Origin: Arthrobacter sp. 31Y | Lineage (GTDB): Bacteria; Actinomycetota; Actinomycetes; Actinomycetales; Micrococcaceae | Length of the DNA: 64,000 nt | NCBI RefSeq assembly: GCF_000526335.1 | Contig: NZ_JAFW01000001.1 | Coordinates: forward strand, 3,658,001-3,722,000 | Direction: 5' to 3' | Shown: piece after piece, positions 1 to 64,000 of the stretch | How positions within the stretch are numbered: position 1 is the first letter of the stretch | How the letters are laid out: each line of letters starts with the position of its first letter | Program-made: the position numbers and the translations under genes | The notes under the pieces: generated by a model | Database searches by the model: none | Told to the model about the DNA's origin: nothing | The model's input: the letters and a program-made list of their open reading frames with translations, nothing else

Positions 1-689
1 CTGCCCTCGGCCTGCTGGCTGGCAGCATTGCATCCTTCACAGCCTTCTGGCTCATCGAGAAGAAGCGTTCAACCCCGCTGGTAGCAGTTCACCACCTCCG
101 TTCACGCCAGGTGTGGCCCGTCATCGCCACCACTGTGCTGACGCTCGCGGGCATCTTCGCCATCATCAACTTCACCGTGGTGCTGCTGAGCCAGGACAAG
201 GAAAACGGCTTCGGCTTGACCGCGTCCGTTGCTGCCCTGCTCTTCCTCACCCCGGCAGCACTCATCGGTGTCTTTGCGGCACCCTTGGCTGGCTGGATCG
301 CCGATCGCCGCGGCTGGATCAAAACCGTCCGCGTGGGCACCGCCACCAGCCTGGCCTGCGCAATCGTCGCGGCCCTTTTCGCCCACAACCAGATCGCGGT
401 TCTCATCGCCATCGCCGCTTTGGGCATCTTCTACAACGGCTTCTTCCTCACGGCCATCAACGGACTGTCCGTGCTGCTCTCGCCCAAGGAAGCACCGGCC
501 GCGCTGCCCGGTATCAACGGTGCGTCCTTCGGCATCGGGGCAAGCCTCGGCGTCGTGATTGTTGCGCCTTTCGCAGGCCAGGGCACCGCGGCAGGATACT
601 CTGCAGCCCTGTGGATTTCGGTGTCCATCACCGCACTGGCGTTCATCGTCAGCCTCTTCATCGCCGCCCCCAAGGGCGAAAAGATCTAA
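1..689 (+). CDS. MFS transporter, C-terminal part (5' truncated by window edge)
   Basis: Open reading frame enters from the left edge (first complete codon at base 3) and ends with TAA at 687-689. The visible ~228 residues hold about six hydrophobic segments typical of the second half of a major facilitator superfamily drug/metabolite exporter. They include a short cytoplasmic loop with the motif GWIADRRGW, the conserved MFS loop motif G-x-x-x-D-R-x-G. The tail ends in a charged stretch (APKGEKI). Inner-membrane proton-driven transporter by family; the substrate cannot be told. It is followed after about 100 bp by the nucleoside hydrolase on the same strand, so it could carry a nucleoside or base, but that is inference from neighbourhood only. 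Confidence 0.85.
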   Translation, partial: ALGLLAGSIASFTAFWLIEKKRSTPLVAVHHLRSRQVWPVIATTVLTLAGIFAIINFTVVLLSQDKENGFGLTASVAALLFLTPAALIGVFAAPLAGWIADRRGWIKTVRVGTATSLACAIVAALFAHNQIAVLIAIAALGIFYNGFFLTAINGLSVLLSPKEAPAALPGINGASFGIGASLGVVIVAPFAGQGTAAGYSAALWISVSITALAFIVSLFIAAPKGEKI

Positions 690-792
690 CGCACGACGCC
701 GGAACCCGGCTTCGCGTGCACCTCACCATTGTTACACCCCGGATTTCACCCCGCCCGGCCCTGAACCCGCTACACCTGAAACGAGAGACATC

Positions 793-1785
793 ATGACCCA
801 GCCCGCACCCTTCTTCCTCGACTGCGACACCGGGATCGACGACGCCCTCGCCTTGGCCTACCTTTTGGCTTCCCCGCGGGCGGACCTCGTTGGCATCGGC
901 ACTGTGAGCGGCAACGTCAGTGCGGCCGGCGGCGCCCGGAACACGCTGGACCTGCTGAACTTGGCCGGCCACCCGGATATCCCCGTGGCTGTGGGTGCGC
1001 ACGATCCCCAGGTTGGCACCTTCCATGGCGGCGCACCGCACGTTCACGGCGACAACGGCATCGGCGGGGTGGACCTGGTCCAGTCCGACCGCGAGCCCGT
1101 CAAGGCTACAGCGGCCGAGCTGTTGGTCCAGCTTGCCCACCAGCATGCGGGGGAGTTGCGCCTGGTAGCCATCGGTCCACTGACCAACATCGCCGAGGCC
1201 CTGCGCCTGGAACCAAAACTTCCTGAGCTCATCGCCGAAGTCACCATCATGGGCGGCGCGGCCTTGGCTCCGGGAAACATCTCTCCTGTGGCCGAAGCCA
1301 ACATTGCCAACGATCCCGAGGCTGCCGCCGAGGTTCTGGCCGCCAGCTGGAACGTGACGCTGGTGCCATTGGATGTGACCATGACCAACGTCCTGGAGGA
1401 AAACCACCGCCAGGAACTGCTGGCCACCGAGCACCCGGTCTCGCAAGCGCTGGGCGAAATGCTGGGCTACTACTTCGGCTTCTACGTCGATATCTTCGGG
1501 CGGGCATGCTCGGCCATGCACGACCCCCTCGCGGCGGCAATTGCTGTCAGGGGAGTGGAGCTCACCCTCGCTCCCACCGTCCGCGTGCAGGTGGACACCA
1601 CCGACGGCCCCGGCCGCGGCCAGACCGTGTGCGACCTCCGGGGCCAATACGCCGGATTCCCGGAACAGCGCGGTGCCCGTTGCCGTGTGGTGCTGGAAAT
1701 CGGCGAAGACTTCGCGCCACACCTGCTCGGAACCATGCGGGCGGCCTGGCTGACTGAAGCTCAGGCCGCGGCACCCGTCGCCTGA
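793..1785 (+). CDS. Inosine-uridine preferring nucleoside hydrolase
   Basis: 330-aa protein of the IunH/RihA family, which cleaves the N-glycosidic bond of ribonucleosides to base plus ribose for salvage in the cytoplasm. The signature DxDxxxDD calcium-binding motif is at residues 10-17 (DCDTGIDD). The conserved internal segment IGPLTNIAEAL and the C-terminal MHDPLAAA motif (second Asp ligand) are also present. Length matches the family (310-330 aa). The ATG at 793 is chosen because it directly precedes the N-terminal beta strand carrying the metal motif and has GAGAG upstream; the frame is open further upstream but that part overlaps the MFS gene in another frame. Likely co-transcribed with the preceding transporter. 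Confidence 0.93.
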   Translation: MTQPAPFFLDCDTGIDDALALAYLLASPRADLVGIGTVSGNVSAAGGARNTLDLLNLAGHPDIPVAVGAHDPQVGTFHGGAPHVHGDNGIGGVDLVQSDREPVKATAAELLVQLAHQHAGELRLVAIGPLTNIAEALRLEPKLPELIAEVTIMGGAALAPGNISPVAEANIANDPEAAAEVLAASWNVTLVPLDVTMTNVLEENHRQELLATEHPVSQALGEMLGYYFGFYVDIFGRACSAMHDPLAAAIAVRGVELTLAPTVRVQVDTTDGPGRGQTVCDLRGQYAGFPEQRGARCRVVLEIGEDFAPHLLGTMRAAWLTEAQAAAPVA

Positions 1786-1855
1786 CTCGCGGCAGACTGA
1801 GGATCGACGACGACGGCGGCCAGCGGCCCGTCGTCGTCGTCCTTCTTTAATGTGT

Positions 1856-2608
1856 TCACGTGTACATGAGTGAGCCGGGCGTGGTCAGTTTCTCCCCGGT
1901 TTCGAGCCAGGTCTTGAGGCCCGATAGGATCATGGGCCAGCCGCCGTAGAGCTGATCGTTGGCGCCTTCGCGGAGTTGATCGTGCGTGACGGTGAGGTGG
2001 CATGAGTCGCCGACGGGTTCGATGTCCCAGGTGATCCGCGACGTCCCCTCGGCCTTCACATCCTCGCCCCAGAGCGCCCGCATGGTTTGGACGAGCCTGC
2101 GTGGGGGATCCACCTCGATGTTCTCGCCCTCGCCCAATGGAGCTCCGGCTTTGTCGTTGTGCATTTCGAAGCTGCTGCCCGGAGTCCAGTCCGAGGTGAA
2201 GGTGTTTCCGAACTGGTATTTGCTGCGGATCTCGCTGTCCGTGATGGCTTCCCAGAGCCGTTCCGGAGTGGTTTTGATGTAAATCTCGAAGATCTTTTCC
2301 ATGGGACTTTCCAATCTGGATTTGAGGTCGCTGAGGGCAGCGGCCCATGGTTCTGCGTATTTACTCACCCAACGATCATGGATGAGACGGATGGGCACCG
2401 GGTTCAGGAAGTGCAGCTTTTCACGCCCCCGACGCCGGGTGACCACCAAACCTGCATCTTCCAGGAGCTTGAGGTGCTTGGCGATGCCGAAACGGGTCAT
2501 CTCGAACCGGGCTCCCAAGGCCGAAGCAGACTGACCGTCCTCGCGGAACAATTCATCCAGCAGTTCCCTGCGGGTTGGATCTGCCAAGGCCTTGAACACT
2601 ACGTCCAT
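1856..2608 (-). CDS. ArsR-type HTH regulator fused to SRPBCC/AHSA1 domain
   Basis: 250-aa two-domain protein. Residues 1-85 form an ArsR-like winged helix (start FKALADPTRRELLDEL, recognition helix around TRFGIAKHLKLLEDAG). Residues ~100-245 form an AHSA1/START-like SRPBCC fold (start EKIFEIYIKTTPERLWEAI). In this architecture the START-like cavity probably binds a hydrophobic ligand that modulates DNA binding; ligand unknown. The frame is open to a TTG at 2644, but that TTG is the first base of a good -35 box (TTGACA). The ATG at 2608 coincides with the predicted transcription start and begins the standard ArsR N-terminus, so I choose it. It is convergent with the nucleoside hydrolase. Confidence 0.85.
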   Translation of the reverse strand: MDVVFKALADPTRRELLDELFREDGQSASALGARFEMTRFGIAKHLKLLEDAGLVVTRRRGREKLHFLNPVPIRLIHDRWVSKYAEPWAAALSDLKSRLESPMEKIFEIYIKTTPERLWEAITDSEIRSKYQFGNTFTSDWTPGSSFEMHNDKAGAPLGEGENIEVDPPRRLVQTMRALWGEDVKAEGTSRITWDIEPVGDSCHLTVTHDQLREGANDQLYGGWPMILSGLKTWLETGEKLTTPGSLMYT

Positions 2609-2644
2609 GGATTCAGAATAGGTGACCATTTTGTCACGTGTCAA
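2606..2644 (-). promoter_or_regulatory. Promoter with internal operator, probably leaderless, for the ArsR-SRPBCC gene
   Basis: On the minus strand: -35 TTGACA (2644-2639), 18-bp spacer, -10 TATTCT (2620-2615), then the ATG at 2608 about seven bases downstream, where transcription would start. The spacer holds a perfect inverted repeat, GTGAC-N6-GTCAC (2622-2637), placed where a bound dimer would block RNA polymerase. This suggests autorepression and a leaderless mRNA. Confidence 0.6.
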
Positions 2645-2726
2645 CGGTTTTTGGGACTATCCCGGCGGCTGCGGCGGGCGCGGCGGGTGCGGCGAAGTCG
2701 CGGGAATGCTGCGAGTTCGCTGGTCC

Positions 2727-2804
2727 TCTCCGGCGATCTCGCACGGTTCCCGCGACCTCGGCATGTCTCCGGCGACCTCGCCGAAGCCGGAAACCTCGAG
2801 GATG
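2727..2804. repeat. Two 39-bp degenerate tandem repeats in the intergenic region
   Basis: The block TCTCCGGCGAYCTCGC begins at 2727 and again at 2766, exactly 39 bp apart. The remainder of each unit is also related (both end CTCGRSRATG). A weaker third copy may precede them (2688-2726). The surrounding 2645-2816 is very G+C-rich and shows no convincing gene. Function unknown. Confidence 0.55.
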
Positions 2805-2816
2805 CCCAAGAAAGAG

Positions 2817-2850
2817 TTCCGATAGTTTCCATAAATGGCCGGAAACTTAT
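2817..2850 (+). promoter_or_regulatory. Candidate LacI-family operator (distal site of beta-galactosidase operon)
   Basis: TTCCGATAGTTTCCATA at 2817-2833 matches the shared motif. The inverted half-site GGAAACT follows at 2841-2847, giving AGTTTCC-N10-GGAAACT. Related sites recur at 2956-2968, 2992-3008, 17322-17338, 17455-17471, 20254-20270 and 20343-20359. Confidence 0.5.
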
Positions 2851-2955
2851 GCGATCAAATACTCATCTGCGCCTGCTAACACTGCGATCCGCGACTCCGA
2901 AACACCCCCAATTCAGCCATGATTCCCTTATTCGGGCGCCCTAAGGTTACTCGTG

Positions 2956-2968
2956 AGTTTCGGATAGT
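2956..2968 (+). promoter_or_regulatory. Candidate LacI-family operator (middle site)
   Basis: AGTTTCGGATAGT, close to the site AGTTTCGGAAAGT (reverse complement) just upstream of the LacI gene. It lies about 100 bp before the beta-galactosidase start, where a repressor site would be expected. Confidence 0.45.
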
Positions 2969-2991
2969 CACCTGTTGTTATTGCGTAAACT

Positions 2992-3008
2992 TTACGATAG
3001 TTTCTCAC
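2992..3008 (+). promoter_or_regulatory. Candidate LacI-family operator (proximal site)
   Basis: TTACGATAGTTTCTCAC. Together with the preceding bases it forms the pseudo-palindrome AAACT-N7-AGTTT (2987-3003). It lies about 55 bp upstream of the beta-galactosidase start, a position that would overlap the promoter or transcription start. Confidence 0.55.
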
Positions 3009-3060
3009 TGTGATGTGCGTCGCACTGTGGTTCAGGGCGACGAAGGCCGAGTGAAGGACA

Positions 3061-5133
3061 ATGATGACCATCCACCCTGAGGACGCGCGGATTTCCGAGG
3101 CGCGGCTGCAGCAACTGCATCGACGAATAGGCGGCATTGCCTACGGCGGAGATTACAACCCCGAGCAATGGCCGCGCGAAGTATGGCTCGAAGACGCCAA
3201 ACTCATGCAGCAAGCAGGAGTGAACCTGGTGACTCTGGCGGTGTTCTCCTGGAGCCGGCTGGAAAGCAGTGATGGCGTCTTCGACTTCGGCTGGCTGGAC
3301 GACGTCATGGACCTGATGCATGAGCACGGCATCGGCGTGGACCTGGCTACACCGGACGCCGTCCCGCCGGCATGGTTGGTGGAGCAGCACCCGGACATGA
3401 TGCCGGAACGAGCCGATGGCAGCATCTTCGGTTTCGGATCCCGCCAACACTTCGACGTTTCCCACCCCGTGTACCGGGCCAAGTCATTGGCCCTTACGGA
3501 GAAGATGGGGGAGCGCTACGCCAATCATCCGGCCCTTCGCATGTGGCATGTCGGGAACGAATACGGTCCGGTATCCTACGGTCCGTGGGCAGAGAAAGCG
3601 TTCCGGGAATGGCTGCAGCGGAAATACTCTTCGCTCAGTGCACTGAACGAGGCCTGGAGCACCACTGTTTGGGGGCAGCTCTACTCGGACTGGAATCAGG
3701 TACGCGTTCCCGCGCAGCCCCGAACATGGTCCAACCCCTCGCGCCGCTTGGACTTCCACCGGTTCACCTCAGACAGCATGCTGGGGCACTTCACGGCAGA
3801 GCGGGACATCCTCCGGCGGCACAGCCCGGACCTGCCGATCGTCACCAACTTCATGCGCTTTTACAAGACCAACGATTACTGGGCCTGGGCAGCTGAAGAA
3901 GACGCTGCGGCCTTGGACATCTACCCGGACCCACGCGAAGACGATGCGCACATAGCCGCCGCCTTGAATTTTGACCTCATGCGCTCACTGCGAAACGGCC
4001 AGCCGTGGATGGTGATGGAGCAGGCCACCGGCGCGGTCAGCCAATGGTCCGTCAACGTCTCAAAGCTTCCGGGCAGGATGCGCCTGGGTTCATACCAGGC
4101 CATTGCCCAAGGAGCGGATTCCATCCTCTTCTTCCAATGGCGACAGGCCAAGGGCGGGACGGAGCGTTACCACTCGGCCATGGTGAACCATGCTGGCCCG
4201 AACACCCGGATTTTCCGGGAAGTGTGCGAGCTCGGCCAGGAGTTGAAGTCCCTTGGCGAGCTGACGGGCACGCGGTCCACGGCCAAGGTGGCCATCGTTT
4301 TTGACTGGGACTGCTGGTGGGCCTTGGAATTGGGCAACTCTCCGCGATCGGACCTGAACTACGCGCAGGAGGTGCTGCGTTTCTACCGCCCACTTTTCGA
4401 CGCCAACATCACGGTTGATTTCGTCAACGCCAACAGCGACCTTTCCGCGTACAGCCTGGTGATCATGCCGGCGTCGTACCTCCTCACGGACCACGCTGCC
4501 CGGCGGATCGAAAACTACGTCGCCGACGGCGGGCGGCTGGTGGTTTCCTACCTCTCAGGCATCGTGGATCAGAACAACACCATCCGGCTGGGCGGCTACC
4601 CGGGCGCCTTGCGGAACGTTTTGGGCGCGTGGAGCGAAGAGATGCATCCGCTCGCCGGAGAAGACGCGCAAGTAAAACTCGCAACGCCCGACGGCGGGAC
4701 CTCCTCTGCGAGCTACTGGACTGAGCACCTGCACGCCGAAACGGCTGAGATCCTGGCGAGCTACTCATCGGGCCGCTTGTCCGGATCGCCGGCAGTCACT
4801 CGTAATTCCTTCGGCTTGGGCACGGCCATGTACCTATCGGCACGCGTGGACGGCGGCTTGCTGAACCGGCTTCTCGACGACGAGCTCCTCGCTGCCGGTG
4901 TGGAACCGGAACTGAAGACGCCTGCGGGAGTCCAGGTCCGGCGTCGTACCCGGAGTACCGCCGCCGACGGCGCCGCGGTGGGGAGTTTTCTGATGGTGCT
5001 CAACCACAACGACGCACCGTCCAGCGTGGACGTGCTCGACGGCGGCATCGACCGCCTCAGCGGACGCTCGGTCAAGGGTTTGGTTGAGGTCCCTGCCAAC
5101 GGCGTCCTGATTCTCGACGAAACAGCAGGGTAG
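3061..5133 (+). CDS. Beta-galactosidase, glycoside hydrolase family 42
   Basis: 690-aa GH42 enzyme. Clan GH-A TIM barrel at residues ~25-390, beginning GGDYNPEQWP. The acid/base is E167 in MWHVGNEYG and the nucleophile E320 in MVMEQATG. A trimerisation domain follows at ~400-600 (start KVAIVFDWDCWWALE) and a small beta domain closes the C-terminus. No signal peptide, so it should hydrolyse imported beta-galactosides or arabinogalactan/galactan oligosaccharides in the cytoplasm. Two ATG codons are adjacent (3061, 3064); AAGGA at 3053-3057 suits the second slightly better. First gene of an operon with a CUT1 transporter only 10 bp downstream; three candidate LacI sites lie upstream. Confidence 0.95.
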   Translation: MMTIHPEDARISEARLQQLHRRIGGIAYGGDYNPEQWPREVWLEDAKLMQQAGVNLVTLAVFSWSRLESSDGVFDFGWLDDVMDLMHEHGIGVDLATPDAVPPAWLVEQHPDMMPERADGSIFGFGSRQHFDVSHPVYRAKSLALTEKMGERYANHPALRMWHVGNEYGPVSYGPWAEKAFREWLQRKYSSLSALNEAWSTTVWGQLYSDWNQVRVPAQPRTWSNPSRRLDFHRFTSDSMLGHFTAERDILRRHSPDLPIVTNFMRFYKTNDYWAWAAEEDAAALDIYPDPREDDAHIAAALNFDLMRSLRNGQPWMVMEQATGAVSQWSVNVSKLPGRMRLGSYQAIAQGADSILFFQWRQAKGGTERYHSAMVNHAGPNTRIFREVCELGQELKSLGELTGTRSTAKVAIVFDWDCWWALELGNSPRSDLNYAQEVLRFYRPLFDANITVDFVNANSDLSAYSLVIMPASYLLTDHAARRIENYVADGGRLVVSYLSGIVDQNNTIRLGGYPGALRNVLGAWSEEMHPLAGEDAQVKLATPDGGTSSASYWTEHLHAETAEILASYSSGRLSGSPAVTRNSFGLGTAMYLSARVDGGLLNRLLDDELLAAGVEPELKTPAGVQVRRRTRSTAADGAAVGSFLMVLNHNDAPSSVDVLDGGIDRLSGRSVKGLVEVPANGVLILDETAG

Positions 5134-5143
5134 GAGGCGAATC

Positions 5144-6124
5144 ATGGCACTACGACTGGATGTTCCACCCAAGGTGGTCCCGGGCGCTGAGCCTGGAAAG
5201 GCGAAGAAGCGGCGCGACAAGCCGGGCAGCTGGAAGCTGGCACTTAAACGCGACTGGCGTTTGTACACGTTGCTGGCCCTGCCGCTGCTGTACCTGCTGA
5301 TTTTCAGGTACCTGCCGATGGCCGGCAACGTGATCGCGTTCCGCCAATTCCAGCCCGGTGGAAGTATCTTCGGCGAGAAATGGGTGGGCTTCAAATACAT
5401 CACCCTGTTCATCAACGACCCCAGCTTCTGGCAGGCATTCCAGAACACCATCGTCCTGGGTGTCCTGACCTTGGTGTTCTGCTTCCCGATGCCCATCATC
5501 TTCGCGTTGATGCTGAACGAACTAAGGTCCCAAAAGTTCAAGAAGTTCGTACAGACCGTGGCCTACCTTCCGCACTTCATGTCCGTGGTGATCATCGCCG
5601 GCATGATCCTGCAGAACTTCTCCATGACGGGCACCGTGAACCAGATCGCGGAAACCTTGTTCGGAACCACGGTGAACTTCACCCAGGATCCGGGGTGGTT
5701 CCGGCCCATGTACATAAGCTCCGAGGTGTGGCAGACCATGGGGTGGGGCGCCATTCTCTACCTCGCCGCTCTGACCCGCGTAGATGAGTCCTTATACGAG
5801 GCGGCCAGGATCGATGGCGCCAACCGCTGGCAGCAGACCTGGCACGTGACCCTTCCTGCCATCAGGCCGACCATCATCACACTTCTGATCCTGAACATCG
5901 GCACGTTCATGGCGGTGGGGTTCGAGAAGATCCTCCTCATTTACAACCCGCTCAACTACGCAACCTCAGATGTCATCTCCACCTACCTGTACCGGGTGGG
6001 TTTGGAGTCCAGCAACTTCAGCTACGCGGCCGCAATCGGAATGTTCGAATCCGTCATTGGCCTCACGCTGATCCTCTCAGCGAACGCGATCTCCAAGCGC
6101 GTCGCAGGAACGAGCCTGTGGTGA
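5144..6124 (+). CDS. ABC sugar transporter permease, LplB/CUT1 type
   Basis: 326-aa inner-membrane permease with a charged N-terminal tail, six predicted membrane helices, and the EAA loop that docks the ATPase (EAARIDGANRWQQTWHVTLP, ~residues 222-241). The N-terminal RLYTLLALPLLYLLIFRYLP and the overall pattern are those of the LplB/YteP branch of carbohydrate permeases. The start ATG follows GGAGG overlapping the beta-galactosidase stop. It ends in GTGA, overlapping the start of the second permease, so translation is coupled. No ATPase gene is present in the operon; CUT1 systems of this kind commonly borrow a shared MsiK-type ATPase encoded elsewhere. Confidence 0.93.
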   Translation: MALRLDVPPKVVPGAEPGKAKKRRDKPGSWKLALKRDWRLYTLLALPLLYLLIFRYLPMAGNVIAFRQFQPGGSIFGEKWVGFKYITLFINDPSFWQAFQNTIVLGVLTLVFCFPMPIIFALMLNELRSQKFKKFVQTVAYLPHFMSVVIIAGMILQNFSMTGTVNQIAETLFGTTVNFTQDPGWFRPMYISSEVWQTMGWGAILYLAALTRVDESLYEAARIDGANRWQQTWHVTLPAIRPTIITLLILNIGTFMAVGFEKILLIYNPLNYATSDVISTYLYRVGLESSNFSYAAAIGMFESVIGLTLILSANAISKRVAGTSLW

Positions 6125-7050
6125 ACAAGACAGCGACTGCCCTCAAGGGTGCTCCAGCCCAAGGCGTCCTCTTGAAGGACATGAAAGTCTCCCGCGCCAT
6201 GCGGATCTTCCGGGCCTTCAACCTGGTGTTCCTGCTGCTGGTGGTGTTCCTGACGGTGTACCCGTTCCTGAACATCATTGCCCAATCGTTCTCCAGCGAA
6301 GGCTTCATCAACGCGGGACAGGTCAACCTGTTTCCGATGGGCTTCAATACCGAGACGTACAAGCTGATCCTGGCCGACTCCACGTTCTGGAACAACTACG
6401 GAAACACGGTCCTCTACACGGTGGTGGCAACCGCCATTTCCATGGTGCTGACAACGTCCTTCGCTTACGCAATCGCCAAGAAGGAACTCAAAGGCCGAAG
6501 CATCTTCATAGGGCTCGCAGTATTCACCATGTTCTTCAATGGCGGGCTCATTCCCAACTACGTCCTCATCAGTTCGCTTGGCATGCGGGACACCATCTGG
6601 GCCGTGGTGCTGCCCAACGCCATCAGCGTCTTCAACCTGCTCATCATGAAGTCGTTCTTCGAGAACATGCCCCGTGAGCTCGAGGAAGCGGCATCCATTG
6701 ACGGGCTCACCCAGTACGGGGTCCTGTTCCGGGTTGTGCTGCCGCTGAGCAAGGCAATTGTGGCCACCATGGTGCTGTTTTACGCGGTGGCCAACTGGAA
6801 CTCCTGGTTCCAGGCCTTCCTCTACCTCGACAACCCGGATCTCTTCCCAGTCACCATCTATTTGCGCAACATGATCGCCGGAGTCACCACAGCGGGCTCA
6901 GCCGGCGGCACAGCGGAGAACGTCGGCCAGATCGCCGCGAACATCCAGTCGGTCACCATCGTCCTGACCGTCATTCCCATCCTTTGTATCTACCCGTTTG
7001 TCCAGAAGTACTTCTTCTCGGGCGTGATGCTCGGGTCCGTCAAGGAATAA
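6121..7050 (+). CDS. ABC sugar transporter permease, YtcP/LplC type
   Basis: 309-aa second permease of the CUT1 importer, partner of the upstream LplB-like protein. Six hydrophobic segments and the EAA motif EEAASIDGLTQYGVLFRVVLP are present. Characteristic YtcP/LplC family words include FFNGGLIPNYVLISSLGMRDTIW (shared in part) and a short terminal SVKE. The GTG at 6121 overlaps the upstream TGA by four bases; an alternative GTG is at 6118. Its substrate should be an oligosaccharide delivered by the downstream lipoprotein and attacked by the GH42 enzyme. Confidence 0.93.
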   Translation: MNKTATALKGAPAQGVLLKDMKVSRAMRIFRAFNLVFLLLVVFLTVYPFLNIIAQSFSSEGFINAGQVNLFPMGFNTETYKLILADSTFWNNYGNTVLYTVVATAISMVLTTSFAYAIAKKELKGRSIFIGLAVFTMFFNGGLIPNYVLISSLGMRDTIWAVVLPNAISVFNLLIMKSFFENMPRELEEAASIDGLTQYGVLFRVVLPLSKAIVATMVLFYAVANWNSWFQAFLYLDNPDLFPVTIYLRNMIAGVTTAGSAGGTAENVGQIAANIQSVTIVLTVIPILCIYPFVQKYFFSGVMLGSVKE

Positions 7051-7070
7051 CACTTATGAAAGGTCACCCC

Positions 7071-8720
7071 ATGATCCGCAAACCTGAGCTCCGCAAACCT
7101 GAGTTCCGTAGGCGCGACTTCCTAGGACTCGCATCCGTAGTCACCATCGGTTTGATGCTGACAAGTTGCGACTCCGAGACCGCCGAGAAGGTAGACACCA
7201 CCAAGTCCCGCAACGGTGCCATGGACAGCTTCAACGTAGGTGACACGTTCAAGGCGACGACGCCGTTGACCTTCACCTTCCTCTTCTCTGACCAGCCGAC
7301 CTACCCCTATAAGAAGGACTGGCTGCTCTTCACCAAAATGGCCAGCGACAATAATGTCACGCTGGAGCCCACCATTGTTCCCAACAGTGACTACGAACAG
7401 AAGCGCAGCTTGCTCATCAGCTCTGGCAGCGCCCCTGAGATCATCGCGAAAACTTATCCGGGCCAGGAAGCTGCGTTCGTTTCTGCGGGCGCCGTTCTGC
7501 CTGTCAGCGACTACGTAGACCTGATGCCGCACTTCCAGGAAAAGGTGAAGAAGTGGAAGCTCGAGCCCGAGATTGAGGCGCTCACTCAGGAAGACGGCAA
7601 GTACTACGTCCTTCCCGGTCTGCATGAGGAACTGTGGCCGGATTACTCGCTCTGCTTCCGCAAGGACATCCTGAAGAAGGAAGGGCTGACCGAGCCCAAA
7701 ACCTGGGACGAATTCCGCGAAGTGCTGCGATCGCTCAAGAAGTCTTATCCCGACGTCGTGCCCTTCTCCGATCGGTTCAAAGGCGATTCCGTCCTCAACG
7801 TTGCCGCGCCCTCTTTCGGGACTGTAGCTGGGTGGGGTCTGGTGGATGGCCTGCAATTCGATGAAGACAAGAAGGAATTCGGCTTCGCAGCCGGCTCCGG
7901 CCAGTTCAAGGACGTGGTGACGTTCTTCAACTCGTTGGTTTCCGAAGGACTCATGGACCCCGAGAGCTTCACCCAGACCGACGACGCTGCCATTCAAAAG
8001 TTCGTCTCCGGCAAGTCCTTTGTGATCAGTGCCAACTCCCAGAACGTCATTACGTACCGTACCTCCATGGAGCAGACACTGGGCAAGGGGAGCTTCGAGA
8101 TCGGCAAGATCACTGTTCCCGGCGGGCCGGCGGGCGACATCATCGGCGGGACCCGGCTGGAGAACGGCATCATGTTGAACTCATCCGTGAAGGACAAGGA
8201 CAGCTTCGTAGCTCTCATCCAATACATCGACTGGTTGTTCTACAGCGACGCCGGTCAGGAATTCAGCAAGTGGGGCGTCGAAGGAACCACGTTCACCAAG
8301 TCCGGCGGAAAACGTAAACTAGCTGCCGACATCAACTTCCAGGGACTCAACCCCGCCGGCACCAAGGACTTGCGCGTGGACTACGGCTTCTCCGGTGGCA
8401 ACTTCGCCTACGGTGGCGCTACCGAGCTGCTGCAATCCACGTTCAACGATGAAGAGCTCGCGTTCCAGAAAGCCATGAAGTCCAAGAAGCCGCGCCCCGT
8501 TGCACCGCCCGTGCCGTTTAGCGACGTCGACCGCGAACAGGCAACGTTGGCCCTCACCCCTCTGAAGGACCACGTCAAGCAAAACACTCTCAAGTTCATC
8601 ACAGGGCAGCGAAGCCTCAACGAGTTCGACGCCTACGTGAAGGAACTCGATAGCAAGGGGCAGACCAAGTACGTGGATCTGGCGAACAAGGCGTACAAGG
8701 CGTACGCGGACAAAAAGTAG
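7071..8720 (+). CDS. Extracellular solute-binding lipoprotein (Tat-type signal), CUT1 system
   Basis: 549-aa substrate receptor of the ABC importer, similar in size and layout to LipO/YtcQ proteins. The N-terminus has a twin-arginine motif (RRRDFLG, residues 13-19), a hydrophobic stretch and a lipobox LTSC with Cys33. It is therefore probably exported folded by Tat and lipid-anchored outside the membrane. The body is a two-lobed periplasmic-binding fold (e.g. LPGLHEELWPDYSLCFRKDIL). An in-frame ATG exists at 7056, but AAAGG at 7059-7063 is correctly spaced only for the ATG at 7071. Fourth gene of the beta-galactosidase operon, 20 bp after the permease. Confidence 0.93.
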   Translation: MIRKPELRKPEFRRRDFLGLASVVTIGLMLTSCDSETAEKVDTTKSRNGAMDSFNVGDTFKATTPLTFTFLFSDQPTYPYKKDWLLFTKMASDNNVTLEPTIVPNSDYEQKRSLLISSGSAPEIIAKTYPGQEAAFVSAGAVLPVSDYVDLMPHFQEKVKKWKLEPEIEALTQEDGKYYVLPGLHEELWPDYSLCFRKDILKKEGLTEPKTWDEFREVLRSLKKSYPDVVPFSDRFKGDSVLNVAAPSFGTVAGWGLVDGLQFDEDKKEFGFAAGSGQFKDVVTFFNSLVSEGLMDPESFTQTDDAAIQKFVSGKSFVISANSQNVITYRTSMEQTLGKGSFEIGKITVPGGPAGDIIGGTRLENGIMLNSSVKDKDSFVALIQYIDWLFYSDAGQEFSKWGVEGTTFTKSGGKRKLAADINFQGLNPAGTKDLRVDYGFSGGNFAYGGATELLQSTFNDEELAFQKAMKSKKPRPVAPPVPFSDVDREQATLALTPLKDHVKQNTLKFITGQRSLNEFDAYVKELDSKGQTKYVDLANKAYKAYADKK

Positions 8721-8726
8721 CCTCAG

Positions 8727-9431
8727 ATGGCAGCGAAGAAGGCCGAATACGGGTCCGGACCGTTATTCAAGGCGGCGGGCACGGTGTACGGCGTTATGGT
8801 CGGTAGCGCTTTGCTGGTGCTGGCCAACGCATTGGTGGTTCTCCTTCCGCTGCTGCTCGGGCTGATTGGCCCTGTGGCATTGCTGGGCTTTGTGCTGCTT
8901 GGGCCCTCTGTGGTGGCTTCTTGCTACGCCTACAGCCGGCTCGCGGCAGGCGAGGACAGTGGAGTGCTTCACGACTTCGTCAGCTCGTATCGGAGCAACT
9001 TCGGCCAGGCAATAGTGGTGTGGGTGCCCTACATGCTGTTGCTGGGGGTCATCGCCTTCAACCTGGCCGTGCTGCCAGGGTCCGCTTCGCCGGCGTCCAG
9101 CGGTGGCGCGGATCCTGTCCAACTGGCTGCACGAATAGGACTGGTGGGGCTCGCGATCATGGTCTGTACCGCCGCCATGAACGCGATGCTCCTCCTGTCC
9201 CGCTTCACTTTCCGTATCAGGGATATCCACCGCTTGTCCGTCTATACCTTGGGCGCACAACGGAAGGTCTCGTTGGGCAATGCCGGCATCTTGTTCGTTG
9301 CCGCCTTCGTCCTGATGATGACCACGGCCTGGCTGATCCTGTTTGTCGCTGGACTGGTGGTGTTCCTGCTCTGCCTCAACGCCCGGCCCTTACTCAAGGT
9401 GGTCGAGGAAAAGTTCACAGTGCCTGCGTAG
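8727..9431 (+). CDS. DUF624 (YesL-like) integral membrane protein
   Basis: 234-aa protein with five to six hydrophobic segments and the DUF624 pattern (short cytoplasmic N-terminus, GPLFKAAGTVYG, then LLGPSVVASCYAYSRLAAGED). YesL-like proteins accompany LplB/YtcP/YtcQ-type oligosaccharide importers in many Gram-positives. Their exact role is not established; an accessory part in transport is usually supposed. It starts 6 bp after the lipoprotein stop and is the last gene of the operon. No clear terminator was seen in 9432-9583. Confidence 0.85.
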   Translation: MAAKKAEYGSGPLFKAAGTVYGVMVGSALLVLANALVVLLPLLLGLIGPVALLGFVLLGPSVVASCYAYSRLAAGEDSGVLHDFVSSYRSNFGQAIVVWVPYMLLLGVIAFNLAVLPGSASPASSGGADPVQLAARIGLVGLAIMVCTAAMNAMLLLSRFTFRIRDIHRLSVYTLGAQRKVSLGNAGILFVAAFVLMMTTAWLILFVAGLVVFLLCLNARPLLKVVEEKFTVPA

Positions 9432-9583
9432 AGGGAGAGCGTTCACCATGCCTCTGCCGACGCTGGCGCATGCGGAAACTGGGCGCGTGCAGTCGGAGGT
9501 CACCCGCAGTCGGTGGTCAGGCGGCAACACATCGGCACGGCGGAACTGACGGTGAGCACACGCCGACGCCCTGAAGAACGGTT

Positions 9584-11080
9584 TTATGTTCTTTGGGGTG
9601 TGTGGTGGTGGTTTCGTCGGGGTGTTTGTTTGGGGTCGATGTGGGGTGGGGGGATGAACCAGGGGACGCCGGTTTTCATGTTGATGCGCCATTGTTCTTT
9701 GTGGATGAGGTGGTGGTGGTGGCTGCAGAGCAGGGTGCCGTTGTCTGTTGATGTGGTGCCGCCGTGGGACCAGTAGGTGGTGTGGTGGGCTTCGCACCAG
9801 GGTGCGGGCATGGTGCAGTCGGGGAAGGTGCAGCCTTGGTCGCGGGCGGTGATGGCTTTGCGGATGTGGGGTGGGAAGATCCGGGTGGTGCGGCCGATGT
9901 CCAGAACGCGGGAGTCGCTGCCGAGCAGGACGGGGAGGATGTCGGCGTCGCAGGCGATTTTGCGGATGGTGGTGGGGTGGATCGGGCCGGTGAACGTCGC
10001 TGTCCCTGTCCCTGTACCCGTATCAGTGCTGAGCCGTTGGTGGTGGGTGAGTCGTTCGAAGAGATCGCGTTCGTCGATAATGACGGCGAGTTGGGGTGGG
10101 AGGCCGCCGTTGGAGGGTAGTTTCCCGGTGCGCATGGCGAGGCTGCAGGCGCCGGTGAGGCCGTTGAGGTGTTTCTGGGCCCGGGTGCGCAGGTCCAGGT
10201 CCGGGCCGGTGAGGACCGTCCGATCGGCCGCAGCTTCGGGGGTGGTGAGTCGGGGGTTGGTGGCGGTGTTCATGACGGTGGTGAGGGTTTCGTATTGTTC
10301 GTCGGTGGCGAAGATTTCGATGTGGTGGAGTCCGTAGCGGCGCCGTTTGCGCAGGAACGCGCCTTGGTGTTGGCGGAGGACTTCTTCGGAAGGTTCGGGG
10401 CCGTCGTGGTCGAGGTGGTCGATCCAGCGTTTGGTCATGGTGGTGACGAAGTCCGGGTCGGTTTCCACCGCGGTGGTGGTCAGGGCCTGTTCCATCCGGG
10501 TGATGGCCTCTTCATCGGCGAGGTGCCGGACTTTGTCCAGGGCGGTGCTGATGATCGTCGCGGACCGGGACGGCACCAAGGCCGATCCGATAGCATCGGC
10601 CAACACTTCGCGCCGGGCCGGGACATCTTGGCCGGTCATTCCCACCCGGGGCAGCACCTCAGCCGCGAGAGCGAGCCTGCGCCGGGCCTCCCCGATACCG
10701 ATCCGCAACCGCGCCCGAAGGAACTCCGCTGCGTTACGGTACCCATCATCCAAAGGGCCAGCCGTCACGGCCGGGCTTGTTCCCGCGGGGGCCGCACCCG
10801 CTGAGACAGCGGATGCGGGAACTGCCGAAGCCCCTGCCCGATCAGTCCAACCTGTACGCCACTCTGGTGCTGCTGCCGAGGACCTGCCCGGTTGGGCTTG
10901 CTGCGCTTCGTGTCGGGTACGTTCCACCGCCTGTGCCGCGACAACCTGCAAGTACTCCAATGCCCGGGACATCTCTTCGACTCTTGCGGCAAAGCCGGCG
11001 GCCTCCTCGAACCCGAAGAGCCGGGCTTCGTCGGCGATGGATTCGCGTAGCGAGCTCAGGGCATCGTCCGTCTTCGTCAT
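9584..11080 (-). CDS. DUF222 / HNH endonuclease domain protein (13E12-repeat family)
   Basis: 498-aa protein of the family found in several to many copies in Micrococcaceae and mycobacteria. The N-terminal DUF222 region covers ~residues 30-340 (e.g. GIGEARRRLALAAEVLPR). The C-terminal HNH motif is HHTTYWSHGGTTSTDNG followed by LLCSHHHHLIHK. Biological role unknown; nuclease activity is inferred from the HNH residues. The frame is open to 11335, but ATG 11080 (MTKTDDALSSL) has GAGG seven bases upstream and is chosen. A Pro/Ala-rich linker near residues 75-105 separates N-terminal helices from DUF222. Confidence 0.88.
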   Translation of the reverse strand: MTKTDDALSSLRESIADEARLFGFEEAAGFAARVEEMSRALEYLQVVAAQAVERTRHEAQQAQPGRSSAAAPEWRTGWTDRAGASAVPASAVSAGAAPAGTSPAVTAGPLDDGYRNAAEFLRARLRIGIGEARRRLALAAEVLPRVGMTGQDVPARREVLADAIGSALVPSRSATIISTALDKVRHLADEEAITRMEQALTTTAVETDPDFVTTMTKRWIDHLDHDGPEPSEEVLRQHQGAFLRKRRRYGLHHIEIFATDEQYETLTTVMNTATNPRLTTPEAAADRTVLTGPDLDLRTRAQKHLNGLTGACSLAMRTGKLPSNGGLPPQLAVIIDERDLFERLTHHQRLSTDTGTGTGTATFTGPIHPTTIRKIACDADILPVLLGSDSRVLDIGRTTRIFPPHIRKAITARDQGCTFPDCTMPAPWCEAHHTTYWSHGGTTSTDNGTLLCSHHHHLIHKEQWRINMKTGVPWFIPPPHIDPKQTPRRNHHHTPQRT

Positions 11081-11377
11081 AAGCGAACCTCGATCAATGG
11101 CCACTGGGGTCACGTTTGCGGTCGAGCTGAATGCCGACGACCACGTCAACGACTCCAGCCCGCGAGGCAGCTCACCGGCCCGGGATCGATCTCCGATGGT
11201 GCCAGCCGCCGTCGTGCTCTTGAACGCTGCAAGCCTCTCTGGCACGCCGAGAGACTTTAGGGGGATGCGCGGTGGGACCGCCGGAGCGCTCGACAGCGCA
11301 ACCCGCTGCGCGATGATCGTCCCGATGGCTCCCATGAAATAACCTTGTCACGGGGGTCTGACATTAATAGCGTGTGG

Positions 11378-11872
11378 CTACGACGTGACCTGTTCCCGCA
11401 AGATCTCGGCGTGGCCGCAGTGCTGCGCGAGTTCCCTCAGCATGTGGAGGTACACCCAGCGGAGGGGCAGGGGACCGCGGCGGTTTCCCAGCAGAAGATC
11501 GTCGAGGCCCAGTTCAACAACCGCGCGCCGGGAGGCTTCGCACGCTTCCAGATAAGCCGTCTGAATGCTGGCGATGGTGTCGTTGCTGTCCAGGATGAAC
11601 GATTCGTCAGGTGACGCCGGGATGCCAATCTCTTCGCGGGTCCTTCGGGTGACGGCTTCGTCGAACCACACCTTCTCCACGAAAGTCGCGTGCTTCACCA
11701 AGCCCAGCAGCGTGGTACGCGACGGGACAAGCCGCCGTCGTGCTTGTTCTTCCGTGAGTCCATCCAAACTGGCGTTCAGAGCTCTGCGGTGCTCGTCCAA
11801 AAAAGTGTCGAACTGTACCCGGGCGCTGTGGTTGATGACGTCGTCGGCGAACGTCGGCGGGAGTCCGCTCAT
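11378..11872 (-). CDS. DinB-family (DUF664) protein
   Basis: 164-aa four-helix-bundle protein of the DinB/DUF664 type, many of which are mycothiol-dependent metalloenzymes in actinobacteria. The expected metal histidines are visible: His in [15 protein letters not shown] (helix 2) and the paired His in [20 protein letters not shown]. Substrate unknown. The ATG overlaps the stop of the VOC gene (ATGA at 11869-11872), so the two are translationally coupled and may act on the same small molecule or stress compound. Confidence 0.88.
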
Positions 11873-12300
11873 CCGAAAACCACCGTGCCGTCGTCGTCAA
11901 TGCGCCAGCCGGGATTGTGCGCAATCTCCCAGACGATGCCGTTCGGGTCCTTGACGTGTCCGTGGAAAATGCCGCCGAAAGCGCCGGCCTGGGCTGGTTT
12001 CAGTACAGTGGCCCCGGCCGCGGCCAGGGCGTCTATGGTGCTGGCGACTTCCGCCGGGCTGCCTACGTTGTGTGAGAGCGTCACACCGTTGACGCCCGGT
12101 GTCGGAGCAGTGGCGCCGAGGTCCTGATCGAACTTTTCGGCGTCGAACAGGCCGAGCATCAGCCCCGGCGCAATCTGGAAGAACAGGATCTCGCCGGGAA
12201 CGTCCATGGCCGGATTCCAGCCGAGCCCTTCCTTGTAGAAGGCGCGCGCGGCGTCGAGGTCCTTTGTGGCGAACGTGAGGAAATGTAGTCGCTGGTCCAT
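11869..12300 (-). CDS. VOC (glyoxalase/bleomycin-resistance-like) protein
   Basis: 143-aa protein with two beta-alpha-beta-beta-beta modules of the vicinal oxygen chelate superfamily. It starts [18 protein letters not shown] and ends [19 protein letters not shown], the latter carrying the usual Glu ligand. Metal-dependent lyase, dioxygenase or binding role; substrate not predictable. The frame is open to 12462, but ATG 12300 begins the domain exactly. Upstream gene of a two-gene operon with the DinB protein. Confidence 0.9.
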
Positions 12301-12347
12301 ACGGGAATGGTAGCGGGAAGGTACGACGGCGGTGCCACAATGAAGGC

Positions 12348-12836
12348 ATGGCCAGAGCAGCTCATACCAAGCGCCGCAGGGTGGAGTCGTGGATTCTTGC
12401 CGTACTGCTGGCTGTGTTCCTCGCGATGAGCGTTGCTGGGTGTAGCCCTTCTCTAGGTTCACTGCCGTGCTCGCCGCCGGAATATAACGTGACCCCTTCG
12501 TCCGCCAAACTTGGCGAAGCAGTGACGGTTTCGGCGCCGGATGCGACGTGTAACCCCCGATATGGCAGCAATGCCCAGGTCCGCATTATCTTCACCGATG
12601 CCACCGGAGTTGAGGTGCTCAACACCACGGCGCCCATGTCTGACAAGGGCGGGTTCACCTTCACCACAGAGGTTCCGCTGCAGACGGCAGTGGGTGAGGC
12701 GGCCGTTTATGCCGCACCAGAGGGAGTCGACTCGTGTGACGACACGGGTAAGAACAACCGGGCCGGTCCAGGCGAGGCCGAGCTGGAGATGGCCTCCTGC
12801 GCGAAGCCCATGAAGCCACTCAACATCACCAAGTAG
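12348..12836 (+). CDS. Putative secreted lipoprotein, unknown function
   Basis: 162-aa protein with an arginine-rich N-terminus, a hydrophobic segment ([14 protein letters not shown]) and the lipobox VAGC (Cys32), so it is probably a surface lipoprotein. The mature part looks like a single immunoglobulin-like beta domain ([20 protein letters not shown] ...), with Cys pairs that could form disulphides. No family recognised. GAAGG lies just upstream of the ATG. It is divergent from the VOC gene with a 47-bp gap. Confidence 0.75.
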
Positions 12837-12888
12837 CCAACTGGGCCAGTCTTGTTGAGACCCGGTCCAAGCGTGGGAGGATGGAGCA

Positions 12889-13578
12889 GTGGAACCCCTC
12901 TTCGACTTCCTTGGCAGTTACTGGTGGCTCATTTTCCCTATCGGCGGGATGGCTGGTGGCTGGGCAAGTCAGTGGTCTAAGGCCAGCGCTGAGCGGCACC
13001 GCCGCAAGGTTGAATTGCTGAAACTGCAGAACCAACTCGCGGTGCACGAGGAAGCCAACCAGGCAGAGGTGGTCTCGCTGATTGCTGCGCACGACTCTGT
13101 GAACTACAGATGGCTGGAATACGAGCTCGATGTAGGTAACCTCATCGATTTCCCCCTCATGACGGACGTGCGCGAACCGCTGACGGTCGCGTTCCTGCGT
13201 GCCAAGAAAGAGGCCGACGGCCTGCGTCCCGCCACACCTGAAGAAATTTCGACGCCGGCCAGGCTGGCTGAGTATCGGGCGGCAGTCCACAGGTACGAAC
13301 TCGCTTTCGACGTTGCCGAACGGGAAGCCAGACGCATCAAAGACGGCAACTTCACCGGCCCCGAGCGGCAGCGGTTGGCTACGGCCAGGAAGCTCCTGCG
13401 CATTGCAGAGGACGCCGCAGCCACCCCCGCCGAACGTCAAACGGCATATAAGCGCGCCCGTAAGGAACTCGACGGCCTGATCGTCCTGCCGGAGGCGACC
13501 GTTGCCTCGCTCGAGAGCAAGATCATCAGTATGCTGGACACCCGCAAGGACCCGGACGCAGACGCCCGATTCGCTTGA
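12889..13578 (+). CDS. Hypothetical membrane-anchored helical protein
   Basis: 229-aa protein of unknown function. One N-terminal hydrophobic segment (residues ~5-25, LGSYWWLIFPIGGMAGGWA) is followed by a long charged helical region likely to form a coiled coil (KASAERHRRKVELLKLQNQL) and further helices to the C-terminus. The GTG at 12889 is preferred because GGGAGG lies at 12875-12880. The stop overlaps the TTG start of the SDR gene (TTGA at 13575-13578), so they are co-translated. Confidence 0.7.
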   Translation: MEPLFDFLGSYWWLIFPIGGMAGGWASQWSKASAERHRRKVELLKLQNQLAVHEEANQAEVVSLIAAHDSVNYRWLEYELDVGNLIDFPLMTDVREPLTVAFLRAKKEADGLRPATPEEISTPARLAEYRAAVHRYELAFDVAEREARRIKDGNFTGPERQRLATARKLLRIAEDAAATPAERQTAYKRARKELDGLIVLPEATVASLESKIISMLDTRKDPDADARFA

Positions 13579-14264
13579 GGCAGAGGAGAAGGCTCGCGGT
13601 CATTACGGGTGCCGGCCGCGGATTGGGTAAGTCGTTGGTGGACGAATTCTCCGACGCCGGATGGGCGGTTGTCGCGCTCACGCGAGCGCCCGCGACGTCG
13701 GCCGAACGGCAGCACGTCGCGACGGCAACTCACGACGTTCGGGATGAGCCCACCGCCGCACTGTTGTCAGTCATTGGAAACGGACCCATTGACGTGCTTA
13801 TCAACAATGCTGCCCAAGGAGCTCCGCACACCGGGTTGGGTGACATTGCAACAGAAGGCATAATGAACGCCCTCGATGTCAATGTCGCTGGTCCCCTGCG
13901 TCTGGTGCAGGCCCTTTTGCCTCAACTACTGGCAGCGCCGGATCCGATGATCATCAACGTCACGTCCCGCTTGGGCTCTGTGGCGGCGCAGGCACGCGGT
14001 GACTACTCGGATCTTTCCACAAGCTATGCCTACAAAATATCCAAGGCCGCACAGAACATGCTGACTATCTCCCTCGCTCAAGACCTCGTTGGGCGAGTTC
14101 GATGCTTGGCGGTTCACCCGGGCAAACTGGCCACCGGGATGGGGCAGGCAGACGCTTCCAAGGATCCGAGGGTGGCGGCCCGGGAGCTGAGGGAACTGGT
14201 TGATTCCCCGGACCGTACCTCCCCACGCTTCGTTTCACTGGGAGCGGCCGACCTCTCCTGGTAA
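13575..14264 (+). CDS. Short-chain dehydrogenase/reductase (SDR)
   Basis: 229-aa classical SDR. Rossmann motif TGAGRGLG (residues ~11-18), INNAAQG for the NNAG motif, Ser in NVTSRLGS and the catalytic pair YxxxK in YAYKISKAAQ. The C-terminal segment LAVHPGKLATGMG matches the usual substrate loop. NAD(P)H-dependent oxidoreductase of unknown substrate, cytoplasmic. Starts with TTG overlapping the previous stop; GAGG/GAGGAG near the junction could help re-initiation. Confidence 0.88.
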   Translation: MRQRRRLAVITGAGRGLGKSLVDEFSDAGWAVVALTRAPATSAERQHVATATHDVRDEPTAALLSVIGNGPIDVLINNAAQGAPHTGLGDIATEGIMNALDVNVAGPLRLVQALLPQLLAAPDPMIINVTSRLGSVAAQARGDYSDLSTSYAYKISKAAQNMLTISLAQDLVGRVRCLAVHPGKLATGMGQADASKDPRVAARELRELVDSPDRTSPRFVSLGAADLSW

Positions 14265-14396
14265 CGGCGCAACCGTAGGCTGCCCGCGGCCACGTGGCAT
14301 CACCACCTCTTTTGAGCTGCGAAGGGCCTTTTTGCAACCGAAATTGGCTGAATTTGGGCCCCTCACAGGTCAAAGAGGGTCGGGAAGCTACACCAG

Positions 14397-14897
14397 TCAG
14401 CTGAACTCCACGCCCATCACAGTCCGCACCATCGATCCGCCAAGATCATCCTCAAGGTGTCGCATGCCCAGCCGCTCAGCAACCCGGCGCGAGGCCACAT
14501 TGTCCGGGTGGACGATGGCCACAAGCAAGGCAGCACCAACAACATCCCGCGCGTATTCCAGACACGCTAGAGCTGCTTCGCTGCCATACCCTCGCCCTTG
14601 GAGCTCCAAACGCACGTGGTACCCCACCTCGATTTCGGACCGCCCATTGACGTGCTGCCAGGTCAGCCCGCAGTCGCCGACGAACCCGCCTTCGTGCGTT
14701 TCTACAATCCACAGCCCGTAGCCGTGGCGGGCGTAGTTCGCCTGATTCCACGCGATCCAGGCCGCTGCCTCATCACGGGATTTGGGCGCCGGGTAGTACG
14801 TCATGACTTCGGGATCACCCAGCAGGGAGCTCATCAGATCGAGGTCAGCCACCGTCATCTCGCGGAAGCGCAACCGGGCCGTCGGATGGGGGAGCAT
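14397..14897 (-). CDS. GNAT-family N-acetyltransferase (RimJ/RimL type)
   Basis: 166-aa protein starting with the RimJ-like opening TARLRFREMTVADLDLMSSLL. The acetyl-CoA loop is visible in LELQGRGYGSEAALACLEYA (R/Q-x-x-G-x-G/A pattern). An acetyl-CoA-dependent acetyltransferase acting on a protein N-terminus or small amine. It follows the GH3 gene on the same strand by 38 bp and may be its read-through partner, though its function does not obviously relate to sugars. The 132 bp between it and the SDR stop hold nothing recognised. Confidence 0.88.
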   Translation of the reverse strand: MLPHPTARLRFREMTVADLDLMSSLLGDPEVMTYYPAPKSRDEAAAWIAWNQANYARHGYGLWIVETHEGGFVGDCGLTWQHVNGRSEIEVGYHVRLELQGRGYGSEAALACLEYARDVVGAALLVAIVHPDNVASRRVAERLGMRHLEDDLGGSMVRTVMGVEFS

Positions 14898-14935
14898 TCC
14901 CGAAGCCTACCTGCCTCAGAGCTGTGACTTCCTCA

Positions 14936-17293
14936 CTATTCGCGCCGCACCTCCACCGGCGTCAGCATCTCGCGTTCGAGCCCCACCACGCGTCGCGGTC
15001 CATCCAGAATGACCTCATGCGTAGCAGCATCGGACGTGCTGGACGTGGAAACGTGCAGTTTCACCAGCCCTGGCGTCACCACGCGCTGGAGGTCCAGCCC
15101 CGTGAAGGACGTGCGATCCGCGTGAACCACAAAATCGACGACGGCGGACGCGCCGGCTTCCAGTTCGACGCGGGCGTAGCCAATCAACTCGCGGACCGGA
15201 CGCACGACTTCGCCTACCGGATCCTCCAAGTACAACTGAACAACCTCGGCGCCATCCCGCAACCCGGTATTCGTGACCGTGCAACTCACAACCACCGAGT
15301 CCGACGTCGACATGGTGGGCGCGCTGCAGCGGTGACCGGAAATCTCAAAGCTCGTATAGGACAGACCGTGCCCGAAGCCGAACAGCGGTGAGGGGTCCAG
15401 CGCGCTGACCCCGGTGGGTCCTGCGAGCTTGGAATGAAGGTACGTGCCGGGCTGTCCGCCGGGGGAGCGTGGCACGGATACGGGCAGCTTCCCGGAAGGA
15501 TTGACGACGCCGGTCAGAGCGTCCCACAGTGCCTCGCCGCCCTCTTCTCCCGGGAAGAAACCCTGGACGATCGCGTCGGCACGGTCAACAAAGTCACCTA
15601 GTGCGTACGGCCGGCCGCTGAGGACCACCACCACGGCGCGTGTCCCGGACTCGGCACAGGCAGCGAGCACCCGGTCCAGCATCCGGTGCTGGTCGCCGGG
15701 GAGGCGGAGGTCGGCGGCGTCGTTCCCTTCGCCCGAAGTGCCGCGGCCAAACAGTCCGGCGTTGTCACCTACCACCACCACGCACGTGTCCACCGAGGAT
15801 GCCACGCGGCAGGCTTCGGCGATTTGCTCGTCCGTGGCCGCTTCGCAGTTGCCGGTGACAGAGGTGAGCACACGCCCAAAACGTCCAGAAGCAACACCTG
15901 CCACGGAGGGTACGGAAATGCCCATCTGCACCTCCGGATGCGACGCACCAACATGAGCGTCAAAGGAGTAACAGCCCAACATCGCGAAGGGGTCCTCGGC
16001 CAATGGCCCCACGACGCCCAAAGAACCCATGGAAGCGCCCAAGGCGAGGGGCAGTGCCGGAGCCCCCTGGAACTCCCTGTTACTCAGCAGCACCAGGGAC
16101 TGTGCAGCCAACTGCCGCGCCAACGCCCGGTTCTCCGCAGGATCCAGCTCAAGCGCCTTCACGTCAGACAACGCCGACGGAGCAGCAGAGAAGTCGGGCG
16201 ACAACAACCCAAGCTCGGCTTTCTGCCTGAGCACCCGGCGCAGGGCCTGGTCAACCACGGATTCGTCCAGCCCACCTTCGCGGATGCGCCGCAGCAGCGG
16301 CTCACCGAAACAGTTCACGGTAGGCAATTCCACATCAACGCCCGCGGTAAGCGCCAGCACGGCTGCGTCGCCGGAGTCTGCGGCTACTCCGTGGGTGATG
16401 TCCAGGAATGCGACGCCGAAGTAGTCGGCTACCACTGTGCCGGCGAAGCCCCAGTCCTCACGAAGCAGCCCGGTTAGAAGGGCGCGGTTCGCGGCAGCCG
16501 GTACGCCGTCGACGTCGGTATATGCGTGCATGACTGAACGCGGACCACCGTGGCGGATCGCCATTTCAAACGGCGGCAGCATAACGTCCGCGAGTTCGCG
16601 GGGGCCCATGGAGACGGGCGCGTGGTTGCGGCCGGCCTGGGATGCGGAGTAGCCCACGAAGTGTTTGAGGGTGGCGACGATGCCGGCGGATTCCAGGCCT
16701 TGAACGTAGGCAGTGGCCACCGTCCCTACCAAGTACGGGTCTTCGCCGATGGTTTCTTCCACGCGTCCCCAGCGGAGATCACGCACAACATCCAGCACGG
16801 GAGCCAATCCTTGGTGGATGCCCAAGGACCGCATGCTCGTGCCGATCCTCGAGGCCATCTCACGCACCAGTGCAGGGTTGAAGGTGGCGCCCCAGGCGAG
16901 CGGTACAGGGAAAGCCGTAGCTTTCCAGGCGGCCAGACCTGCCAGGCATTCCTCGTGAACCTGCGCAGGTATGCCGAAACGGGACGCGGCCATGATCTGC
17001 TCTTGAGCGGCGGCCAGACGGTGAGCGCCTTCCGCGGGTTCAACAGGAACGGTGCCGTACATGCGGGTGATCTGCCCCAGGCCGTTGGCGATGATGTCGT
17101 CCCAGGAACGGGTGTCACCAGCCATCTGGTTTTGCAGGGGTGCTACGGAATCGCCGTCAGTGGACGCGTTGACCCACACTCCCACCAGTTGCGCGAGCTT
17201 TTCCTCAAGGGTCATTTCACGGATGAGGTGCTCCACGACGTCCGATGCGGGTATGCGGGCAAGTGCTTGCTGATCGGCGGCGCCGGTGCTCAC
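14936..17293 (-). CDS. Glycoside hydrolase family 3 beta-glucosidase/beta-xylosidase
   Basis: 785-aa GH3 enzyme. The N-terminal TIM-like domain (~25-350) carries the KHFVGYS substrate motif (K210, H211) and the probable nucleophile D290 in TVVADYFG. An alpha/beta sandwich domain (~380-600) includes GEGNDAADLRLPGDQ. A C-terminal fibronectin-III-like domain is recognisable from VVSCTVTNTGLRDGAEVVQLY. No signal peptide, so intracellular: removes terminal beta-glucosyl or xylosyl units. The GTG at 17293 has AAGGAG six bases upstream. Divergent from the Gfo/Idh gene across a 212-bp region with two candidate LacI sites. Confidence 0.94.
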   Translation of the reverse strand: MSTGAADQQALARIPASDVVEHLIREMTLEEKLAQLVGVWVNASTDGDSVAPLQNQMAGDTRSWDDIIANGLGQITRMYGTVPVEPAEGAHRLAAAQEQIMAASRFGIPAQVHEECLAGLAAWKATAFPVPLAWGATFNPALVREMASRIGTSMRSLGIHQGLAPVLDVVRDLRWGRVEETIGEDPYLVGTVATAYVQGLESAGIVATLKHFVGYSASQAGRNHAPVSMGPRELADVMLPPFEMAIRHGGPRSVMHAYTDVDGVPAAANRALLTGLLREDWGFAGTVVADYFGVAFLDITHGVAADSGDAAVLALTAGVDVELPTVNCFGEPLLRRIREGGLDESVVDQALRRVLRQKAELGLLSPDFSAAPSALSDVKALELDPAENRALARQLAAQSLVLLSNREFQGAPALPLALGASMGSLGVVGPLAEDPFAMLGCYSFDAHVGASHPEVQMGISVPSVAGVASGRFGRVLTSVTGNCEAATDEQIAEACRVASSVDTCVVVVGDNAGLFGRGTSGEGNDAADLRLPGDQHRMLDRVLAACAESGTRAVVVVLSGRPYALGDFVDRADAIVQGFFPGEEGGEALWDALTGVVNPSGKLPVSVPRSPGGQPGTYLHSKLAGPTGVSALDPSPLFGFGHGLSYTSFEISGHRCSAPTMSTSDSVVVSCTVTNTGLRDGAEVVQLYLEDPVGEVVRPVRELIGYARVELEAGASAVVDFVVHADRTSFTGLDLQRVVTPGLVKLHVSTSSTSDAATHEVILDGPRRVVGLEREMLTPVEVRRE

Positions 17294-17321
17294 AGGCTTC
17301 TCCTTGATTCTGAAGATGATT

Positions 17322-17338
17322 TTTAGAAACTATCAGAA
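17322..17338 (-). promoter_or_regulatory. Candidate LacI-family operator near GH3 start
   Basis: Read on the minus strand: TTCTGATAGTTTCTAAA, sharing GATAGTTTC with the beta-galactosidase upstream sites at 2817 and 2992. It lies about 30 bp upstream of the GH3 start codon. Confidence 0.55.
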
Positions 17339-17404
17339 ACATCTATTTACTTTCCATAGTCAAAATATCTTGACTTCGCTGCTGTCCGCTCCATAGCGTT
17401 GATC

Positions 17405-17457
17405 AATAACCAGTAGATAACGGCCTTTCAACACCCGAAAGCTACCCGCTGGTTATT
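17405..17457. promoter_or_regulatory. Long inverted repeat in the GH3-Gfo/Idh divergent promoter region
   Basis: AATAACCAG (17405-17413) and its exact complement CTGGTTATT (17449-17457) are separated by 35 bp. The loop itself holds a smaller inverted repeat CTTTC/GAAAG (17425-17441). It could form a cruciform or hairpin, or be a second regulator's paired half-sites. It abuts the candidate operator at 17455-17471. Confidence 0.4.
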
Positions 17458-17471
17458 AGAAACTTTCGGAC
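17455..17471 (-). promoter_or_regulatory. Candidate LacI-family operator near Gfo/Idh start
   Basis: Minus-strand reading GTCCGAAAGTTTCTAAT, nearly identical to the site at 20254 (ATCGGAAAGTTTCTACT). It lies 35 bp upstream of the Gfo/Idh start codon. Confidence 0.55.
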
Positions 17472-17505
17472 TTCTTCCACCTAAGATCCTGACGGAGAGA
17501 CACGC

Positions 17506-18614
17506 ATGCAGACGTACAGAGTGGCCATTGTGGGCACGGGCGGGATAGCGGCAGTGCACGCATCCAACCTGGCCCGCACAGAGAACCGGGCTGAGGTTGC
17601 GGCAGCGTGCGACGTCGACGACGCACGGCTCCAGGCATTCGCTGAGCAGCACGGAATAGTCGGCCGATACCAGAGCCTCACGGAGTTGTTGGCCGAGTCA
17701 AAGCCGGACATCGTGCACCTCTGCACACCGCCGATGATGCACATAGACCAAGCGATTGAGTGCCTCGAAGCCGGCGCGCACGTCCTGTCAGAGAAGCCCC
17801 CGGCCCTCAGCCTGGCCGACTTCGACCGCCTCAACTCTGCGGCAGCAAAGGGCGGTGCGCAGTTCTCGTGCGTCTTCCAACACCGCTTCGGTGACGCCTC
17901 AGCCGCAGCCCGCTCACTGATCGGCGGCAGCGACTTTGGCCGCCCGCTCGTTGCCCGCTGCGACACGCTCTGGTACCGCCCGGACGAATACTTCGACCTC
18001 CCATGGCGCGGCACCTGGAAGGCAGAAGGCGGCGGACCCACCATGGGTCACGGCATCCACCAGTTCGATCTTCTCCTCCACCTGCTGGGTCCCTGGGAAG
18101 AGGTCAATGCCATCGCCTCAAGACAAGCCCGCGCTACGTCCACCGAGGACTTTTCCGCCGCACTGGTTCGCTTCGAAAACGGCGCCGCCGCAACAGTGAT
18201 CAACTCGCTGCTCTCACCGCGCGAGACCTCGGACATCCGCATCGACTGCGAATTCGCCACCATAGAACTCAGCCACCTCTACGGCTACAGCACCAAGGAT
18301 TGGACCATCACCGCGCGGCGCCCGGACATGAGGACGCCGTTTCCTCTGCGTGGTCACAGCAGCCGTTGGAGCGGGGAAGCGGACACTCCGCCCAGTTCCT
18401 GGCCATGTATGAAGCGCTCGACGCCGGGCTGCCACTCCCAGCCGGCGCGGACTCAGCGCGGCAAACACTGGAGTTCGCTGCCGCAATTTACGCTTCGGCC
18501 TTTACCGGCCAGCCCGTGCGTCGGGGAGACATCGTTCCCGGCCACGCCTTTTACGAGGGCATGGACGGCGAAGGTCGCGGCACCCGCGTCCTGGCGTCCA
18601 CTGCCCGCGCCTAA
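17506..18614 (+). pseudogene. Gfo/Idh/MocA oxidoreductase with a single-base frameshift
   Basis: NAD(P)-dependent sugar oxidoreductase family. Residues 1-120 are a Rossmann domain (VAIVGTGGIAAVHASNLA, EKPPAL for the EKP motif). The C-terminal domain begins near HRFGDASAAARSL and the catalytic-site His lies in GHGIHQFDLLLHLLG. The frame holds until about 18315. The expected C-terminus (APGHEDAVSSAW, HSAQFLAMYEALDAG, ending ARA at 18614) is then in the next frame. Restoring one C near 18315 gives DWTITAPAPGHED, so this is a 1-base deletion or a sequencing error. The shifted frame reads through into DUF6807, making an artefactual 708-codon ORF. Confidence 0.8.
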
Positions 18615-18639
18615 ACCTTTCAATCTCAACGGAGAAGCC

Positions 18640-19632
18640 ATGCCAAATACACTTGTTTCCGCAGCGACCGAAACTCTCAGCTATACCGACGACGGCCGTT
18701 CCCTGACCTTCACCGTCGGAGCCCAGGACATTGCTAGCTACACCTACGTCCCCAGCGATGATCAGTACGAAAGCCCCCGCCCGTTCTTTCACCCGCTGAC
18801 AACGCTCGAAGGCGATGAAGTCACCATTTCCCGGCCATGGGACCACGTATGGCACAAAGGTCTCTCCTGGGCGTTGCCGAACGTAGGGGAGCACAACTTC
18901 TGGGGCGGAGCCACGTACACGCGGGAGACCGGCTACGCCAACCTGGACAACAACGGCGCCATGAACCACCAGGCGTTCACAAGCATCGAAGACTCCGGCT
19001 CTTCCATCACCGCCACCGAAACGCTGCTCTGGACAGCCCAGCCGACAGCGGCCCAAGCAACAGAATCCGGAGAGTACGGCGCACCTCTCATCGCTCGGCC
19101 TCTCATCAATGAACAGCGCCGCTTCGCCATCCACCTCCTGCCGGCCGTAAACGCCTGGGCTCTCCTCTTCGAAACCACCATGGACAACGTCTCCGGCGCA
19201 CAGATCGATATCGGCAGCCCCACCACCGAAGGCCGCGACAACGCGGGCTATGGCGGCTTGTTCTGGCGTGGACCCAGGTCCTTCACTGGCGGGGAATTCC
19301 GATCTGACAACGGAACGGGCGCGGACGAGTTCATGGGCACACGCTCACCCTGGATAGCGTTCACCGGCCAGCACGACGTCACGTGCCGCAAGTCCAGCAT
19401 CCTGTTCGTCGAGGACCAAACCAACCCTGGAGCATCCAACCAATGGTTCGCCCGCTCCTCCATGTTCGCCTGCCTGGGCTCGGCCCCGTTTTTCAGCGAA
19501 GAAGTTCCCCTGAAGGTGGGCGAAGCGCTCACGTATCGGTACGCCGTCGTCATAGCTGACGGGCCACTTGAGGACGAACGTGCCGCCGCACTCGCCGCCG
19601 CAGCAACGTCTGCGCTGGATGCCTGGGTCTGA
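18640..19632 (+). CDS. DUF6807 (PmoA-like) family protein
   Basis: 330-aa protein of the DUF6807 family (the group annotated PmoA-like in Pfam, not a methane monooxygenase subunit). Diagnostic segment: PRPFFHPLTTLEGDEVT then RPWDHVWHKGLSWALPNVGE with conserved His residues, and later GYGGLFWRGPRSF. These proteins are usually next to Gfo/Idh oxidoreductases and glycosidases in plant-polysaccharide loci; biochemical function unknown. GGAG at 18631-18634 precedes the ATG at 18640. Because of the frameshift upstream, the ORF is artificially continuous with the oxidoreductase, but the internal ATG with its ribosome site marks the true start. Confidence 0.88.
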   Translation: MPNTLVSAATETLSYTDDGRSLTFTVGAQDIASYTYVPSDDQYESPRPFFHPLTTLEGDEVTISRPWDHVWHKGLSWALPNVGEHNFWGGATYTRETGYANLDNNGAMNHQAFTSIEDSGSSITATETLLWTAQPTAAQATESGEYGAPLIARPLINEQRRFAIHLLPAVNAWALLFETTMDNVSGAQIDIGSPTTEGRDNAGYGGLFWRGPRSFTGGEFRSDNGTGADEFMGTRSPWIAFTGQHDVTCRKSSILFVEDQTNPGASNQWFARSSMFACLGSAPFFSEEVPLKVGEALTYRYAVVIADGPLEDERAAALAAAATSALDAWV

Positions 19633-19633
19633 C

Positions 19634-20380
19634 ATGTGCACAACTTTCCCAGGCGCTACGGCGGTGTCCGAGGTCAGTATTTACGATTGGCCGGGATCGG
19701 ACGGTTCTGCCGGAGGGTCGCCGCATCTGCACACGGCGTCCACGGAGGCGTACGTGGTGCAGCAGGGGAGCGGCCGCTTGGAAACCCTGGATTCGCGGGG
19801 CTTCACCTCCACTCCGCTGGTGCCCGGGACGGTTGTCTGGTTCACGCCGGGCACCATTCACCGCGCCATCAATGACAGCGGCGACCTCCGGGTGCTCGTG
19901 ATAATGCAAAATGCCGGGCTGCCGGAGAATGGCGACGCCGTCCTGACCTTCCCGGCCCAGCATTTGGTGGACGCGGAGGCCTACTCCCGCGCGGCGTCGC
20001 TCAACTCCAAAGACGCCGACGCCGGTGACGCGGCAGCGGAGGCGGCTGCGCGCCGTCGTCGTGATCTGGCGCTGGAGGGATATTTGGAGCTGAAGGCTGC
20101 GGTGCTGGAGTCGGGGGTTCCGGCGTTGGCGGACTTCCATGCCGCGGCGGCGAGGTTGGTGAAGGCCAAGACGGAGAACTGGCGGGATCTCCTCAACGGG
20201 GGAGCCGAGCGGCAGGCTGCCGTCACTGGGCTGCAGTTGGATTCTCTCGGGTCATCGGAAAGTTTCTACTTACAGGAGGCGCGGACTACTATGGGCGAAC
20301 GGAAAACCCGCAGGATCTATGGCATGTGCGGCCGGATCCAGGCGTGGGAACTTTCCGAAACTGCAATCGTCGGGACCTAA
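19634..20380 (+). CDS. Cupin-domain protein of the sugar locus
   Basis: 248-aa protein starting 1 bp after the DUF6807 stop. The cupin barrel occupies residues ~10-110, with motif 1 around HLHTASTEAYVVQQGSG and motif 2 around PGTVVWFTPGTIHRAIN, so metal ligands are present. A helical C-terminal half follows (EAAARRRRDLALEGYLELK). Likely a sugar isomerase/epimerase-like or sensor protein; substrate unknown. The last ~45 codons contain two candidate LacI operators and read less like conserved protein, so the ancestral stop may have been near 20250. Confidence 0.8.
   Translation: MCTTFPGATAVSEVSIYDWPGSDGSAGGSPHLHTASTEAYVVQQGSGRLETLDSRGFTSTPLVPGTVVWFTPGTIHRAINDSGDLRVLVIMQNAGLPENGDAVLTFPAQHLVDAEAYSRAASLNSKDADAGDAAAEAAARRRRDLALEGYLELKAAVLESGVPALADFHAAAARLVKAKTENWRDLLNGGAERQAAVTGLQLDSLGSSESFYLQEARTTMGERKTRRIYGMCGRIQAWELSETAIVGT
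20254..20270 (+). promoter_or_regulatory. Candidate LacI operator upstream of lacI, inside the cupin ORF
   Basis: ATCGGAAAGTTTCTACT, matching the 17455 site in 12 of 17 positions on the complementary strand, including the uninterrupted core GAAAGTTTCTA. About 135 bp before the LacI start, suggesting autoregulation. Confidence 0.5.
20343..20359 (-). promoter_or_regulatory. Second candidate LacI operator upstream of lacI
   Basis: Minus-strand TTCGGAAAGTTCCCACG; with one more base it reads AGTTTCGGAAAGT, an imperfect palindrome (A-TTTC-GAAA-T). 45 bp before the LacI start codon. Confidence 0.5.
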
Positions 20381-20404
20381 ATTCCGGCCGAAAAGTGAGG
20401 GACC

Positions 20405-21427
20405 ATGGTGACCAAGCAGGATTCGGGTCGGGCAACCATCAGCGAGATCGCGCGGGAGGCCGGCGTCTCCGTGCCCACGGTTTCCAAGGTCCTCAACGGC
20501 CATGCCCACGTTGCCGCGGCTACCCGCGCAAAAGTTGAAGAAATCATCGCCAAGCGCGACTACGCCCGCAGGCCCGCCAAGCGCAGCAAGAAGGCCGGAC
20601 TCGTTGACTTGGTGTTCCCCGGCATGGGTTCGGAGTGGGCGTGCGAGATCATCGAGGGCGTGGAGCGCGTGGCACAGGAAGCTGGTTACGGCACCGTGGT
20701 CAGCAGCCTGTCGTTGGACGGTTCGCGGATCCGGCCGTGGCTTGCGAACCTTGCGGAGCGAAAGTCCGACGGCGTTCTTCTCGCCGTGTATGAACTGGAC
20801 TCCAAGCAGATCCAACGCATCAAGTCGCTGGGCATTCCCGTGATCTTGATCGATCCCGTGGGGCAACCGGGGCCGGACCTCATGACCGTTGGTGCCGCCA
20901 ACTGGGACGGTGCTTTCTCCGCGACCGAGCACCTGCTGAAGCTGGGCCATACGCGGATCGGCATGATTGGCGGCCGTGAGGATCTGCAGTGCAGCAGTGC
21001 GCGTGAGGACGGGTATCTGGCTGCTTTGCGGCGCGGCGGAATTGAGTCCGATCCCGCGCTCATGGTGCCGGGCGATTTCTCCACCGAATCCGGTGCGCGG
21101 GGGACCGAGGCTTTGCTGGCCCTCAAGAACCGGCCCACCGCGATCTTCACCGGCAACGATGCCCAGGCCCTCGGCGCCTACCGAGCCGCCCGGGCGGCCG
21201 GGCTGCGCATTCCGGAGGACCTTTCCATCATCGGCTTTGATGACATTCCTGCCGCCGAATGGATCGAGCCCGGCCTCACCACCATCCGCCAGCCGGTGGT
21301 CCAAATGGCCGAGACTGCCATGCGCGCGCTGCTCAGGCACCTCGAAGGTGACGAGGAGTTGCCGCAGCGGATTGAACTGGGAACGGAACTGGTGGTGAGG
21401 GGCTCGACGGCGAAGCCAGCTGCTTAG
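20405..21427 (+). CDS. LacI-family transcriptional regulator of the glycoside locus
   Basis: 340-aa LacI/GalR regulator. The N-terminal helix-turn-helix and hinge are at residues ~10-60 (TISEIAREAGVSVPTVSKVL then NGHAHVAAATRAKVEE). A periplasmic-binding-like effector domain follows (~68-335), with the family words LGHTRIGMIGGRED, IFTGNDAQALGA and IIGFDDIPAAEWIEPGLTT. GAGGGA precedes the ATG at 20405. It probably represses the GH42/ABC operon, the GH3 gene and the Gfo/Idh-DUF6807-cupin operon through the shared GAWAGTTTC sites, and itself through the two sites upstream. The inducer should be an oligosaccharide or its product; not determinable here. Confidence 0.93.
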   Translation: MVTKQDSGRATISEIAREAGVSVPTVSKVLNGHAHVAAATRAKVEEIIAKRDYARRPAKRSKKAGLVDLVFPGMGSEWACEIIEGVERVAQEAGYGTVVSSLSLDGSRIRPWLANLAERKSDGVLLAVYELDSKQIQRIKSLGIPVILIDPVGQPGPDLMTVGAANWDGAFSATEHLLKLGHTRIGMIGGREDLQCSSAREDGYLAALRRGGIESDPALMVPGDFSTESGARGTEALLALKNRPTAIFTGNDAQALGAYRAARAAGLRIPEDLSIIGFDDIPAAEWIEPGLTTIRQPVVQMAETAMRALLRHLEGDEELPQRIELGTELVVRGSTAKPAA

Positions 21428-21637
21428 GCGAAGGCGGCCAGTCAAAATGGGCGCGTTGGTGAAGGTTGACAAATCCCACTCCGTTACCCATGTATCCGCA
21501 GGTCAACACCGCTTAGGGCTGCACTTTGTACCGGTGATCGTTGGACGATAAGGTATTGCCAGACCGTTTTGCAGAGGGCGGCCCTTATCGCTCCTTTGCT
21601 GTCTGCTGGGGACGCATTTCAGTCAGTAGGAACGTGC

Positions 21638-22375
21638 ATGGTCAACCCCCGCCCTGAGCAGGAAGCTCTCCAGAATGGTTATTTTTTGGATCTCGTCCTG
21701 GGCAGCGAAGACGTCGAAGCTTTTCTCGGCGAACTCGCGGCTTTCTCCGCCGAAAGCCTCTCGCATCCCCAGTCACCCGTCTTCTGCGGCATCACCGTAT
21801 TGCGTCGTAAGAAGTCGGCTACCGCGGCCAGCAGTGATGATCGCGCCAGGGCAATGGATGAGCTCCAAAGCGACTTTGATGGCCCCTGTCTCACTGCAAT
21901 GGACAAGCTGACGCCGGTCATGGTGCCGGACCTTCTCCGGGAACACCGTTGGCCCGGGTATGTGCGGGCCGCGTCTCACCAAGGCCTCCGGTCCATCCTC
22001 AGTGTCCCCCTTCTGGTTGAAGGTGATACCCGTGCGGCGTTGAACCTCTACTCCGAGCAGCCGGACGCTTTCAGCGACGACGATGTGGAGCGGGCCGAAG
22101 TTTTCGCGTCCCACGCCTCCAAGTCGTTGCGCCTGGCCCTGAAGATCGCCCAGCTCAGCGACGCCCGGAATGATCTGGCCGCGGCAATGCAGACCCGCAC
22201 CGTGATCGACCTTGCGGTGGGAGCCATCATGGCGCAGAACAAGTGCAGTCAGGACGAGGCCTTCACCATCCTCCGCACCGCGTCCAGCAACCGCAACATC
22301 AAGCTACGCCACCTGGCGAAGTCCATCATCTCCGCTGTTTCGTCCGGGAAGGTCACCACGCACTTTGAGGAGTAA
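21638..22375 (+). CDS. GAF-ANTAR domain response regulator (RNA-binding antiterminator type)
   Basis: 245-aa protein. A GAF sensor domain spans ~residues 15-165 (GPCLTAMDKLTPVMVPDLL, SHQGLRSILSVPLLVEGD). A C-terminal ANTAR domain spans ~180-235 (MQTRTVIDLAVGAIMAQNK then CSQDEAFTILRTASSNRN). ANTAR domains bind paired RNA hairpins to control transcription termination. Actinobacteria carry many GAF-ANTAR proteins, usually stress linked. The frame is open to 21569, but the ATG at 21638 has AGGA at proper distance. The 210-bp gap upstream has a possible -35 TTGACA near 21466 and no other feature. Confidence 0.9.
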   Translation: MVNPRPEQEALQNGYFLDLVLGSEDVEAFLGELAAFSAESLSHPQSPVFCGITVLRRKKSATAASSDDRARAMDELQSDFDGPCLTAMDKLTPVMVPDLLREHRWPGYVRAASHQGLRSILSVPLLVEGDTRAALNLYSEQPDAFSDDDVERAEVFASHASKSLRLALKIAQLSDARNDLAAAMQTRTVIDLAVGAIMAQNKCSQDEAFTILRTASSNRNIKLRHLAKSIISAVSSGKVTTHFEE

Positions 22376-22489
22376 CCGCCTCCGACGTTTGCCGCCGTCG
22401 GGGGACTTAAGACTCTGACGCGCCGCTCCTTGCCGGGGGATAGTGGAGACCGGGAGCGCGGACGGGCCCCCTGGTCTGAAGGAGTAGCC

Positions 22490-22750
22490 ATGATGTATTG
22501 GGACGGAAACATGGGCGTCTGGGGATACGCACTCATGGCTGCGAGTTTCATACTGTTTTGGGGAGCGATCATCACTGCGATCGTCTTTCTTGCCCGGTCC
22601 ATGGGTGCCGGCAGCCGGAGGTACGCTGGCGGGCCGCACCGTACGGGCGGAGCGGAGGAGCTTCTCGCGGAAAGGTTTGCCCGCGGTGAGATCGACGATA
22701 CTGAGTACAACGCCCGCCTGAATGCTCTGCGGCGGAGCAACTTCGGTTAA
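22490..22750 (+). CDS. Small membrane protein with SHOCT domain
   Basis: 86-aa protein. One N-terminal membrane helix (MMYWDGNMGVWGYALMAASF then a hydrophobic run) leads to a Gly/Arg-rich linker. A C-terminal SHOCT domain (LLAERFARGEIDDTEYNARL, residues ~57-80) ends the protein. SHOCT is a short oligomerisation or helper domain on many bacterial membrane and stress proteins. AAGGAG lies 5-6 bases before the ATG. Function unknown. Upstream, CCGACG/CGTCGG (near 22381-22400) can form a small hairpin after the ANTAR gene. Confidence 0.85.
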   Translation: MMYWDGNMGVWGYALMAASFILFWGAIITAIVFLARSMGAGSRRYAGGPHRTGGAEELLAERFARGEIDDTEYNARLNALRRSNFG

Positions 22751-22864
22751 GCCCCTACCCGGCATGGATGGTTGGCCAAAGTTTAGGCGGAGGCGTCCGC
22801 TCTGTGACCGGGTGTGGTCACTCGGGTTCGTGACCCGAGGCAACCATGGAGCAGACTTAGGCGG

Positions 22865-24229
22865 GTGACCGCCAACAAACCACGCCCCGGGCTCGCGATT
22901 GCTGCGCTGAGCCTCGGGACGGCGCTGAATCCGTTGAACTCGTCCATGATCGCTGTGGCATTGGTGGTCTTGCGGGAACATTTCGAGCTCGACGTCGCAA
23001 CCGTAACTTGGGTGATTACCTCGTTCTACCTCGCGTCCGCGGCGGGCCAACCGCTGATGGGCCGGCTCGCTGACCGCTTCGGTCCGCGGCGCCTGTTCAT
23101 GTTCGGCATGGCCTTGGTGGCGGTAACCTGCGCCATCGCGCCGTTCCTGCCCAACTTCGCGCTGGTCTGTGTGGCCCGCGCGCTCATGGCTGTAGGGACC
23201 GCGACGGCGTACCCGTCCGCCGTCGTGATGGTCACCGAGTTGAGCCGGCTGGCTAACCTGCCCTCCACGCGGCCGTTGGGCCGGATCCAAATGGCGAACA
23301 CATCCGCCGCTGCCATTGGACCCGTGGTGGGCGGACTCCTGGTGAGCTTGGTCGGCTGGCAGGCGTTGTTCGCCATCAACGTGCCCATTGCCTTGCTGGC
23401 TCTGTTGGTTGTCCGCCAGACCGCGCCCGCAGATGCCGGGCGCGAGACCGGTAAACTCGGCCAGCTGATCCGCGATTCCGACATCCCCGGCATCCTCGCT
23501 TTCGTCACCTCGCTGATGCTGGCCATGATGGCGCTTCTCAATGTGCTGCCCGGCTACCGCTGGTACCTGCTGGGCGCCGCCACTGTGATCGGCGCGCTGT
23601 TCGCTTGGCGCGAGCTGCGTTTCCAGCCGCCGTTCCTGGACCTCCGCTTGCTGGGCCGGAACCGGCCGTTGCTGTTGGTCTACTTGCTGTTTGTGGTGTT
23701 CAGCGGTGTCTACTACTTTGCGTTCTTCGGCCTCCCGCAGTTGCTGCAGGAGGCAGGGAATTACGACGCCGGGGTGGTGGGCCTGCTCATGCTTCCCCTT
23801 GCGGCGTTGTCGGTTGTGGTGACGCCGGTGACCGTGAGGTTCATTGAGCGGTTCGGCGTGCGTTCCGTACTCATCACCGGGGTGTTGATTCTGACCGTTG
23901 CGGCCGGCACTCTCGGGTTCCTGACCATGAGTTTATGGGCGCCGCTGGTGTTCGTGCTTACGGCTTTGATGGGTGTTCCTTATGGGGTGGTGAGCACGGC
24001 ATCGAACCAGGGCCTGTACGTTTCGGCCCGTCCCGAGGATCGGGGAGTTGCTGCCGGGATTTTCCAGACGTGCCGCTACCTCGGGGCCATCACCGCCACA
24101 GTACTGATTGGCGTGCTCTACGGTCCGGGCGTGAACCAGGCGAACTGGGGGATCATGGTTCTGGTGATGCTTGGCCTCAGCGCTGTGGTGCTGGTGCTGG
24201 CTGTGATGTGGCGGAAGCCCGCGGTTTAG
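22865..24229 (+). CDS. MFS drug/metabolite exporter (DHA2-like)
   Basis: 454-aa transporter with 12-14 hydrophobic segments. It opens GLAIAALSLGTALNPLNSSM (the conserved first helix of DHA2 exporters) and carries the MFS loop motif GRLADRFGPRRLF and the antiporter-like GPVVGGLLVSLVGW. Proton-driven export of unknown compounds across the inner membrane is inferred. The start is uncertain: GTG at 22865 follows a weak TAGGCGG, and the frame is open to another GTG at 22814. The next gene starts within about 9-20 bp, suggesting co-transcription. Confidence 0.88.
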   Translation: MTANKPRPGLAIAALSLGTALNPLNSSMIAVALVVLREHFELDVATVTWVITSFYLASAAGQPLMGRLADRFGPRRLFMFGMALVAVTCAIAPFLPNFALVCVARALMAVGTATAYPSAVVMVTELSRLANLPSTRPLGRIQMANTSAAAIGPVVGGLLVSLVGWQALFAINVPIALLALLVVRQTAPADAGRETGKLGQLIRDSDIPGILAFVTSLMLAMMALLNVLPGYRWYLLGAATVIGALFAWRELRFQPPFLDLRLLGRNRPLLLVYLLFVVFSGVYYFAFFGLPQLLQEAGNYDAGVVGLLMLPLAALSVVVTPVTVRFIERFGVRSVLITGVLILTVAAGTLGFLTMSLWAPLVFVLTALMGVPYGVVSTASNQGLYVSARPEDRGVAAGIFQTCRYLGAITATVLIGVLYGPGVNQANWGIMVLVMLGLSAVVLVLAVMWRKPAV

Positions 24230-24237
24230 GGGAAGCA

Positions 24238-24891
24238 GTGGCTCGAGCAATGAACTTTGACATGGACCTGCACAGGGATGGCGAGGGCTCTTTCGGCCCG
24301 GAATCCCTTTCCGCGGGAGCGATGCTGCCCTTTGAAGGACGCACCCTGATGCTGGGGCCGGACGGGTTGCCCGAGGGCGTGCTCGAGGCTGAGCGTGACG
24401 GATGGATATCTCCGAACAACCCGATTCTGGTGCGTGGATCCGTCCTTGTGCCTGGATCCGTCAAGATCCTGCCGCTCGCTTGGCGGGGTGATCCCCGCAG
24501 CGGCTCCAACCGTGGTGTCAGTTCGAGTGAAATCGCCACGTTTGCGTCCAGGATGCAGTCCGCCGGGATGTACTGGGCGGGACCTTGGCGCGTTCTGGAT
24601 CTGGATACGAGTAGCTCCGACAGCATCGGCTCTTATGCGGCGGCACTCCGATCGGCCGGGGCCACTCACGTTGATTGTTGGACGTACTCCGAGGCAATTG
24701 GCCTGTCACTTGTCTGGGCCGGTGACGAGGATGCTGGAACCATGTCCTTGGCGCTGCATGTGGTGCCGGCCAGCTGGGTGTCTGTTGCCCGCGCCAAAAA
24801 GCCGGTGCCGGGCGTCGACGTTTTGTGGTCGTGGGCTGACGTTATCGCTCTGCGCGCCGATTCGCCGGGCGGAGCCGCTGGGACGCTGTGA
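24238..24891 (+). CDS. Hypothetical protein, unknown function
   Basis: 217-aa soluble protein from GTG 24238 (GGGGAAG just upstream) or 213 aa from ATG 24250. No family recognised. It has no signal peptide or membrane helix, is rich in Trp and Gly, and contains short motifs such as LPLAWRGDPRSGSNRG and MQSAGMYWAGPWRVLDL. It follows the MFS exporter directly and is convergent with the next minus-strand gene (gap 30 bp). Confidence 0.65.
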   Translation: MARAMNFDMDLHRDGEGSFGPESLSAGAMLPFEGRTLMLGPDGLPEGVLEAERDGWISPNNPILVRGSVLVPGSVKILPLAWRGDPRSGSNRGVSSSEIATFASRMQSAGMYWAGPWRVLDLDTSSSDSIGSYAAALRSAGATHVDCWTYSEAIGLSLVWAGDEDAGTMSLALHVVPASWVSVARAKKPVPGVDVLWSWADVIALRADSPGGAAGTL

Positions 24892-24921
24892 ACTCGGGAC
24901 CGGCGTCGTCACGTCCGAGCG

Positions 24922-26190
24922 TCACGACCGGCGTCGCTGCTCTGCAATCCACGTGTGATTGACGATCGCGGCCGCGAAACTTTTTGCAAGCGCTGCGCCG
25001 TCCGTCCCGCGGGAGAGGTCTCTCTGAAAGTACGGCGATTCTTCCGTGTGAGGGCGGCTTTTGTCGATGCGCTCGCTGAGTTCCGAGAGGAAGTCCTTGC
25101 CTCCTGAGCGGTAGGCATCACGCTCGTCAGAGTCCAGGCGGAGTAGAACGTCAGAATCAACCATGGAATTTCGCCAATACCGGGATTGGAGGAAGAGATC
25201 TCCTTGCTGTTCCACCAGGAACCAGGCTCCGGGGTGGTGGTCGACGTAGTGCATGGCCTCACGATCCTTTGCCAGCCGCGGCGCATCGCCCCATTGCTCA
25301 ACGGGCGGAATCTTTTCGAGTGGTCGTCTCCGGGCCTCATCCAAGACCGCATAAACAAACGTGGGCGCGGAGTCGCGGAACAGGGTGAGGCAAATGATCC
25401 TCCGGCACTGGGTGCAGGTGAGTTGGCTTTCTGCCCTTTCCATGAGTCCGGATGCATGCAGCGGCTGGAGATCAGCTAGGGGGACCCAGTGCAGGCTTTC
25501 TTTAAGCAGGTCGGCAGACACCGCAGAGGATAGCGCTGTGATGGTGCGTTCCACGTCCATACCAGCGGCGCCGCCAGTGGCACTTCCAGTGGCGCCGGCG
25601 CCTGCACCTTCAGCGGCGCCGTTCTGGTCGCCGTCGGAGTCGGTGTTGCGGACGAGCAGATCGCTGCAGACTGGACAGTCATCGTCCTCCGGGCGGCAGC
25701 TGCGTCCCGGCGCCTCGACGGTGAGGGTGATGCTGAGGAGGTTGCCAGGATCGTTCCAGCCGCGGTTGTTCTTGAAATTGGGCACCGCGTAGGCGCCGTC
25801 CATGTCGAAGGCCATTCCCGTGCGGTAACGGGGAGCATCGATTGCTTTCTTGAGGTCCTCAAGGGTCGCGCCGCTGTTGAGGCCCGGGATCCACTCTGGA
25901 AGGTCGAATCCGTGCGCTGCGAACTCCGTAGGCGCTGCGTGCAGCACTGTCGCCACCACGGCGTCGTCGTGCAGTATGACCTCTGCGCCGGATGCGAACT
26001 GCAGCCGCCGCGATTGGTAAGCGGGTTGGCCCACCAGGCGTTCCTTCACCGATGCCGGCTCGCCGCCGAATGCTTCGACTAACCGCCGGACGGGTGGATC
26101 CTCCTCGGATCCCAAGAGGGCGTCAAGGATCAGGGGCAACCGGCTTCTCGTCCGCCATTGTTCTGTCTCGTCATTTCTCCGCTGTCCCAC
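24922..26190 (-). CDS. Hypothetical protein with two CxxC motifs
   Basis: 422-aa protein of unknown function. Residues ~170-180 (DDDCPVCSD) and ~262-268 (CTQCRR) give two Cys-x-x-Cys knuckles, possibly one zinc site. Between them lies a low-complexity Gly/Ala/Thr linker (around residues 192-213). The N-terminal half has GMAFDMDGAYAVPNF; the C-terminal half is helical and charged. No signal peptide. Isolated transcriptional unit: divergent from the TetR-controlled operon. Confidence 0.7.
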   Translation of the reverse strand: MGQRRNDETEQWRTRSRLPLILDALLGSEEDPPVRRLVEAFGGEPASVKERLVGQPAYQSRRLQFASGAEVILHDDAVVATVLHAAPTEFAAHGFDLPEWIPGLNSGATLEDLKKAIDAPRYRTGMAFDMDGAYAVPNFKNNRGWNDPGNLLSITLTVEAPGRSCRPEDDDCPVCSDLLVRNTDSDGDQNGAAEGAGAGATGSATGGAAGMDVERTITALSSAVSADLLKESLHWVPLADLQPLHASGLMERAESQLTCTQCRRIICLTLFRDSAPTFVYAVLDEARRRPLEKIPPVEQWGDAPRLAKDREAMHYVDHHPGAWFLVEQQGDLFLQSRYWRNSMVDSDVLLRLDSDERDAYRSGGKDFLSELSERIDKSRPHTEESPYFQRDLSRGTDGAALAKSFAAAIVNHTWIAEQRRRS

Positions 26191-26269
26191 CCGACCATTA
26201 TGTAGTGCCCGTTTGCGGTGAGCCGGGACGCTGCTGGTGCGTTGAGATCAATCATCCTGGTGTCAGCTC

Positions 26270-26298
26270 TTGCTTAATTTAATGAGTGCACTCATAAT
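26270..26298 (+). promoter_or_regulatory. Promoter with perfect palindromic TetR-type operator
   Basis: -35 TTGCTT (26270-26275), 17-bp spacer, -10 CATAAT (26293-26298). The perfect 14-bp palindrome ATGAGTGCACTCAT (26282-26295) covers the spacer and the start of the -10. This is ideal for repression of the oxidoreductase operon, most likely by the TetR protein encoded third in the cluster. Confidence 0.65.
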
Positions 26299-26333
26299 TG
26301 AGTTAAGTCAGGAATCGAATTACAGGAGAACCC

Positions 26334-27329
26334 ATGAAAGCCTTCGTCCTCAATCAGTACAAGGAACCCCTTCAGCAGCAGGACGTCCCCGAGCCTGTGC
26401 TCGGAGACCATGACGTGCTGGTGGACGTGAAAGCTGCAGGCTTGAACCAACTGGACGAGAAGATCAGGCAGGGGGAGTTCAAACAGATCCTCCCCTACAA
26501 ACTGCCCCAGGTTCTGGGCCACGATGTAGCAGGCGTCGTCCTCAAGGTCGGATCGAGGGTGCGGTCGTTTGCGCCCGGCGACGAGGTGTTTGCACGCCCC
26601 GGAAATGACAGCATCGGCACGTTTGCGGAGCGCATCGCCGTTGCGGAGGAAGACCTGGCCATCAAACCGGCCACCGTCAGCATGGAAGAGGCCGGGTCAC
26701 TTCCGCTGGTGGCGTTGACCGCTTGGCAAGCGTTGGTGGAGCGGGGCTCCGTGAGGCCAGGCCAGAAGGTGCTCATCCATGCAGGCGCCGGGGGAGTAGG
26801 ATCCATTGCCATTCAGCTGGCCAAGTATCTCGGGGCGACGGTGGCCACAACTGTCAGCGCAGGAAACAAGGACTTTGTCCGGGACCTTGGCGCGGACGTG
26901 GTGATCGACTACCGGACCGAGGACTTCACGGAAATTCTCCATGACTATGACCTCGTCCTGGACAGCCTCGGTGGCGAGAACCTTGAGCGCTCCTTGAAGG
27001 TCCTGAAGAAGGGTGGCCGGGCCATTGGCATCGCAGGGCCGCCGGATGCCGGCTTCGCCCGGCAGTTGGGCGGAAACCCGGTACTGCTGGCTTTGATGAC
27101 CCTGCTGAGCTCGGGGGTCCGCCGCCAAGCCCACCGTTTGGGGGTCGCTTACGAGTTCCTCTTCATGCGCGCTGATGGTGGCCAATTGAGGGAAATTGCG
27201 GCACTTATCGACACCGGAGACATCAGGCCAGTAGTGGGCAGGGTGGTCCCGTTCGATCAGACGGCCGACGTCCTTGCTGCTTTGGAAAAGGGCGGCGTCC
27301 GCGGCAAGACCGTCATCAGCCATCTCTAA
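26334..27329 (+). CDS. Zinc-independent alcohol dehydrogenase-like NADP oxidoreductase
   Basis: 331-aa medium-chain dehydrogenase/reductase of the quinone oxidoreductase group. GroES-like N-terminal domain (residues ~1-125; LGHDVAGVVLKVGSRV) and Rossmann domain with VLIHAGAGGVGSIAIQLAKY (~145-165). The structural-zinc cysteines are absent, as usual for this subgroup. It likely reduces enones or quinones with NADPH, in the cytoplasm. AGGAG sits before the ATG. First gene of an operon with the alpha/beta hydrolase, controlled from the palindromic promoter above. Confidence 0.92.
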   Translation: MKAFVLNQYKEPLQQQDVPEPVLGDHDVLVDVKAAGLNQLDEKIRQGEFKQILPYKLPQVLGHDVAGVVLKVGSRVRSFAPGDEVFARPGNDSIGTFAERIAVAEEDLAIKPATVSMEEAGSLPLVALTAWQALVERGSVRPGQKVLIHAGAGGVGSIAIQLAKYLGATVATTVSAGNKDFVRDLGADVVIDYRTEDFTEILHDYDLVLDSLGGENLERSLKVLKKGGRAIGIAGPPDAGFARQLGGNPVLLALMTLLSSGVRRQAHRLGVAYEFLFMRADGGQLREIAALIDTGDIRPVVGRVVPFDQTADVLAALEKGGVRGKTVISHL

Positions 27330-27355
27330 CCACTCACACCGACAGGACCAACATC

Positions 27356-28210
27356 ATGAGCAGTGAACAGCAAAACCAGAGCAGCTACTTTCAGGTGCCC
27401 TCTAAAACCGTGACGGCTAACGGCGTCAGCTACGCATACCGTGAAATGGGGCCCAAGGGCGGAGTCCCGGTAATTTTCCTGATTCACCTTGCCGGGACCA
27501 TGGACAACTGGGATCCGCGAATCATCGAGCCCATCGCTGCGAAACACCATGTGATCACCTTCAGCAACAGGGGCGTCGGCGCCTCCACGGGGTCCGTGCC
27601 GGACACCATCGAAGCCATGGCTGATGATGCCGCCGCCTTTATCCAGGCCCTTGGCTATCCGACAGTGGAACTCTTTGGATTCTCGCTCGGTGGCATGATC
27701 GCCCAGTCACTGGTGGTCAAACACCCCAGCCTCGTCCGCAAGCTCGTCCTGGCCGGAACAGGCCCTGCCGGTGGGGAGGGCATCCAGCAGATCATCGGAA
27801 CCACCTACTATGACGTAGTTCGGGGCGCCCTCACCCGACAGGACCCCAAGGAGTTCCTGTTCTTCAACCGGAACGCCGCCGGAAAACCCGCTGCGAGGGC
27901 ATTCATCCAGAGGCTCAAGGAACGGACCACCAATAGTGAGGCACCCATCTCGCTCAAGGCATTCCAGACGCAACTGAAGGCCATCAGGCGGTGGGGATTA
28001 TCGCCGTCGGCCGATCTCGGCGTCATCACCCAACCCACGCTCATCGCCAACGGCGATAACGACCGCATGGTGCCCTCGGTGCTTTCGAGCGACATGCATA
28101 GGAGGATTCCCGGCAGCGAGCTGGTCATCTACCCTGACTCCGGGCACGGCGGCATCTTCCAGTTCCACGACAGGTTCGTCCCTGTAGCCCTCGAATTTCT
28201 GGGCCGCTGA
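27356..28210 (+). CDS. Alpha/beta hydrolase
   Basis: 284-aa alpha/beta hydrolase fold enzyme. The nucleophile elbow is GFSLGG (Ser in VELFGFSLGGMIAQSL, ~residue 107), the oxyanion strand is VIFLIHLAGTMDNWDP, the acid Asp lies in IANGDNDRMVP and the catalytic His in YPDSGHGGIFQ. Similar proteins act as esterases or as cofactor-free haloperoxidase-like hydrolases; substrate unknown. It begins 26 bp after the oxidoreductase and ends inside the first unit of a 16-bp repeat array. Confidence 0.92.
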   Translation: MSSEQQNQSSYFQVPSKTVTANGVSYAYREMGPKGGVPVIFLIHLAGTMDNWDPRIIEPIAAKHHVITFSNRGVGASTGSVPDTIEAMADDAAAFIQALGYPTVELFGFSLGGMIAQSLVVKHPSLVRKLVLAGTGPAGGEGIQQIIGTTYYDVVRGALTRQDPKEFLFFNRNAAGKPAARAFIQRLKERTTNSEAPISLKAFQTQLKAIRRWGLSPSADLGVITQPTLIANGDNDRMVPSVLSSDMHRRIPGSELVIYPDSGHGGIFQFHDRFVPVALEFLGR

Positions 28211-28264
28211 TGCACTGGCCCACTGATTTGTCGGCCCGCTGAATCTTCGGCCCGCTGATACGGT
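28201..28264 (+). repeat. Four tandem 16-bp repeats between hydrolase and tetR
   Basis: Four consecutive 16-mers start at 28201, 28217, 28233 and 28249, each of the form GGSCCRCTGA plus six variable bases. Unit 1 includes the hydrolase stop codon; unit 4 ends 6 bp before the TetR start codon. Period is exact, so slippage duplication or a phased binding site are both possible. Confidence 0.7.
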
Positions 28265-28270
28265 AGCTAA

Positions 28271-28873
28271 ATGCAGCCTGCGCCCCAGACACTTGGCCGA
28301 CGTGAGCGGAATAAGCAGGAAAAGCTTGACCGCATTACCGCGGCCGCACGCGAACTTTTCACCCAGTATGGAGTGGATGAGGTCACCACCCAGCAGGTGG
28401 CGGAAAAGGCCGACGTCGGATCGGGAACCTTGTTCCTGTACGCGAAGACCAAGGCGGAGCTACTGCTGTTGGTGCACAACGCCAAGTACGCCCAAGCGCT
28501 GAACGTGGGAGTCGAAGCGGCCGCCGCTGAAGTCGCGGTGCTTGACGCGGTGATGGCCATCATTCGTCCCATCATTGAGTGCAACCGCGTTCAGATCGAA
28601 AACGGCCGCACCTACCTGCGGGAGATCGTCTTCGGTGACCCTGCCGAACCTCACCATGCAGAGGCGTTGTCGCTCACTATGCGTACGGAGGAGGCCATTG
28701 CCGGAGTGTTGGGCCGCGACGGTCAGTTGCTGGCCCGCGACCCGGCGAAACTGGCTCGGATCGTCTCGGCCATCATGTTCGTCAGCATGGCATCCTCAGC
28801 GACTATTGACATGACAGACGCCCAGGTTGGCGACGAGATCCGGGATCAGATCAGCGTGCTCCTGGGCGCCTGA
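28271..28873 (+). CDS. TetR-family transcriptional regulator
   Basis: 200-aa regulator. The N-terminal HTH is at residues ~12-58 (RITAAARELFTQYGVDEVTT then QQVAEKADVGSGTLFLYAK). An all-helical ligand domain follows. It probably binds the palindrome ATGAGTGCACTCAT in the operon promoter and responds to a hydrophobic ligand handled by the oxidoreductase/hydrolase pair. Third gene of that cluster; convergent with terC. Confidence 0.92.
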   Translation: MQPAPQTLGRRERNKQEKLDRITAAARELFTQYGVDEVTTQQVAEKADVGSGTLFLYAKTKAELLLLVHNAKYAQALNVGVEAAAAEVAVLDAVMAIIRPIIECNRVQIENGRTYLREIVFGDPAEPHHAEALSLTMRTEEAIAGVLGRDGQLLARDPAKLARIVSAIMFVSMASSATIDMTDAQVGDEIRDQISVLLGA

Positions 28874-28893
28874 CTCTAGCGCTTTGGCGGGTT

Positions 28894-30081
28894 CTAGCGG
28901 TTGAGGAATTCCTCGTGCTGGCGGTGTGCTTCGGTCACCTGCTCGCGGATCTTGTCCACGTCCTTGGCCTTGTTCCGGTACTTCAGCGGCATCTGGACAA
29001 TCTGCGCTTCCTCGGCGGTCAGCGCCCGGTAGATGCGCTCGCGCTCGTTGGCATCGGCGGTGTAGTCGAGGTCCAGATAATCGACGGCGTGACGGCGGGC
29101 GTTGTTGATGGCCGTCTGGGCTTTGCCCGCTGGGCTGATCAGTGAGAGCACCACGGTGATGATCAGGACGCCGATGATGACGCTGAGCGAAAGGCCCGTG
29201 GTGATTTCGATGACGTTGACGTGTTCGCCGTCGTTGATGAACGGCAGGTTGTTCTCGTGCAGGGCGTGAAGAATCAGCTTCACGCCGATGAACGCGAGGA
29301 TTGCCGCCAAGCCGTAGGAGAGGTAGATGAGGCGGTCCAGCAGTCCGTCGATCAGGAAGTACAGCTGGCGCAAGCCCATCAGTGAGAATGCGGTGGCTGT
29401 GAAGACGATGAAGACGTTCTGGGTCAGGCCGAAGATTGCCGGGATGGAGTCCAGGGCGAAGAGGATGTCCGTGCCGCCGATGGCCACCATTACCAGCAGC
29501 ATGGGAGTCAGGGCCCTCTTGCCGTTCACGACGGTGAAGAGCTTGTCGCCGTCGTACTTGTCCGTGGTGTGGAAGAGCTTCTTGGCGAGCCGGATGATGA
29601 AGTTGTTGGCCTGACCGTCCCCATGGTCACCGGGCTTGAGTAGGTTGCCGGCCGTCAGGAGCAGGATGAGGCCGAAGATGTAGAACACCCACGCGAACGA
29701 GTTGATGAGCGCGGCGCCCAGGAAGATGAAGCCGGTACGGGCGATCAGGGAGAACACGATGCCGAACAGCAGGACCTTCTGCTGATCCTCACGCGGCACC
29801 CTGAAGCTCGCCATGATGATCAGGAACACGAACAGGTTGTCTACCGAGAGGGCCTTCTCCGTGATGTACCCGGCGAAGTACTCGGACCCCATTTGGCCGC
29901 CGCCGAAGATCAGGACCAGGATGCCGAAAACTATCGCGAGTCCCACGTAGATGGAGGACCAGATGGCCGCTTCCTTCAGCGATGGGACGTGGGCTTTCCG
30001 GATGTGAAAGAAGTAGTCAAAGGCCAAAAGCGCCAGAATGACGACGATGGTGATGCCCCAGATGAGGGGAGAGACGGTCAT
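28894..30081 (-). CDS. TerC-family integral membrane protein
   Basis: 395-aa TerC/Alx family protein with nine or so membrane helices. It carries the two acidic membrane motifs typical of the family, ALSVDNLFVFLII and GGTDILFALDSIPAIFGL, and a long charged C-terminal tail. Characterised relatives export manganese or support metal loading of secreted proteins; tellurite resistance gave the name. The frame is open to 30246, but ATG 30081 begins the standard N-terminus (MTVSPLIWG), so the extra 55 codons are rejected. No Mn riboswitch of the yybP-ykoY type was seen upstream. Confidence 0.92.
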   Translation of the reverse strand: MTVSPLIWGITIVVILALLAFDYFFHIRKAHVPSLKEAAIWSSIYVGLAIVFGILVLIFGGGQMGSEYFAGYITEKALSVDNLFVFLIIMASFRVPREDQQKVLLFGIVFSLIARTGFIFLGAALINSFAWVFYIFGLILLLTAGNLLKPGDHGDGQANNFIIRLAKKLFHTTDKYDGDKLFTVVNGKRALTPMLLVMVAIGGTDILFALDSIPAIFGLTQNVFIVFTATAFSLMGLRQLYFLIDGLLDRLIYLSYGLAAILAFIGVKLILHALHENNLPFINDGEHVNVIEITTGLSLSVIIGVLIITVVLSLISPAGKAQTAINNARRHAVDYLDLDYTADANERERIYRALTAEEAQIVQMPLKYRNKAKDVDKIREQVTEAHRQHEEFLNR

Positions 30082-30190
30082 ATGATCCTGCTTTCGTGAG
30101 GCGCGCGAGTGGTGTTGCTCACCGAGGGTCAAACTCTTGGAATCAAATTTACCGGGACTGATGGTGCGTGCGCTAACTAGGCCGTCATGG

Positions 30191-30228
30191 GAAAGTACTT
30201 GACAACTTGGAAAGTACTTTCTTATGGT
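30191..30228 (+). promoter_or_regulatory. Promoter with two AAAGTACTT operators
   Basis: -35 TTGACA at 30199-30204 and -10-like TATGGT at 30223-30228 (spacer 18). GAAAGTACTT occurs at 30191-30200 and the perfect 12-bp palindrome GAAAGTACTTTC at 30210-30221. The two copies flank and fill the promoter spacer. The probable binder is the winged-helix protein encoded second in this operon. Confidence 0.65.
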
Positions 30229-30261
30229 GAGGCTACTGATCCGCACAACTTTGGGGAAACC

Positions 30262-30705
30262 ATGAACGAGAACACAAGCAACATGTCACCGGCCGAAGCA
30301 CGGGAACTCCTGGCACGGGCCGATTCACTGGGCGCCTCCTCCATCAATGCAGCTGCCTGGCCAGTGGCTGTGACGTTCACCAGTCTCGCGATTATGGGTT
30401 CACTGCTGATGATCGGGTTGCACATCGTTCTGGTCGCCGGCTACGGCGCTGCGTTGTTGGCCTGTTCCGTAGGAGCCTGGGCCGCGATCACAGCATGCAT
30501 CTGGCCAATGTTCCAACGATCCACCAAGGTCGGCTTCACCAAGCGCTTCCTGACGTCTCTTCTGGGGTACTTCGGGCTGTACGTCGTGGCGCTCGTGGTT
30601 GGTGCCTACTTCTTCCGCGACGGAAACCTCTGGTTCTATATCCCCGCTGCTATCGCACTTGCCGCCATCGGCCTTGCTGCTGCCTTCCGTGAGCTGCGCG
30701 CATGA
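30262..30705 (+). CDS. Hypothetical four-helix membrane protein
   Basis: 147-aa protein. A soluble N-terminal helix (MSPAEARELLARADSLGASS) precedes four membrane segments in pairs (residues ~33-80 and ~95-140). No enzymatic motif; function unknown. The frame is open to 30187 but ATG 30262 lies just downstream of the promoter. The stop overlaps the next ATG (ATGA at 30702-30705). The pairing of such membrane proteins with a small winged-helix repressor is recurrent in actinobacteria. Confidence 0.85.
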   Translation: MNENTSNMSPAEARELLARADSLGASSINAAAWPVAVTFTSLAIMGSLLMIGLHIVLVAGYGAALLACSVGAWAAITACIWPMFQRSTKVGFTKRFLTSLLGYFGLYVVALVVGAYFFRDGNLWFYIPAAIALAAIGLAAAFRELRA

Positions 30706-31007
30706 GCACCCCGGCGGAACACCCGCGTCACAAGCTCAACGAGCTCGTCCACTCACCAGTCCGCTTCTCCATCATGGCTGCGCTCGCGAAGGCTGAGTCG
30801 TTGGACTTCAAGGACCTGAGGGACGCGATTCAGGTCAGCGACTCGGTGCTGAGCAAGCAGCTCTCAATTCTGGAGAAGGCCGAGTTCGTGAAGATCAAGA
30901 AGAGCTTCGCCGGCAAAATGCCTCGGACGTCGGCCAGCCTGACGGGTACCGGACGGAACGTGTGGGCGGCGCACTTGCAGACGCTGCGGGACATCGCGGG
31001 CGGCTAG
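30702..31007 (+). CDS. Winged-helix (HTH_34/MarR-like) transcriptional regulator
   Basis: 101-aa single-domain regulator. The winged helix has its recognition region in LRDAIQVSDSVLSKQLSILE and its wing in FVKIKKSFAGKMPRTSASL, typical of the HTH_34 (PF13601-like) group. It probably autoregulates its operon through the GAAAGTACTTTC sites. No ligand domain. Translationally coupled to the membrane protein. Confidence 0.9.
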   Translation: MSTPAEHPRHKLNELVHSPVRFSIMAALAKAESLDFKDLRDAIQVSDSVLSKQLSILEKAEFVKIKKSFAGKMPRTSASLTGTGRNVWAAHLQTLRDIAGG

Positions 31008-31020
31008 GTTCTTCCGGCCA

Positions 31021-31185
31021 GCTCAGTTCGAGCTGCCCTCGCGGAGTTTCTGCCTAAGCCACTCCGGCTGCTTGTGCTCATCTCGCGAAGGGTCGATCAC
31101 GGTGGAGCTCGATCGTAAAGTCGGGTCCTCGGTCAGTGACAGAACGGCGCCGGTTCTTCCAGTCAACTGCTTGAACTGGGAACCT
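31021..31185 (-). pseudogene. Remnant of an immunity gene (C-terminal ~55 codons, frameshifted)
   Basis: Minus-strand translation gives VDWKNRRRSVTDRGPDF, then after a one-base shift STVIDPSRDEHKQPEWLRQK. The intact immunity genes at 34937-35587 and 35633-36289 have VDWNNRRRPVTD, then GTDF and TVIDPS at the same spacing. The rest of the gene is missing; the fragment abuts the stop of the first Imm52-like gene. It is a decayed cassette left after recombination in the immunity array. Confidence 0.75.
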
Positions 31186-31930
31186 AGCTCGCAGAACGGT
31201 CATTCGGGATGCCATTATTGTTGGCTCTGAATGCGGCTTCGTACCTTTGAACAGCCTCCCAGGTCCAGTCCTTGAGGACCGCCAGAGTGCACCTCCGTAG
31301 CGGGCGCAGTTCGACTAGAGGGTCTTCCGGGAGGACGTAACCGCTGTCGTTAGCGAAATAAGTGACAACCCCAACGGGTGGATACCAGATGGGCTGGTCC
31401 CGGTTTTTCCTGGTTATTGCGGAGCTGAAAATCCCGCCCCGAGTGGGCTCCCATAGATCAATGAGGGAGGCTACGCAGTCAACGAGGGCTCCGCGTCCGG
31501 GGACCGCCGCTTCGAGAAAATTGAGGTTGAAGGAGTCGCTTGATCGCTCATCTTGGTCACCGTCCGCCGCGGAGACTTCGAAGGGGCATACCCGTCGATC
31601 ACTTCCAGCGAGGAAACCGAGTATGGAGACGTAGCAGCCCCAGCTCGGGTAGAACGTCCCCACGTCATCTTTACGGGCGCCGTCCTCCACGCTGAGTGCC
31701 ATTTCCCGGTGGGTTCGCGGGAGCCTGTTGTCGTGGCCCATTCGCTGGTCTGCGTAGTTAACGTGGAGCCACTCAATGGGTCGGCTATCGAGGTCCTCGA
31801 GAACGTTGACAGTCGACAGAACTCTCGTCGCAATGTCATCCGGACCCGCCTTGCGCCCACCCAGCTGCAGTCGAAGCGAAATACGCTTTAAGGCGGGATC
31901 GAACAATTCAGCTGCAACAGTACTCTTCAT
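31184..31930 (-). CDS. Imm52-like immunity protein, paralogue 1
   Basis: 248-aa member of a four-gene paralogous set. Shared words: LFDPALKRI near the N-terminus, LQLGGR, RPIEWLHVNY, MALSVEDGARKDD, FYPSWGCYVSILGFL and PPVGVVTYFANDSGYVLP. The pattern (GR early, WxP and vGvvTYf late) resembles the Imm52 immunity family; that assignment is from memory. Cytoplasmic. The ATG at 31930 is chosen over 31951 because GAGGACGAC sits immediately upstream, as in the paralogues. Probably neutralises a toxin module related to, or once part of, the locus downstream. Confidence 0.75.
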   Translation of the reverse strand: MKSTVAAELFDPALKRISLRLQLGGRKAGPDDIATRVLSTVNVLEDLDSRPIEWLHVNYADQRMGHDNRLPRTHREMALSVEDGARKDDVGTFYPSWGCYVSILGFLAGSDRRVCPFEVSAADGDQDERSSDSFNLNFLEAAVPGRGALVDCVASLIDLWEPTRGGIFSSAITRKNRDQPIWYPPVGVVTYFANDSGYVLPEDPLVELRPLRRCTLAVLKDWTWEAVQRYEAAFRANNNGIPNDRSAS

Positions 31931-32108
31931 GTCGTCCTCTTCGGCATACATCTATGTCATCGTCCTAGTGGCAAGTAGTTGATGTGAATCGAGACCGTCC
32001 CCGTTTCCGGTGGTGCGCCGCTGTGTGGCGAGTGCAGCTCATGCCGGAATGCATTCTGTACCAGAGCGGCTTGTTGCCGGACGTTTGCTCCTATGACTGC
32101 CTGTGGCT

Positions 32109-32804
32109 TCAACTTCTTGCTGAATAGACCTTGCGGGCGTACGCAACTGCGCGCTCACTGTCTAAATCACGTACCACTGCGAGTGATCCTGTCGCTGTTT
32201 TTCGAACAGACACTTCGGCTAGTGACGGCAATGGCGGTTGCAGGCTATCGGCCCAGTAGGTTACAAGGCCAACACTTGGCTGGCCAATGGGGCGATTGAC
32301 CTTGTCGGAAATTTCGTCAGTCAAAGCCGCACACCAATCGGCCTCCCAAATTTCGCCCACGAACTGAACCAAGGTGGCCAAGCCCGTAGAGCAGGGGAGG
32401 CAATGAGGATCGTCGGTTCGGAACGCGATCCTGAGGGAGTTTCCCAACCGGGTGCTGGCACCAACAGTGCCGGTGACGGAGACAAGCTCTCCCTCAGGCA
32501 ACCCGTCAGTGCTTCCGAAAAGAGGCAGAGCCACTCCTCCCCTCGTCCACACCCGGTCGTCATCACCCAACGTCATGAACGGCCTGAGATCTACCGCAGC
32601 AGGCTCTTGATCGGTGGGAAAGGGTCGCATAACGATGCGGTCTTCGTCCCCGACATCGGCGGCCCAGCTTAGTTTTACGCCCAAGACCGACTCGATCGTA
32701 CCTAGGGTTCTGAGGAGTTTCGCCGCCAGCTCTTGTTCTTCCTCGGCTCTCATTGGCCATCGGCCGATGATGATGGGTCGTGCATACGTATCTGTCCGAT
32801 TCAT
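32109..32804 (-). CDS. Imm52-like immunity protein, diverged paralogue 2
   Basis: 231-aa protein (236 aa if the ATG at 32819 is used; AGG before 32804 favours the inner start). It is clearly more diverged than the other three, but keeps the same layout: RPIIIGRWPM, a WTRGG block, NSLRIAFRTD in place of NSLRLSFDD, and PSVGLVTYWADS in place of PPIGVITYFAEN. The N-terminal LFDPAL element is lacking. Probably an immunity protein with different specificity. Sequence is visibly A+T-richer than the housekeeping parts of the window. Confidence 0.65.
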   Translation of the reverse strand: MNRTDTYARPIIIGRWPMRAEEEQELAAKLLRTLGTIESVLGVKLSWAADVGDEDRIVMRPFPTDQEPAAVDLRPFMTLGDDDRVWTRGGVALPLFGSTDGLPEGELVSVTGTVGASTRLGNSLRIAFRTDDPHCLPCSTGLATLVQFVGEIWEADWCAALTDEISDKVNRPIGQPSVGLVTYWADSLQPPLPSLAEVSVRKTATGSLAVVRDLDSERAVAYARKVYSARS

Positions 32805-32965
32805 CAACAACCTGTTCATTCGTGTCGCTTACATACTAAATGGAACATATTTGACGTCAATGGGGTAGCCAGCTAGTTTGCAAGCATCACCGGCGGATGT
32901 AATAGTGCGATCAGCGAGAGATTCCAACTGCTCTCGGTGAGAACTCTCTGGGGCCGGTCCCCGGG

Positions 32966-33712
32966 CTACCTACTGAAGCGGGGGTTTGGTTTGCCCTCGT
33001 TGAGATCCCTGAATAACTCTTCGTAGGCTAGGGCGGATTCCAGCGTCCAATCTTTCAGGATGGCCAGAGTGCCGCCGTTCAACGGGTGTGCGTCAACTAG
33101 GGGGCTCGCTGGGAGGGTGTAGGTGGCGTTTTCTGCGAAGTAGGTGATGACGCCAATAGGCGGGTACAAAATGCGATCGTTTCTGTGTCGCTTGGCTAAT
33201 TCCAATCCGTCGATGGCTCCACGCGTAGGCCTCCAGATCTTCACAAGCGAAGCGAAGCTCTTAACAATGCTGTCGCGGTCCGGAACCAGTGCGTCGTCAA
33301 AACTCAGTCGGAGGGAGTTACCTGACCGTGGGTCTTGATCGCCGTCAACTACCGAGAGATCAAAGGGGGCCACGCGACGATCGCCCCCGGCCAAGAATCC
33401 GAGTATGGACACTGAATAGCCCCAACTGGCATAAAACTGTCCAGCATCGTCCTTACGGGCACCGTCCTCCACGCTGAGTTCCATTTGTGGATGAGTTCGC
33501 GGAAGCTTGTCGTCGCTACCCATTCTGTGTTCGGAGTAATTTACGTGGAGCCACTCCATCGGGCGGGTGTCTAAAGTTTCAAAAAGATCCAAAGTTGTAA
33601 GGACCTTTTCGGCGATGTCGGATGGATTTGCAGCCCGGCCTCCCAGCTGCATGTGTAGCTCGATAGATCGGAGGGCTGGGTCGAATAGATCGGAAGCAGT
33701 CACCTTTGCCAC
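32966..33712 (-). CDS. Imm52-like immunity protein, paralogue 3
   Basis: 248-aa paralogue, closest to paralogue 1: LFDPALRSIELHMQLGGR, RPMEWLHVNYSEHRMGSDD, MELSVEDGARKDDAGQFY, SILGFLAGGDRRVAPFDLS and YPPIGVITYFAENATY. Long stretches are identical to paralogue 1, so the duplication is fairly recent. GTG at 33712 is chosen from AAGGAGGACGAA just upstream and agreement with paralogues. Likely cytoplasmic antitoxin. Confidence 0.75.
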   Translation of the reverse strand: MAKVTASDLFDPALRSIELHMQLGGRAANPSDIAEKVLTTLDLFETLDTRPMEWLHVNYSEHRMGSDDKLPRTHPQMELSVEDGARKDDAGQFYASWGYSVSILGFLAGGDRRVAPFDLSVVDGDQDPRSGNSLRLSFDDALVPDRDSIVKSFASLVKIWRPTRGAIDGLELAKRHRNDRILYPPIGVITYFAENATYTLPASPLVDAHPLNGGTLAILKDWTLESALAYEELFRDLNEGKPNPRFSR

Positions 33713-33879
33713 TTCGTCCTCCTTCCCTGCATTCATGTATGGTGATTCATCGGAACGTATCTAACGAAATTTTGGTCTTAGTTCAAGACCTGGCAGCATC
33801 GTTGACTCCCGACAATGAACATCCCTCCCCGGAGTCGCCTCGGGCATGGGTGCCACGGTGCAGGGTTTCGCAACCTCGA

Positions 33880-33955
33880 GAGCCCGGATGGGGCGGCACC
33901 GGCAAAACACACCTCGCCCCGGGCAACGCCCCCGTCAACGGGATCGGGGTAGGCC
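33880..33955 (+). pseudogene. Possible IstB-type ATPase fragment (IS21-like relic)
   Basis: A short plus-strand reading contains GWGGTGKTHLAPG, resembling the Walker A region of IstB transposition helpers (GTGKTHLA). No more than about 25 codons resemble the family and no transposase part or ends are seen. It sits between two immunity paralogues in otherwise featureless 33713-33934 sequence. Low confidence; could be chance. Confidence 0.2.
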
Positions 33956-34672
33956 GTTGTTAATCGCTTTGAACGCTTCGCCGTAGGTGAGAACAGCTTC
34001 CAAGGTCCAGTCGTTCAGTATTGCCATCACACCACTTCGTAACCGTCGCAGTTCAACCAGGGGGTTTTCGGGTAAGACGTATCCGCTGTCTTCTGCAAAG
34101 TACGTCAGAACTCCAACGGGTGGATACCAGGCGGGTTCCCCTCGGTGTAATCGGCTAACTTCGTAGCCGAAGACTCCGCCTCGCGTGGGCTGCCACACTT
34201 CTATCAGCGCACTGAAGCTGCTAACGACAGCTTCGCGGCCAGATACGAGCGCGTTTGCAAAAGTTAAGGAAAACGAATCGCTTGAAAATCCGCCGTGGGC
34301 TCCGTCGCTGACTTTAGCGTGGAAGGGGCTCACAGCTCGATCCGACCCCTTGAGAAAGGAAATTAGTTGTACGAAGTAACCCCAACTTGGGTGAAAGCGC
34401 TCCGCATCATCCTTTCGGGCGCCAGCCATAACAAGAGTGCCCAGTTCCTCAATGGTGCGTCCTACTTTTTCATGTCCGAGGGTTGCCCCACCACTTCGCG
34501 GAATCCCGACCCACTCCATCGGGCGAGGATCCAGTCGCTCAAGAATCTCTAAGGTTGCCAAAATCCTAGCTGCGATATCTGGTGGTCCCGCCTCCCGACC
34601 GCCCAACTGTAGGTCGAGGTCTATATCGTCCAGAGCGGAGTCGAAGAGAGCCGCCGAATAGATTTCTGCCAC
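33935..34672 (-). CDS. Imm52-like immunity protein, paralogue 4
   Basis: 245-aa paralogue. LFDSALDDIDLDLQLGGR, RPMEWVGIPRSGG, HPSWGYFVQLISFLKGSD, DSFSLTFANALVSGREAV, WQPTRGGVFGYEVSRL and YPPVGVLTYFAEDSGYVLP. The C-terminal third is almost the same as paralogue 1, while the central third differs, as expected when specificity changes. GTG 34672 follows GAGGAGTCCAAC, matching the start of paralogues 1 and 3. Confidence 0.75.
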   Translation of the reverse strand: MAEIYSAALFDSALDDIDLDLQLGGREAGPPDIAARILATLEILERLDPRPMEWVGIPRSGGATLGHEKVGRTIEELGTLVMAGARKDDAERFHPSWGYFVQLISFLKGSDRAVSPFHAKVSDGAHGGFSSDSFSLTFANALVSGREAVVSSFSALIEVWQPTRGGVFGYEVSRLHRGEPAWYPPVGVLTYFAEDSGYVLPENPLVELRRLRSGVMAILNDWTLEAVLTYGEAFKAINNGLPRSR

Positions 34673-34696
34673 GTTGGACTCCTCATTGTGAATCAA

Positions 34697-34860
34697 AACT
34701 AGCCCTTCATCGGAGCGACATTTACGTCCACTGTGAGTGTCTGCATGCTTCCAGGCATCAACGTAATCTTCCGGTCCAGATCGATACCTTTCCCTGCCGC
34801 TAGGCGTTGCCTAGCCTCGGCGATGACCTTCATCTTTCTCAGGATCTGAGGTCCGACGGC
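34697..34860 (-). pseudogene. Fragment of an unidentified coding sequence
   Basis: Minus-strand frame ending at 34699-34701 encodes ILRKMKVIAEARQRLAAGKG followed by IDLDRKITLMPGSMQTLTVD and a short tail. It has protein-like composition but no good start upstream; the frame degenerates into antisense-like sequence above about 34900. It could be the end of another immunity or toxin gene. No family recognised. Confidence 0.35.
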
Positions 34861-34936
34861 GACGGACAGGGCCTGGGGGTGGCAAGACTTCCGACGCGTT
34901 GTAGTTGCCTTAACACTGCTGACCGGTCTCGGTCGT

Positions 34937-35587
34937 CTATGCCCCGAACAGCTTCTTGCTGATTTTGGCGAAGACACCCGACTCCATCGAGGGGTCGATA
35001 ACAGTTGGTTCGACCATGAAGTCAGTTCCTTCGTCAGTGACCGGTCGGCGACGGTTGTTCCAGTCGACTGACTCAAAGTCCGGGTTGTAGATCGGCGGAG
35101 TCACGCCTTCAGCCCGGAAGATATCCCACATCCATGCCGGGATGTTGTCGACAGTCCGAGGAAAGTGGAGGAGTTCTTCTGCCCACACATTGGCATCCGA
35201 TGGTTGTTCGCCGGGGTACCAATCCCCGTCGGGGTCGCGTTCGAGACGCTCCTCGTCGAACAGTTGCAGTTGGCCCGGGCGGTCAGGAAAGACGTCTACT
35301 TCAGCTGTTGTCCAGGTTCCAGCACCACGGCGGTAGGCCAGCAAGCGGCACTCTTCCAACCAATCGTTCCAAGCCTCGCGGGAGAAGCGACGTTCGCCGG
35401 CCATGAAGCTCATGCCTGATTCTGCCTGCATTGATCCATGCCACGACGTACCCGAGACGTGATGAACAAGTGTGGCCGAGGCCGAGGCCATGCCGACGGC
35501 AAACCCTGATGGCCCGAACGCTTCCCGCTGAAGTCTCGTCAATCCCCGACTGACCAATGATGCGCCGGATAGGTCGTAAGAGGTCAA
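34937..35587 (-). CDS. Immunity-type protein (217-aa family), paralogue A
   Basis: 216-aa protein paralogous to the next gene. Shared words: REAFGPSGFAVG, WLEECRLLAYRRGAGTWTTA, VDVFPDRPGQLQLFDEERLE, WAEELLHFPRTVDNIPAW and the C-terminal VDWNNRRRPVTDEGTDF, TVIDPSMESGVFAKISKKLF. No known domain recognised. Function as an immunity protein is inferred from its position behind a polymorphic toxin, the tandem duplication and the decayed third copy at 31021-31185. Confidence 0.75.
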   Translation of the reverse strand: MTSYDLSGASLVSRGLTRLQREAFGPSGFAVGMASASATLVHHVSGTSWHGSMQAESGMSFMAGERRFSREAWNDWLEECRLLAYRRGAGTWTTAEVDVFPDRPGQLQLFDEERLERDPDGDWYPGEQPSDANVWAEELLHFPRTVDNIPAWMWDIFRAEGVTPPIYNPDFESVDWNNRRRPVTDEGTDFMVEPTVIDPSMESGVFAKISKKLFGA

Positions 35588-35632
35588 CTGCCTTCATCTC
35601 CACATCAAAACAATTCCTAATCGCTTGTGGAC

Positions 35633-36289
35633 TTAACCGCCAAAGAGCCTTTTGCTGATTTTAGTAAAGACGCCTGGCTCGAGGGAGGGATCGATGACGG
35701 TCGGTTCGGCTGCAAAGTCGGTTCCCCTGTCAGTGACTGGTCGGCGACGGTTGTTCCAGTCCACCGACCCAAACTCGGGGTTGTATACCGGAGGGGTAAC
35801 TCCTTCAGTCTGCAAGATCGCCAGCATCCACCCCGGGATATTGTTGAGGAGCCGCGGGAAAGCGAGAAGTTGCTGGGCCCATGTTTGGGCCCCGGCGGGC
35901 TGTCCACCGGGCGGCCAATTCCCCTGGGCATCTCTCTCCAAATGCTCTTCATCGTACAGATCGAGACGTCCGGGCCGATCTGGAAAGACGTGAACGACGG
36001 CCGTTGTCCACGTTCCAATGCCCGGTGAATACGCCAGGAATCGGCATTCATCGAGCCAGATGTTTAAGCCGTCATAGGAGAACCTATCGGCGTCTGACCG
36101 CCCGGTGTAGATGAGATTTTCGCCGGAAACCATATGACCGTACCCGAATGTGCTTGTTCTGCGATGGATCAATACGTGAACGACCTCGTCCGTGCCCTGA
36201 GCAAAGCCCTGTGGACCGAACGCTTCGCCAGATAGACGCTGCAATCCGAGTTCAACAAAGGGTTCTGTATTCAAGTCAAAAGTGCCCAT
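35633..36289 (-). CDS. Probable cognate immunity protein of the adjacent toxin, paralogue B
   Basis: 218-aa paralogue of the preceding entry (about half of the residues identical by eye; PDRPGRLDLYDEEHLERDAQ, VDWNNRRRPVTDRGTDF, FTKISKRLFGG). It starts only 6 bp after the toxin stop codon and on the same strand, the classic position of the cognate immunity gene. Cytoplasmic, expected to bind and inhibit the toxin C-terminal nuclease domain. Confidence 0.8.
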   Translation of the reverse strand: MGTFDLNTEPFVELGLQRLSGEAFGPQGFAQGTDEVVHVLIHRRTSTFGYGHMVSGENLIYTGRSDADRFSYDGLNIWLDECRFLAYSPGIGTWTTAVVHVFPDRPGRLDLYDEEHLERDAQGNWPPGGQPAGAQTWAQQLLAFPRLLNNIPGWMLAILQTEGVTPPVYNPEFGSVDWNNRRRPVTDRGTDFAAEPTVIDPSLEPGVFTKISKRLFGG

Positions 36290-36295
36290 TGAAGC

Positions 36296-38680
36296 CTATT
36301 TTTCGTAGGGGATATTACTGAATATTTGATCGTATGGTCTTTCTGTGCCGAAATAGTACGTCAAGCGAAAGCTTCCTGGCAGCGCTGGCCGTACTGGTGG
36401 CAGAAGTTCCATTGACCAGTGCAAGTCGACAGCTTTACCAGCCAACAGATCTTTCTTGACTCTATCAATGGCCAGCATCTCTGAGTCGTGGAAATTGAAC
36501 TGATCGTTCGGATCGCCCGCCTTGCGGTTCTGCCATTCGTGTTGGGGGAAGACTCCTCCGCGTTCGCCGATGAATCCGAAGAAGGATGGTGCTGCGTGGC
36601 CGCCGTCGTAGCCGGGGCCGCCGAGCCAGCCGGCTTTGCGTTGTTGCCATCCGTTGCGGTTCGCGTCGCCGGCGAGGGTTGAGACGATGTGGCCTTTGGC
36701 TGATTCGAGGTGCCCGTTGCTGTCCATCTTGAGCGTGAAGGTGTTCTGCAGTCCGCCGTCGACCTGGGCGACGACGTTGTAGGTGACGTTGGGCATGGGT
36801 TTGTTCAGTTCGGGGGACCACGCGCCCTTGACCCCTGCGTATGTGTCTACCCGGGTGACTGTGCCGGTGTCATCGGTGTAGTACTTCTCGATGGTGTTTT
36901 CCTTGAGCGCGCCGGTGCTGTCTCTCATCACGCTGCGGTGTTCGATGATGTACTCGGTGTTTGGCTTGAGTGTGGTGCGCGCGGCGAAGTTCTCTTTGCG
37001 GTGGATCGGGAAGGCGCTGTCGCCATGCCGATAGACAACGGTGTTGGTAACGTTGTCCGGTTTCGGGAAGCGTTCGGCCATGGTCGTGGCAGGGGCGGGA
37101 GGTACCGGCGTGTCGCCTGCAGGGGCCTTGGGCGGTGTGAAGGCTGGTGGATTGTTCTGGCGGATACCGGCGGCGGTGTTGTCGAGCTTGTCGGGAAAGC
37201 CGGTGTCGATGCTGGTGCGGGCCATGACGCCACTGGGGTGTGGGACCAACGAGCCGGGGATGGTTGCCTCTGCTGCGCGGACTCCGTCGGCGAGGTGTTC
37301 AAGCTCGTTGGCCGCCGCATGTTTGGCGCCGGTTATGGTTTGCAGGGTTGCCGCTTTGACGCTGCCGACCGCGGTCCAGGCTGCGTGGCGGGCCTGGGCT
37401 GTGGTGTTGATGACTTTGGCGGTGGTGTTTGGCATGAGGATGTCAGAGATCTTCAGGGTGAGGGAACCGGGTTTGGCCAGGAACACTGCGGTCGTGTTGA
37501 GGCCATTCGCGGTGGTGCCGAGCATGGCCGAGAGATTCCCGAGGCCTGGCCTGTGTACTGTGGCGACGCTGAGTCGTTCGGCCAGGGACCCGGCTTTGCT
37601 GGCCAACGCCCCGGATTTTACGGCCGCACCGGCACCGTAGGAAGCGGCGATGCCGGCGATGTTGAACACTGTGGCGCCGGCGGCCCAGTTGGCGTTCGTG
37701 TCGGCCTCATCGGCATGGATGAACGCCGGCCCCATGGATCCGAACAGGTCCAAAGCCTTTTGGACGTCTGGGGCTTCGCGTTGCTTGCGTTCTTCGTCCC
37801 AGAGGGACAACGGTGTCATGGCCAGTGTGCTGAGCGCCCCTACGGTGGCGCCTAGCCCGGCTAGCGCCTGCTGTCTTTTGAGGTCATTATCCGTCACGGT
37901 GAGTGACCAGACGCCGTCGATGAGTTCGATGGCTCCGGCACCGAACCCCTGCAGAAGTCCCAGGGTCCCGTTCGGGCGGTAAGGGACTGTTGCTTTGCCC
38001 CACGGTTGTTCCTCTTGAGAGTGTTCTATTCCCAGGAAGGTCCCGGCGTTCCAGAGGGCTTCGTCCACCGGGTTCCCGGATTTCAGGTCAGGACCGGTAG
38101 GCCGTGAGGCGTAGTACATTTCACCTCCGGAGACAGACGACAGTGCGCCTGCGCACTCGTTCTGCGCGGCGAGGTAGTCGTCATGAATGGCTTTGACTTC
38201 GGCGGCGAGCGTGTCGTGCCGGGCGGTGAGGTCGGCTTCGCCGGACCAATGCTGATTCACGCGGGTCGTGATCACTTCGTCTTTGACGACGCTGACTTTT
38301 TCCACTGACGTCGGAAAGGCGCCGATGTCAGCGTTTAGTGCATGGACCTTCCGGGCGTAGGCCTCGAGGCGTAGCTTCAGGTCCCGGCATGTGGAGGAAA
38401 AAGTCGCCAAGGCGGTAGAGGTCGACACAGCTGTTCCCTGCACGCGTTGTGCTGAGGGCATGATGGTCCCGAACGCGGCGAGCACGGTGGGAGACTCATC
38501 CGAGGAGTAGGAGGACGACAAACCACGCCATACCGCCGTCGAGGTCGCTACCCCGGAGAGGAACTCATCGGCGTGCTGCCTCAGCGACTTTGCCGCAGCG
38601 TCCAGGGCATCAACGTCGGGCAGTGCGAACCCGCCGGTGGGATTCAACCCGCAGGGGCCAACATCCGAACTATTCGACAT
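36296..38680 (-). CDS. Polymorphic toxin: ESX/LXG-like N-terminus, DNA/RNA nuclease-like C-terminus
   Basis: 794-aa protein. Residues ~15-210 are helical and WXG/LXG-like (ALDAAAKSLRQHADEFLSG ... VWRGLSSSY). A middle region (~260-400) has Ala/Gly-rich hydrophobic stretches, perhaps for membrane passage. A Pro-rich linker (~500-540) precedes the toxin tip. The last ~170 residues contain GGPGYDGGHAAPSFFG (DGGH at 692-695) followed by GGVFPQHEWQN. This recalls the D-x-G-H...N catalytic core of Endonuclease_NS_2-type DNA/RNA nucleases. Exported probably by an ESX/T7SS encoded elsewhere, with help from the three small proteins upstream, and used against neighbouring bacteria. Confidence 0.82.
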   Translation of the reverse strand: MSNSSDVGPCGLNPTGGFALPDVDALDAAAKSLRQHADEFLSGVATSTAVWRGLSSSYSSDESPTVLAAFGTIMPSAQRVQGTAVSTSTALATFSSTCRDLKLRLEAYARKVHALNADIGAFPTSVEKVSVVKDEVITTRVNQHWSGEADLTARHDTLAAEVKAIHDDYLAAQNECAGALSSVSGGEMYYASRPTGPDLKSGNPVDEALWNAGTFLGIEHSQEEQPWGKATVPYRPNGTLGLLQGFGAGAIELIDGVWSLTVTDNDLKRQQALAGLGATVGALSTLAMTPLSLWDEERKQREAPDVQKALDLFGSMGPAFIHADEADTNANWAAGATVFNIAGIAASYGAGAAVKSGALASKAGSLAERLSVATVHRPGLGNLSAMLGTTANGLNTTAVFLAKPGSLTLKISDILMPNTTAKVINTTAQARHAAWTAVGSVKAATLQTITGAKHAAANELEHLADGVRAAEATIPGSLVPHPSGVMARTSIDTGFPDKLDNTAAGIRQNNPPAFTPPKAPAGDTPVPPAPATTMAERFPKPDNVTNTVVYRHGDSAFPIHRKENFAARTTLKPNTEYIIEHRSVMRDSTGALKENTIEKYYTDDTGTVTRVDTYAGVKGAWSPELNKPMPNVTYNVVAQVDGGLQNTFTLKMDSNGHLESAKGHIVSTLAGDANRNGWQQRKAGWLGGPGYDGGHAAPSFFGFIGERGGVFPQHEWQNRKAGDPNDQFNFHDSEMLAIDRVKKDLLAGKAVDLHWSMELLPPVRPALPGSFRLTYYFGTERPYDQIFSNIPYEK

Positions 38681-38684
38681 GTTC

Positions 38685-39056
38685 TTAGTCCCTTAAGATT
38701 TTCGCGGGGCCGCCATGTGGCGCAGCCACGGCGTGTTGATCTACCTGGCCTGCGCTCCGTTGCGCCGCGGTGGCCATGGTCAGGTCACCTTGTTGGTAGA
38801 AGTTCAGGGCTTGGGCGGTGGCCGTGATGACGTTTTCCGAGCGGCTCACCACCTCATTGGCCGACGGTGTAAGTCCGAGGACCACTACGTCGTTCAGCGC
38901 TGCGAGGACCACAGCCGCGTCTGCCGGAAGGGCGGCCGCGGCCTGTTCCAACGCCTTGCCCATGCCTTCAAGACAGGGCTGGACGCCCTCGACCTGGGTC
39001 GCGGTTGCTTTGATGGTCGAAGTCGCGGCAGCAACGTCGATGTTCCAGACAGCCAT
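38685..39056 (-). CDS. Small ESX-associated protein (DUF6507-like)
   Basis: 123-aa helical protein without signal peptide, beginning MAVWNIDVAAATSTIKAT; a WxI start like this is typical of the DUF6507 group beside actinobacterial ESX toxins. Two long helices separated near the middle (VVLGLTPSANEVVSRSE). Probably a chaperone or targeting partner of the toxin, whose start is 4 bp downstream. Operon: 39383-39721, 39075-39380, this gene, toxin, immunity. Confidence 0.78.
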   Translation of the reverse strand: MAVWNIDVAAATSTIKATATQVEGVQPCLEGMGKALEQAAAALPADAAVVLAALNDVVVLGLTPSANEVVSRSENVITATAQALNFYQQGDLTMATAAQRSAGQVDQHAVAAPHGGPAKILRD

Positions 39057-39074
39057 GAGTGAGAGGCTGCCGGG

Positions 39075-39380
39075 TTAGCCGATGCTCTGCACGGCGTTGC
39101 GGGCAGAGGTAGCGGCGGTGGTGGCGGTGTCGTCGTTGGTGCCCAGGGTGGTGCGGACCAGGGCGATGATGGCTTTGACTTCGTCCGCCGCTGAGCTCCA
39201 GCGGGTTTCGACTGCCTGGTATTCGGCGTCGACGCCGTCGGCGCGGAAGTCGGCCATGGCCTGGTTCACGTCGGCTTGGCGGGCGGCGATGAGGGTTTCC
39301 AGGTGCGCGGCGAGGGCTTGGATGTCGGATTGGACCTGGGCGGAGACGTTGGTGTCGTAGGCGATGCGGTTGGTGGTCAT
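39075..39380 (-). CDS. ESAT-6-like (WXG100) protein
   Basis: 101-aa four-turn helical hairpin protein. A Trp-Ser-Ser turn (VETRWSSAADEVKAI) stands in place of WXG, and the N-terminal half is AQVQSDIQALAAHLETLIA. Size and helix-turn-helix layout fit the WXG100/ESAT-6 superfamily, which is exported by type VII systems as dimers. Second gene of the toxin operon; 2 bp separate it from the gene upstream. Confidence 0.8.
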   Translation of the reverse strand: MTTNRIAYDTNVSAQVQSDIQALAAHLETLIAARQADVNQAMADFRADGVDAEYQAVETRWSSAADEVKAIIALVRTTLGTNDDTATTAATSARNAVQSIG

Positions 39381-39382
39381 GA

Positions 39383-39721
39383 TTATGCCCGTCCTTGGAA
39401 TCGTGCGGCGTCGAAGTTCGCGGCGCCTTCGGAGCGGCGTGCGTTGTCCGAGGCGGTCAAGTCGCCTTGGGTGAAGGCGGTGTTCATCCCGGATTGGCCG
39501 GTCACGATGCCGGCCAGGGCGGTGTTCAGTTCGGAGGCGACGAGGTCGGACCGGTTTTTGAAGGAGTCGAACGCGGCTTTGCCGGCGCCGCTGAATTTGC
39601 CTTCGAGCGGGGTGACGGCGTCCACGAAACGGCGGACCAGCGCGCCGAGGTCCTGGTGGGACGCGTCGGTTTGTTTGCTCAGGTTCCCGAGTGTTTCGGC
39701 TCCCATGTCAAAGATGGCCAT
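39383..39721 (-). CDS. ESX-secreted-type helical protein, first gene of toxin operon
   Basis: 112-aa protein starting MAIFDMGAETLGNLSKQTDA, with two amphipathic helices around a FSGAGKAAFDSFKNRSD turn, which resembles the WXG-like turn. The frame is open to 39778, but the ATG at 39721 begins the conserved part and has a GGGG stretch upstream. It is the promoter-proximal gene of the operon; the phased CACCTAG array A lies 176-270 bp upstream. Confidence 0.78.
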   Translation of the reverse strand: MAIFDMGAETLGNLSKQTDASHQDLGALVRRFVDAVTPLEGKFSGAGKAAFDSFKNRSDLVASELNTALAGIVTGQSGMNTAFTQGDLTASDNARRSEGAANFDAARFQGRA

Positions 39722-39860
39722 TGGTTCCCCCCAAAGGTAGATGGTTGTGCTGGAGCACTTTAACAGCATGGTGAACACGGTGTGTTATGTCCAGTCGATG
39801 CACTAACAAGAAGCAAGTGCCTTATGACTGCTTAGTCACAAACCGAAAAGGTTACCGACG

Positions 39861-39875
39861 AAGCCCCACGGGCTT
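39861..39875. other. Small hairpin upstream of the ESX/toxin operon
   Basis: AAGCCC-CAC-GGGCTT, a perfect 6-bp stem with 3-bp loop, lies between array A and the operon start. On the minus strand it would be in the 5' leader if transcription starts in or above the array. No T-tract, so not an evident terminator. Confidence 0.35.
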
Positions 39876-39896
39876 CACCCTGCCCCACCAGAGGGA

Positions 39897-39991
39897 CACC
39901 TAGGGCCGAAAAGCACCCTCTAGGTGCCGTTTCGGGCCTGTCTAGGTGCTGAAAACCCTCAAAATGAGTGCTCCCGGCGACCGACTAGGTG
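39897..39991 (-). repeat. Phased CACCTAG array A (21/22-bp period)
   Basis: On the plus strand CTAGGTG occurs at 39920-39926, 39942-39948 and 39985-39991, with a degenerate ATGAGTG at 39964-39970. Starts are 22, 22 and 21 bp apart. A further half-copy, CTAGGGC, is at 39900. Read on the minus strand, the heptamers are CACCTAG, CACTCAT, CACCTAG, CACCTAG, pointing at the toxin operon. Not coding: the spacing alternates 21/22. Confidence 0.85.
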
Positions 39992-40117
39992 GTCCTATGC
40001 GGACGCGTGGCCAAATTTGGCATCCCTCCACGAAGCCGGGAGTTCGTATGCCAGCCAGCCAGCCGCCGTCGTGCTCTAACTGGAAGTACGACGGCGGAGG
40101 GTGTGACTTTGGTGCCG

Positions 40118-40237
40118 ACCGCTTAGCTGACGCTGACCAAGACTTGGTCGGTAAGGGCGAGGATGCCGGGCCAGCGGTTACCCATGCCGTTGAGGGCTAG
40201 CTGCGCCAAGGGGCTGGCCTTGGAGTCCACTCGAGCT
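40118..40237 (-). pseudogene. Vestigial coding fragment behind the SUKH gene
   Basis: Minus-strand frame encodes RLARVDSKASPLAQLALNG followed by MGNRWPGILALTDQVLVSVS and a stop at about 40118-40120. It has strongly protein-like composition but overlaps the stop of the SUKH gene in another frame and has no start. Likely the end of a gene that was replaced. The rest of 39992-40117 shows no feature. Confidence 0.4.
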
Positions 40238-40814
40238 AATCTTCGATCCAATACTGGGCAGTGGGATTCATTTTCGCGGCTAGCTTCCAAAAAGCGTCGC
40301 TGTTCATGTCGAACCAGCCATCTCCATCTTTGTAGAAGATGCCCTGCGTGAATGCGACGGCAAGAGTTGCAAGCATGTCCCGGATGGAGTTGTGCCTGAG
40401 CTTGTTTTCAACGTTTTCGAAGTCAAAGTCGTACACCGGCTGATGGTCGATCGCCGAGCAGTCTACGAACACATAGCCCCCAGAGTTGTCTTCGAGAAGT
40501 GGAAGCCACGACGAGTTCTCGTGGTACTCGTTGACGAATCGGTCGTAAGTTTCCAACGCTTCACGAAGACTAAGAAGGTAGTAGCCGGGCAATAAATACA
40601 TGTCGTTCAAAAGTACGTCCGGGCCTGAATTCGTCCCATCGTGCCATCCGTAATGGGCAATGAGATCTGCACCGGGCCGAAGGCCACGTGCTGTGAGTTC
40701 TTCGGTTACGGTTTGGGCGGGAAGTCCAGGCCTCAGCAGTCTTGATGCACCAAGTTGCAGTTGCGCCAGGGACTCATCAATGGTCTTCATCGAAACGGTC
40801 ATCTCATGTTCCAT
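40236..40814 (-). CDS. SMI1/KNR4 (SUKH)-family immunity-type protein
   Basis: 192-aa protein. N-terminal helix KTIDESLAQLQLGASRLLRP, then the SUKH-like LRPGADLIAHYGWHDGTNSG (an acidic, Trp-containing loop), NDMYLLPGYYLLSLREALET, and a WLPLLEDNSGGYVFVDCSA strand pair typical of the fold. SUKH proteins are common immunity partners of contact-dependent nucleases. Start uncertain: ATGs at 40814, 40802 and 40790. It lies upstream of array A on the same strand as the toxin operon; its own cognate toxin is not in the window. Confidence 0.85.
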   Translation of the reverse strand: MEHEMTVSMKTIDESLAQLQLGASRLLRPGLPAQTVTEELTARGLRPGADLIAHYGWHDGTNSGPDVLLNDMYLLPGYYLLSLREALETYDRFVNEYHENSSWLPLLEDNSGGYVFVDCSAIDHQPVYDFDFENVENKLRHNSIRDMLATLAVAFTQGIFYKDGDGWFDMNSDAFWKLAAKMNPTAQYWIED

Positions 40815-41073
40815 GGGGCAAATCTTGCATAGGATCTCCATTGATGCCAGCGCCAACGGCCGGTGGGCCTCGTAGCCTACTTGCGGCGCGTGAGGACACG
40901 GATGCAGATCCAAGTGGCAAGCTACGAGACATGAAAACATCTGCCTAAGTTAGCGCCGTTCTTGACCCAGTTCCTTGGTGGGGCTGCTTGAAGCACATTC
41001 CGGATATCACTCGAAAACATCGGCGGCGGATCGAGCCGGCTTGCCAGTCGCTGGATGCCGCTTGAGCAGTCTT

Positions 41074-41502
41074 TCAGTGGTCGCCCAAACCCCAAGTTGT
41101 GAGGCTGCCGCCCGGGCAAGAAACCAATAGCAACCCCTCCGGACCGTTGATCGACCAAGCTTCGTAGAGTTTGTCTGCCGAGACATCAATAGCGCTACCG
41201 TCCGCGAAGTCCACATGAAGAGTGCCACTGTCGTTAGCGAATCCGGCCGTGACTGAGGACCGGGCGATCGACAGGGCTGGCCCCAACAGGGAAGGATCCC
41301 CGGCGGGGTCAAGACGATGATTTTGGCCCGAAGGGGTCTTGTAGATGAAGGCAGTCTCGACCCTGAGAATGATGCCGCCGTGTGTGTGGATGCTGAAGGC
41401 GTAGTCGACCGTGCACATAGCAACGTCGTTCCGCCCGGATGTGGTGGGCCAGATCCAGAGCCCGCGCTCGTTCACTGGTGCGCCGTTCCTGTTCGTGTCC
41501 AC
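41074..41502 (-). CDS. DUF6188-like protein, putative immunity accessory
   Basis: 142-aa protein beginning with GTG 41502. Contains IHTHGGIILRVETAFIY, NHRLDPAGDPSLLGPALSIA, LHVDFADGSAIDVSADKLYE and a terminal WGLGDH. This beta-rich layout (a strand with VE then DG...I.V......EAW) matches the DUF6188 group often found in actinobacterial immunity clusters. Function unknown. Overlaps the upstream gene by 31 bp. The 260-bp stretch 40815-41073 to its 3' side holds only a weak ORF and no feature I can support. Confidence 0.65.
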   Translation of the reverse strand: MDTNRNGAPVNERGLWIWPTTSGRNDVAMCTVDYAFSIHTHGGIILRVETAFIYKTPSGQNHRLDPAGDPSLLGPALSIARSSVTAGFANDSGTLHVDFADGSAIDVSADKLYEAWSINGPEGLLLVSCPGGSLTTWGLGDH

Positions 41503-41984
41503 CTCTTGAGCTCCGGGCAGGCTGCATCGACGAAACGAACGATCACCTGCATGGCGTTAGGTTCTTCACCCCACCCATCGTCGTACGCGTCGTAGGCGTC
41601 GTCGAGGTCAACCAACTCCTGGGCAATGGGGTGACCTTCATGGCCGACAACCCTGTGTGCCCACGATGTGAGTTCCCGTATCCGCACGTTGCCTTCGATG
41701 GCTCGGCGGGCGTAGAAGTGGGCCGCTAAGAGCTTCGCTTCGTCGCCGGTCATCTCAACTGCTGCCAAGCCAAGCTCATTGAGGGCATCGTCGATGAGAA
41801 CTCGAAGCTCGAAGACGTTGATGTGTGGCGAAGCTCCGGCAAGCTCTCGGAGTCCCTGGCCGTCGTGCCCTTCGACCAGAGCTTCCGTCGCAGCCGAGAT
41901 CGCGGCCGTCGCAGCGTCCTGCCTGATAACCCACAAAGCTCTTGCCGAAATCAGGTCGATTGCCGCCGAACTGAAATTCTCCAC
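41472..41984 (-). CDS. Hypothetical helical protein, immunity-cluster member
   Basis: 170-aa soluble helical protein (DLISARALWVIRQDAATAAI, FELRVLIDDALNELGLAAVE, ELTSWAHRVVGHEGHPIAQE). A strongly acidic segment (DLDDAYDAYDDGWGEEPNAM) recalls the acidic faces of nuclease-immunity proteins. No family recognised. It overlaps the DUF6188-like gene by 31 bp, so they are co-translated. Start ATG 41984. Confidence 0.65.
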   Translation of the reverse strand: MENFSSAAIDLISARALWVIRQDAATAAISAATEALVEGHDGQGLRELAGASPHINVFELRVLIDDALNELGLAAVEMTGDEAKLLAAHFYARRAIEGNVRIRELTSWAHRVVGHEGHPIAQELVDLDDAYDAYDDGWGEEPNAMQVIVRFVDAACPELKRWTRTGTAHQ

Positions 41985-42083
41985 ACCATTGCCTTTCGAC
42001 GACTTTGGAGTTCCTGGGTCAGCTCATGGTGCCATGACGCATGGGCTTTTCGGGTGAGTAATACCCAGACGCGGTGATGGCGC

Positions 42084-42155
42084 CACTCATTTTAGGGGCT
42101 TTTAGCACCTATTTGTGTTCTGGCAGCACCTAGTTTGGCGGTTTTCGGCACGTAG
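42084..42155 (+). repeat. Phased CACCTAG array B (21/22-bp period)
   Basis: CACTCAT (42084), CACCTAT (42106), CACCTAG (42127) and CACGTAG (42149) are spaced 22, 21 and 22 bp. The first two units share the linker pattern CACTCATTTT-N2-GGG-N-TTTT-N-AGCACCTA with array A. Oriented toward the small membrane-protein gene at 42269. The stretch 41985-42268 has no gene. Confidence 0.85.
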
Positions 42156-42268
42156 TCGCGGATGTGTTGGTGCAGGCTGTAGGGGTCAAAGCAAGATGGT
42201 TCTTCGCTAGGGGCAGTCATGATTCGGAATCGCATCAGCAAGACCTTTCCTCAATGGCAGGAGGATCG

Positions 42269-42463
42269 GTGAGTAAGGTTCCACATCCATTTCAAGTCGT
42301 GGCGTTCTTCCTTATGGCCGTCAATTTCGCGTTGTGGCAGCCGTTCGTGTGGTGGCGTGCCGGTGCCGCGGTTCTCATGCTGGGGTTCGGTTGCTACGGC
42401 GTTTATGTATTGAGGCGGAGCAAGCGCAAGGAATCCATCCAGGAGTCCAGTGAGCTTGAGTGA
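42269..42463 (+). CDS. Small two-helix membrane protein downstream of array B
   Basis: 64-aa protein with two membrane segments (PFQVVAFFLMAVNFALWQPF and a second near GAAVLMLGFGCYGVYVL), then a basic and acidic tail. GTG 42269 is chosen because AGGAGG at 42259-42264 fits it; an ATG at 42254 would place that ribosome site inside the gene. Function unknown; it is the only plus-strand gene in this stretch and lies ~114 bp after array B. Confidence 0.7.
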   Translation: MSKVPHPFQVVAFFLMAVNFALWQPFVWWRAGAAVLMLGFGCYGVYVLRRSKRKESIQESSELE

Positions 42464-42477
42464 CCGGGAAGAGTGAT

Positions 42478-42509
42478 GATGGCCCGTGGATTGGTGTCCG
42501 CGGGCCATC
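42478..42509. terminator. Bidirectional hairpin between convergent genes
   Basis: GATGGCCCG (42478-42486) pairs with CGGGCCATC (42501-42509), 14-nt loop. It sits between the stops of the small membrane protein and the frameshifted minus-strand gene. No long T-tract, so termination strength is uncertain. Confidence 0.5.
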
Positions 42510-42515
42510 TCGTTG

Positions 42516-43105
42516 TTAATGGGTGTTTTCGTCGGGGCGAAGGCGGTTCTGCAGATCGGGGTCACCGAAGCCGGACACGAAGCCGAAGTCGTGTTCTCCG
42601 TTCTTCGGAGGGAGCTCGCGCTCCAGTTTCAGTGCCGTCGTCGGCGTGAACAGCGTTTTCGCGATTCCGCTTTCTGTATCGAAGGTGAAGGACCCGAAAA
42701 TTGTCCGGTCTACCCTGTGCCTCAGCAGGAGCGTCGTGTCCGAGCCGTTCACTTCACAAGCGACCGGGTGGTAGTCGTCCAGTTGCCGGCCCCATATGGG
42801 TAGGGAGAGCGGGAACGAGAGTTGGACAGCCTCAGGAAAAGAGAACGGGATGCGGTCAATGGAAAGGCTGAAATCATCGACGCCATCAGTTTGCAGAGTG
42901 AGGGAGCGGGGGTCGAATGTTCTCGTCGCCCCGTCCGGTAACTCCTTCGCAGACCAAATGAAGGCCCTTGGGTGTGCACCGAAACTGCATGCCTCACCAA
43001 GTGGTTGCCGCTCTTGCAATACGAGGTGCCGTTATAGGCGCTTGCTTGCCCACCGCCCAGCGCTTTTCCGATTGCGATCGCCAGCTGCTCAGAGGAAGTG
43101 TCCAC
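42516..43105 (-). pseudogene. Hypothetical gene with a one-base frameshift near 43020
   Basis: The frame from ATG 43105 reads MDTSSEQLAIAIGKALGGGQ then GTSYCKSGN and degenerates. The neighbouring frame from 43019 (a TTG without ribosome site) continues LQERQPLGEACSFGAHPRAF and runs 167 residues to 42516, ending RLRPDENTH. Adding one base in the TATTG at 43019-43021 joins them (GTSYLQERQPLG). Either a real 1-bp deletion or a sequence error. Function unknown; soluble, beta-rich. Confidence 0.6.
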
Positions 43106-43128
43106 GCCTCATCCTTGCACGAGCCCGC

Positions 43129-43632
43129 TTAGGAGGGGTCGCCGTCGTTGTTCGTCAGCAGGAACTTGCGCAAAAGGTTGGCGAGTTGAGTCCGCTCGGT
43201 CTTGGACAGTCCTTCGAGCATCTTGTGTTGGTTCTCTACGTGGTGCTCCACCACCTCATCCACCAGGGCCAGTCCCTCAGGGGTGAGGCTGATCAGTAGT
43301 TGCCGACGGTTGTCCGGGTTGGTCTCACGGTGAACCAGCCCGCGGTTGACGAGTCGGTCCACGCGGTTGGTCATGGCTGCGGAACCGATCATGGTCAGAC
43401 TGGCCAGTCGTCCCGGAGTGAGCGGAGCCTCGGGTGCCGAGCGGCGGAGCGTTGCCAGGACGTCGAACTCCCAGGGCTCCAGTCCAAACCGGTTCATGAA
43501 CTTCTGGACGTCCAGTGACGCCAGGCGGCTAGCCCTGTTCAGCCGGCCCACAACGCCCATGGAGCTGACGTCCAGATCGGGGCGCTCGTTGTTCCACTGA
43601 TCAAGAATCATGTCTACTGCGTCGCGGTCCAT
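43129..43632 (-). CDS. MarR-family transcriptional regulator
   Basis: 167-aa regulator. Winged helix at ~residues 45-115 (LATLRRSAPEAPLTPGRLAS, TMIGSAAMTNRVDRLVNRGL and the wing RETNPDNRRQLLISLTPEG). Flanking dimerisation helices. GGAGGA precedes the ATG. It is divergent from the EamA transporter and probably controls it through the palindrome at 43691-43702. Confidence 0.92.
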   Translation of the reverse strand: MDRDAVDMILDQWNNERPDLDVSSMGVVGRLNRASRLASLDVQKFMNRFGLEPWEFDVLATLRRSAPEAPLTPGRLASLTMIGSAAMTNRVDRLVNRGLVHRETNPDNRRQLLISLTPEGLALVDEVVEHHVENQHKMLEGLSKTERTQLANLLRKFLLTNNDGDPS

Positions 43633-43690
43633 CGTCCTCCAATGCTTGACCTCAAACAGTACAGCACCTACATTGTCTTACATCAAATAG

Positions 43691-43702
43691 TTCGACATCG
43701 AA
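43691..43702. promoter_or_regulatory. Candidate MarR operator
   Basis: TTCGACATCGAA, a near-perfect 12-bp palindrome in the 87-bp divergent region between the MarR and EamA genes, 17 bp before the EamA start. TTCGA-type half-sites are usual for this regulator family. Confidence 0.5.
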
Positions 43703-43719
43703 ATGTATGGAAGTGAACA

Positions 43720-44682
43720 ATGTCTGCTTTGACGACCGCTGGCAAGCCGATCGGTTCCGGCCTGGCGAAGGCGTCTCCTCGAGACCTCTTCATCACTGCA
43801 CTAGCGCCCATGGTGTGGGGATCCACCTACCTGGTGACTACCGAGTTTCTCCCCGCCGACCGGCCGCTCCTGGCCGCAACCGTGCGGGCTTTGCCGGCGG
43901 GCATCGTGCTGATGCTTGTGACGCGAACGTGGCCGCGGGGGAGCTGGTGGTTCAAAGCCTCGGCGCTGGGCGCGCTCAACATTGGGCTGTTCTTCTTCCT
44001 TCTGTTCTTCACCGCATACCAACTGCCGGGTGGGCTCGCTGCACTCGTCATGTCCATTCAGCCCCTATTCGTGCTCTTTCTTGGGGTGCTGCTGCTGGGG
44101 GAGAAGATCCGCCTTATGCATCTGGTTGCCTGTGCGGTGGGCGCGGCGGGTGTCGGCTTGCTCGTCCTGCGATCCGAAGCGTCGCTGACTTTTGTGGGTG
44201 TGCTCGCCGGGATGGCCGGTGCGCTGAGCATGGCGGCGGGGATAGTGCTCACCAAACGCTGGGGAAGGCCCGACGGCGTGGGGCTGCTTGGGTTTACCGG
44301 CCTGCAGTTAGCGATGGGTGGAGTGATGCTGCTGCCCGTGACGTTGGTGGTTGAGGGGCTGCCGGGGTCGGTTACGGTGCCTAATTTGGCGGGCTTCGCT
44401 TACCTCAGCGTCATCGGTGCTTTGGCTGCCTATGCCGTGTGGTTCAGGGGGATCCAACGGCTGCCAACGATGGTGGTGTCGTTCTTGGGATTCCTGAGCC
44501 CGCTCGTGGCTACGGTGCTGGGGTTCGTGTTCCTGGGGGAAGCGTTGTCGGGGTGGCAGTTGGTGGGTGCGGTATTGGTGCTGGGGGCGGTTGGGTTGGT
44601 GCAGCGGGCGGGCGGTTCGCTCTCAGCACCAGGGCAGAAGAAGTCCTCTCTGGCGGCGGGGAGTCCAGGAAGCAGCATCTAG
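43720..44682 (+). CDS. EamA/RhtA-like DMT-family exporter
   Basis: 320-aa inner-membrane protein with ten predicted helices in two EamA repeats (LAPMVWGSTYLVTTEFLP ... and PTMVVSFLGFLSPLVATVLG). Drug/metabolite transporter superfamily; relatives export amino acids, purines or toxic metabolites. The C-terminal tail is Ser/Gly-rich. The MarR protein encoded divergently is the likely local regulator. Nothing recognised in 44683-44828. Confidence 0.92.
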   Translation: MSALTTAGKPIGSGLAKASPRDLFITALAPMVWGSTYLVTTEFLPADRPLLAATVRALPAGIVLMLVTRTWPRGSWWFKASALGALNIGLFFFLLFFTAYQLPGGLAALVMSIQPLFVLFLGVLLLGEKIRLMHLVACAVGAAGVGLLVLRSEASLTFVGVLAGMAGALSMAAGIVLTKRWGRPDGVGLLGFTGLQLAMGGVMLLPVTLVVEGLPGSVTVPNLAGFAYLSVIGALAAYAVWFRGIQRLPTMVVSFLGFLSPLVATVLGFVFLGEALSGWQLVGAVLVLGAVGLVQRAGGSLSAPGQKKSSLAAGSPGSSI

Positions 44683-44828
44683 GTAGGTCATCGCGTGGCT
44701 GCCCAGGAGCCCTTGCCACCCTAGAAGCTCGGCATTGTTGTTCGATCCGTAAAGCTTGCTGACCTTGTAAGTAGTAGAACCGGTCCACCCTTCCGTGGAA
44801 GATCGCTCGCCCGTGCCGCGATTACTAA

Positions 44829-46007
44829 CTATCTGCGGCCTGACACGCCAATGGAGATCTGCTCTTGATAAGCGATGTGCTCAAAATTCAGCACGTGGGC
44901 TGCGGAGACAGTAAGCTTCCCGACTGGCTCACCCAGGTTCAGCACGGTACCGTCTGGACGAATAGTCAGGGCATGCCCATCAAGTAGCTTGTGGCAGTTT
45001 GGGCATAGACACAGGATGTTGTCCAACGTATCGGGCCCATTGTGGGGTATGCCTAGCGGTCGAATGTGTGCACCCTCCGAATATGGCCCTGCGGAAGTGA
45101 CAAGCCGGGCGCTGCAAATCTGGCATGTGTGGTCATAAAGCCGCTTGATCGAAGCTGCGACTTCATAGTTTCTAACGATGCGACTGATTTGTGACGGGCG
45201 GCGTGGTGGTGCCAGGTCTTCCCCACGCGTTAGGGCGATGGCAGTCTCGTCCGGGATTAGGCTGTCGCCTGCAACTGCCCGCAGCTGATAGATAAGTATT
45301 TTCCAGCCATCACGTATGCCCCAGCTCCAATTGGTGACTGTGAACAAGCCGAGATAAATGTACTGTTCGTGTGACCGATCCCCTGTGAGCACCGACTCCT
45401 TGACCAGCACCCGCACAGGCCGGCCCAGATTGTGGTTTTCAACCAGGCCGAGATTTCCCTTCTCGAGCTTTTGGTCAGCTACGTGTCTGCCCGAATTGGC
45501 ATTGCGTCCGCCAAAACCGGTGTAGGTGATGAGGTCACCTTGGATCTCATCATCGGAGTACCCCGCTGAAAGACAAATGGATTGTGTGCCGTGTGCCTGT
45601 CCAGCGATGCCTGCCTGCAGCGTCCTGTGCACGCCGGCGTCGTAAGCCTCTCGTCGATTAGCAAAAATGGTACCGGGAGGACATTCGGGGATTTCTCCAT
45701 ATTGGGGTGCCAGTTGGGCATCGTCCCGTACGACAAGTTCAATACCAAAGCGTTTGAGGGTCCGCCGCGTCTCATCCCCGCCGGAAAATAGGCGAATCGA
45801 AAGGGGACCGTTGGCCGGATGTTGCTTTCCATGTGCAACGGCCAAGAGCGGCTTCGAATCCACCAGCGTGCCATCAACGTTAGCGAAGTACTTACGTGAA
45901 GCCTGCTGCTCATATTTTTCAAGGAAAGCAGTTCGCCCTAAAGTTTGAAACTCGGCGACGGTCCTCGCGATTGCTGATGCGTCAGTCAGCTCCGATAATG
46001 CGCGCAC
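44829..46007 (-). CDS. SRA (YDG)-HNH modification-dependent restriction endonuclease
   Basis: 392-aa protein. Middle region (~115-265) is an SRA/YDG domain (ANRREAYDAGVHRTLQAGI, ITYTGFGGRNANSGRHVADQ, VLVKESVLTGDRS, GLFTVTNWSWGIRDGWKI), which flips and reads modified cytosine. The C-terminal HNH nuclease (~295-350) has CQICSARLVTSAGPYSEGAH and LDNILCLCPNCHKLLDGHAL, with four Cys that can hold a structural zinc. The architecture is that of type IV enzymes such as ScoMcrA/Sco5333 relatives, cutting phage or foreign DNA carrying 5mC. Starts with GTG 46007. Adjacent to a McrC relic, so this is a small restriction island. Confidence 0.88.
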   Translation of the reverse strand: MRALSELTDASAIARTVAEFQTLGRTAFLEKYEQQASRKYFANVDGTLVDSKPLLAVAHGKQHPANGPLSIRLFSGGDETRRTLKRFGIELVVRDDAQLAPQYGEIPECPPGTIFANRREAYDAGVHRTLQAGIAGQAHGTQSICLSAGYSDDEIQGDLITYTGFGGRNANSGRHVADQKLEKGNLGLVENHNLGRPVRVLVKESVLTGDRSHEQYIYLGLFTVTNWSWGIRDGWKILIYQLRAVAGDSLIPDETAIALTRGEDLAPPRRPSQISRIVRNYEVAASIKRLYDHTCQICSARLVTSAGPYSEGAHIRPLGIPHNGPDTLDNILCLCPNCHKLLDGHALTIRPDGTVLNLGEPVGKLTVSAAHVLNFEHIAYQEQISIGVSGRR

Positions 46008-46034
46008 AGAAGTAGCCCCCGGTCCTATCCCTTT

Positions 46035-46063
46035 TAGCGACGTGGTCTGAGTTCACGTCGCTA
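46035..46063. promoter_or_regulatory. Perfect inverted repeat upstream of the SRA-HNH gene
   Basis: TAGCGACGTG (46035-46044) and CACGTCGCTA (46054-46063), 9-bp loop, 27 bp upstream of the start codon. Could be an operator for a controller protein or a 5'-leader hairpin. The rest of 46064-46328 shows no supported gene. Confidence 0.5.
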
Positions 46064-46328
46064 GATCGTCTGAGTCTTGGCATGGTGCCAACGATCTACT
46101 CAAATATACGAAAAATGGCGTCACGTTCCGCATGTGTCCCTCACTTATTATGGGGATCTATTTCTCGGGTCGGCCCTGGAAGGCCAGGTTACCCGCCGGA
46201 CGCTTAGGGTCACTTCACGTCTGCACCGACCTTCTCCAGGTGCCCATCGCCCAACAACCCCACCTCTGGCACCCTCGTGGTGATGCTGTCGCCAGGGTGA
46301 CGATGGGGTTGCAAAGAAGGAGCCCAGC

Positions 46329-46755
46329 ATGGGACTCATGCATATTGGCCTGTTCGCCACGCTCGATGGCGTCGCTCAGGCGCCCGGCGACCCTGAGGAG
46401 GATCCAGCCGATGACTTCGCGTTCGGCGGTTGGCAGGCGCCATTGATGGACGAGATGGTGGGGCAGCAGATAGACGCTGCCATGTAGGCGACGGACGCGT
46501 TGCTGCTTGAGCGCCGAACGTACGACAACTTTGCTTCGTATTGACCGCAGCAGGATGGCAGAATCGCACAGTTGTTCAACCGCATTCCCAAATATGTGCC
46601 TTCGCGACAGTCGCTGAATCCCGAATGGGCCGGACCTCGTCAGCTCCGTGCAGCCGTTACGCGAGAAGCACCAGATTATCCACGTGATTGGCAGCCTTGA
46701 CTTGGTGCAGACGTTGTTCGCCGATCGCTTGTTCGATCAGCTCAACCTCTGGAAT
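46329..46755 (+). pseudogene. Decayed RibD/dihydrofolate-reductase-like gene
   Basis: Plus-strand reading starts MGLMHIGLFATLDGVAQAPG with GGAG before the ATG, the usual opening of RibD C-terminal/DHFR-like proteins. It continues GGWQAPLMDEMVGQQIDAAM, then an in-frame TAG (46486-46488), LLLERRTYDNFASY, another stop, IPKYVPSRQSLNPEW, and after a shift VIGSLDLVQTLFADRLFDQL. The end of the family domain is replaced by a McrC fragment. Clearly non-functional. Confidence 0.8.
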
Positions 46756-47053
46756 GTGGATGTGGTGCATTCCGTCCGCGGACGGCCCTCGATGATCTTT
46801 GATGCGAAGTGCAAGGCCGCATCTGCCAGTGGAGCGTCTCCCAACGCGGACCATTACCAAATCCTGGCTTACTGCACCGCGCTTGGGGTGCCCCGTGCTT
46901 GGCTCGTTTACGCAGGCGCCGGACAGCCCCGTTCCCGCCGAGTACTGAACATGGGAGTGTCCGCTGGATCTTTCTCGGGAACCGGAGGCTTTGCTGGCGC
47001 GGGTGGGTGAATTAGCAAGTCGTGCCTACAGCGAATTAGCCGTGCGGCAGTAG
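46756..47053 (+). pseudogene. McrC C-terminal fragment (5-methylcytosine restriction component)
   Basis: Directly fused in frame to the DHFR-like fragment, the frame continues VDVVHSVRGRPSMIFDAKCK, NADHYQILAYCTALGVPRAW and LVYAGAGQPRSRRVLNMGV. This is the C-terminal PD-(D/E)xK-like part of McrC (D-A-K, then ADxYQxLAY). After a frameshift near 46960 it ends PLDLSREPEALLARVGELAS and a stop at 47051-47053. No McrB or McrC N-terminus remains. A remnant of a former McrBC system, 0.7 kb from the SRA-HNH enzyme. Confidence 0.75.
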
Positions 47054-47259
47054 GGTCCCAGAAGTCTTCGGGGCGAGTAACAACAAAGCTTGCCCACGTC
47101 TGCGTATATGACCCCGACCCGAAGCGGAAGATGATGGCACACCACAGTGCAGATCAGTAAGTAATCCTGATCGGGAATATCGGATGTCTGATTCCTAGGT
47201 CCTGCACCGCAGTGACAGATGACGTTACGCTATTTGGGCGACATCCTAGGGGGACGATT

Positions 47260-47466
47260 TTGAAAATGACTACTTCGCGTAAGATCCGCGTCTTGAACAT
47301 TGCATCAACAGTCCTGCTGCTGACCGTCTTGACTCTGCAGTTCACAAAAGTATTCGACGGGTTCTGGACTATGACGCTGCTCGTGCTTATCGCGGCCCCG
47401 ACGACGGTTGCCTGGGTGATTCTTGAGAGACGGCAGGGCGCGGAAAAGATGCGTGACCGGGCCTAG
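47260..47466 (+). CDS. Small two-helix membrane protein
   Basis: 66-68-aa protein (TTG 47260 or ATG 47266) with two membrane segments (VLNIASTVLLLTVLTLQFTK and MTLLVLIAAPTTVAWVILE) and a short charged tail. AGGGGGA at 47248-47254 precedes the start. It is paralogous in layout and leader sequence to 48867-49073: both have a G-run, GAY-GATTT, a TTG and then an ATG one codon later. Function unknown. Confidence 0.65.
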   Translation: MKMTTSRKIRVLNIASTVLLLTVLTLQFTKVFDGFWTMTLLVLIAAPTTVAWVILERRQGAEKMRDRA

Positions 47467-47485
47467 TCTGCTCAAGGCGCGACAC

Positions 47486-48730
47486 TCAGTCCCCGGCAAC
47501 CCGTCCTGCTACATACTCCGCGTCCAGCCCCACTCCGCCGACGATTGCTGAGTAGTGCCGGGTTAGCCACGGCAGGCCCACGACGTATAGTCCGGGGATT
47601 TCCGTGACGCCTCGTGTGTGCTTGGGGTAGCCCCATTCGTCCACAAGGGGCATGTCGACGAACTGGAAGTCGAGTTTGTACCCGGTGCCCCATATGAAGG
47701 ACGTGACGTTCGCGTCGACGAGGTTCAGCTCAGCCTGATCCAGGGGGAGCCAATTATCTAGCGGCGGAGGCTGCTGCTCCGGTGCGTCGATCCCTGCCGC
47801 CGCAATGTACGCATCAATCGCCCTTCCCGAGCGTTGCGCGAAGATCGACTCAACTGTGCCAAGACGCTCAGGGAGGTCATCGCTGAAGGTAAGGTCGCCG
47901 TCGTCGATCGTTTCCAAGTGGCCGTGTAGGTGAATGCCGCGCCTGCTGATTTCCCGGAGGTGGATGCTGTGGCCGCCGTCGATGCCGGAGAGCAGGGGAT
48001 TGGGCGCGAAGCGTAATGCAGGGGAGGGGAGCGCCTCGGTGGTGAGGGCGTTGACGCCGTAGTCGGGGCCGTGTTTGCCGGTTTCAAGCATCCAGTAGAT
48101 GAGGTCTTGGCCGCGGTATCGGCGGGGTGCTTCGGGAACGACGGATACGGAGAGGTGGACCTCGCGGCCGGCGGCGTGCAGTTCCTCGGCGATCTGCCCA
48201 CCGGACTGGCCGGTGCCGACTATGAGCACGGCCCCAGTCGGGAGCTGCGACGGATTGCGGTAGTCGTGGGTATGCAGTTGAGTCACGCCGGCGGGGAGCT
48301 TGGCGGCTAAGGCTGGAACCTTGGGGACTTGGTAGGCGCCCGTTGCCAGGACGACGTTGCGTGCGCGCAGGTTCCCGAGCGATGTCTCAAGGTTGAATCC
48401 ACCGTCCGGCGCCGAGGACAACCGGGTCACATCGACGCCCGTCTGGACGGGGGCGGCTATCCATTCGGCGTACCGCCTGAAGAGGTTCACAACAGCGTTG
48501 CGGGAGATGAACGCGTCCCGGTCGTCGCCGTCGTACGGCATCCCGGGGAGGTCCAACGCAAGGTTCGGGGTGTTCATGTAGAAGCTGTCCCAGCGGTCCT
48601 GGAATGCGCCGCCAAGTGAGTCGCGCCGTTCCAGGATCTGATGCTCGACGCCGAACTGCGTGAGCCAGTAGCTCGTCGTGAGGCCCGCTTGGCCTGCGCC
48701 GATGATGACCGTGTCAGAGGTCGGTCCCAT
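47486..48730 (-). CDS. Flavin-dependent monooxygenase-like NAD(P)-binding oxidoreductase
   Basis: 414-aa protein with two dinucleotide-binding motifs: VIIGAGQAGLTTSYWL for FAD at residues ~8-23 and LIVGTGQSGGQIAEELHAAG for NAD(P)H at ~169-190. The linker GAYQVPKVPALA and the terminal YVVGLPWLTRHYSAIVGGVG are typical of the FMO/CzcO-like group. Likely an NADPH-dependent hydroxylase or reductase of unknown substrate. It stands alone on the minus strand between two paralogous small membrane proteins on the plus strand. Confidence 0.92.
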   Translation of the reverse strand: MGPTSDTVIIGAGQAGLTTSYWLTQFGVEHQILERRDSLGGAFQDRWDSFYMNTPNLALDLPGMPYDGDDRDAFISRNAVVNLFRRYAEWIAAPVQTGVDVTRLSSAPDGGFNLETSLGNLRARNVVLATGAYQVPKVPALAAKLPAGVTQLHTHDYRNPSQLPTGAVLIVGTGQSGGQIAEELHAAGREVHLSVSVVPEAPRRYRGQDLIYWMLETGKHGPDYGVNALTTEALPSPALRFAPNPLLSGIDGGHSIHLREISRRGIHLHGHLETIDDGDLTFSDDLPERLGTVESIFAQRSGRAIDAYIAAAGIDAPEQQPPPLDNWLPLDQAELNLVDANVTSFIWGTGYKLDFQFVDMPLVDEWGYPKHTRGVTEIPGLYVVGLPWLTRHYSAIVGGVGLDAEYVAGRVAGD

Positions 48731-48866
48731 GGGTGAACTCTACGCTTGGGGCAAGCGTTTGGGCATGGGTGAAGGTGGGTCCTCCTAGTGGTCCTGCGCG
48801 TCGAACAGGCCGCCAGTTCGGTGTCGATTGACGTAGGCTTTCGGGAACAGAATCTGGGGGGATGAT

Positions 48867-49073
48867 TTGCGCATGTCGACAGCAAGCTTGATTCGGGCAC
48901 TTGATACCGCAACGTGGGTGGTGGCCGTTTTTAGCCTGGTACTGCTATTCAGCGGCAAACTGGACAACTTCTGGGCAACAGCGTGCCTTATTGCGACCGC
49001 TGCTCCCGCAATTGCCAGCTGGGTCATCAAGGACAGGAACCAAAGCGCAACCAAAGGTGACGAGCCGCAGTAG
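48867..49073 (+). CDS. Small two-helix membrane protein, paralogue of 47260-47466
   Basis: 66-68 aa, two membrane segments (DTATWVVAVFSLVLLFSGKL and ACLIATAAPAIASWVIKDR). GGGGGGA directly upstream of TTG 48867; ATG 48873 is one codon further. Same size, same helix spacing, same leader as the gene on the other side of the monooxygenase. The N-terminus has xxRxLDTATxVV against xxRVLNIASTVL. Unknown function. Confidence 0.65.
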   Translation: MRMSTASLIRALDTATWVVAVFSLVLLFSGKLDNFWATACLIATAAPAIASWVIKDRNQSATKGDEPQ

Positions 49074-49232
49074 CGCCCAAGTACTCCTCAGTGCCGGTGC
49101 CCTGAACGCCATAGTTTTGGCTCTCTGGAACAAATCCGATGGATAAATGTTCCCCAGCACTAGCCATCTGCTCAAATCTCTGTAGACTAGTTGGTGTTGT
49201 TGTGTTTGGCATTTGGTAGTTCAGGCAGTCCC

Positions 49233-49337
49233 CACGATCCTTCCGGATCGTGACTTTCTGAAGTAACTGTGGAGAACACCCCACACCCGGAGACCCGAAA
49301 GTCGGGACAATCTCCACCTTCAGTAAGGACTGAAAAA
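49233..49337 (+). promoter_or_regulatory. Structured 5' untranslated region of the cold-shock gene
   Basis: Perfect hairpin CACGATCC-TTCC-GGATCGTG (49233-49252), then CTTTC near 49254 that can pair with GAAAG inside a second hairpin CCCGA-AAG-TCGGG (49298-49310). GTAAGGACTGAAAAA supplies the ribosome site (AAGGA). Alternative pairing of the GACTTTC/GAAAGTC segments could act as the temperature switch known for cspA-type leaders. Confidence 0.5.
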
Positions 49338-49541
49338 ATGGCTACAGGTACCGTAAAATGGTTCAACTCCGAAAAGGGCTTCGGCTTCATCTCTCCTGAA
49401 GATGGCAGCCAGGACGTTTTCGCTCACTACTCTGCTATCAACTCCTCGGGCTACCGCTCCCTCGAAGAGAACCAGAAGGTTTCCTTCGACGTCGAGCAGG
49501 GCCCCAAGGGTCCCCAGGCAGTAAACATCCAGGCTGTCTAG
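49338..49541 (+). CDS. cspA: Cold-shock protein CspA family
   Basis: 67-aa single cold-shock domain. RNP1 KGFGFISPE (residues ~16-24) and RNP2 VFAHYSAI, with the conserved opening [17 protein letters not shown]. Nucleic-acid chaperone that melts RNA structure at low temperature or serves general translation. AAGGA lies 9 bases before ATG 49338; the longer frame is untranslated leader. Followed by a strong terminator, so monocistronic. Confidence 0.97.
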
Positions 49542-49558
49542 TCTTCGGATAACTTAGA

Positions 49559-49592
49559 AGCAGGGCCGGGCGCTGACCGGCCCTGCTTTTTT
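49559..49592 (+). terminator. Rho-independent terminator of cspA
   Basis: Stem AGCAGGGCCGG / CCGGCCCTGCT with a 7-base loop followed by TTTTTT. One of the clearest intrinsic terminators in the window. Confidence 0.92.
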
Positions 49593-49657
49593 GTCTGCCC
49601 CCACATGGAAGATGTGTTCTAGTTCATTCAGTGACTATCGAACATATATCCACATAC

Positions 49658-49679
49658 CGAATTACACCCATGTAATTCG
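49658..49679. promoter_or_regulatory. Perfect inverted repeat between cspA and array C
   Basis: CGAATTAC-N6-GTAATTCG (8-bp arms). A+T-rich neighbourhood (ACATATATCCACATACC) about 210 bp upstream of the LuxR-type gene. Possible operator. The surrounding 49593-49767 contains no gene. Confidence 0.45.
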
Positions 49680-49767
49680 CCCCCAGCTCTCCGTAGCGTG
49701 GAACTTAATCCACCCGCCGAGCTGAGGAAGCACCCCAATGGATCCGATAACTTCTAAACGTCATTGC

Positions 49768-49859
49768 CACCTAGACGAGTCCTCCGAGCACCTAATTTGG
49801 CCCAAATCACCACCTAGAGTGCCCCAAAACTGTCTGTGCAAGGCTGTTTTGCCACCTAG
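49768..49859 (+). repeat. Phased CACCTAG array C (21/22-bp period)
   Basis: CACCTAG at 49768, CACCTAA at 49789, CACCTAG at 49811 and 49853 (steps 21, 22, 42 = 2 x 21; the slot at 49832 is degenerate). The second unit linker, TTTGGCCCAAAT, is palindromic. Linkers of units 1 and 2 resemble those of array D. Oriented toward the LuxR-type gene, which begins 28 bp after the last copy. Confidence 0.87.
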
Positions 49860-49886
49860 TCCCCTTTTCAAGATCTAGCCTCCGAA

Positions 49887-52490
49887 GTGAGCCGCATGTC
49901 GGGCATCCACAAAAACAGAAGGCTAGGTCGCGTGTTCGATTCAGAGGTTCAACGAATCCTGGACTTTGTTGCACGCGGCATCGGAGTAAGGGTTGTCGGC
50001 TCACCGGGTAGCGGCAAAACGACGGTCCTACGCAGCGTCATAGGCAACTTGGAGAAGTCCGGAGTCTCGGTGCACTTCATCAGTGGCCTGCGCACGCATA
50101 GAACCATTCCGTACGCGGCCATCAAGGGGCTTGGGCTGGATGTGAGGCCGGGCCGCAGCGGGGTGCTCGACATCGCTGACGTGTTCTCAAGCCAGTTGGC
50201 CAAGACCGGTAAACACTTGCTGGTAGTTGACGATCTTCACCTGGTGGACAGCGAATCCTTAGCTGTCCTGGAAGCTGTGAGGCGGAGATCGGATTGTCCG
50301 ATGGTAGCTACGGCCCCCGAAACGTGGTCTTTCTCCAGAGGTCAGCTGGCCGTCCTCAACAACGGCCGGGAGGCGCATCTGCAACTGGATCCGCTCCACT
50401 ATGAGCAGGTCCACTTCCTCATCGCACAGGTTCTTGGTGCCCCGGCAGACGCAGACACAACTGCACGCATCCTCACCAAATCCGCCGGCAACCCGCGCCT
50501 CATAGTAAGGATCGCCGAGACCGCCTCACTGAGCAATCTTCTGGTCATGAAGGACAAACAATGGTCCATGTCGGCCGAAAGCCTATGGAACGAGCACCTG
50601 CGCGGCACAGTCGAGGCGCTCTTGGCTGAACTAAGCCCTGACGAGTTCACAGCTCTACATATCATGGCGATTCTTGGTACAGCACGGGTCGACGTACTCC
50701 ATAAGGTCATTCACTCGGACGCCCTGGAAGGCCTGGAACGCAGGGGTTTCCTGTCCGTACTGGCAGATCAACACAATGGCTCGATTGCTGCCATCAGCCC
50801 GCCAGTCATCGCTGACTACTTCCGCGGGAGCAAGAACCTGCGGGACCGCAAGCTGCTACGCAGCAAGATAGCGGGCGTCCTTGAGGCCGCTCCACACGAG
50901 GTCCCGGAAGAGCGCGCGACGTCGGACGGCCTCTCGCGAGTTCTTTCATCACTCCGACTTGAGAAGGGTGACGACGACGCCATTACCTCCAGGCAAATCC
51001 ACGAGCAAAGTACGGAGCGGGAACGCATCCGCTTTGAACGCTGGCAGGCTAACAAATCAGCGGCAAACGCCGCGGCCTTGCTTCGCATCTACTGGGGCGC
51101 GCCCCTGAACGTTGAGCGTGCAAGGCGTGTCTGCTCCGAAACAACAGACTTCGACGCCGATCCCAAAGACCTCCTGTTTGTCACCATCACCGAAGCCATG
51201 CTTGCCATCCACACCGGACGCGGCACGAGCGCCGCCGTCGACATCCTCCAAAAGTTCGCTGGGGACAATCCGCATCTGAGTGCGGAAATCGACGATGCCA
51301 TCTTGTTCCTCAAAGCGTCCCACGGCAGGGTTCCGCTGGACACCAGTCCGGTGCCAGGAGCTATTGAAAACCGCAAGACGGGAATGGGGAGCTTGGTCCA
51401 CGGGCTGTTGGAGCTTTACCGCCTCAACCCTGCAGCAGCACTGGAAGCTGTTGATGGTCCAGGTGACGACGACGCCTTCCCACATCTCCGCCCTTTCATC
51501 CGCAGTTTCGCATTGTTCGGGGCCGGTCGGGTGGAGGAGTCCTTGGTTCTTGCCTTGGACTGGCGAGCCGAAGCGCGAAAGAGTTTGGACCAGTTCGGTG
51601 TGATCACCAGCAGCTACGTGGCCGCGCATGGCCTGCTCTACGGCGGACACTTCGAAGAGGCGGAGTACCTCATGAGCAGCGTGTTTGCGATGGGTCGCCC
51701 GGGCTTCGTTGTGGACTCGCTCTACGACGCAATGCTCAGGCTCGCAGGACTCAGACACGCAACAACGGCGTTATTGCCTGCGCTTTCCATAGCAGCCCAG
51801 GCTCGAACGGAAGTGGCGGATGTTGGGCCGCTTCCCGGCATTGGCAAGGGAGCTTACGAGCTCATAGTCCACAACAACACTCAACCGTCGACGTTCGACC
51901 GTAAAGCCACCAAGCTCATCAGGCGGCAGCTGAAGAGCGGTTACGTCCTCGAAGCCATGATGACTGCGCTGCTTTGTACGTGCCTTTGCCCGGGCCGCCC
52001 GGTTCTGGACCTATTGCAGAAAATCCTCCGGGATAGTGGCCTTAACGTCCACGATCAGCTCCTTGCCATAGCCTCGGCGGTGGTCGAGGGGGACCATAAG
52101 CTGCTTGGGCTTCTGCTCAAACACTACGAGCCTGACATCGACACATATCAGGTTGGAATGCTGCTCCGGGGAGCTCTCAAACGTCACGTGATCGAAGGCG
52201 ATGCCACCGCCGCTGACGCCATGGCACAGGCGTCCTCTGTCTTTGCTGTCCGGTTCCCGTCAGCAAACGAGCAGCTCTCCTTCAATTCGTTCAGGACCAC
52301 ACCGCTGACCGAAAGGGAGATCGAGGTAGCCATCTTGGCCGGACACCTCACCAATGTGGAGATCGGGGAACAGCTGGGGATCAGCGCCAGGACGGTAGAG
52401 AACCATATCTCCAACGCCTTGCGGAAGTCGGGTGCAACGTCCCGCAATAGTCTCTTCATGCTCGTGGGGAATTCACTTCCGCCGCGCTGA
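49887..52490 (+). CDS. Large ATP-binding LuxR-family regulator (LAL/MalT-like)
   Basis: 867-aa regulator. STAND-like ATPase at the N-terminus: Walker A GSPGSGKTT (residues 38-46) and Walker B LLVVDDLHLVD (111-121). A long helical, TPR-like middle region (~380-780) follows. A C-terminal LuxR/GerE helix-turn-helix covers ~807-862 (LTEREIEVAILAGHLTNVEI, then GISARTVENHISNALRKSGA). GTG 49887 or ATG 49896 may be the start; ribosome site weak. Array C lies immediately upstream, making this protein the best candidate to control, and perhaps bind, the CACCTAG elements, including those before the toxin operon. That link is inference. Confidence 0.9.
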   Translation: MSRMSGIHKNRRLGRVFDSEVQRILDFVARGIGVRVVGSPGSGKTTVLRSVIGNLEKSGVSVHFISGLRTHRTIPYAAIKGLGLDVRPGRSGVLDIADVFSSQLAKTGKHLLVVDDLHLVDSESLAVLEAVRRRSDCPMVATAPETWSFSRGQLAVLNNGREAHLQLDPLHYEQVHFLIAQVLGAPADADTTARILTKSAGNPRLIVRIAETASLSNLLVMKDKQWSMSAESLWNEHLRGTVEALLAELSPDEFTALHIMAILGTARVDVLHKVIHSDALEGLERRGFLSVLADQHNGSIAAISPPVIADYFRGSKNLRDRKLLRSKIAGVLEAAPHEVPEERATSDGLSRVLSSLRLEKGDDDAITSRQIHEQSTERERIRFERWQANKSAANAAALLRIYWGAPLNVERARRVCSETTDFDADPKDLLFVTITEAMLAIHTGRGTSAAVDILQKFAGDNPHLSAEIDDAILFLKASHGRVPLDTSPVPGAIENRKTGMGSLVHGLLELYRLNPAAALEAVDGPGDDDAFPHLRPFIRSFALFGAGRVEESLVLALDWRAEARKSLDQFGVITSSYVAAHGLLYGGHFEEAEYLMSSVFAMGRPGFVVDSLYDAMLRLAGLRHATTALLPALSIAAQARTEVADVGPLPGIGKGAYELIVHNNTQPSTFDRKATKLIRRQLKSGYVLEAMMTALLCTCLCPGRPVLDLLQKILRDSGLNVHDQLLAIASAVVEGDHKLLGLLLKHYEPDIDTYQVGMLLRGALKRHVIEGDATAADAMAQASSVFAVRFPSANEQLSFNSFRTTPLTEREIEVAILAGHLTNVEIGEQLGISARTVENHISNALRKSGATSRNSLFMLVGNSLPPR

Positions 52491-52572
52491 GCCGGGATAG
52501 GCTGGATCCATCTCAAACCACCGGTGACTAGCACTCCCAGCTATGCCCGGGTCCCCAGCGCGAAGGGTTTAA

Positions 52573-53835
52573 GTGAGCAACTCTCCGGCTTTGGCCCGCC
52601 GACTAGGCACGTTCGACGCATCGCTGATCGGGCTAGGGTCCATGATCGGCGCGGGTGTTTTCGCGGCGTTCACCCCGGCCGCTGCAGCCGCAGGATCCGG
52701 TCTGCTCATCGGCTTGGTGGTGGCCGCCTTCGTAGCCTTCTGCAACGCCACATCCTCTGCCCAGCTTGCTGCTGCCTATCCAACCTCCGGCGGTACCTAT
52801 ATTTACGGCCGCGAACGGCTCGGCCCATGGTCCGGGTTTTTGGCAGGATGGGGCTTCGTCATCGGCAAGACGGCGAGCGCCGCTGCGATGGCAATGACCT
52901 TCGCCACCTATGCCGCACCGCAAGGGTGGGAGCGCCCGGTGGCGATTGCCGCCGTCGTGGTTTTGACTGCGGTGAACTATCACGGGGTAACCCGAACCGC
53001 CGGGCTGACGCGCGTGCTGGTGATAGCAGTGCTTGCGGCCCTGGCCATTGCTGTGACTGCGGTCTGGGGTGGCTCAGGTCCTGACTTTGGCAGCTTTGTG
53101 GGCGACGGACTTTTGGCCAGCGGCTGGTACGGGATTCTGCAATCGGCGGGGCTGCTGTTCTTCGCGTTCGCCGGGTACGCAAGGATTGCGACTATGGGCG
53201 AGGAAGTTCGCGAACCCAAGCGCACCATTCCGCGGGCGATCAGCATTGCCCTGGGTATCACCATCATCATCTACGCCGTCATAGCAGTTACCTTGCTGGC
53301 GGCCCTTGGCCCCGATGGGGTGGCTGCCACGCCCACGCCGTTGGCCGATGCTGTCAGTGCCGGCACGTTGGCTTGGGCTGCGCCGGTGGTGCGCGTCGGT
53401 GCTGCCGTGGCGTCCCTAGGCGCGCTGTTGGCGCTCATCGCAGGACTCGGAAGGACGAGCCTGGCCATGGCCCGCGAACACGACCTGCCCCATTGGCTCT
53501 CCGCAGTGCACCCTCGGTACAAGGTCCCGCATCGTGCCGAGATCGCGCTGGCTGCGGTGATCTGCGTGATCATCGCAGTGGCTGATCTTCGCGGGGCAAT
53601 CGGCTTTTCCTCATTCGGAGTTCTGCTCTACTACTTGGTGGCTAACGTAGCTGCCTACACTCAGCCAGCGGAAGACCGGCGGTATCCGAAGTTCCTGCAG
53701 GTTGCGGGCGCGGTTGCCTGCGTGGTTCTCGTTGCTACGCTGCCGCCGATATCTGCTGGCGTGGGTGTGCTGATGTTTGCGGTTGGGATTGTCTACCGCT
53801 TGGTGCGTTTGCGGCTTAGCCGTTCAGCCCGCTGA
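52573..53835 (+). CDS. APC-family amino acid permease
   Basis: 420-aa inner-membrane transporter with twelve hydrophobic segments. Helix 1 motif SLIGLGSMIGAGVFAAF (substrate backbone binding), LAAAYPTSGGTYIYGRERLG in helix 3 region and the later GLGRTSLAMAREHDLPHWLS loop are typical of the amino acid/polyamine/organocation superfamily. Substrate not predictable. GTG 52573 with GAAGGG upstream. It follows the LuxR-type gene by 82 bp. Confidence 0.93.
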   Translation: MSNSPALARRLGTFDASLIGLGSMIGAGVFAAFTPAAAAAGSGLLIGLVVAAFVAFCNATSSAQLAAAYPTSGGTYIYGRERLGPWSGFLAGWGFVIGKTASAAAMAMTFATYAAPQGWERPVAIAAVVVLTAVNYHGVTRTAGLTRVLVIAVLAALAIAVTAVWGGSGPDFGSFVGDGLLASGWYGILQSAGLLFFAFAGYARIATMGEEVREPKRTIPRAISIALGITIIIYAVIAVTLLAALGPDGVAATPTPLADAVSAGTLAWAAPVVRVGAAVASLGALLALIAGLGRTSLAMAREHDLPHWLSAVHPRYKVPHRAEIALAAVICVIIAVADLRGAIGFSSFGVLLYYLVANVAAYTQPAEDRRYPKFLQVAGAVACVVLVATLPPISAGVGVLMFAVGIVYRLVRLRLSRSAR

Positions 53836-53846
53836 TTTTCCGGCTG

Positions 53847-53885
53847 GGCACGGCCCCACCAGGGGGTGGTAGGTGGAGCCGTGCC
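53847..53885 (+). terminator. Hairpin after the APC permease
   Basis: GGCACGGC (53847-53854) pairs with GCCGTGCC (53878-53885). Inside, CCCCACC pairs partly with GGGTGG/GGTGG. Strong G+C stem without a T-tract; probable transcription end of the permease gene. Confidence 0.55.
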
Positions 53886-53981
53886 GTCATGCCTCCTACG
53901 CCAGGGCGGGTGGGACTCCCGCCGGACACCGGGATATCCGCCCCGAAGGCACAAGAAGAGACTATGTGTGGTTTCCGGGCT

Positions 53982-54074
53982 CTAGGTGTTCGGAGAGGGC
54001 GAATAGGTACCGATGTGGCGCGAATTAGGGGTGGTGGGGACCAAAATTAGGTGCTGGACGAGGGCGTCTAGGTG
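53982..54074 (-). repeat. Phased CACCTAG array D (21/22-bp period)
   Basis: Plus-strand heptamers CTAGGTG (53982), ATAGGTA (54003), TTAGGGG (54025), TTAGGTG (54047) and CTAGGTG (54068): steps 21, 22, 22, 21, the most regular of the four arrays. On the minus strand the first units read CACCTAGACG and CACCTAATTTTGG, echoing array C. The stop codon TAG of the adjacent membrane-protein gene is the TAG of the last heptamer. Confidence 0.88.
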
Positions 54075-54487
54075 TTGGCCCGCCGTCGAGCGTTTCTGCG
54101 TTCCACAGACTCCATGAAAGTTACGATGCTCGCAAGAGTCAGCGCCACGGAGCACACAACAGCCAGCGCGGTGGACGCCTCTTGGAACGGCACAACCACC
54201 AGCGGGCTCAGCATCATGGCGTTGCCGCAGCCCGACGCAGCGAATACTCCTGCTTTGAGAAGAAGGCATTTGAGTGAGCCGGGAATCAACATGGCTATCG
54301 GAGCCACAACGCCCAGGGCCATGGTGAGAACCACGGCCGTGGTCCTTAGATCTGCGGGATCAAGGATATTCAAGCCGTCCGGGGGAGGTGCAGCTCCCAG
54401 CAAGGTGGCCGACACGGCAGAACAAACAGCTACGACGCAGGTGAAGACGCGAAGTAGTACTGGGTAAAAGTGTGTGACCACTGGCAA
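54068..54487 (-). CDS. Hypothetical four-helix membrane protein
   Basis: 139-aa protein with four membrane segments (VFTCVVAVCSAVSATLL, TTAVVLTMALGVVAPIAMLI, CLLLKAGVFAASGCGNAMML, TALAVVCSVALTLASIVTF), short periplasmic loops and a basic C-terminal tail ending NARRRANT. No family recognised. It ends inside array D. Divergent from the pRiA4b-like gene. Confidence 0.75.
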   Translation of the reverse strand: MPVVTHFYPVLLRVFTCVVAVCSAVSATLLGAAPPPDGLNILDPADLRTTAVVLTMALGVVAPIAMLIPGSLKCLLLKAGVFAASGCGNAMMLSPLVVVPFQEASTALAVVCSVALTLASIVTFMESVERRNARRRANT

Positions 54488-54576
54488 GTCCTCGTCTTTG
54501 TCTGTTCAACCCCCCAATGAGGTAGTAGGCCGAACCACGGACATGTGACGCGAAACCACTACACGGCACTGGCAGA

Positions 54577-55848
54577 ATGGCGGACATGGAATCACCCTCC
54601 ACCGTTCCCGCCGTCGAGCTGCGCATTTCCATCAATGAAACTGAGCCGCCGATCTGGCGGCAACTCGTTCTCCCCGAAACCGCCACAGTCGCTGAGCTGC
54701 ACGAGGCCATTCAGTGCGCATTTGGGTGGAAGAATTCGCACCTATACGCCGTTGCCGGCCATGACCGCGCGGGCAAGAAACGCATCATCATGGGGGTTGA
54801 CGACGGCGACGGTCCAGAGGGTACCGAGGTAGCGGCTAGCGTGCGACTACTCGAGCTCTTTGACGCGAAGTCCCCAGGACGGTCGGAACTTGAGTACGAG
54901 TACGACTTCGGTGACAACTGGACGCACGAGATCGAGGTTATGGGTCCCGTTGAGCTGCATGAGAACACCATCGCCTGTCTCGACGGAGCGATGAGGGGAC
55001 CCCTTGAGGATTCCGGGGGAGTCGGTGGGTACGCCAACGTGGTGGCTGTGGTGAGCAACCGCAAGCACCCTGAGCACAAGGAAGCTGTTGAATGGCTTGA
55101 ATTTGTGACGCGGGAACACGTCTCCAAGTTCGACCCGGCCGCCTTTGATCTAGTGGCAATAAACGGGCAGCTCGGCAGTTTGGCGCAGCGACTCTGGCCA
55201 GGTGAGGTGACGGCTGCGGACTACGAAGCCATCCTGGGTCCGATCCTGTGGTTCCTTACGGAGGCCCAGCTGGACGGCCTACCTTTGACCTCTGCCGGGT
55301 ACTTGAAGCCCGCCTTCGTGAAGCGAGCCATGACCGAGCTTGGCTGGGACGATGAATGGATCTCGGCTGGACGGGTGGAGGTGAGCACCCCGCCAATCCT
55401 GAATCTTCGGGAACAGTTGCAGGAGTGGAAGCTTTTGCGGAAGCTCAAGGACAGGCTGCTCTTGACGCCCAGAGGACGGAAACTGGCCGGGGACTCCGAA
55501 GCCCTGTGGGATTTCCTGGCAAATGAGTTGGCGAATCCAGACAGCGACGCGGAGCGCATGGCAACGCCGCTGTTCATCCATTGGGAGCTAACCGGGGACG
55601 AGCCACCCTACGGGCTTAGGGATCAGGTGATCCAGGCTGCGCTTCACCAAGGTGGGTTGAGAACCAGAACGGGCGGTGAGATTCCCCTGTCATGGGCGAG
55701 CGACCTCTACTACGAGGTCACTGGGAGCCTGCACCGGCTGGAGTTGTGGGAGAGGGCCAGTTGGACTCGACACGACGAGAAATTGTCCGACGCCGGCATC
55801 AAGTTTCTGCTCGACGTGCAGAGTCGCTGGGACGGCCGCAGCGTCTGA
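54577..55848 (+). CDS. Plasmid pRiA4b ORF-3-like protein
   Basis: 423-aa protein. The N-terminal ~180 residues match the PRiA4_ORF3 family: ELRISINETEPPIWRQLVLP, VAELHEAIQCAFGWKNSHLY and LEYEYDFGDNWTHEIEVMG. The C-terminal half is a helical extension also seen in relatives (LGWDDEWISAGRVEVSTPPI). Function unknown; the family occurs on plasmids, near transposons and in chromosomes. ATG 54577 chosen, ATG 54586 also possible. Confidence 0.88.
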   Translation: MADMESPSTVPAVELRISINETEPPIWRQLVLPETATVAELHEAIQCAFGWKNSHLYAVAGHDRAGKKRIIMGVDDGDGPEGTEVAASVRLLELFDAKSPGRSELEYEYDFGDNWTHEIEVMGPVELHENTIACLDGAMRGPLEDSGGVGGYANVVAVVSNRKHPEHKEAVEWLEFVTREHVSKFDPAAFDLVAINGQLGSLAQRLWPGEVTAADYEAILGPILWFLTEAQLDGLPLTSAGYLKPAFVKRAMTELGWDDEWISAGRVEVSTPPILNLREQLQEWKLLRKLKDRLLLTPRGRKLAGDSEALWDFLANELANPDSDAERMATPLFIHWELTGDEPPYGLRDQVIQAALHQGGLRTRTGGEIPLSWASDLYYEVTGSLHRLELWERASWTRHDEKLSDAGIKFLLDVQSRWDGRSV

Positions 55849-55872
55849 GACTGCGGCCGCTCCAACTGGTGG

Positions 55873-56628
55873 CTACCTCTCGCAGCCGATCCCATCATTG
55901 TCGTTTCCGTCAAGCTGGTAGATGTCAGTGCCGACCACCGTGACAGGGCCCCTCACGTAAGCCGGACCATTTCCGCTGCCGCCCGCGCAGTCTACGTCTG
56001 AGGCAATTGGCACGCATGCTCCCGCATAGTTGGGATCGCAATTTCCCTGGGCGGGAGGTGCAGCCGGAACTGCTTTGGGTTGGACTTGCGCTTTAGCGGC
56101 GGCATCAGCAGCGGCCTTCGCGGCAGCTGCTTCTGCGGCGGCCTTATCTGCCGCGGCTTGGACTGCGGCTGCTTGAGCTGCCGCTGCTTGATCGGCAGCG
56201 GCTTTGTCGGCCGCTGCCTTGTCAGCTGCTGCCTTGTCGGCGGCCGCCTTTTCAGCGGCCGCCTTTGCCGCAGCCTCCGCAGTTCGCTGATCAGACAGTT
56301 TCTTGGCGCTCGCGGAGTCCAGCCAGGTCAGCTTGCCAGCTTGGTCAACCATGCAAATGTAGGTCTGACCGGATGAAGTCTGAGCCGCCTTCTCCGTTGT
56401 ACAGACTGTGCCAGCGACCTTGCTGGGCGTCGGAGTCGGTGTTGCGGATTGAGTTGCCTTCGCACTGTTTACCGAGCTGGCGCTTGTCGGCGCGCCCTGA
56501 GCACAGGCTGTCGCTGTGAGAAGCAGCGATGTGACGGCCACCAGCCCCAATGCTTTTCGCCCTTGCGGCCACAAAGACTTGCTTAGCAAATGCCAGTTTT
56601 TGGCCGTGCGAATAGAACGCTTTTTCAA
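55873..56628 (-). CDS. Excalibur-domain lipoprotein with Ala/Lys/Asp repeats
   Basis: 251-aa exported protein. Signal with lipobox TATAC after a hydrophobic stretch; a Ser/Thr/Pro linker; a short conserved Cys-containing module (TVCTTEKAAQTSSGQTYICM). Then an alanine-rich helix of about ten KAAAD-type repeats (~residues 115-185), and a C-terminal excalibur-like part (NCDPNYAGACVPIASDVDC ... LDGNDNDGIGCE) that probably binds calcium. TTG 56628 with AAGGGGG eight bases upstream is preferred to the open frame to 56679. Likely cell-wall-spanning surface protein. Confidence 0.82.
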   Translation of the reverse strand: MKKRSIRTAKNWHLLSKSLWPQGRKALGLVAVTSLLLTATACAQGAPTSASSVNSAKATQSATPTPTPSKVAGTVCTTEKAAQTSSGQTYICMVDQAGKLTWLDSASAKKLSDQRTAEAAAKAAAEKAAADKAAADKAAADKAAADQAAAAQAAAVQAAADKAAAEAAAAKAAADAAAKAQVQPKAVPAAPPAQGNCDPNYAGACVPIASDVDCAGGSGNGPAYVRGPVTVVGTDIYQLDGNDNDGIGCER

Positions 56629-56722
56629 TGTCTTGCCCCCTTGTAGATGCGCCGATGCGATGGCGCGTCCAGTGACCATAACATCCTGTACATCAGCAAA
56701 GGGAGGAGAAGCCTTCTATGAC

Positions 56723-58108
56723 TTAGCGGGCTGCGTGCTTCTTCCTACCCGCAGGCTTCGCAGCGCCACCCTCAGCACCAACCACCGAGGCCCCCGTCCC
56801 CAACCCGCGGACCGTCCACCCCGCACTCCGCCAGGACTCAGCGTCCAGTACGTTGCGAGCGTCCAGCACCATCCGGCGTCGTACGAGTGATCCCGCAACT
56901 ACAGGCGAAAGCGAAACGTATTCGTCCCATTCGGTGAGCAGCAGCACCAGCTCGGCGCCCTCGAGGGCGCGTTTGGTGGAGGCTTCGAAGCGGATTTGCG
57001 GGTAGCGGATCCAGGCGTTGTTGATGGCTTTTGGGTCGGTGACGGTTACGTGCGCGCCAGCGGCGGAGAGCTGCTGGGCGACGTCCAGGGCGGGGGAGTC
57101 GCGGATGTCGTCGGTGTCGGGTTTGAACGCGGCGCCAAGGATGGTCACCGTGCGGCCGGACAGGAAACCGCGGCACATCTCGCGGGCCACCTCCACAGCA
57201 CGGGATCGTTGGTCCAGGTTCACCGAATCAACCAAGGCCATCCACTCATCTACCGACGGCACCGAAAGCTCGCGCGCCTGCGCCCGGAAAGACCTGATGT
57301 CCTTGGGCAGGCAGCCGCCGCCGAAGCCGAGCCCGGCGTGCAGGTAGCGGTTGCCAATGCGCGGATCCAAGCCCATCGCCTCGCTCAGCTCGCTCACATC
57401 AGCGCCCGACGCGTCGCACAGCTCGGCCATCGCGTTGATGAAACTGACCTTCGTGGCCAGGAATGCGTTCGACGCCGACTTGATGAGTTCCGCCGTCGCG
57501 AAGTTGCAAACCAAGCGTGGGATTCCAGCGCTGATGAGCGGCTCGTACACTGCGTCCAGCGCGGCGGTAATCGGGGCACCTGCAGCGGCACCCTTTCCAC
57601 CCGGGACGCCGTAAACCAGGCGATCCGGAACCAGCGAATCCTTCACCGCAGTGCCCTGCCGGAGGAACTCCGGGTTCCAACCGAGCAGCACGTCTGACCG
57701 CCGGGCCAGGACGGCGCGGAGCGTCTCCACCGTGCCTACCGGCACTGTCGATTTACCGACGACGGCGGCACCCTTGGCCAAGTGCGGCAGGAGGCTCTTC
57801 GTGGCGCCCATCAGGTAGGAGAGGTCCGCTGTGTCGGAAGTTTTGGACTGCGGGGTACCAACGCAAAGGAAATGCACCTGGGCGTCCGAGGCAGCAGCGA
57901 AATCAGTGGTGAACTCCAGTCGACCGGTGGTCCGTCCGTCCTTGAGGAGCTCATCCAGGCCGGGTTCGTGGAAGGGGGCCATCGCCTTGTTGAGCTGCTC
58001 AACTTTGGAGGAGTCGACGTCGATGCCCACCACGGTGTGGCCCATCGAAGCGAGCGTGGCGGCGTGGACTGCGCCGAGGTAGCCGCAGCCGATCACGGAG
58101 ATCTTCAT
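56723..58108 (-). CDS. UDP-glucose/GDP-mannose dehydrogenase
   Basis: 461-aa nucleotide-sugar dehydrogenase. N-terminal Rossmann ISVIGCGYLGAVHAATLASM, central motif with catalytic Cys in GLGFGGGCLPKDIRSFRAQA, and a UDP-binding C-terminal domain (VTILGAAFKPDTDDIRDSPA). Oxidises UDP-glucose (or GDP-mannose) to the uronic acid for cell-surface polysaccharide. ATG 58108 has AAGGA upstream and overlaps the glycosyltransferase stop (ATGA). A basic Ala/Lys tail ends the protein (AKPAGRKKHAAR). Confidence 0.93.
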   Translation of the reverse strand: MKISVIGCGYLGAVHAATLASMGHTVVGIDVDSSKVEQLNKAMAPFHEPGLDELLKDGRTTGRLEFTTDFAAASDAQVHFLCVGTPQSKTSDTADLSYLMGATKSLLPHLAKGAAVVGKSTVPVGTVETLRAVLARRSDVLLGWNPEFLRQGTAVKDSLVPDRLVYGVPGGKGAAAGAPITAALDAVYEPLISAGIPRLVCNFATAELIKSASNAFLATKVSFINAMAELCDASGADVSELSEAMGLDPRIGNRYLHAGLGFGGGCLPKDIRSFRAQARELSVPSVDEWMALVDSVNLDQRSRAVEVAREMCRGFLSGRTVTILGAAFKPDTDDIRDSPALDVAQQLSAAGAHVTVTDPKAINNAWIRYPQIRFEASTKRALEGAELVLLLTEWDEYVSLSPVVAGSLVRRRMVLDARNVLDAESWRSAGWTVRGLGTGASVVGAEGGAAKPAGRKKHAAR

Positions 58109-59274
58109 GAGGAGGGTCCTTTGCTTGAGGTGAATTCGCTGGGCCCGGTTGTTTCGCTGGGTATACCGGAGATGACTTCGTTGTAGTGGCGCACCAGATC
58201 TGCGCTGAGCACGGGCCACGTCCTGCCTTGGACCGAAGCGGTAGCGGCCGTGGCGAACGCGCGGCGCTTGGCGTCGTCGCCGATCAGGTCCTGCACGTAG
58301 CCGCGCAACTGGGCTAGGTTGCCGGGTTCGTATAGCCAGCCGGTGCGCGAGTTTTCCACGAGGTCCAAGGGGCCGCCACGGCCAGTCGCGACCACGGGTA
58401 CGCCCGATGCCATGGCTTCTTGGATGGTCTGGCAGAAGGTCTCGAACTCGCCGGGATGGACGAAGAGGTCGAAGCCAGCGACGGCCTCCGCCAGCGCATC
58501 TCCGCCAAGGAAGCCGGCGAAGTGGGCATTCGGAAGAGCGGCTTGCAGTGCTTCTTTCTGGGGGCCATCGCCGACGATGACCAGCTTCGTGTTCGGCAAA
58601 TCAGCCAGCACGGCGAGATCCTCAACCTGCTTCTCGACGGCGAGCCGGCCGACGTAGCCGATAATCCGGTGACCGTCGGGCGCTACGGAGCTGCGCCACG
58701 CCGTCGAACGCTTAGCGGGATTGAAACGCGCGGTATCCACACCGCGACGCCACATGTCCACGCGCAGGATGCCGCGTCCGCGCAACTGGTTGAGCGCGAA
58801 CGTTGACGGCACCAGGGTTCGGGTGGCCAGGAGGTGGATGTTGTCCACGCGGTTCCAGGCCCAGTTCTCCAGGAACGGCACACCATAACGGGCGGCGTAG
58901 CTGGGAACCTCGGTTTGGTAGATCGCCACAGTGGGGATGCCCAGCTGATGGGCGGCCTGCACGGCACGCCAGCCGAGGACGAAAGGGGAAGCGAGGTGAA
59001 CGACGTCGGGGGAGAAATCGGCAAGGATTCGCTTGACCCGATTCACACCACCCAACGCAACCCGCACATTCGTGTAACCGGCCAGCGGCACAGAAGGCAG
59101 CCGGTGCACATACGCACCTTTCTCGACGCTCGAAACATCAGTGTCCGACGTCGACGGCGCGATCACCATCACCTCATCCCCGCGCTCCTGCAGATGCTCC
59201 AACACCCGCAGTATGGAGTGGGTTACCCCATTCATCAATGGCAGGAATGATTCGGCGACGATTGCGATCCTCAC
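58105..59274 (-). CDS. GT4-family glycosyltransferase
   Basis: 389-aa GT-B enzyme, PimB/MgtA-like. It opens RIAIVAESFLPLMNGVTHS, has the donor-domain motif IGYVGRLAVEKQVEDLAVLA, and the E-x7-E-like segment HPGEFETFCQTIQEAMASGV. Uses a nucleotide-sugar (commonly GDP-mannose or UDP-sugar) to build a glycolipid or polysaccharide at the membrane. The frame is open to 59430, but GTG 59274 begins the fold. Co-translated with the dehydrogenase downstream; its 5' end is close to the divergent beta-propeller gene. Confidence 0.9.
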   Translation of the reverse strand: MRIAIVAESFLPLMNGVTHSILRVLEHLQERGDEVMVIAPSTSDTDVSSVEKGAYVHRLPSVPLAGYTNVRVALGGVNRVKRILADFSPDVVHLASPFVLGWRAVQAAHQLGIPTVAIYQTEVPSYAARYGVPFLENWAWNRVDNIHLLATRTLVPSTFALNQLRGRGILRVDMWRRGVDTARFNPAKRSTAWRSSVAPDGHRIIGYVGRLAVEKQVEDLAVLADLPNTKLVIVGDGPQKEALQAALPNAHFAGFLGGDALAEAVAGFDLFVHPGEFETFCQTIQEAMASGVPVVATGRGGPLDLVENSRTGWLYEPGNLAQLRGYVQDLIGDDAKRRAFATAATASVQGRTWPVLSADLVRHYNEVISGIPSETTGPSEFTSSKGPSS

Positions 59275-59432
59275 GCCTACAACGGTGGTCGCGGCGGTTG
59301 GCGGCGCGGGTTCGAACGGGTGGCTTGCGGGGGAAGAGTTGGTTAACAGGTGGGGGGCTGTTTTGTCTGAGGGCGGTTGTAGACTTCCCATATTCGACGT
59401 GCTGGGCGTCAAAAGTTCTGGGGGTTTCAAAA

Positions 59433-61313
59433 ATGGGTGCTGTTGTTGATTTTTCGCGCGCGCTTGGGGGAGTAACCGTACGACGACGGCGACGCCGGGC
59501 AGCGGCTGGCACTGTCGCCGTCGGTTTGGGGCTGACCATGTTGCTAGGAACCGCAGCCTCGCCAGCGGTGGCAGACGACGTGACCCGCGTGATTCCCGTA
59601 GGGGAGAGGCCGACGTCGATCGCCGTCAACCCGGTAACGGATAAGGCGTATGTGGTCTCGGGTGACGGCGTTTCCATCGTAGGCGGAACCACGTCCGAGG
59701 GCATGCTGTACTACACCGGAGACAGGCCTGCGGATGTGGCCGTGAACTCCGTGACCAACAAGGTGTACGTCAGCGAGGTTGGCGGTTCGGTTGCCGTCGT
59801 GGACGGTGCCACCCATGCGTCCACCTCTGTACCCGTGGGCGCATCTCCCGGTTCCATCGCAGTTAATCCGGTGACCAACAAGATCTACGTGGGAGTGGAC
59901 AACGGCGTCACCATGATCGACGGTGCCACGCTGAAAACCACGCCCTTGCCGCTCGCGGGCGCCCAAGAGATCTTCGTGAATGCCACCACCGGGAAGGTCT
60001 ACGTCCTTGCTGGCGGGATCATCAAGGTTGTTGGCGCCGGCGGTACCGTCACGTCCACCATCAACATTGGTGCAGGCGGCATCCTGGATCTGGCCATCAA
60101 CGAGCAAACCAACAAGATCTACTTCACCACCCTGGGTAAGTACGGAGCCAGCGTCCGGGTGATCGATGGCATCACGGATACTGTCACGGCCTCTGTTCCC
60201 ACCACCAATAATGTGGGCAAGTTGGCGGTGAACCCGGTGACCAACACCATCTACGTTGCCGCGGACAGCACCTCCCTTGACGGCTTTGTGACGGTCATCG
60301 ATGCCTCGACGCTCTCTCAGGTAGCCGAGCTACGGACCCCCACCCGGATCAGGGACATAGTGGTCAACTCGGCCAGCAACAAGGCCTACGCCCTCCTGAG
60401 TGGCAGGGGAGTGGCCGTGGTTGAGGGCGAGAACACCGCCACCGCCGTGTTCTCCGGGCAGGAACCTTTCGATGCGGCGGTCAATCCGACTACGGGCCGG
60501 GTGTACGTCTCCAACACCAGCAGTTCCTCCGTATCCGTGATCGACGGCAATGTTGCAGCGCCTGTCCGGAATGACTTCAACGGTGATTCGTTCCCGGATG
60601 TCTTGGCTCGGGACGCCGCCGGAATTCTGTGGCTGTATCCGGGTAACGGATCCGGTGGCTGGCTTCAGCGGATCCAAGTTGGGCAAGGTTGGAACGTCAT
60701 GAATGCTTTGGTGGCGCCTGGCGACTTCAATGGTGACTCCTTTGCCGATTTGTTGGCCCGTGACTCCGCCGGAATCCTGTGGCTGTACCGCGGAAATGGA
60801 AAAGGTGGCTGGTTCCCCCGCGTCCAGGTCGGGCAGGGCTGGGAGGGCATGAGCGCAATCGAACCCATCAACTTCTTCGGCGACGGATTCGGTGACGTGG
60901 TGGCGCGCGACCGCATCGGTACGTTGTGGCTTTATCGCGGCGACGGCAAGGGTGGCTGGTTGCCCCGCATGTGGGTGGGATCAGGCTGGTCCGCAATGTC
61001 CGAGATCACCGGTGCTGGCGACTTCAACGGTGACGGCGTGACCGACCTGGCAGCCCGCGATAGTGCAGGCGCCCTCTGGCTTTACCCGCCCAGAGGAAGC
61101 AGCGGATGGCTGAGCAGGCAGCAAATTGGACACGGTTGGAACAGCATGGATTCTCTGGTTGGCCCCGGCGACTTCGACGGCGACGGACGCGAGGACATCC
61201 TTGCACGTAACTCCGCCGGTGAGCTCTGGCTGTACTCCGGCGAAGGCGGATCCGCGTGGCCGACTGCCAAGCGTGTGGGAACCGGCTGGGGAGTTATGAC
61301 GGCGATCCTTTAG
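59433..61313 (+). CDS. Secreted beta-propeller / FG-GAP repeat protein
   Basis: 626-aa protein. Arg-rich signal peptide with a TAASPAVADD cleavage area (~residue 45). Residues ~50-370 hold repeated 45-residue YVTN-like units (PTSIAVNPVTDKAYVVS, PGSIAVNPVTNKIYVGV ...), forming a seven-bladed propeller. Residues ~375-626 hold five FG-GAP/VCBS units (DFNGDSFPDVLARDAAGILW, DFDGDGREDILARNSAGELW), with calcium-binding D-x-N-x-D loops. Extracellular; may bind carbohydrate or surface partners. ATG 59433 follows GGGGG. Divergent from the glycosyltransferase/UGD pair. Confidence 0.88.
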   Translation: MGAVVDFSRALGGVTVRRRRRRAAAGTVAVGLGLTMLLGTAASPAVADDVTRVIPVGERPTSIAVNPVTDKAYVVSGDGVSIVGGTTSEGMLYYTGDRPADVAVNSVTNKVYVSEVGGSVAVVDGATHASTSVPVGASPGSIAVNPVTNKIYVGVDNGVTMIDGATLKTTPLPLAGAQEIFVNATTGKVYVLAGGIIKVVGAGGTVTSTINIGAGGILDLAINEQTNKIYFTTLGKYGASVRVIDGITDTVTASVPTTNNVGKLAVNPVTNTIYVAADSTSLDGFVTVIDASTLSQVAELRTPTRIRDIVVNSASNKAYALLSGRGVAVVEGENTATAVFSGQEPFDAAVNPTTGRVYVSNTSSSSVSVIDGNVAAPVRNDFNGDSFPDVLARDAAGILWLYPGNGSGGWLQRIQVGQGWNVMNALVAPGDFNGDSFADLLARDSAGILWLYRGNGKGGWFPRVQVGQGWEGMSAIEPINFFGDGFGDVVARDRIGTLWLYRGDGKGGWLPRMWVGSGWSAMSEITGAGDFNGDGVTDLAARDSAGALWLYPPRGSSGWLSRQQIGHGWNSMDSLVGPGDFDGDGREDILARNSAGELWLYSGEGGSAWPTAKRVGTGWGVMTAIL

Positions 61314-61364
61314 TCGTCAGCCTTAGACGAGATCAGTACCAGGCATTTCTTGGAAGAAGTGAAC

Positions 61365-61817
61365 CTATTGACGAATTTGCTTTCCTTGAATTGCCCCACC
61401 CCGTGCGTCCCGCAGGTCCTTCCTTAACCCACGGTTGTCCTTCCGTAACCCTCGGTTGTCGTCAGCCAACCCCCTGTTGTTCTCCGTCAGCCCACGGTTC
61501 TCCGCCTCCAGCTCCAGCACCAGTTTCACGCCGGCCAGATTCAGCCCCTCATCCAGCAACACTCCAATCCTGCGCAGGGTCGCAAGGTCGTTCTCGCTGT
61601 AACGGCGAGTGCCGCCGTCGGTCCGGTCCGGGGTGAGCAGGCCCTTGCGCTCGTACTGCCGGATGTTCTGCTGCCCAGTGCCAACGAGTTCCGCAGCTAC
61701 CGAGATTGCGTAGACTCCGCGCGCGTCTAGGCCCGCGCCCGAGGTGCCGTCCGCGCCGGAAGAAGCCAGTCCGCCGTCGTACTCTTCAGCGGCGCCAAAG
61801 CCTGCCGAATTTGCCAT
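61365..61817 (-). CDS. MerR-family regulator (HspR-like) with NRGL heptad repeats
   Basis: 150-aa regulator (ATG 61817; an in-frame start at 61832 is also open). MerR winged HTH at ~residues 35-105 (GVYAISVAAELVGTGQQNIR, GGTRRYSENDLATLRRIGVL). The C-terminal dimerisation helix contains successive heptads ENRGLTE, NNRGLAD, DNRGLRK, DNRGLRK, encoded by a 21-bp tandem repeat (61425-61508). Divergent from hsp20, which it probably regulates as HspR-type repressors regulate chaperone genes. Confidence 0.9.
   Translation of the reverse strand: MANSAGFGAAEEYDGGLASSGADGTSGAGLDARGVYAISVAAELVGTGQQNIRQYERKGLLTPDRTDGGTRRYSENDLATLRRIGVLLDEGLNLAGVKLVLELEAENRGLTENNRGLADDNRGLRKDNRGLRKDLRDARGGAIQGKQIRQ
61425..61508. 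repeat. Four 21-bp tandem repeats inside the MerR gene
   Basis: Copies begin at 61425, 61446, 61467 and 61488; each encodes one NRGL heptad of the coiled-coil tail. Period is a multiple of three, so copy number could vary without frameshift. Confidence 0.8.
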
Positions 61818-61851
61818 CCGAAACCTCACCAAAAATCCTCCGAAAACCTAC

Positions 61852-61881
61852 TTGCAGCCACTCTCTCACCAGTGCTATAAA
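61852..61881 (+). promoter_or_regulatory. Promoter of hsp20 with MerR-like spacing
   Basis: -35 TTGCAG (61852-61857), 18-bp spacer, -10 TATAAA (61876-61881). The spacer has AGCCACT-N8-AGTGCT, an imperfect inverted repeat suited to a MerR-type dimer. 80-bp leader to the hsp20 ATG. Confidence 0.5.
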
Positions 61882-61961
61882 AAATCTATACCAGCCACCA
61901 CAGATCGAGCAGGCTGGTACGAACAACATAATCAGCATCAAGACCAGAGGAGTGAGAACCA

Positions 61962-62384
61962 ATGCTGATGCGCACTGACCCGTTCCGCGAATTCGACAGG
62001 CTCGCCCAACAGGTTTTTGGCACAACAGCACGCCCGGCCGGAATGCCGATGGATGCGTGGCAGGAGGACGGACAATTCGTTGTTGCCTTCGATCTGCCGG
62101 GGGTGGATCCGCAGACCGTTGACTTGGACGTCGAACGCAACGTCCTCACGGTCAAGGCCGAACGCAAGTCGCCCGCGGGGGAGAACACCGAGATGATCGC
62201 CGCCGAACGCCCACAGGGCGTGTTCAGCCGCCAGCTCATCCTCGGTGACACCCTCGATACCGACGGCGTCCAGGCCAGCTACGACGCCGGGGTGCTCACA
62301 CTCCGCATCCCCGTCGCCGAGAAAGCCAAGCCGCGGCGCATCGAGATTCAGTCCAATGGGCAGAGGCAGGAAATCAACGCCTAG
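61962..62384 (+). CDS. Hsp20/alpha-crystallin small heat-shock protein
   Basis: 140-aa small chaperone. The N-terminus [20 protein letters not shown] is that of actinobacterial Hsp20. The alpha-crystallin domain spans ~35-130 ([59 protein letters not shown]). Prevents aggregation of unfolding proteins. GGAG precedes ATG 61962. Head of a plus-strand stress cluster with a J-domain protein downstream. Confidence 0.95.
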
Positions 62385-62549
62385 TCCCGTCCGCCCTGCC
62401 GGAAGGCTCACCCGGGGTGGCCAATCGGCAGGGCGCCAGCCGGGAACAACGGAGGCGGTCGCATCGGAATAGTAGGGCGCAGGCTTCGCGCCACGTCACA
62501 GCGTTTCTTAGCGCACATGAAAGCGACCCCCGCCCGTCGTCTCCCGATT

Positions 62550-62579
62550 GATGGCCCCCGGCTCAGGCCGGGGGCCATC
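62550..62579. terminator. Strong hairpin between hsp20 and the J-domain gene
   Basis: GATGGCCCCCGGC - TCAG - GCCGGGGGCCATC, a perfect 13-bp stem with tetraloop, no T-tract. It would attenuate read-through from hsp20 into the J-domain gene. A second smaller stem, GGCGC/GCGCC, is near 62477-62493. Confidence 0.7.
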
Positions 62580-62610
62580 CCCAAATCCGCAGCAGGAACC
62601 GGAACCAGCA

Positions 62611-63021
62611 GTGAACACCCAACCCGACCACTACGCCACCCTCCACGTGTCGCCGGACGCGACCGCCCGCGAGATCAACCGCGCCTACCGCACCCTTCTT
62701 CGGACCCACCACCCGGACACGCGCCAAAGGGTCGACGACGGCGACACCACCTCCGCGGCCGACCTCCAGGAATTGCACGGCATCATGCAGGCGTACGTCG
62801 TTTTGTCGGACCCGGGGAAGCGGGCGGCTTACGATCGTGCGCAGCGGACGCTTGGCGGTACTGGCGGAACGTCTGGCGTCACGGGCGGGACTCCGGTGAA
62901 AGTGCGCTTCCATAGGACCGAGTCCACCCCTACCCAAAGCGAGCAGTCACCGCTTTCGTTCGGACCAACCCGTTGGGAACCTTCACCCCGCAATCAGAGA
63001 TCACCGAGGAGTAATCAATGA
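62611..63021 (+). CDS. Short J-domain protein
   Basis: 136-aa protein beginning at GTG 62611. J domain at residues 5-75 with the HPD motif at 34-36 (RTLLRTHHPDTRQ). It lacks the Gly/Phe, zinc-finger and substrate domains of DnaJ, having instead a Gly/Thr/Ser-rich low-complexity tail. Stimulates an Hsp70 (DnaK) ATPase by family knowledge. Its stop overlaps the next ATG (ATGA at 63018-63021). The frame is open to 62548, but that part overlaps the hairpin. Confidence 0.88.
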   Translation: MNTQPDHYATLHVSPDATAREINRAYRTLLRTHHPDTRQRVDDGDTTSAADLQELHGIMQAYVVLSDPGKRAAYDRAQRTLGGTGGTSGVTGGTPVKVRFHRTESTPTQSEQSPLSFGPTRWEPSPRNQRSPRSNQ

Positions 63022-63395
63022 GCGCTTGGCGTCCCTACGACGGCCACATCATTCCCGCGTTCTACGAACGGTTCGAGAAACGCTGGGGGAGAGGGACGGC
63101 TCCGTTCCTGGACCCCGAAATCCACGAACAACCCATGCCCCGAGCCCAATGGATCAACCCGGACACGGGTGCTGCCGTGGCCGTGGTCCCCATCTGGACA
63201 GACGACCCCGAGCACCGCTCCTTCGGCGTCTTCTACCTGCCGCCGGCCGGGGATATCTGGATGCTTCGCCCGGGGCCGACGATGTTCCTGGAACCCAGCG
63301 GGGAAGCCAGCCGCGAGCAGGTGACCCTCCGCAACGACGCCTTCAAGAAGGCCGTCAACCATGCCAAGGAGTTCATTTACGGCCCGCAGCTTTGA
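63018..63395 (+). CDS. Hypothetical protein coupled to the J-domain gene
   Basis: 125-aa soluble protein of unknown function: YDGHIIPAFYERFEKRWGRG, PEHRSFGVFYLPPAGDIWML and NDAFKKAVNHAKEFIYG. GAGGAGT lies just upstream of the ATG, which overlaps the J-domain stop. Possibly a client-specific partner of the J protein. No domain recognised. Confidence 0.8.
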   Translation: MSAWRPYDGHIIPAFYERFEKRWGRGTAPFLDPEIHEQPMPRAQWINPDTGAAVAVVPIWTDDPEHRSFGVFYLPPAGDIWMLRPGPTMFLEPSGEASREQVTLRNDAFKKAVNHAKEFIYGPQL

Positions 63396-63473
63396 CGGGA
63401 GGCGACGTCGGCATGTCCCTAGGCACCCGCCGTCGTGCGTTCCTCATCGAGGGGTGTGGTGGAAAAAAGAAGG

Positions 63474-63515
63474 CTGGTGCAGCCTGTGGAACGAATCCCA
63501 AGGCGGCTGCACCAG
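63474..63515. terminator. Inverted repeat after the stress cluster
   Basis: CTGGTGCAGCC (63474-63484) pairs exactly with GGCTGCACCAG (63505-63515), 20-nt loop. GGAAAAAAG precedes it. Likely a transcription end for the cluster in at least one direction. Between 63516 and 63767 I see no supported gene; a minus-strand ORF there is unconvincing. Confidence 0.6.
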
Positions 63516-63767
63516 CTGCTAGTACGACTTTCTGCTATGAGTTGTGACACCTATTCATTGGCCGCTCCTAGTTCCCGGCTTCGATTGTTTCCGGGCCTTT
63601 CAAAGTCTGTGCGGGGCGGGGAGGAGCTGAGGGTGGTCGTTGAGGGCTCCGTCCCAGGGAGAACACCTCCCATTTTACGGCGGCCCTTGGGAAAAAGCGC
63701 TGGAATTCGCGGTATTTCAGGGGAGCCTGCCGGGGGAGCGCGGCGTACCGTGGCACGATAGATCACG

Positions 63768-64000
63768 ATGAAACTGCGCGCTGATCAGACCGGAAACCGT
63801 GGCCTCCCGATGCCCCTTTGGCTACAGGGTGGTTTGGAAGCGGCTCAGGCAGCGTTTATTTCCGCCATTGTGGTGATCCTTCCGTTGGTGGGGGTGTGGG
63901 CCACGGACGGGTTCCAAGACCGGAACGTGGACTCCTTGGCACGATTGGCGGGCCAGGCCTGGCTGCTGATCCATGGTGTTCCGCTGGAGCTGGCGCACGT
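63768..64000 (+). CDS. DUF6350 membrane protein, N-terminal part (cut by window edge)
   Basis: Frame opens at ATG 63768 and runs off the right edge: MKLRADQTGNRGLPMPLWLQ, then GGLEAAQAAFISAIVVILPL and LARLAGQAWLLIHGVPLELA. This is the first part of the DUF6350 family, multi-pass membrane proteins found upstream of purN/purH in actinobacteria. About 77 residues visible, with one complete hydrophobic helix and the start of a second. Confidence 0.85.
   Translation, partial: MKLRADQTGNRGLPMPLWLQGGLEAAQAAFISAIVVILPLVGVWATDGFQDRNVDSLARLAGQAWLLIHGVPLELAH

Follow-up and report, generated by a model that had tools for sequence, protein, structure and literature searches.

Heptamer arrays and neighbouring genes

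The window analysed here, a 64,000-nt stretch of the Arthrobacter sp. 31Y genome, carries four arrays (A to D) of a CACCTAG heptamer, the gene for a large MalT-like STAND/LAL LuxR regulator, a WXG100-like gene, an open reading frame for a small predicted membrane protein and a conserved structured RNA (Table 1). The four arrays had been proposed in an initial annotation, and all were found again with the claimed steps. For array A the repeat itself stood, but not its full extent: the element at 39897-39903 lies on the opposite strand, so that array A proper is the shorter span in Table 1; this element is not an array heptamer and overlaps the expected -10 position. The sections below go beyond that annotation in describing the regulator, the geometry of the promoters, the regulon and the RNA.

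Table 1. Positions of the arrays, promoter elements, genes and RNA within the window.
Feature	Position	Strand	Description
794-aa ORF	36296-38680		After the WXG100-like and DUF6507 genes
DUF6507 gene	38685-39056		After the WXG100-like gene
WXG100-like gene	39383-39721	-	About 200 nt downstream of array A; WXG100 score short of the curated cut-off in each of two libraries
-10-like box, array A	39897-39902	-	TAGGTG, 17 nt past last heptamer; imperfect
Array A	39920-39991	-	Heptamers at 39985-39991, 39964-39970 (CACTCAT), 39942-39948 and 39920-39926
Array B	42084-42155	+	CACTCAT, CACCTAT, CACCTAG, CACGTAG; steps 22, 21, 22
-10-like box, array B	42173-42178	+	CAGGCT, 17 nt past last heptamer; imperfect
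Small predicted membrane protein	42269-42463	+	64 aa; downstream of array B; GGAGG precedes GTG start (by eye)
Array C	49768-49859	+	CACCTAG, CACCTAA, CACCTAG, variant site GTCTGTG, CACCTAG; steps 21, 22, 21, 21
-10 box, array C	49876-49881	+	TAGCCT, 16 nt past last heptamer
MalT-like STAND/LAL LuxR regulator	49887-52490	+	AAA ATPase, helical-repeat middle, C-terminal GerE helix-turn-helix (TVENHISNALRK)
Conserved structured RNA	53842-53957	-	Downstream of array D; GC-rich hairpin at end
-10 box, array D	53959-53964	-	TAGTCT, 17 nt past last heptamer
Array D	53982-54074	-	CACCTAG, CACCTAA, CCCCTAA, TACCTAT, CACCTAG; steps 21, 22, 22, 21

Listing every same-strand distance of up to 70 bp between exact CACCTA sites in the window, with no step assumed, returned 21 (four times), 22 (twice), 42 (once), 43 (twice), 64 (once) and 65 bp (twice). 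The list includes a pair at 33120/33141, outside arrays A to D. That the 21/22-bp spacing emerges unassumed is consistent with the earlier proposal that a protein could occupy the heptamers cooperatively along one face of the helix. Four arrays in the window reached a phased-array score of at least 6, against a mean of 0.0 in 60 block-wise dinucleotide shuffles, and single CACCTAG sites numbered 11 against 4.16 expected. The arrays were also described correctly as non-coding: when ORFs of 120 aa or more are considered, A to C are intergenic, while D touches two ORF edges, sharing bases with the end of ORF 54068-54487 and with the very start of ORF 54072-54467. Coding repeats were rejected as an explanation.

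At least three further array loci exist in the same genome (C1:3436679, C1:1618822 and C1:3863128). The first (genome G000) is a near-copy of array A adjoining type VII secretion-like genes, and the second lies in a daptide cluster. Pairs of the form CACCTACTTCGCAGA... at C1:3430849 and C1:3691120 showed no phased array in the scan and were taken for chance; they remain among the 12 pairs counted for this genome, and similar pairs were counted in G083 and G059.

Absence of the arrays from close relatives had been set beforehand as grounds for abandoning the element. The outcome favoured the element: array C is conserved in the 33 class-I genomes, with a mean column identity of 0.94 in its first three heptamers and 0.78 in the linkers (circular-shift p 0.03). 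Over the entire array the contrast is smaller (0.95 versus 0.82), as conservation extends along the whole promoter-proximal part.

Short direct repeats in steps of about 22 bp might also be mobile-element repeats, iterons or a CRISPR-like array, an origin to which we give almost no weight. Iterons and CRISPRs would consist of longer, near-identical units in one long array; the units here are 7 bp, number 3-6 per array, are separated by mostly unrelated linkers and precede unrelated genes chromosome-wide, in a promoter context of maintained geometry. The initial annotation had likewise judged the arrays not to be CRISPR-like.

A STAND/LAL LuxR regulator follows array C

Array C ends 27 nt ahead of the regulator gene. 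The predicted protein combines an N-terminal NTPase (AAA_22, 28.9 bits versus a cut-off of 27), with a GSPGSGKTT Walker motif and a DD pair, and a C-terminal LuxR/GerE helix-turn-helix (PF00196, 42.8 bits versus 23.5) whose best solved relative is GerE (1fse); a helical-repeat, TPR-like sensor lies between the two. Some minus-strand protein references in the domain scans lacked a start codon and contained a stop. Across 45 sequences, Walker A residues G41 and G43 are invariant and G38 and S42 nearly so, with the lysine replaced by arginine in the class-II sequences listed. Fold matches include the STAND folds 6mfv and Apaf-1; ORC, TnsC and other AAA+ chains score level with STAND chains in the VIA-align list, which by itself therefore indicates AAA+ rather than STAND.

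Upstream regions (900 nt) of 66 LuxR homologues, with several 40-43% paralogues left out, were scored by a permissive CACNNAG scan, and an array preceded the gene in 33/33 class-I and 16/16 class-II orthologues scored. At least two phased CACCTA sites lie ahead of all 33 class-I orthologues (partly so in L040).

Arrays coincide with the regulator and follow its recognition helix

Among 206 genomes, at least four CACCTA pairs were present in 36 of the 39 whose regulator carries a TVENH recognition helix and in none of the 155 without a regulator match at E ≤ 1e-150 (Fisher p 5e-36, a value that ignores the relatedness of the genomes). The three exceptions had two (G169 and G196) or no pairs (G167). 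A reversed control pattern was not rare either, with 1-7 pairs per TVENH genome, totalling 121 against 344 for the true pattern, and equalled the true count in G067, G065, G116 and G169.

A regulator with a TVESH helix was accompanied by a different motif. CAC[GT][GT]AG (CACKKAG) arrays supplied 8-20 pairs in 11/11 TVESH genomes, compared with 0-2 in 10 TVENH and 0-4 in 7 regulator-less genomes, a comparison that took in 28 of the 206. The same contrast is visible at a single promoter: ahead of a circular bacteriocin whose peptide is 93% identical between the two kinds of locus, TVENH genomes (G022, L121) carry four CACCTAG sites and one CACGGGT, and TVESH genomes (G044, L202) carry CACGTAG, CACGGAG, CACTGAG, CACGGAG and CACTTAG.

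The pairing also occurs, with exceptions, in another genus. The reading covered 12 loci (L210-L221), nine from the other genus (L216, read on the wrong strand, was excluded) and three from our own (L218-L220); six other-genus homologues showed the TVESH pairing, with 2-3 phased sites each, and no array was found ahead of two others (L217 and L221) or of five own-genus TVESHISN paralogues (L014, L154, L157, L218 and L158, the last being the same gene as L220). Single sites can depart from the rule: three TVENH class-II arrays contain one CACGGAG site, and the arrays at L214 and L215 end in CACCGAG. On the tree of our own genus, two changes suffice to explain the TVENH/TVESH label (1-2 in bootstraps), so the within-genus pairing rests on few events.

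These data bear on whether another transcription factor binds the arrays, the LAL gene being merely a co-inherited target. Being a target does not prove a gene to encode the binder, and the co-occurrence screen covered the LAL regulator only; nevertheless, we consider this unlikely, since the heptamer varies with a residue of the LAL recognition helix in two genera and the arrays are nearly absent from genomes without the regulator.

The last heptamer occupies the -35 position

A 70% identity filter retained 55 of 120 distinct arrays. Of these, 25 have a TANNNT -10 element that starts 16/17 nt past the last heptamer, and 12 have one that starts at 37/38 nt. This fixed distance places a heptamer at -35, and we read the arrays as promoter-operators. 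Steps in the same scan were 22 (85 times), 21 (72 times) and 42-44 bp (13 times); as the steps were preset and no others permitted, these counts are not independent evidence. The constant distance to the -10 element, together with the joint change of motif and helix, favours the protein-binding role that the initial annotation had suggested.

Fixed spacing would also be expected if an alternative sigma factor used the last heptamer as its -35 element, with the copies upstream of it secondary. We regard this as very improbable: two of the upstream heptamers of array C equal the last in conservation, the 21/22-bp steps are kept and the motif follows the LuxR helix. Nor does it seem at all probable that the regulator acts as a repressor or silencer. 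A site over -35 may also block RNA polymerase, and the DNA is silent on the direction of regulation, but the heptamer replaces the -35 at one fixed distance from the -10, as for an activator that substitutes for this element, and both MalT and, in the available text of PMC5760070, IniR are described as activators.

Genes downstream of the arrays

Genes behind the sampled arrays include daptide, circular-bacteriocin, WXG100 and secreted-protein genes; this is a sample and not a census because the loci were picked for holding arrays. The sequence used in the WXG100 scan of the gene behind array A lacked its start codon. Arrays resembling B precede small membrane-protein ORFs in two further loci (L110 and L115).

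The transcript predicted from array D is probably a non-coding RNA. Double-sided changes support 13 of its 35 base pairs, a number reached by 0 of 500 shuffles. The RNA was detected in 33/33 class-I genomes and 0/173 others by a search whose stricter filters lose weak matches; array D was found by script in 31 of the 33 class-I loci and is present in the other two as well (the window and L234). A non-coding RNA is preferred over a 21-aa ORF in this position because the ORF's ATG is lost in most relatives; the ORF was rejected. At gathering threshold, Rfam returned only cspA in the entire window. The nearest family, 6C RNA (RF01066), matches weakly (25.9 bits versus a gathering score of 47) and in the 3' part only (53845-53910); unlike 6C RNA, the array-D RNA has an extra 5' hairpin and, within the genus, is confined to class-I genomes. 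It matches no Rfam family at gathering score and is tied one-to-one to one class of STAND regulator.

A model for an antagonism regulon

We propose, at a probability of roughly 85%, that the arrays are operators through which the regulator activates an antagonism regulon that includes its own gene. In this model, built from sequence comparisons, the regulator would meet its signal, undergo an ATP-dependent switch of state and multimerise, and its LuxR helix-turn-helix domains would fill the heptamers cooperatively, side by side on one DNA face. The final protomer, at -35, would bring RNA polymerase to a TAGNNT -10 box. Targets would comprise the regulator gene, the small structured RNA, the WXG100/type VII module, daptide and circular-bacteriocin clusters, secreted proteins and ABC exporters, possibly as a single regulon. 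The arrays look like switches: in soil bacteria related to Arthrobacter, a single large sensor protein could use them to turn on rival-fighting genes and a small structured RNA.

A bolder version is possible, and we offer it tentatively: a dedicated competition sensor, in which a STAND protein would detect a peptide or a sign of damage through a Rap-like sensor that perhaps binds peptides, then polymerise along the phased arrays and fire a set of weapons together with an obligate partner RNA. A single helix position (N or S) would then mark two versions of the code, and many regulon promoters would therefore have been rewritten together between related species.

If the proposal is correct, the heptamer, its 21/22-bp step and its -35 position form a readable code for the antagonism genes that Arthrobacter-like soil bacteria carry, usable for finding new bacteriocins and type VII effectors. 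The system would also be a natural test case for a joint change of specificity in a transcription factor and its regulon.

Relation to described systems

Neither CACCTAG arrays nor such a regulon is described among the literature matches listed, in which subscription journals are mostly absent. E. coli MalT is a STAND/LAL activator of the same class as the regulator; the MalT box probably differs in sequence from the array heptamer. The arrays also differ in having 3-6 heptamers in 21/22-bp steps that end at -35, and in targeting antagonism genes and an RNA.

Mycobacterial IniR, likewise of STAND type, is the best NCBIfam match of the regulator (51.5 bits against a cut-off of 750). IniR controls iniBAC, and no repeat array is mentioned for it in the available text (PMC5760070).

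Regulators of the PimR SARP-LAL type bind heptameric direct repeats cooperatively in antibiotic control; they do so through an N-terminal SARP domain, on CGGCAAG units of 11 bp (PMC5930380, as far as its available text goes). The regulator has a LuxR helix-turn-helix and 21/22-bp units instead. No SARP domain occurs among its Pfam matches up to E 0.001 and no 11-bp repeat spacing in the window, where CACCTA distances are 21/22 bp and multiples thereof; a SARP operator was accordingly rejected. MilO, a LuxR-family regulator of mildiomycin, has three direct repeats ahead of a target; these are 11 bp long with 2-nt spacers, and notable binding is reported at the milA promoter only in the part of PMC11784345 available.

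Phased heptamer arrays recur upstream of the regulator gene

Re-reading the window sequence, we recovered the four CACCTAG arrays and 21/22-bp steps that the initial annotation had described; array A stands as such, but the element at 39897 assigned to it is on the opposite strand, where it overlaps the -10 position. With no step assumed beforehand, all exact CACCTA copies that share a strand of the window and lie within 70 bp of one another were 21, 22, 42, 43, 64 or 65 bp apart (12 pairs, one of them outside arrays A–D). Phased-chain scores of ≥6 were reached by the four window arrays and by none in block-wise dinucleotide shuffles (mean 0.0, n = 60). Across the strain's own genome (5.08 Mb; the window is C1:3658001-3722000), CACCTAN{15,16}CACCTA matched 12 times and the reversed control pattern 3 times.

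The most probable reading is that the arrays are cooperative operators of the MalT-like LuxR protein encoded 27 nt past array C (the regulator). Among 66 scored LAL homologues, at least two phased CACCTA heptamers lie upstream in 33/33 class-I orthologues (67–100% identity; L040 partial). Column identity in array C averages 0.94 for the first three heptamers versus 0.78 for linkers (circular-shift p = 0.03), with 0.59 in the 25 nt upstream and 0.89 downstream of the array.

Features of the window and of fetched loci (L numbers)
Feature	Position	Strand	Remark
CACCTA pair	33120/33141		Outside arrays A–D
Tandem similar ORFs, 216/218 aa	34937-35587, 35633-36289		Adjoin 794-aa ORF of WXG100 module; perhaps immunity genes
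Array A	39920-39991	-	
Array B	42084-42155	+	
cspA thermoregulator	49195-49589		RF01766, 81.4 bits; upstream of regulator locus
Palindrome GAATTACA-CCCA-TGTAATTC, CATATCCACATA-like sequence before it	49641-49680		Precedes array C by ~100 bp; comparable element upstream in L039-L042
Array C	49768-49859	+	
Regulator gene	49887-52490	+	
RNA of array D	53842-53957	-	
Array D	53982-54074	-	
Second C-type array (two genomes)	L036 858-949; L042 955-1046		~420-520 bp upstream of array C
Regulator paralogue, 41%, own genome	L014 (G000:C1:2333078-2335609)		TVESHISN helix; array not found in front

Arrays co-occur with the regulator

A regulator match at E ≤ 1e-150 was present in 51/206 genomes of the genus. 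CACCTA pairs numbered 2–15 per genome across class I (33 genomes; ≥4 in 31; 2 each in G169 and G196), 8–17 in 5 class-II genomes whose recognition helix reads TVENH, 0 in G167 (46% identity, TVENH), 0–2 in 11 class-II TVESH genomes and 0 in G005. The 155 genomes without such a match held at most 2 each, 36 in total over 31 genomes. At least 4 pairs thus occur in 36/39 TVENH genomes versus 0/155 (Fisher p = 5e-36, relatedness uncorrected). In the 39 TVENH genomes the control totalled 121 (1–7 per genome) versus 344 for the CACCTA pattern, equalling it in 4; outside the regulator-bearing set the control was the commoner, making it a loose yardstick.

Motif and recognition helix change together

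In front of the 11 class-II TVESH regulators, arrays read CACGTAG, CACTGAG, CACTTAG or CACGGAG (one CACGCAG), while the 5 class-II TVENH regulators have CACCTAG arrays, with one CACGGAG in three of them. CACKKAG pairs numbered 8–20 in each of 11 TVESH genomes, 0–2 in 10 TVENH and 0–4 in 7 regulator-less genomes. The exchange is seen directly at one orthologous promoter, that of a circular-bacteriocin operon (peptides 93% identical): four CACCTAG and one CACGGGT in G022 versus CACGTAG, CACGGAG, CACTGAG, CACGGAG and CACTTAG in G044.

In another genus of the family, 6 homologues (41–43% identity, TVESHISN) carry 2–3 phased CACGGAG/CACTGAG/CACTTAG sites in front, the last being CACCGAG in L214 and L215; homologues L217 and L221 have no phased sites in front, and L216 was left out of the reading. 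The varying N/S residue lies in the recognition helix, and its NarL equivalent presumably touches bases. The helix–motif pairing is limited by the label needing only two changes on the tree and by five own-genus TVESHISN paralogues with no array in an upstream scan.

Distant paralogues with TVENHISRAL tend to CACTCAT-type chains, possibly a third version of the code. Such 22-bp CACTCAT/CACCTAA chains precede TVENHISRAL-like paralogues in L149, L150, L151, L152, L153, L155 and the second gene of L146, and are not clear in L148 and L156.

Promoter geometry and downstream genes

Among 55 non-redundant arrays (out of 120), TANNNT starts 16/17 nt past the last heptamer in 25 and 37/38 nt past it in 12; remaining offsets up to 49 have at most one each, and at most 18 arrays have no TANNNT at these offsets. 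In the 37/38-nt group one further degenerate site, such as GTCTAGG or CCTGTGG, fills the gap by eye. The position of the -35 element is thus occupied by a heptamer.

In the strain's own genome, the pair matches beyond A–D mark a near-copy of array A adjoining type VII secretion-like genes (L022), an array ahead of a daptide cluster (L023) and another ahead of a 156-aa gene that matched no family in profile searches (L025). The daptide call was made because NCBIfam equivalog models for the RRE protein, aminotransferase and dehydrogenase all exceeded cut-offs. The sample of arrays read for targets included arrays ahead of daptide clusters, ABC transporter genes, a DUF2599 protein and a peptidase-inhibitor-I36 protein. 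Also among targets were a circular bacteriocin (PF09221, 25.2 bits versus a cut-off of 23.6; TIGR03651 under cut-off) with a SpoIIM-like partner, under cut-off, and WXG100-like genes, under cut-offs. Many small target proteins, judged by eye, resemble secreted or membrane proteins and had no family match in profile searches. We infer an antagonism regulon, in which the regulator would control its own gene, an RNA partner transcribed from array D and weapons genes.

A structured RNA accompanies class-I regulators

Downstream of array D, a ~115-nt stretch past TAGTCT ends in a GC-rich hairpin (z -3.1). In an alignment of 33 sequences (32 distinct), fitted to the structure so that counts lean towards it, 97.4% of cells pair and 13/35 pairs show double-sided changes, exceeding all 500 shuffles and all slid versions. 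When RNAalifold folded 11 sequences freely, 5 pairs showed changes on both sides. The RNA matches 6C RNA weakly, under the gathering score. Model R1 (E ≤ 1e-4) hit it once per genome in 33/33 class-I genomes versus 0/173 elsewhere, so that the set of carriers is identical to class I. Throughout this set, 1.29–2.74 kb separate the RNA from the regulator gene.
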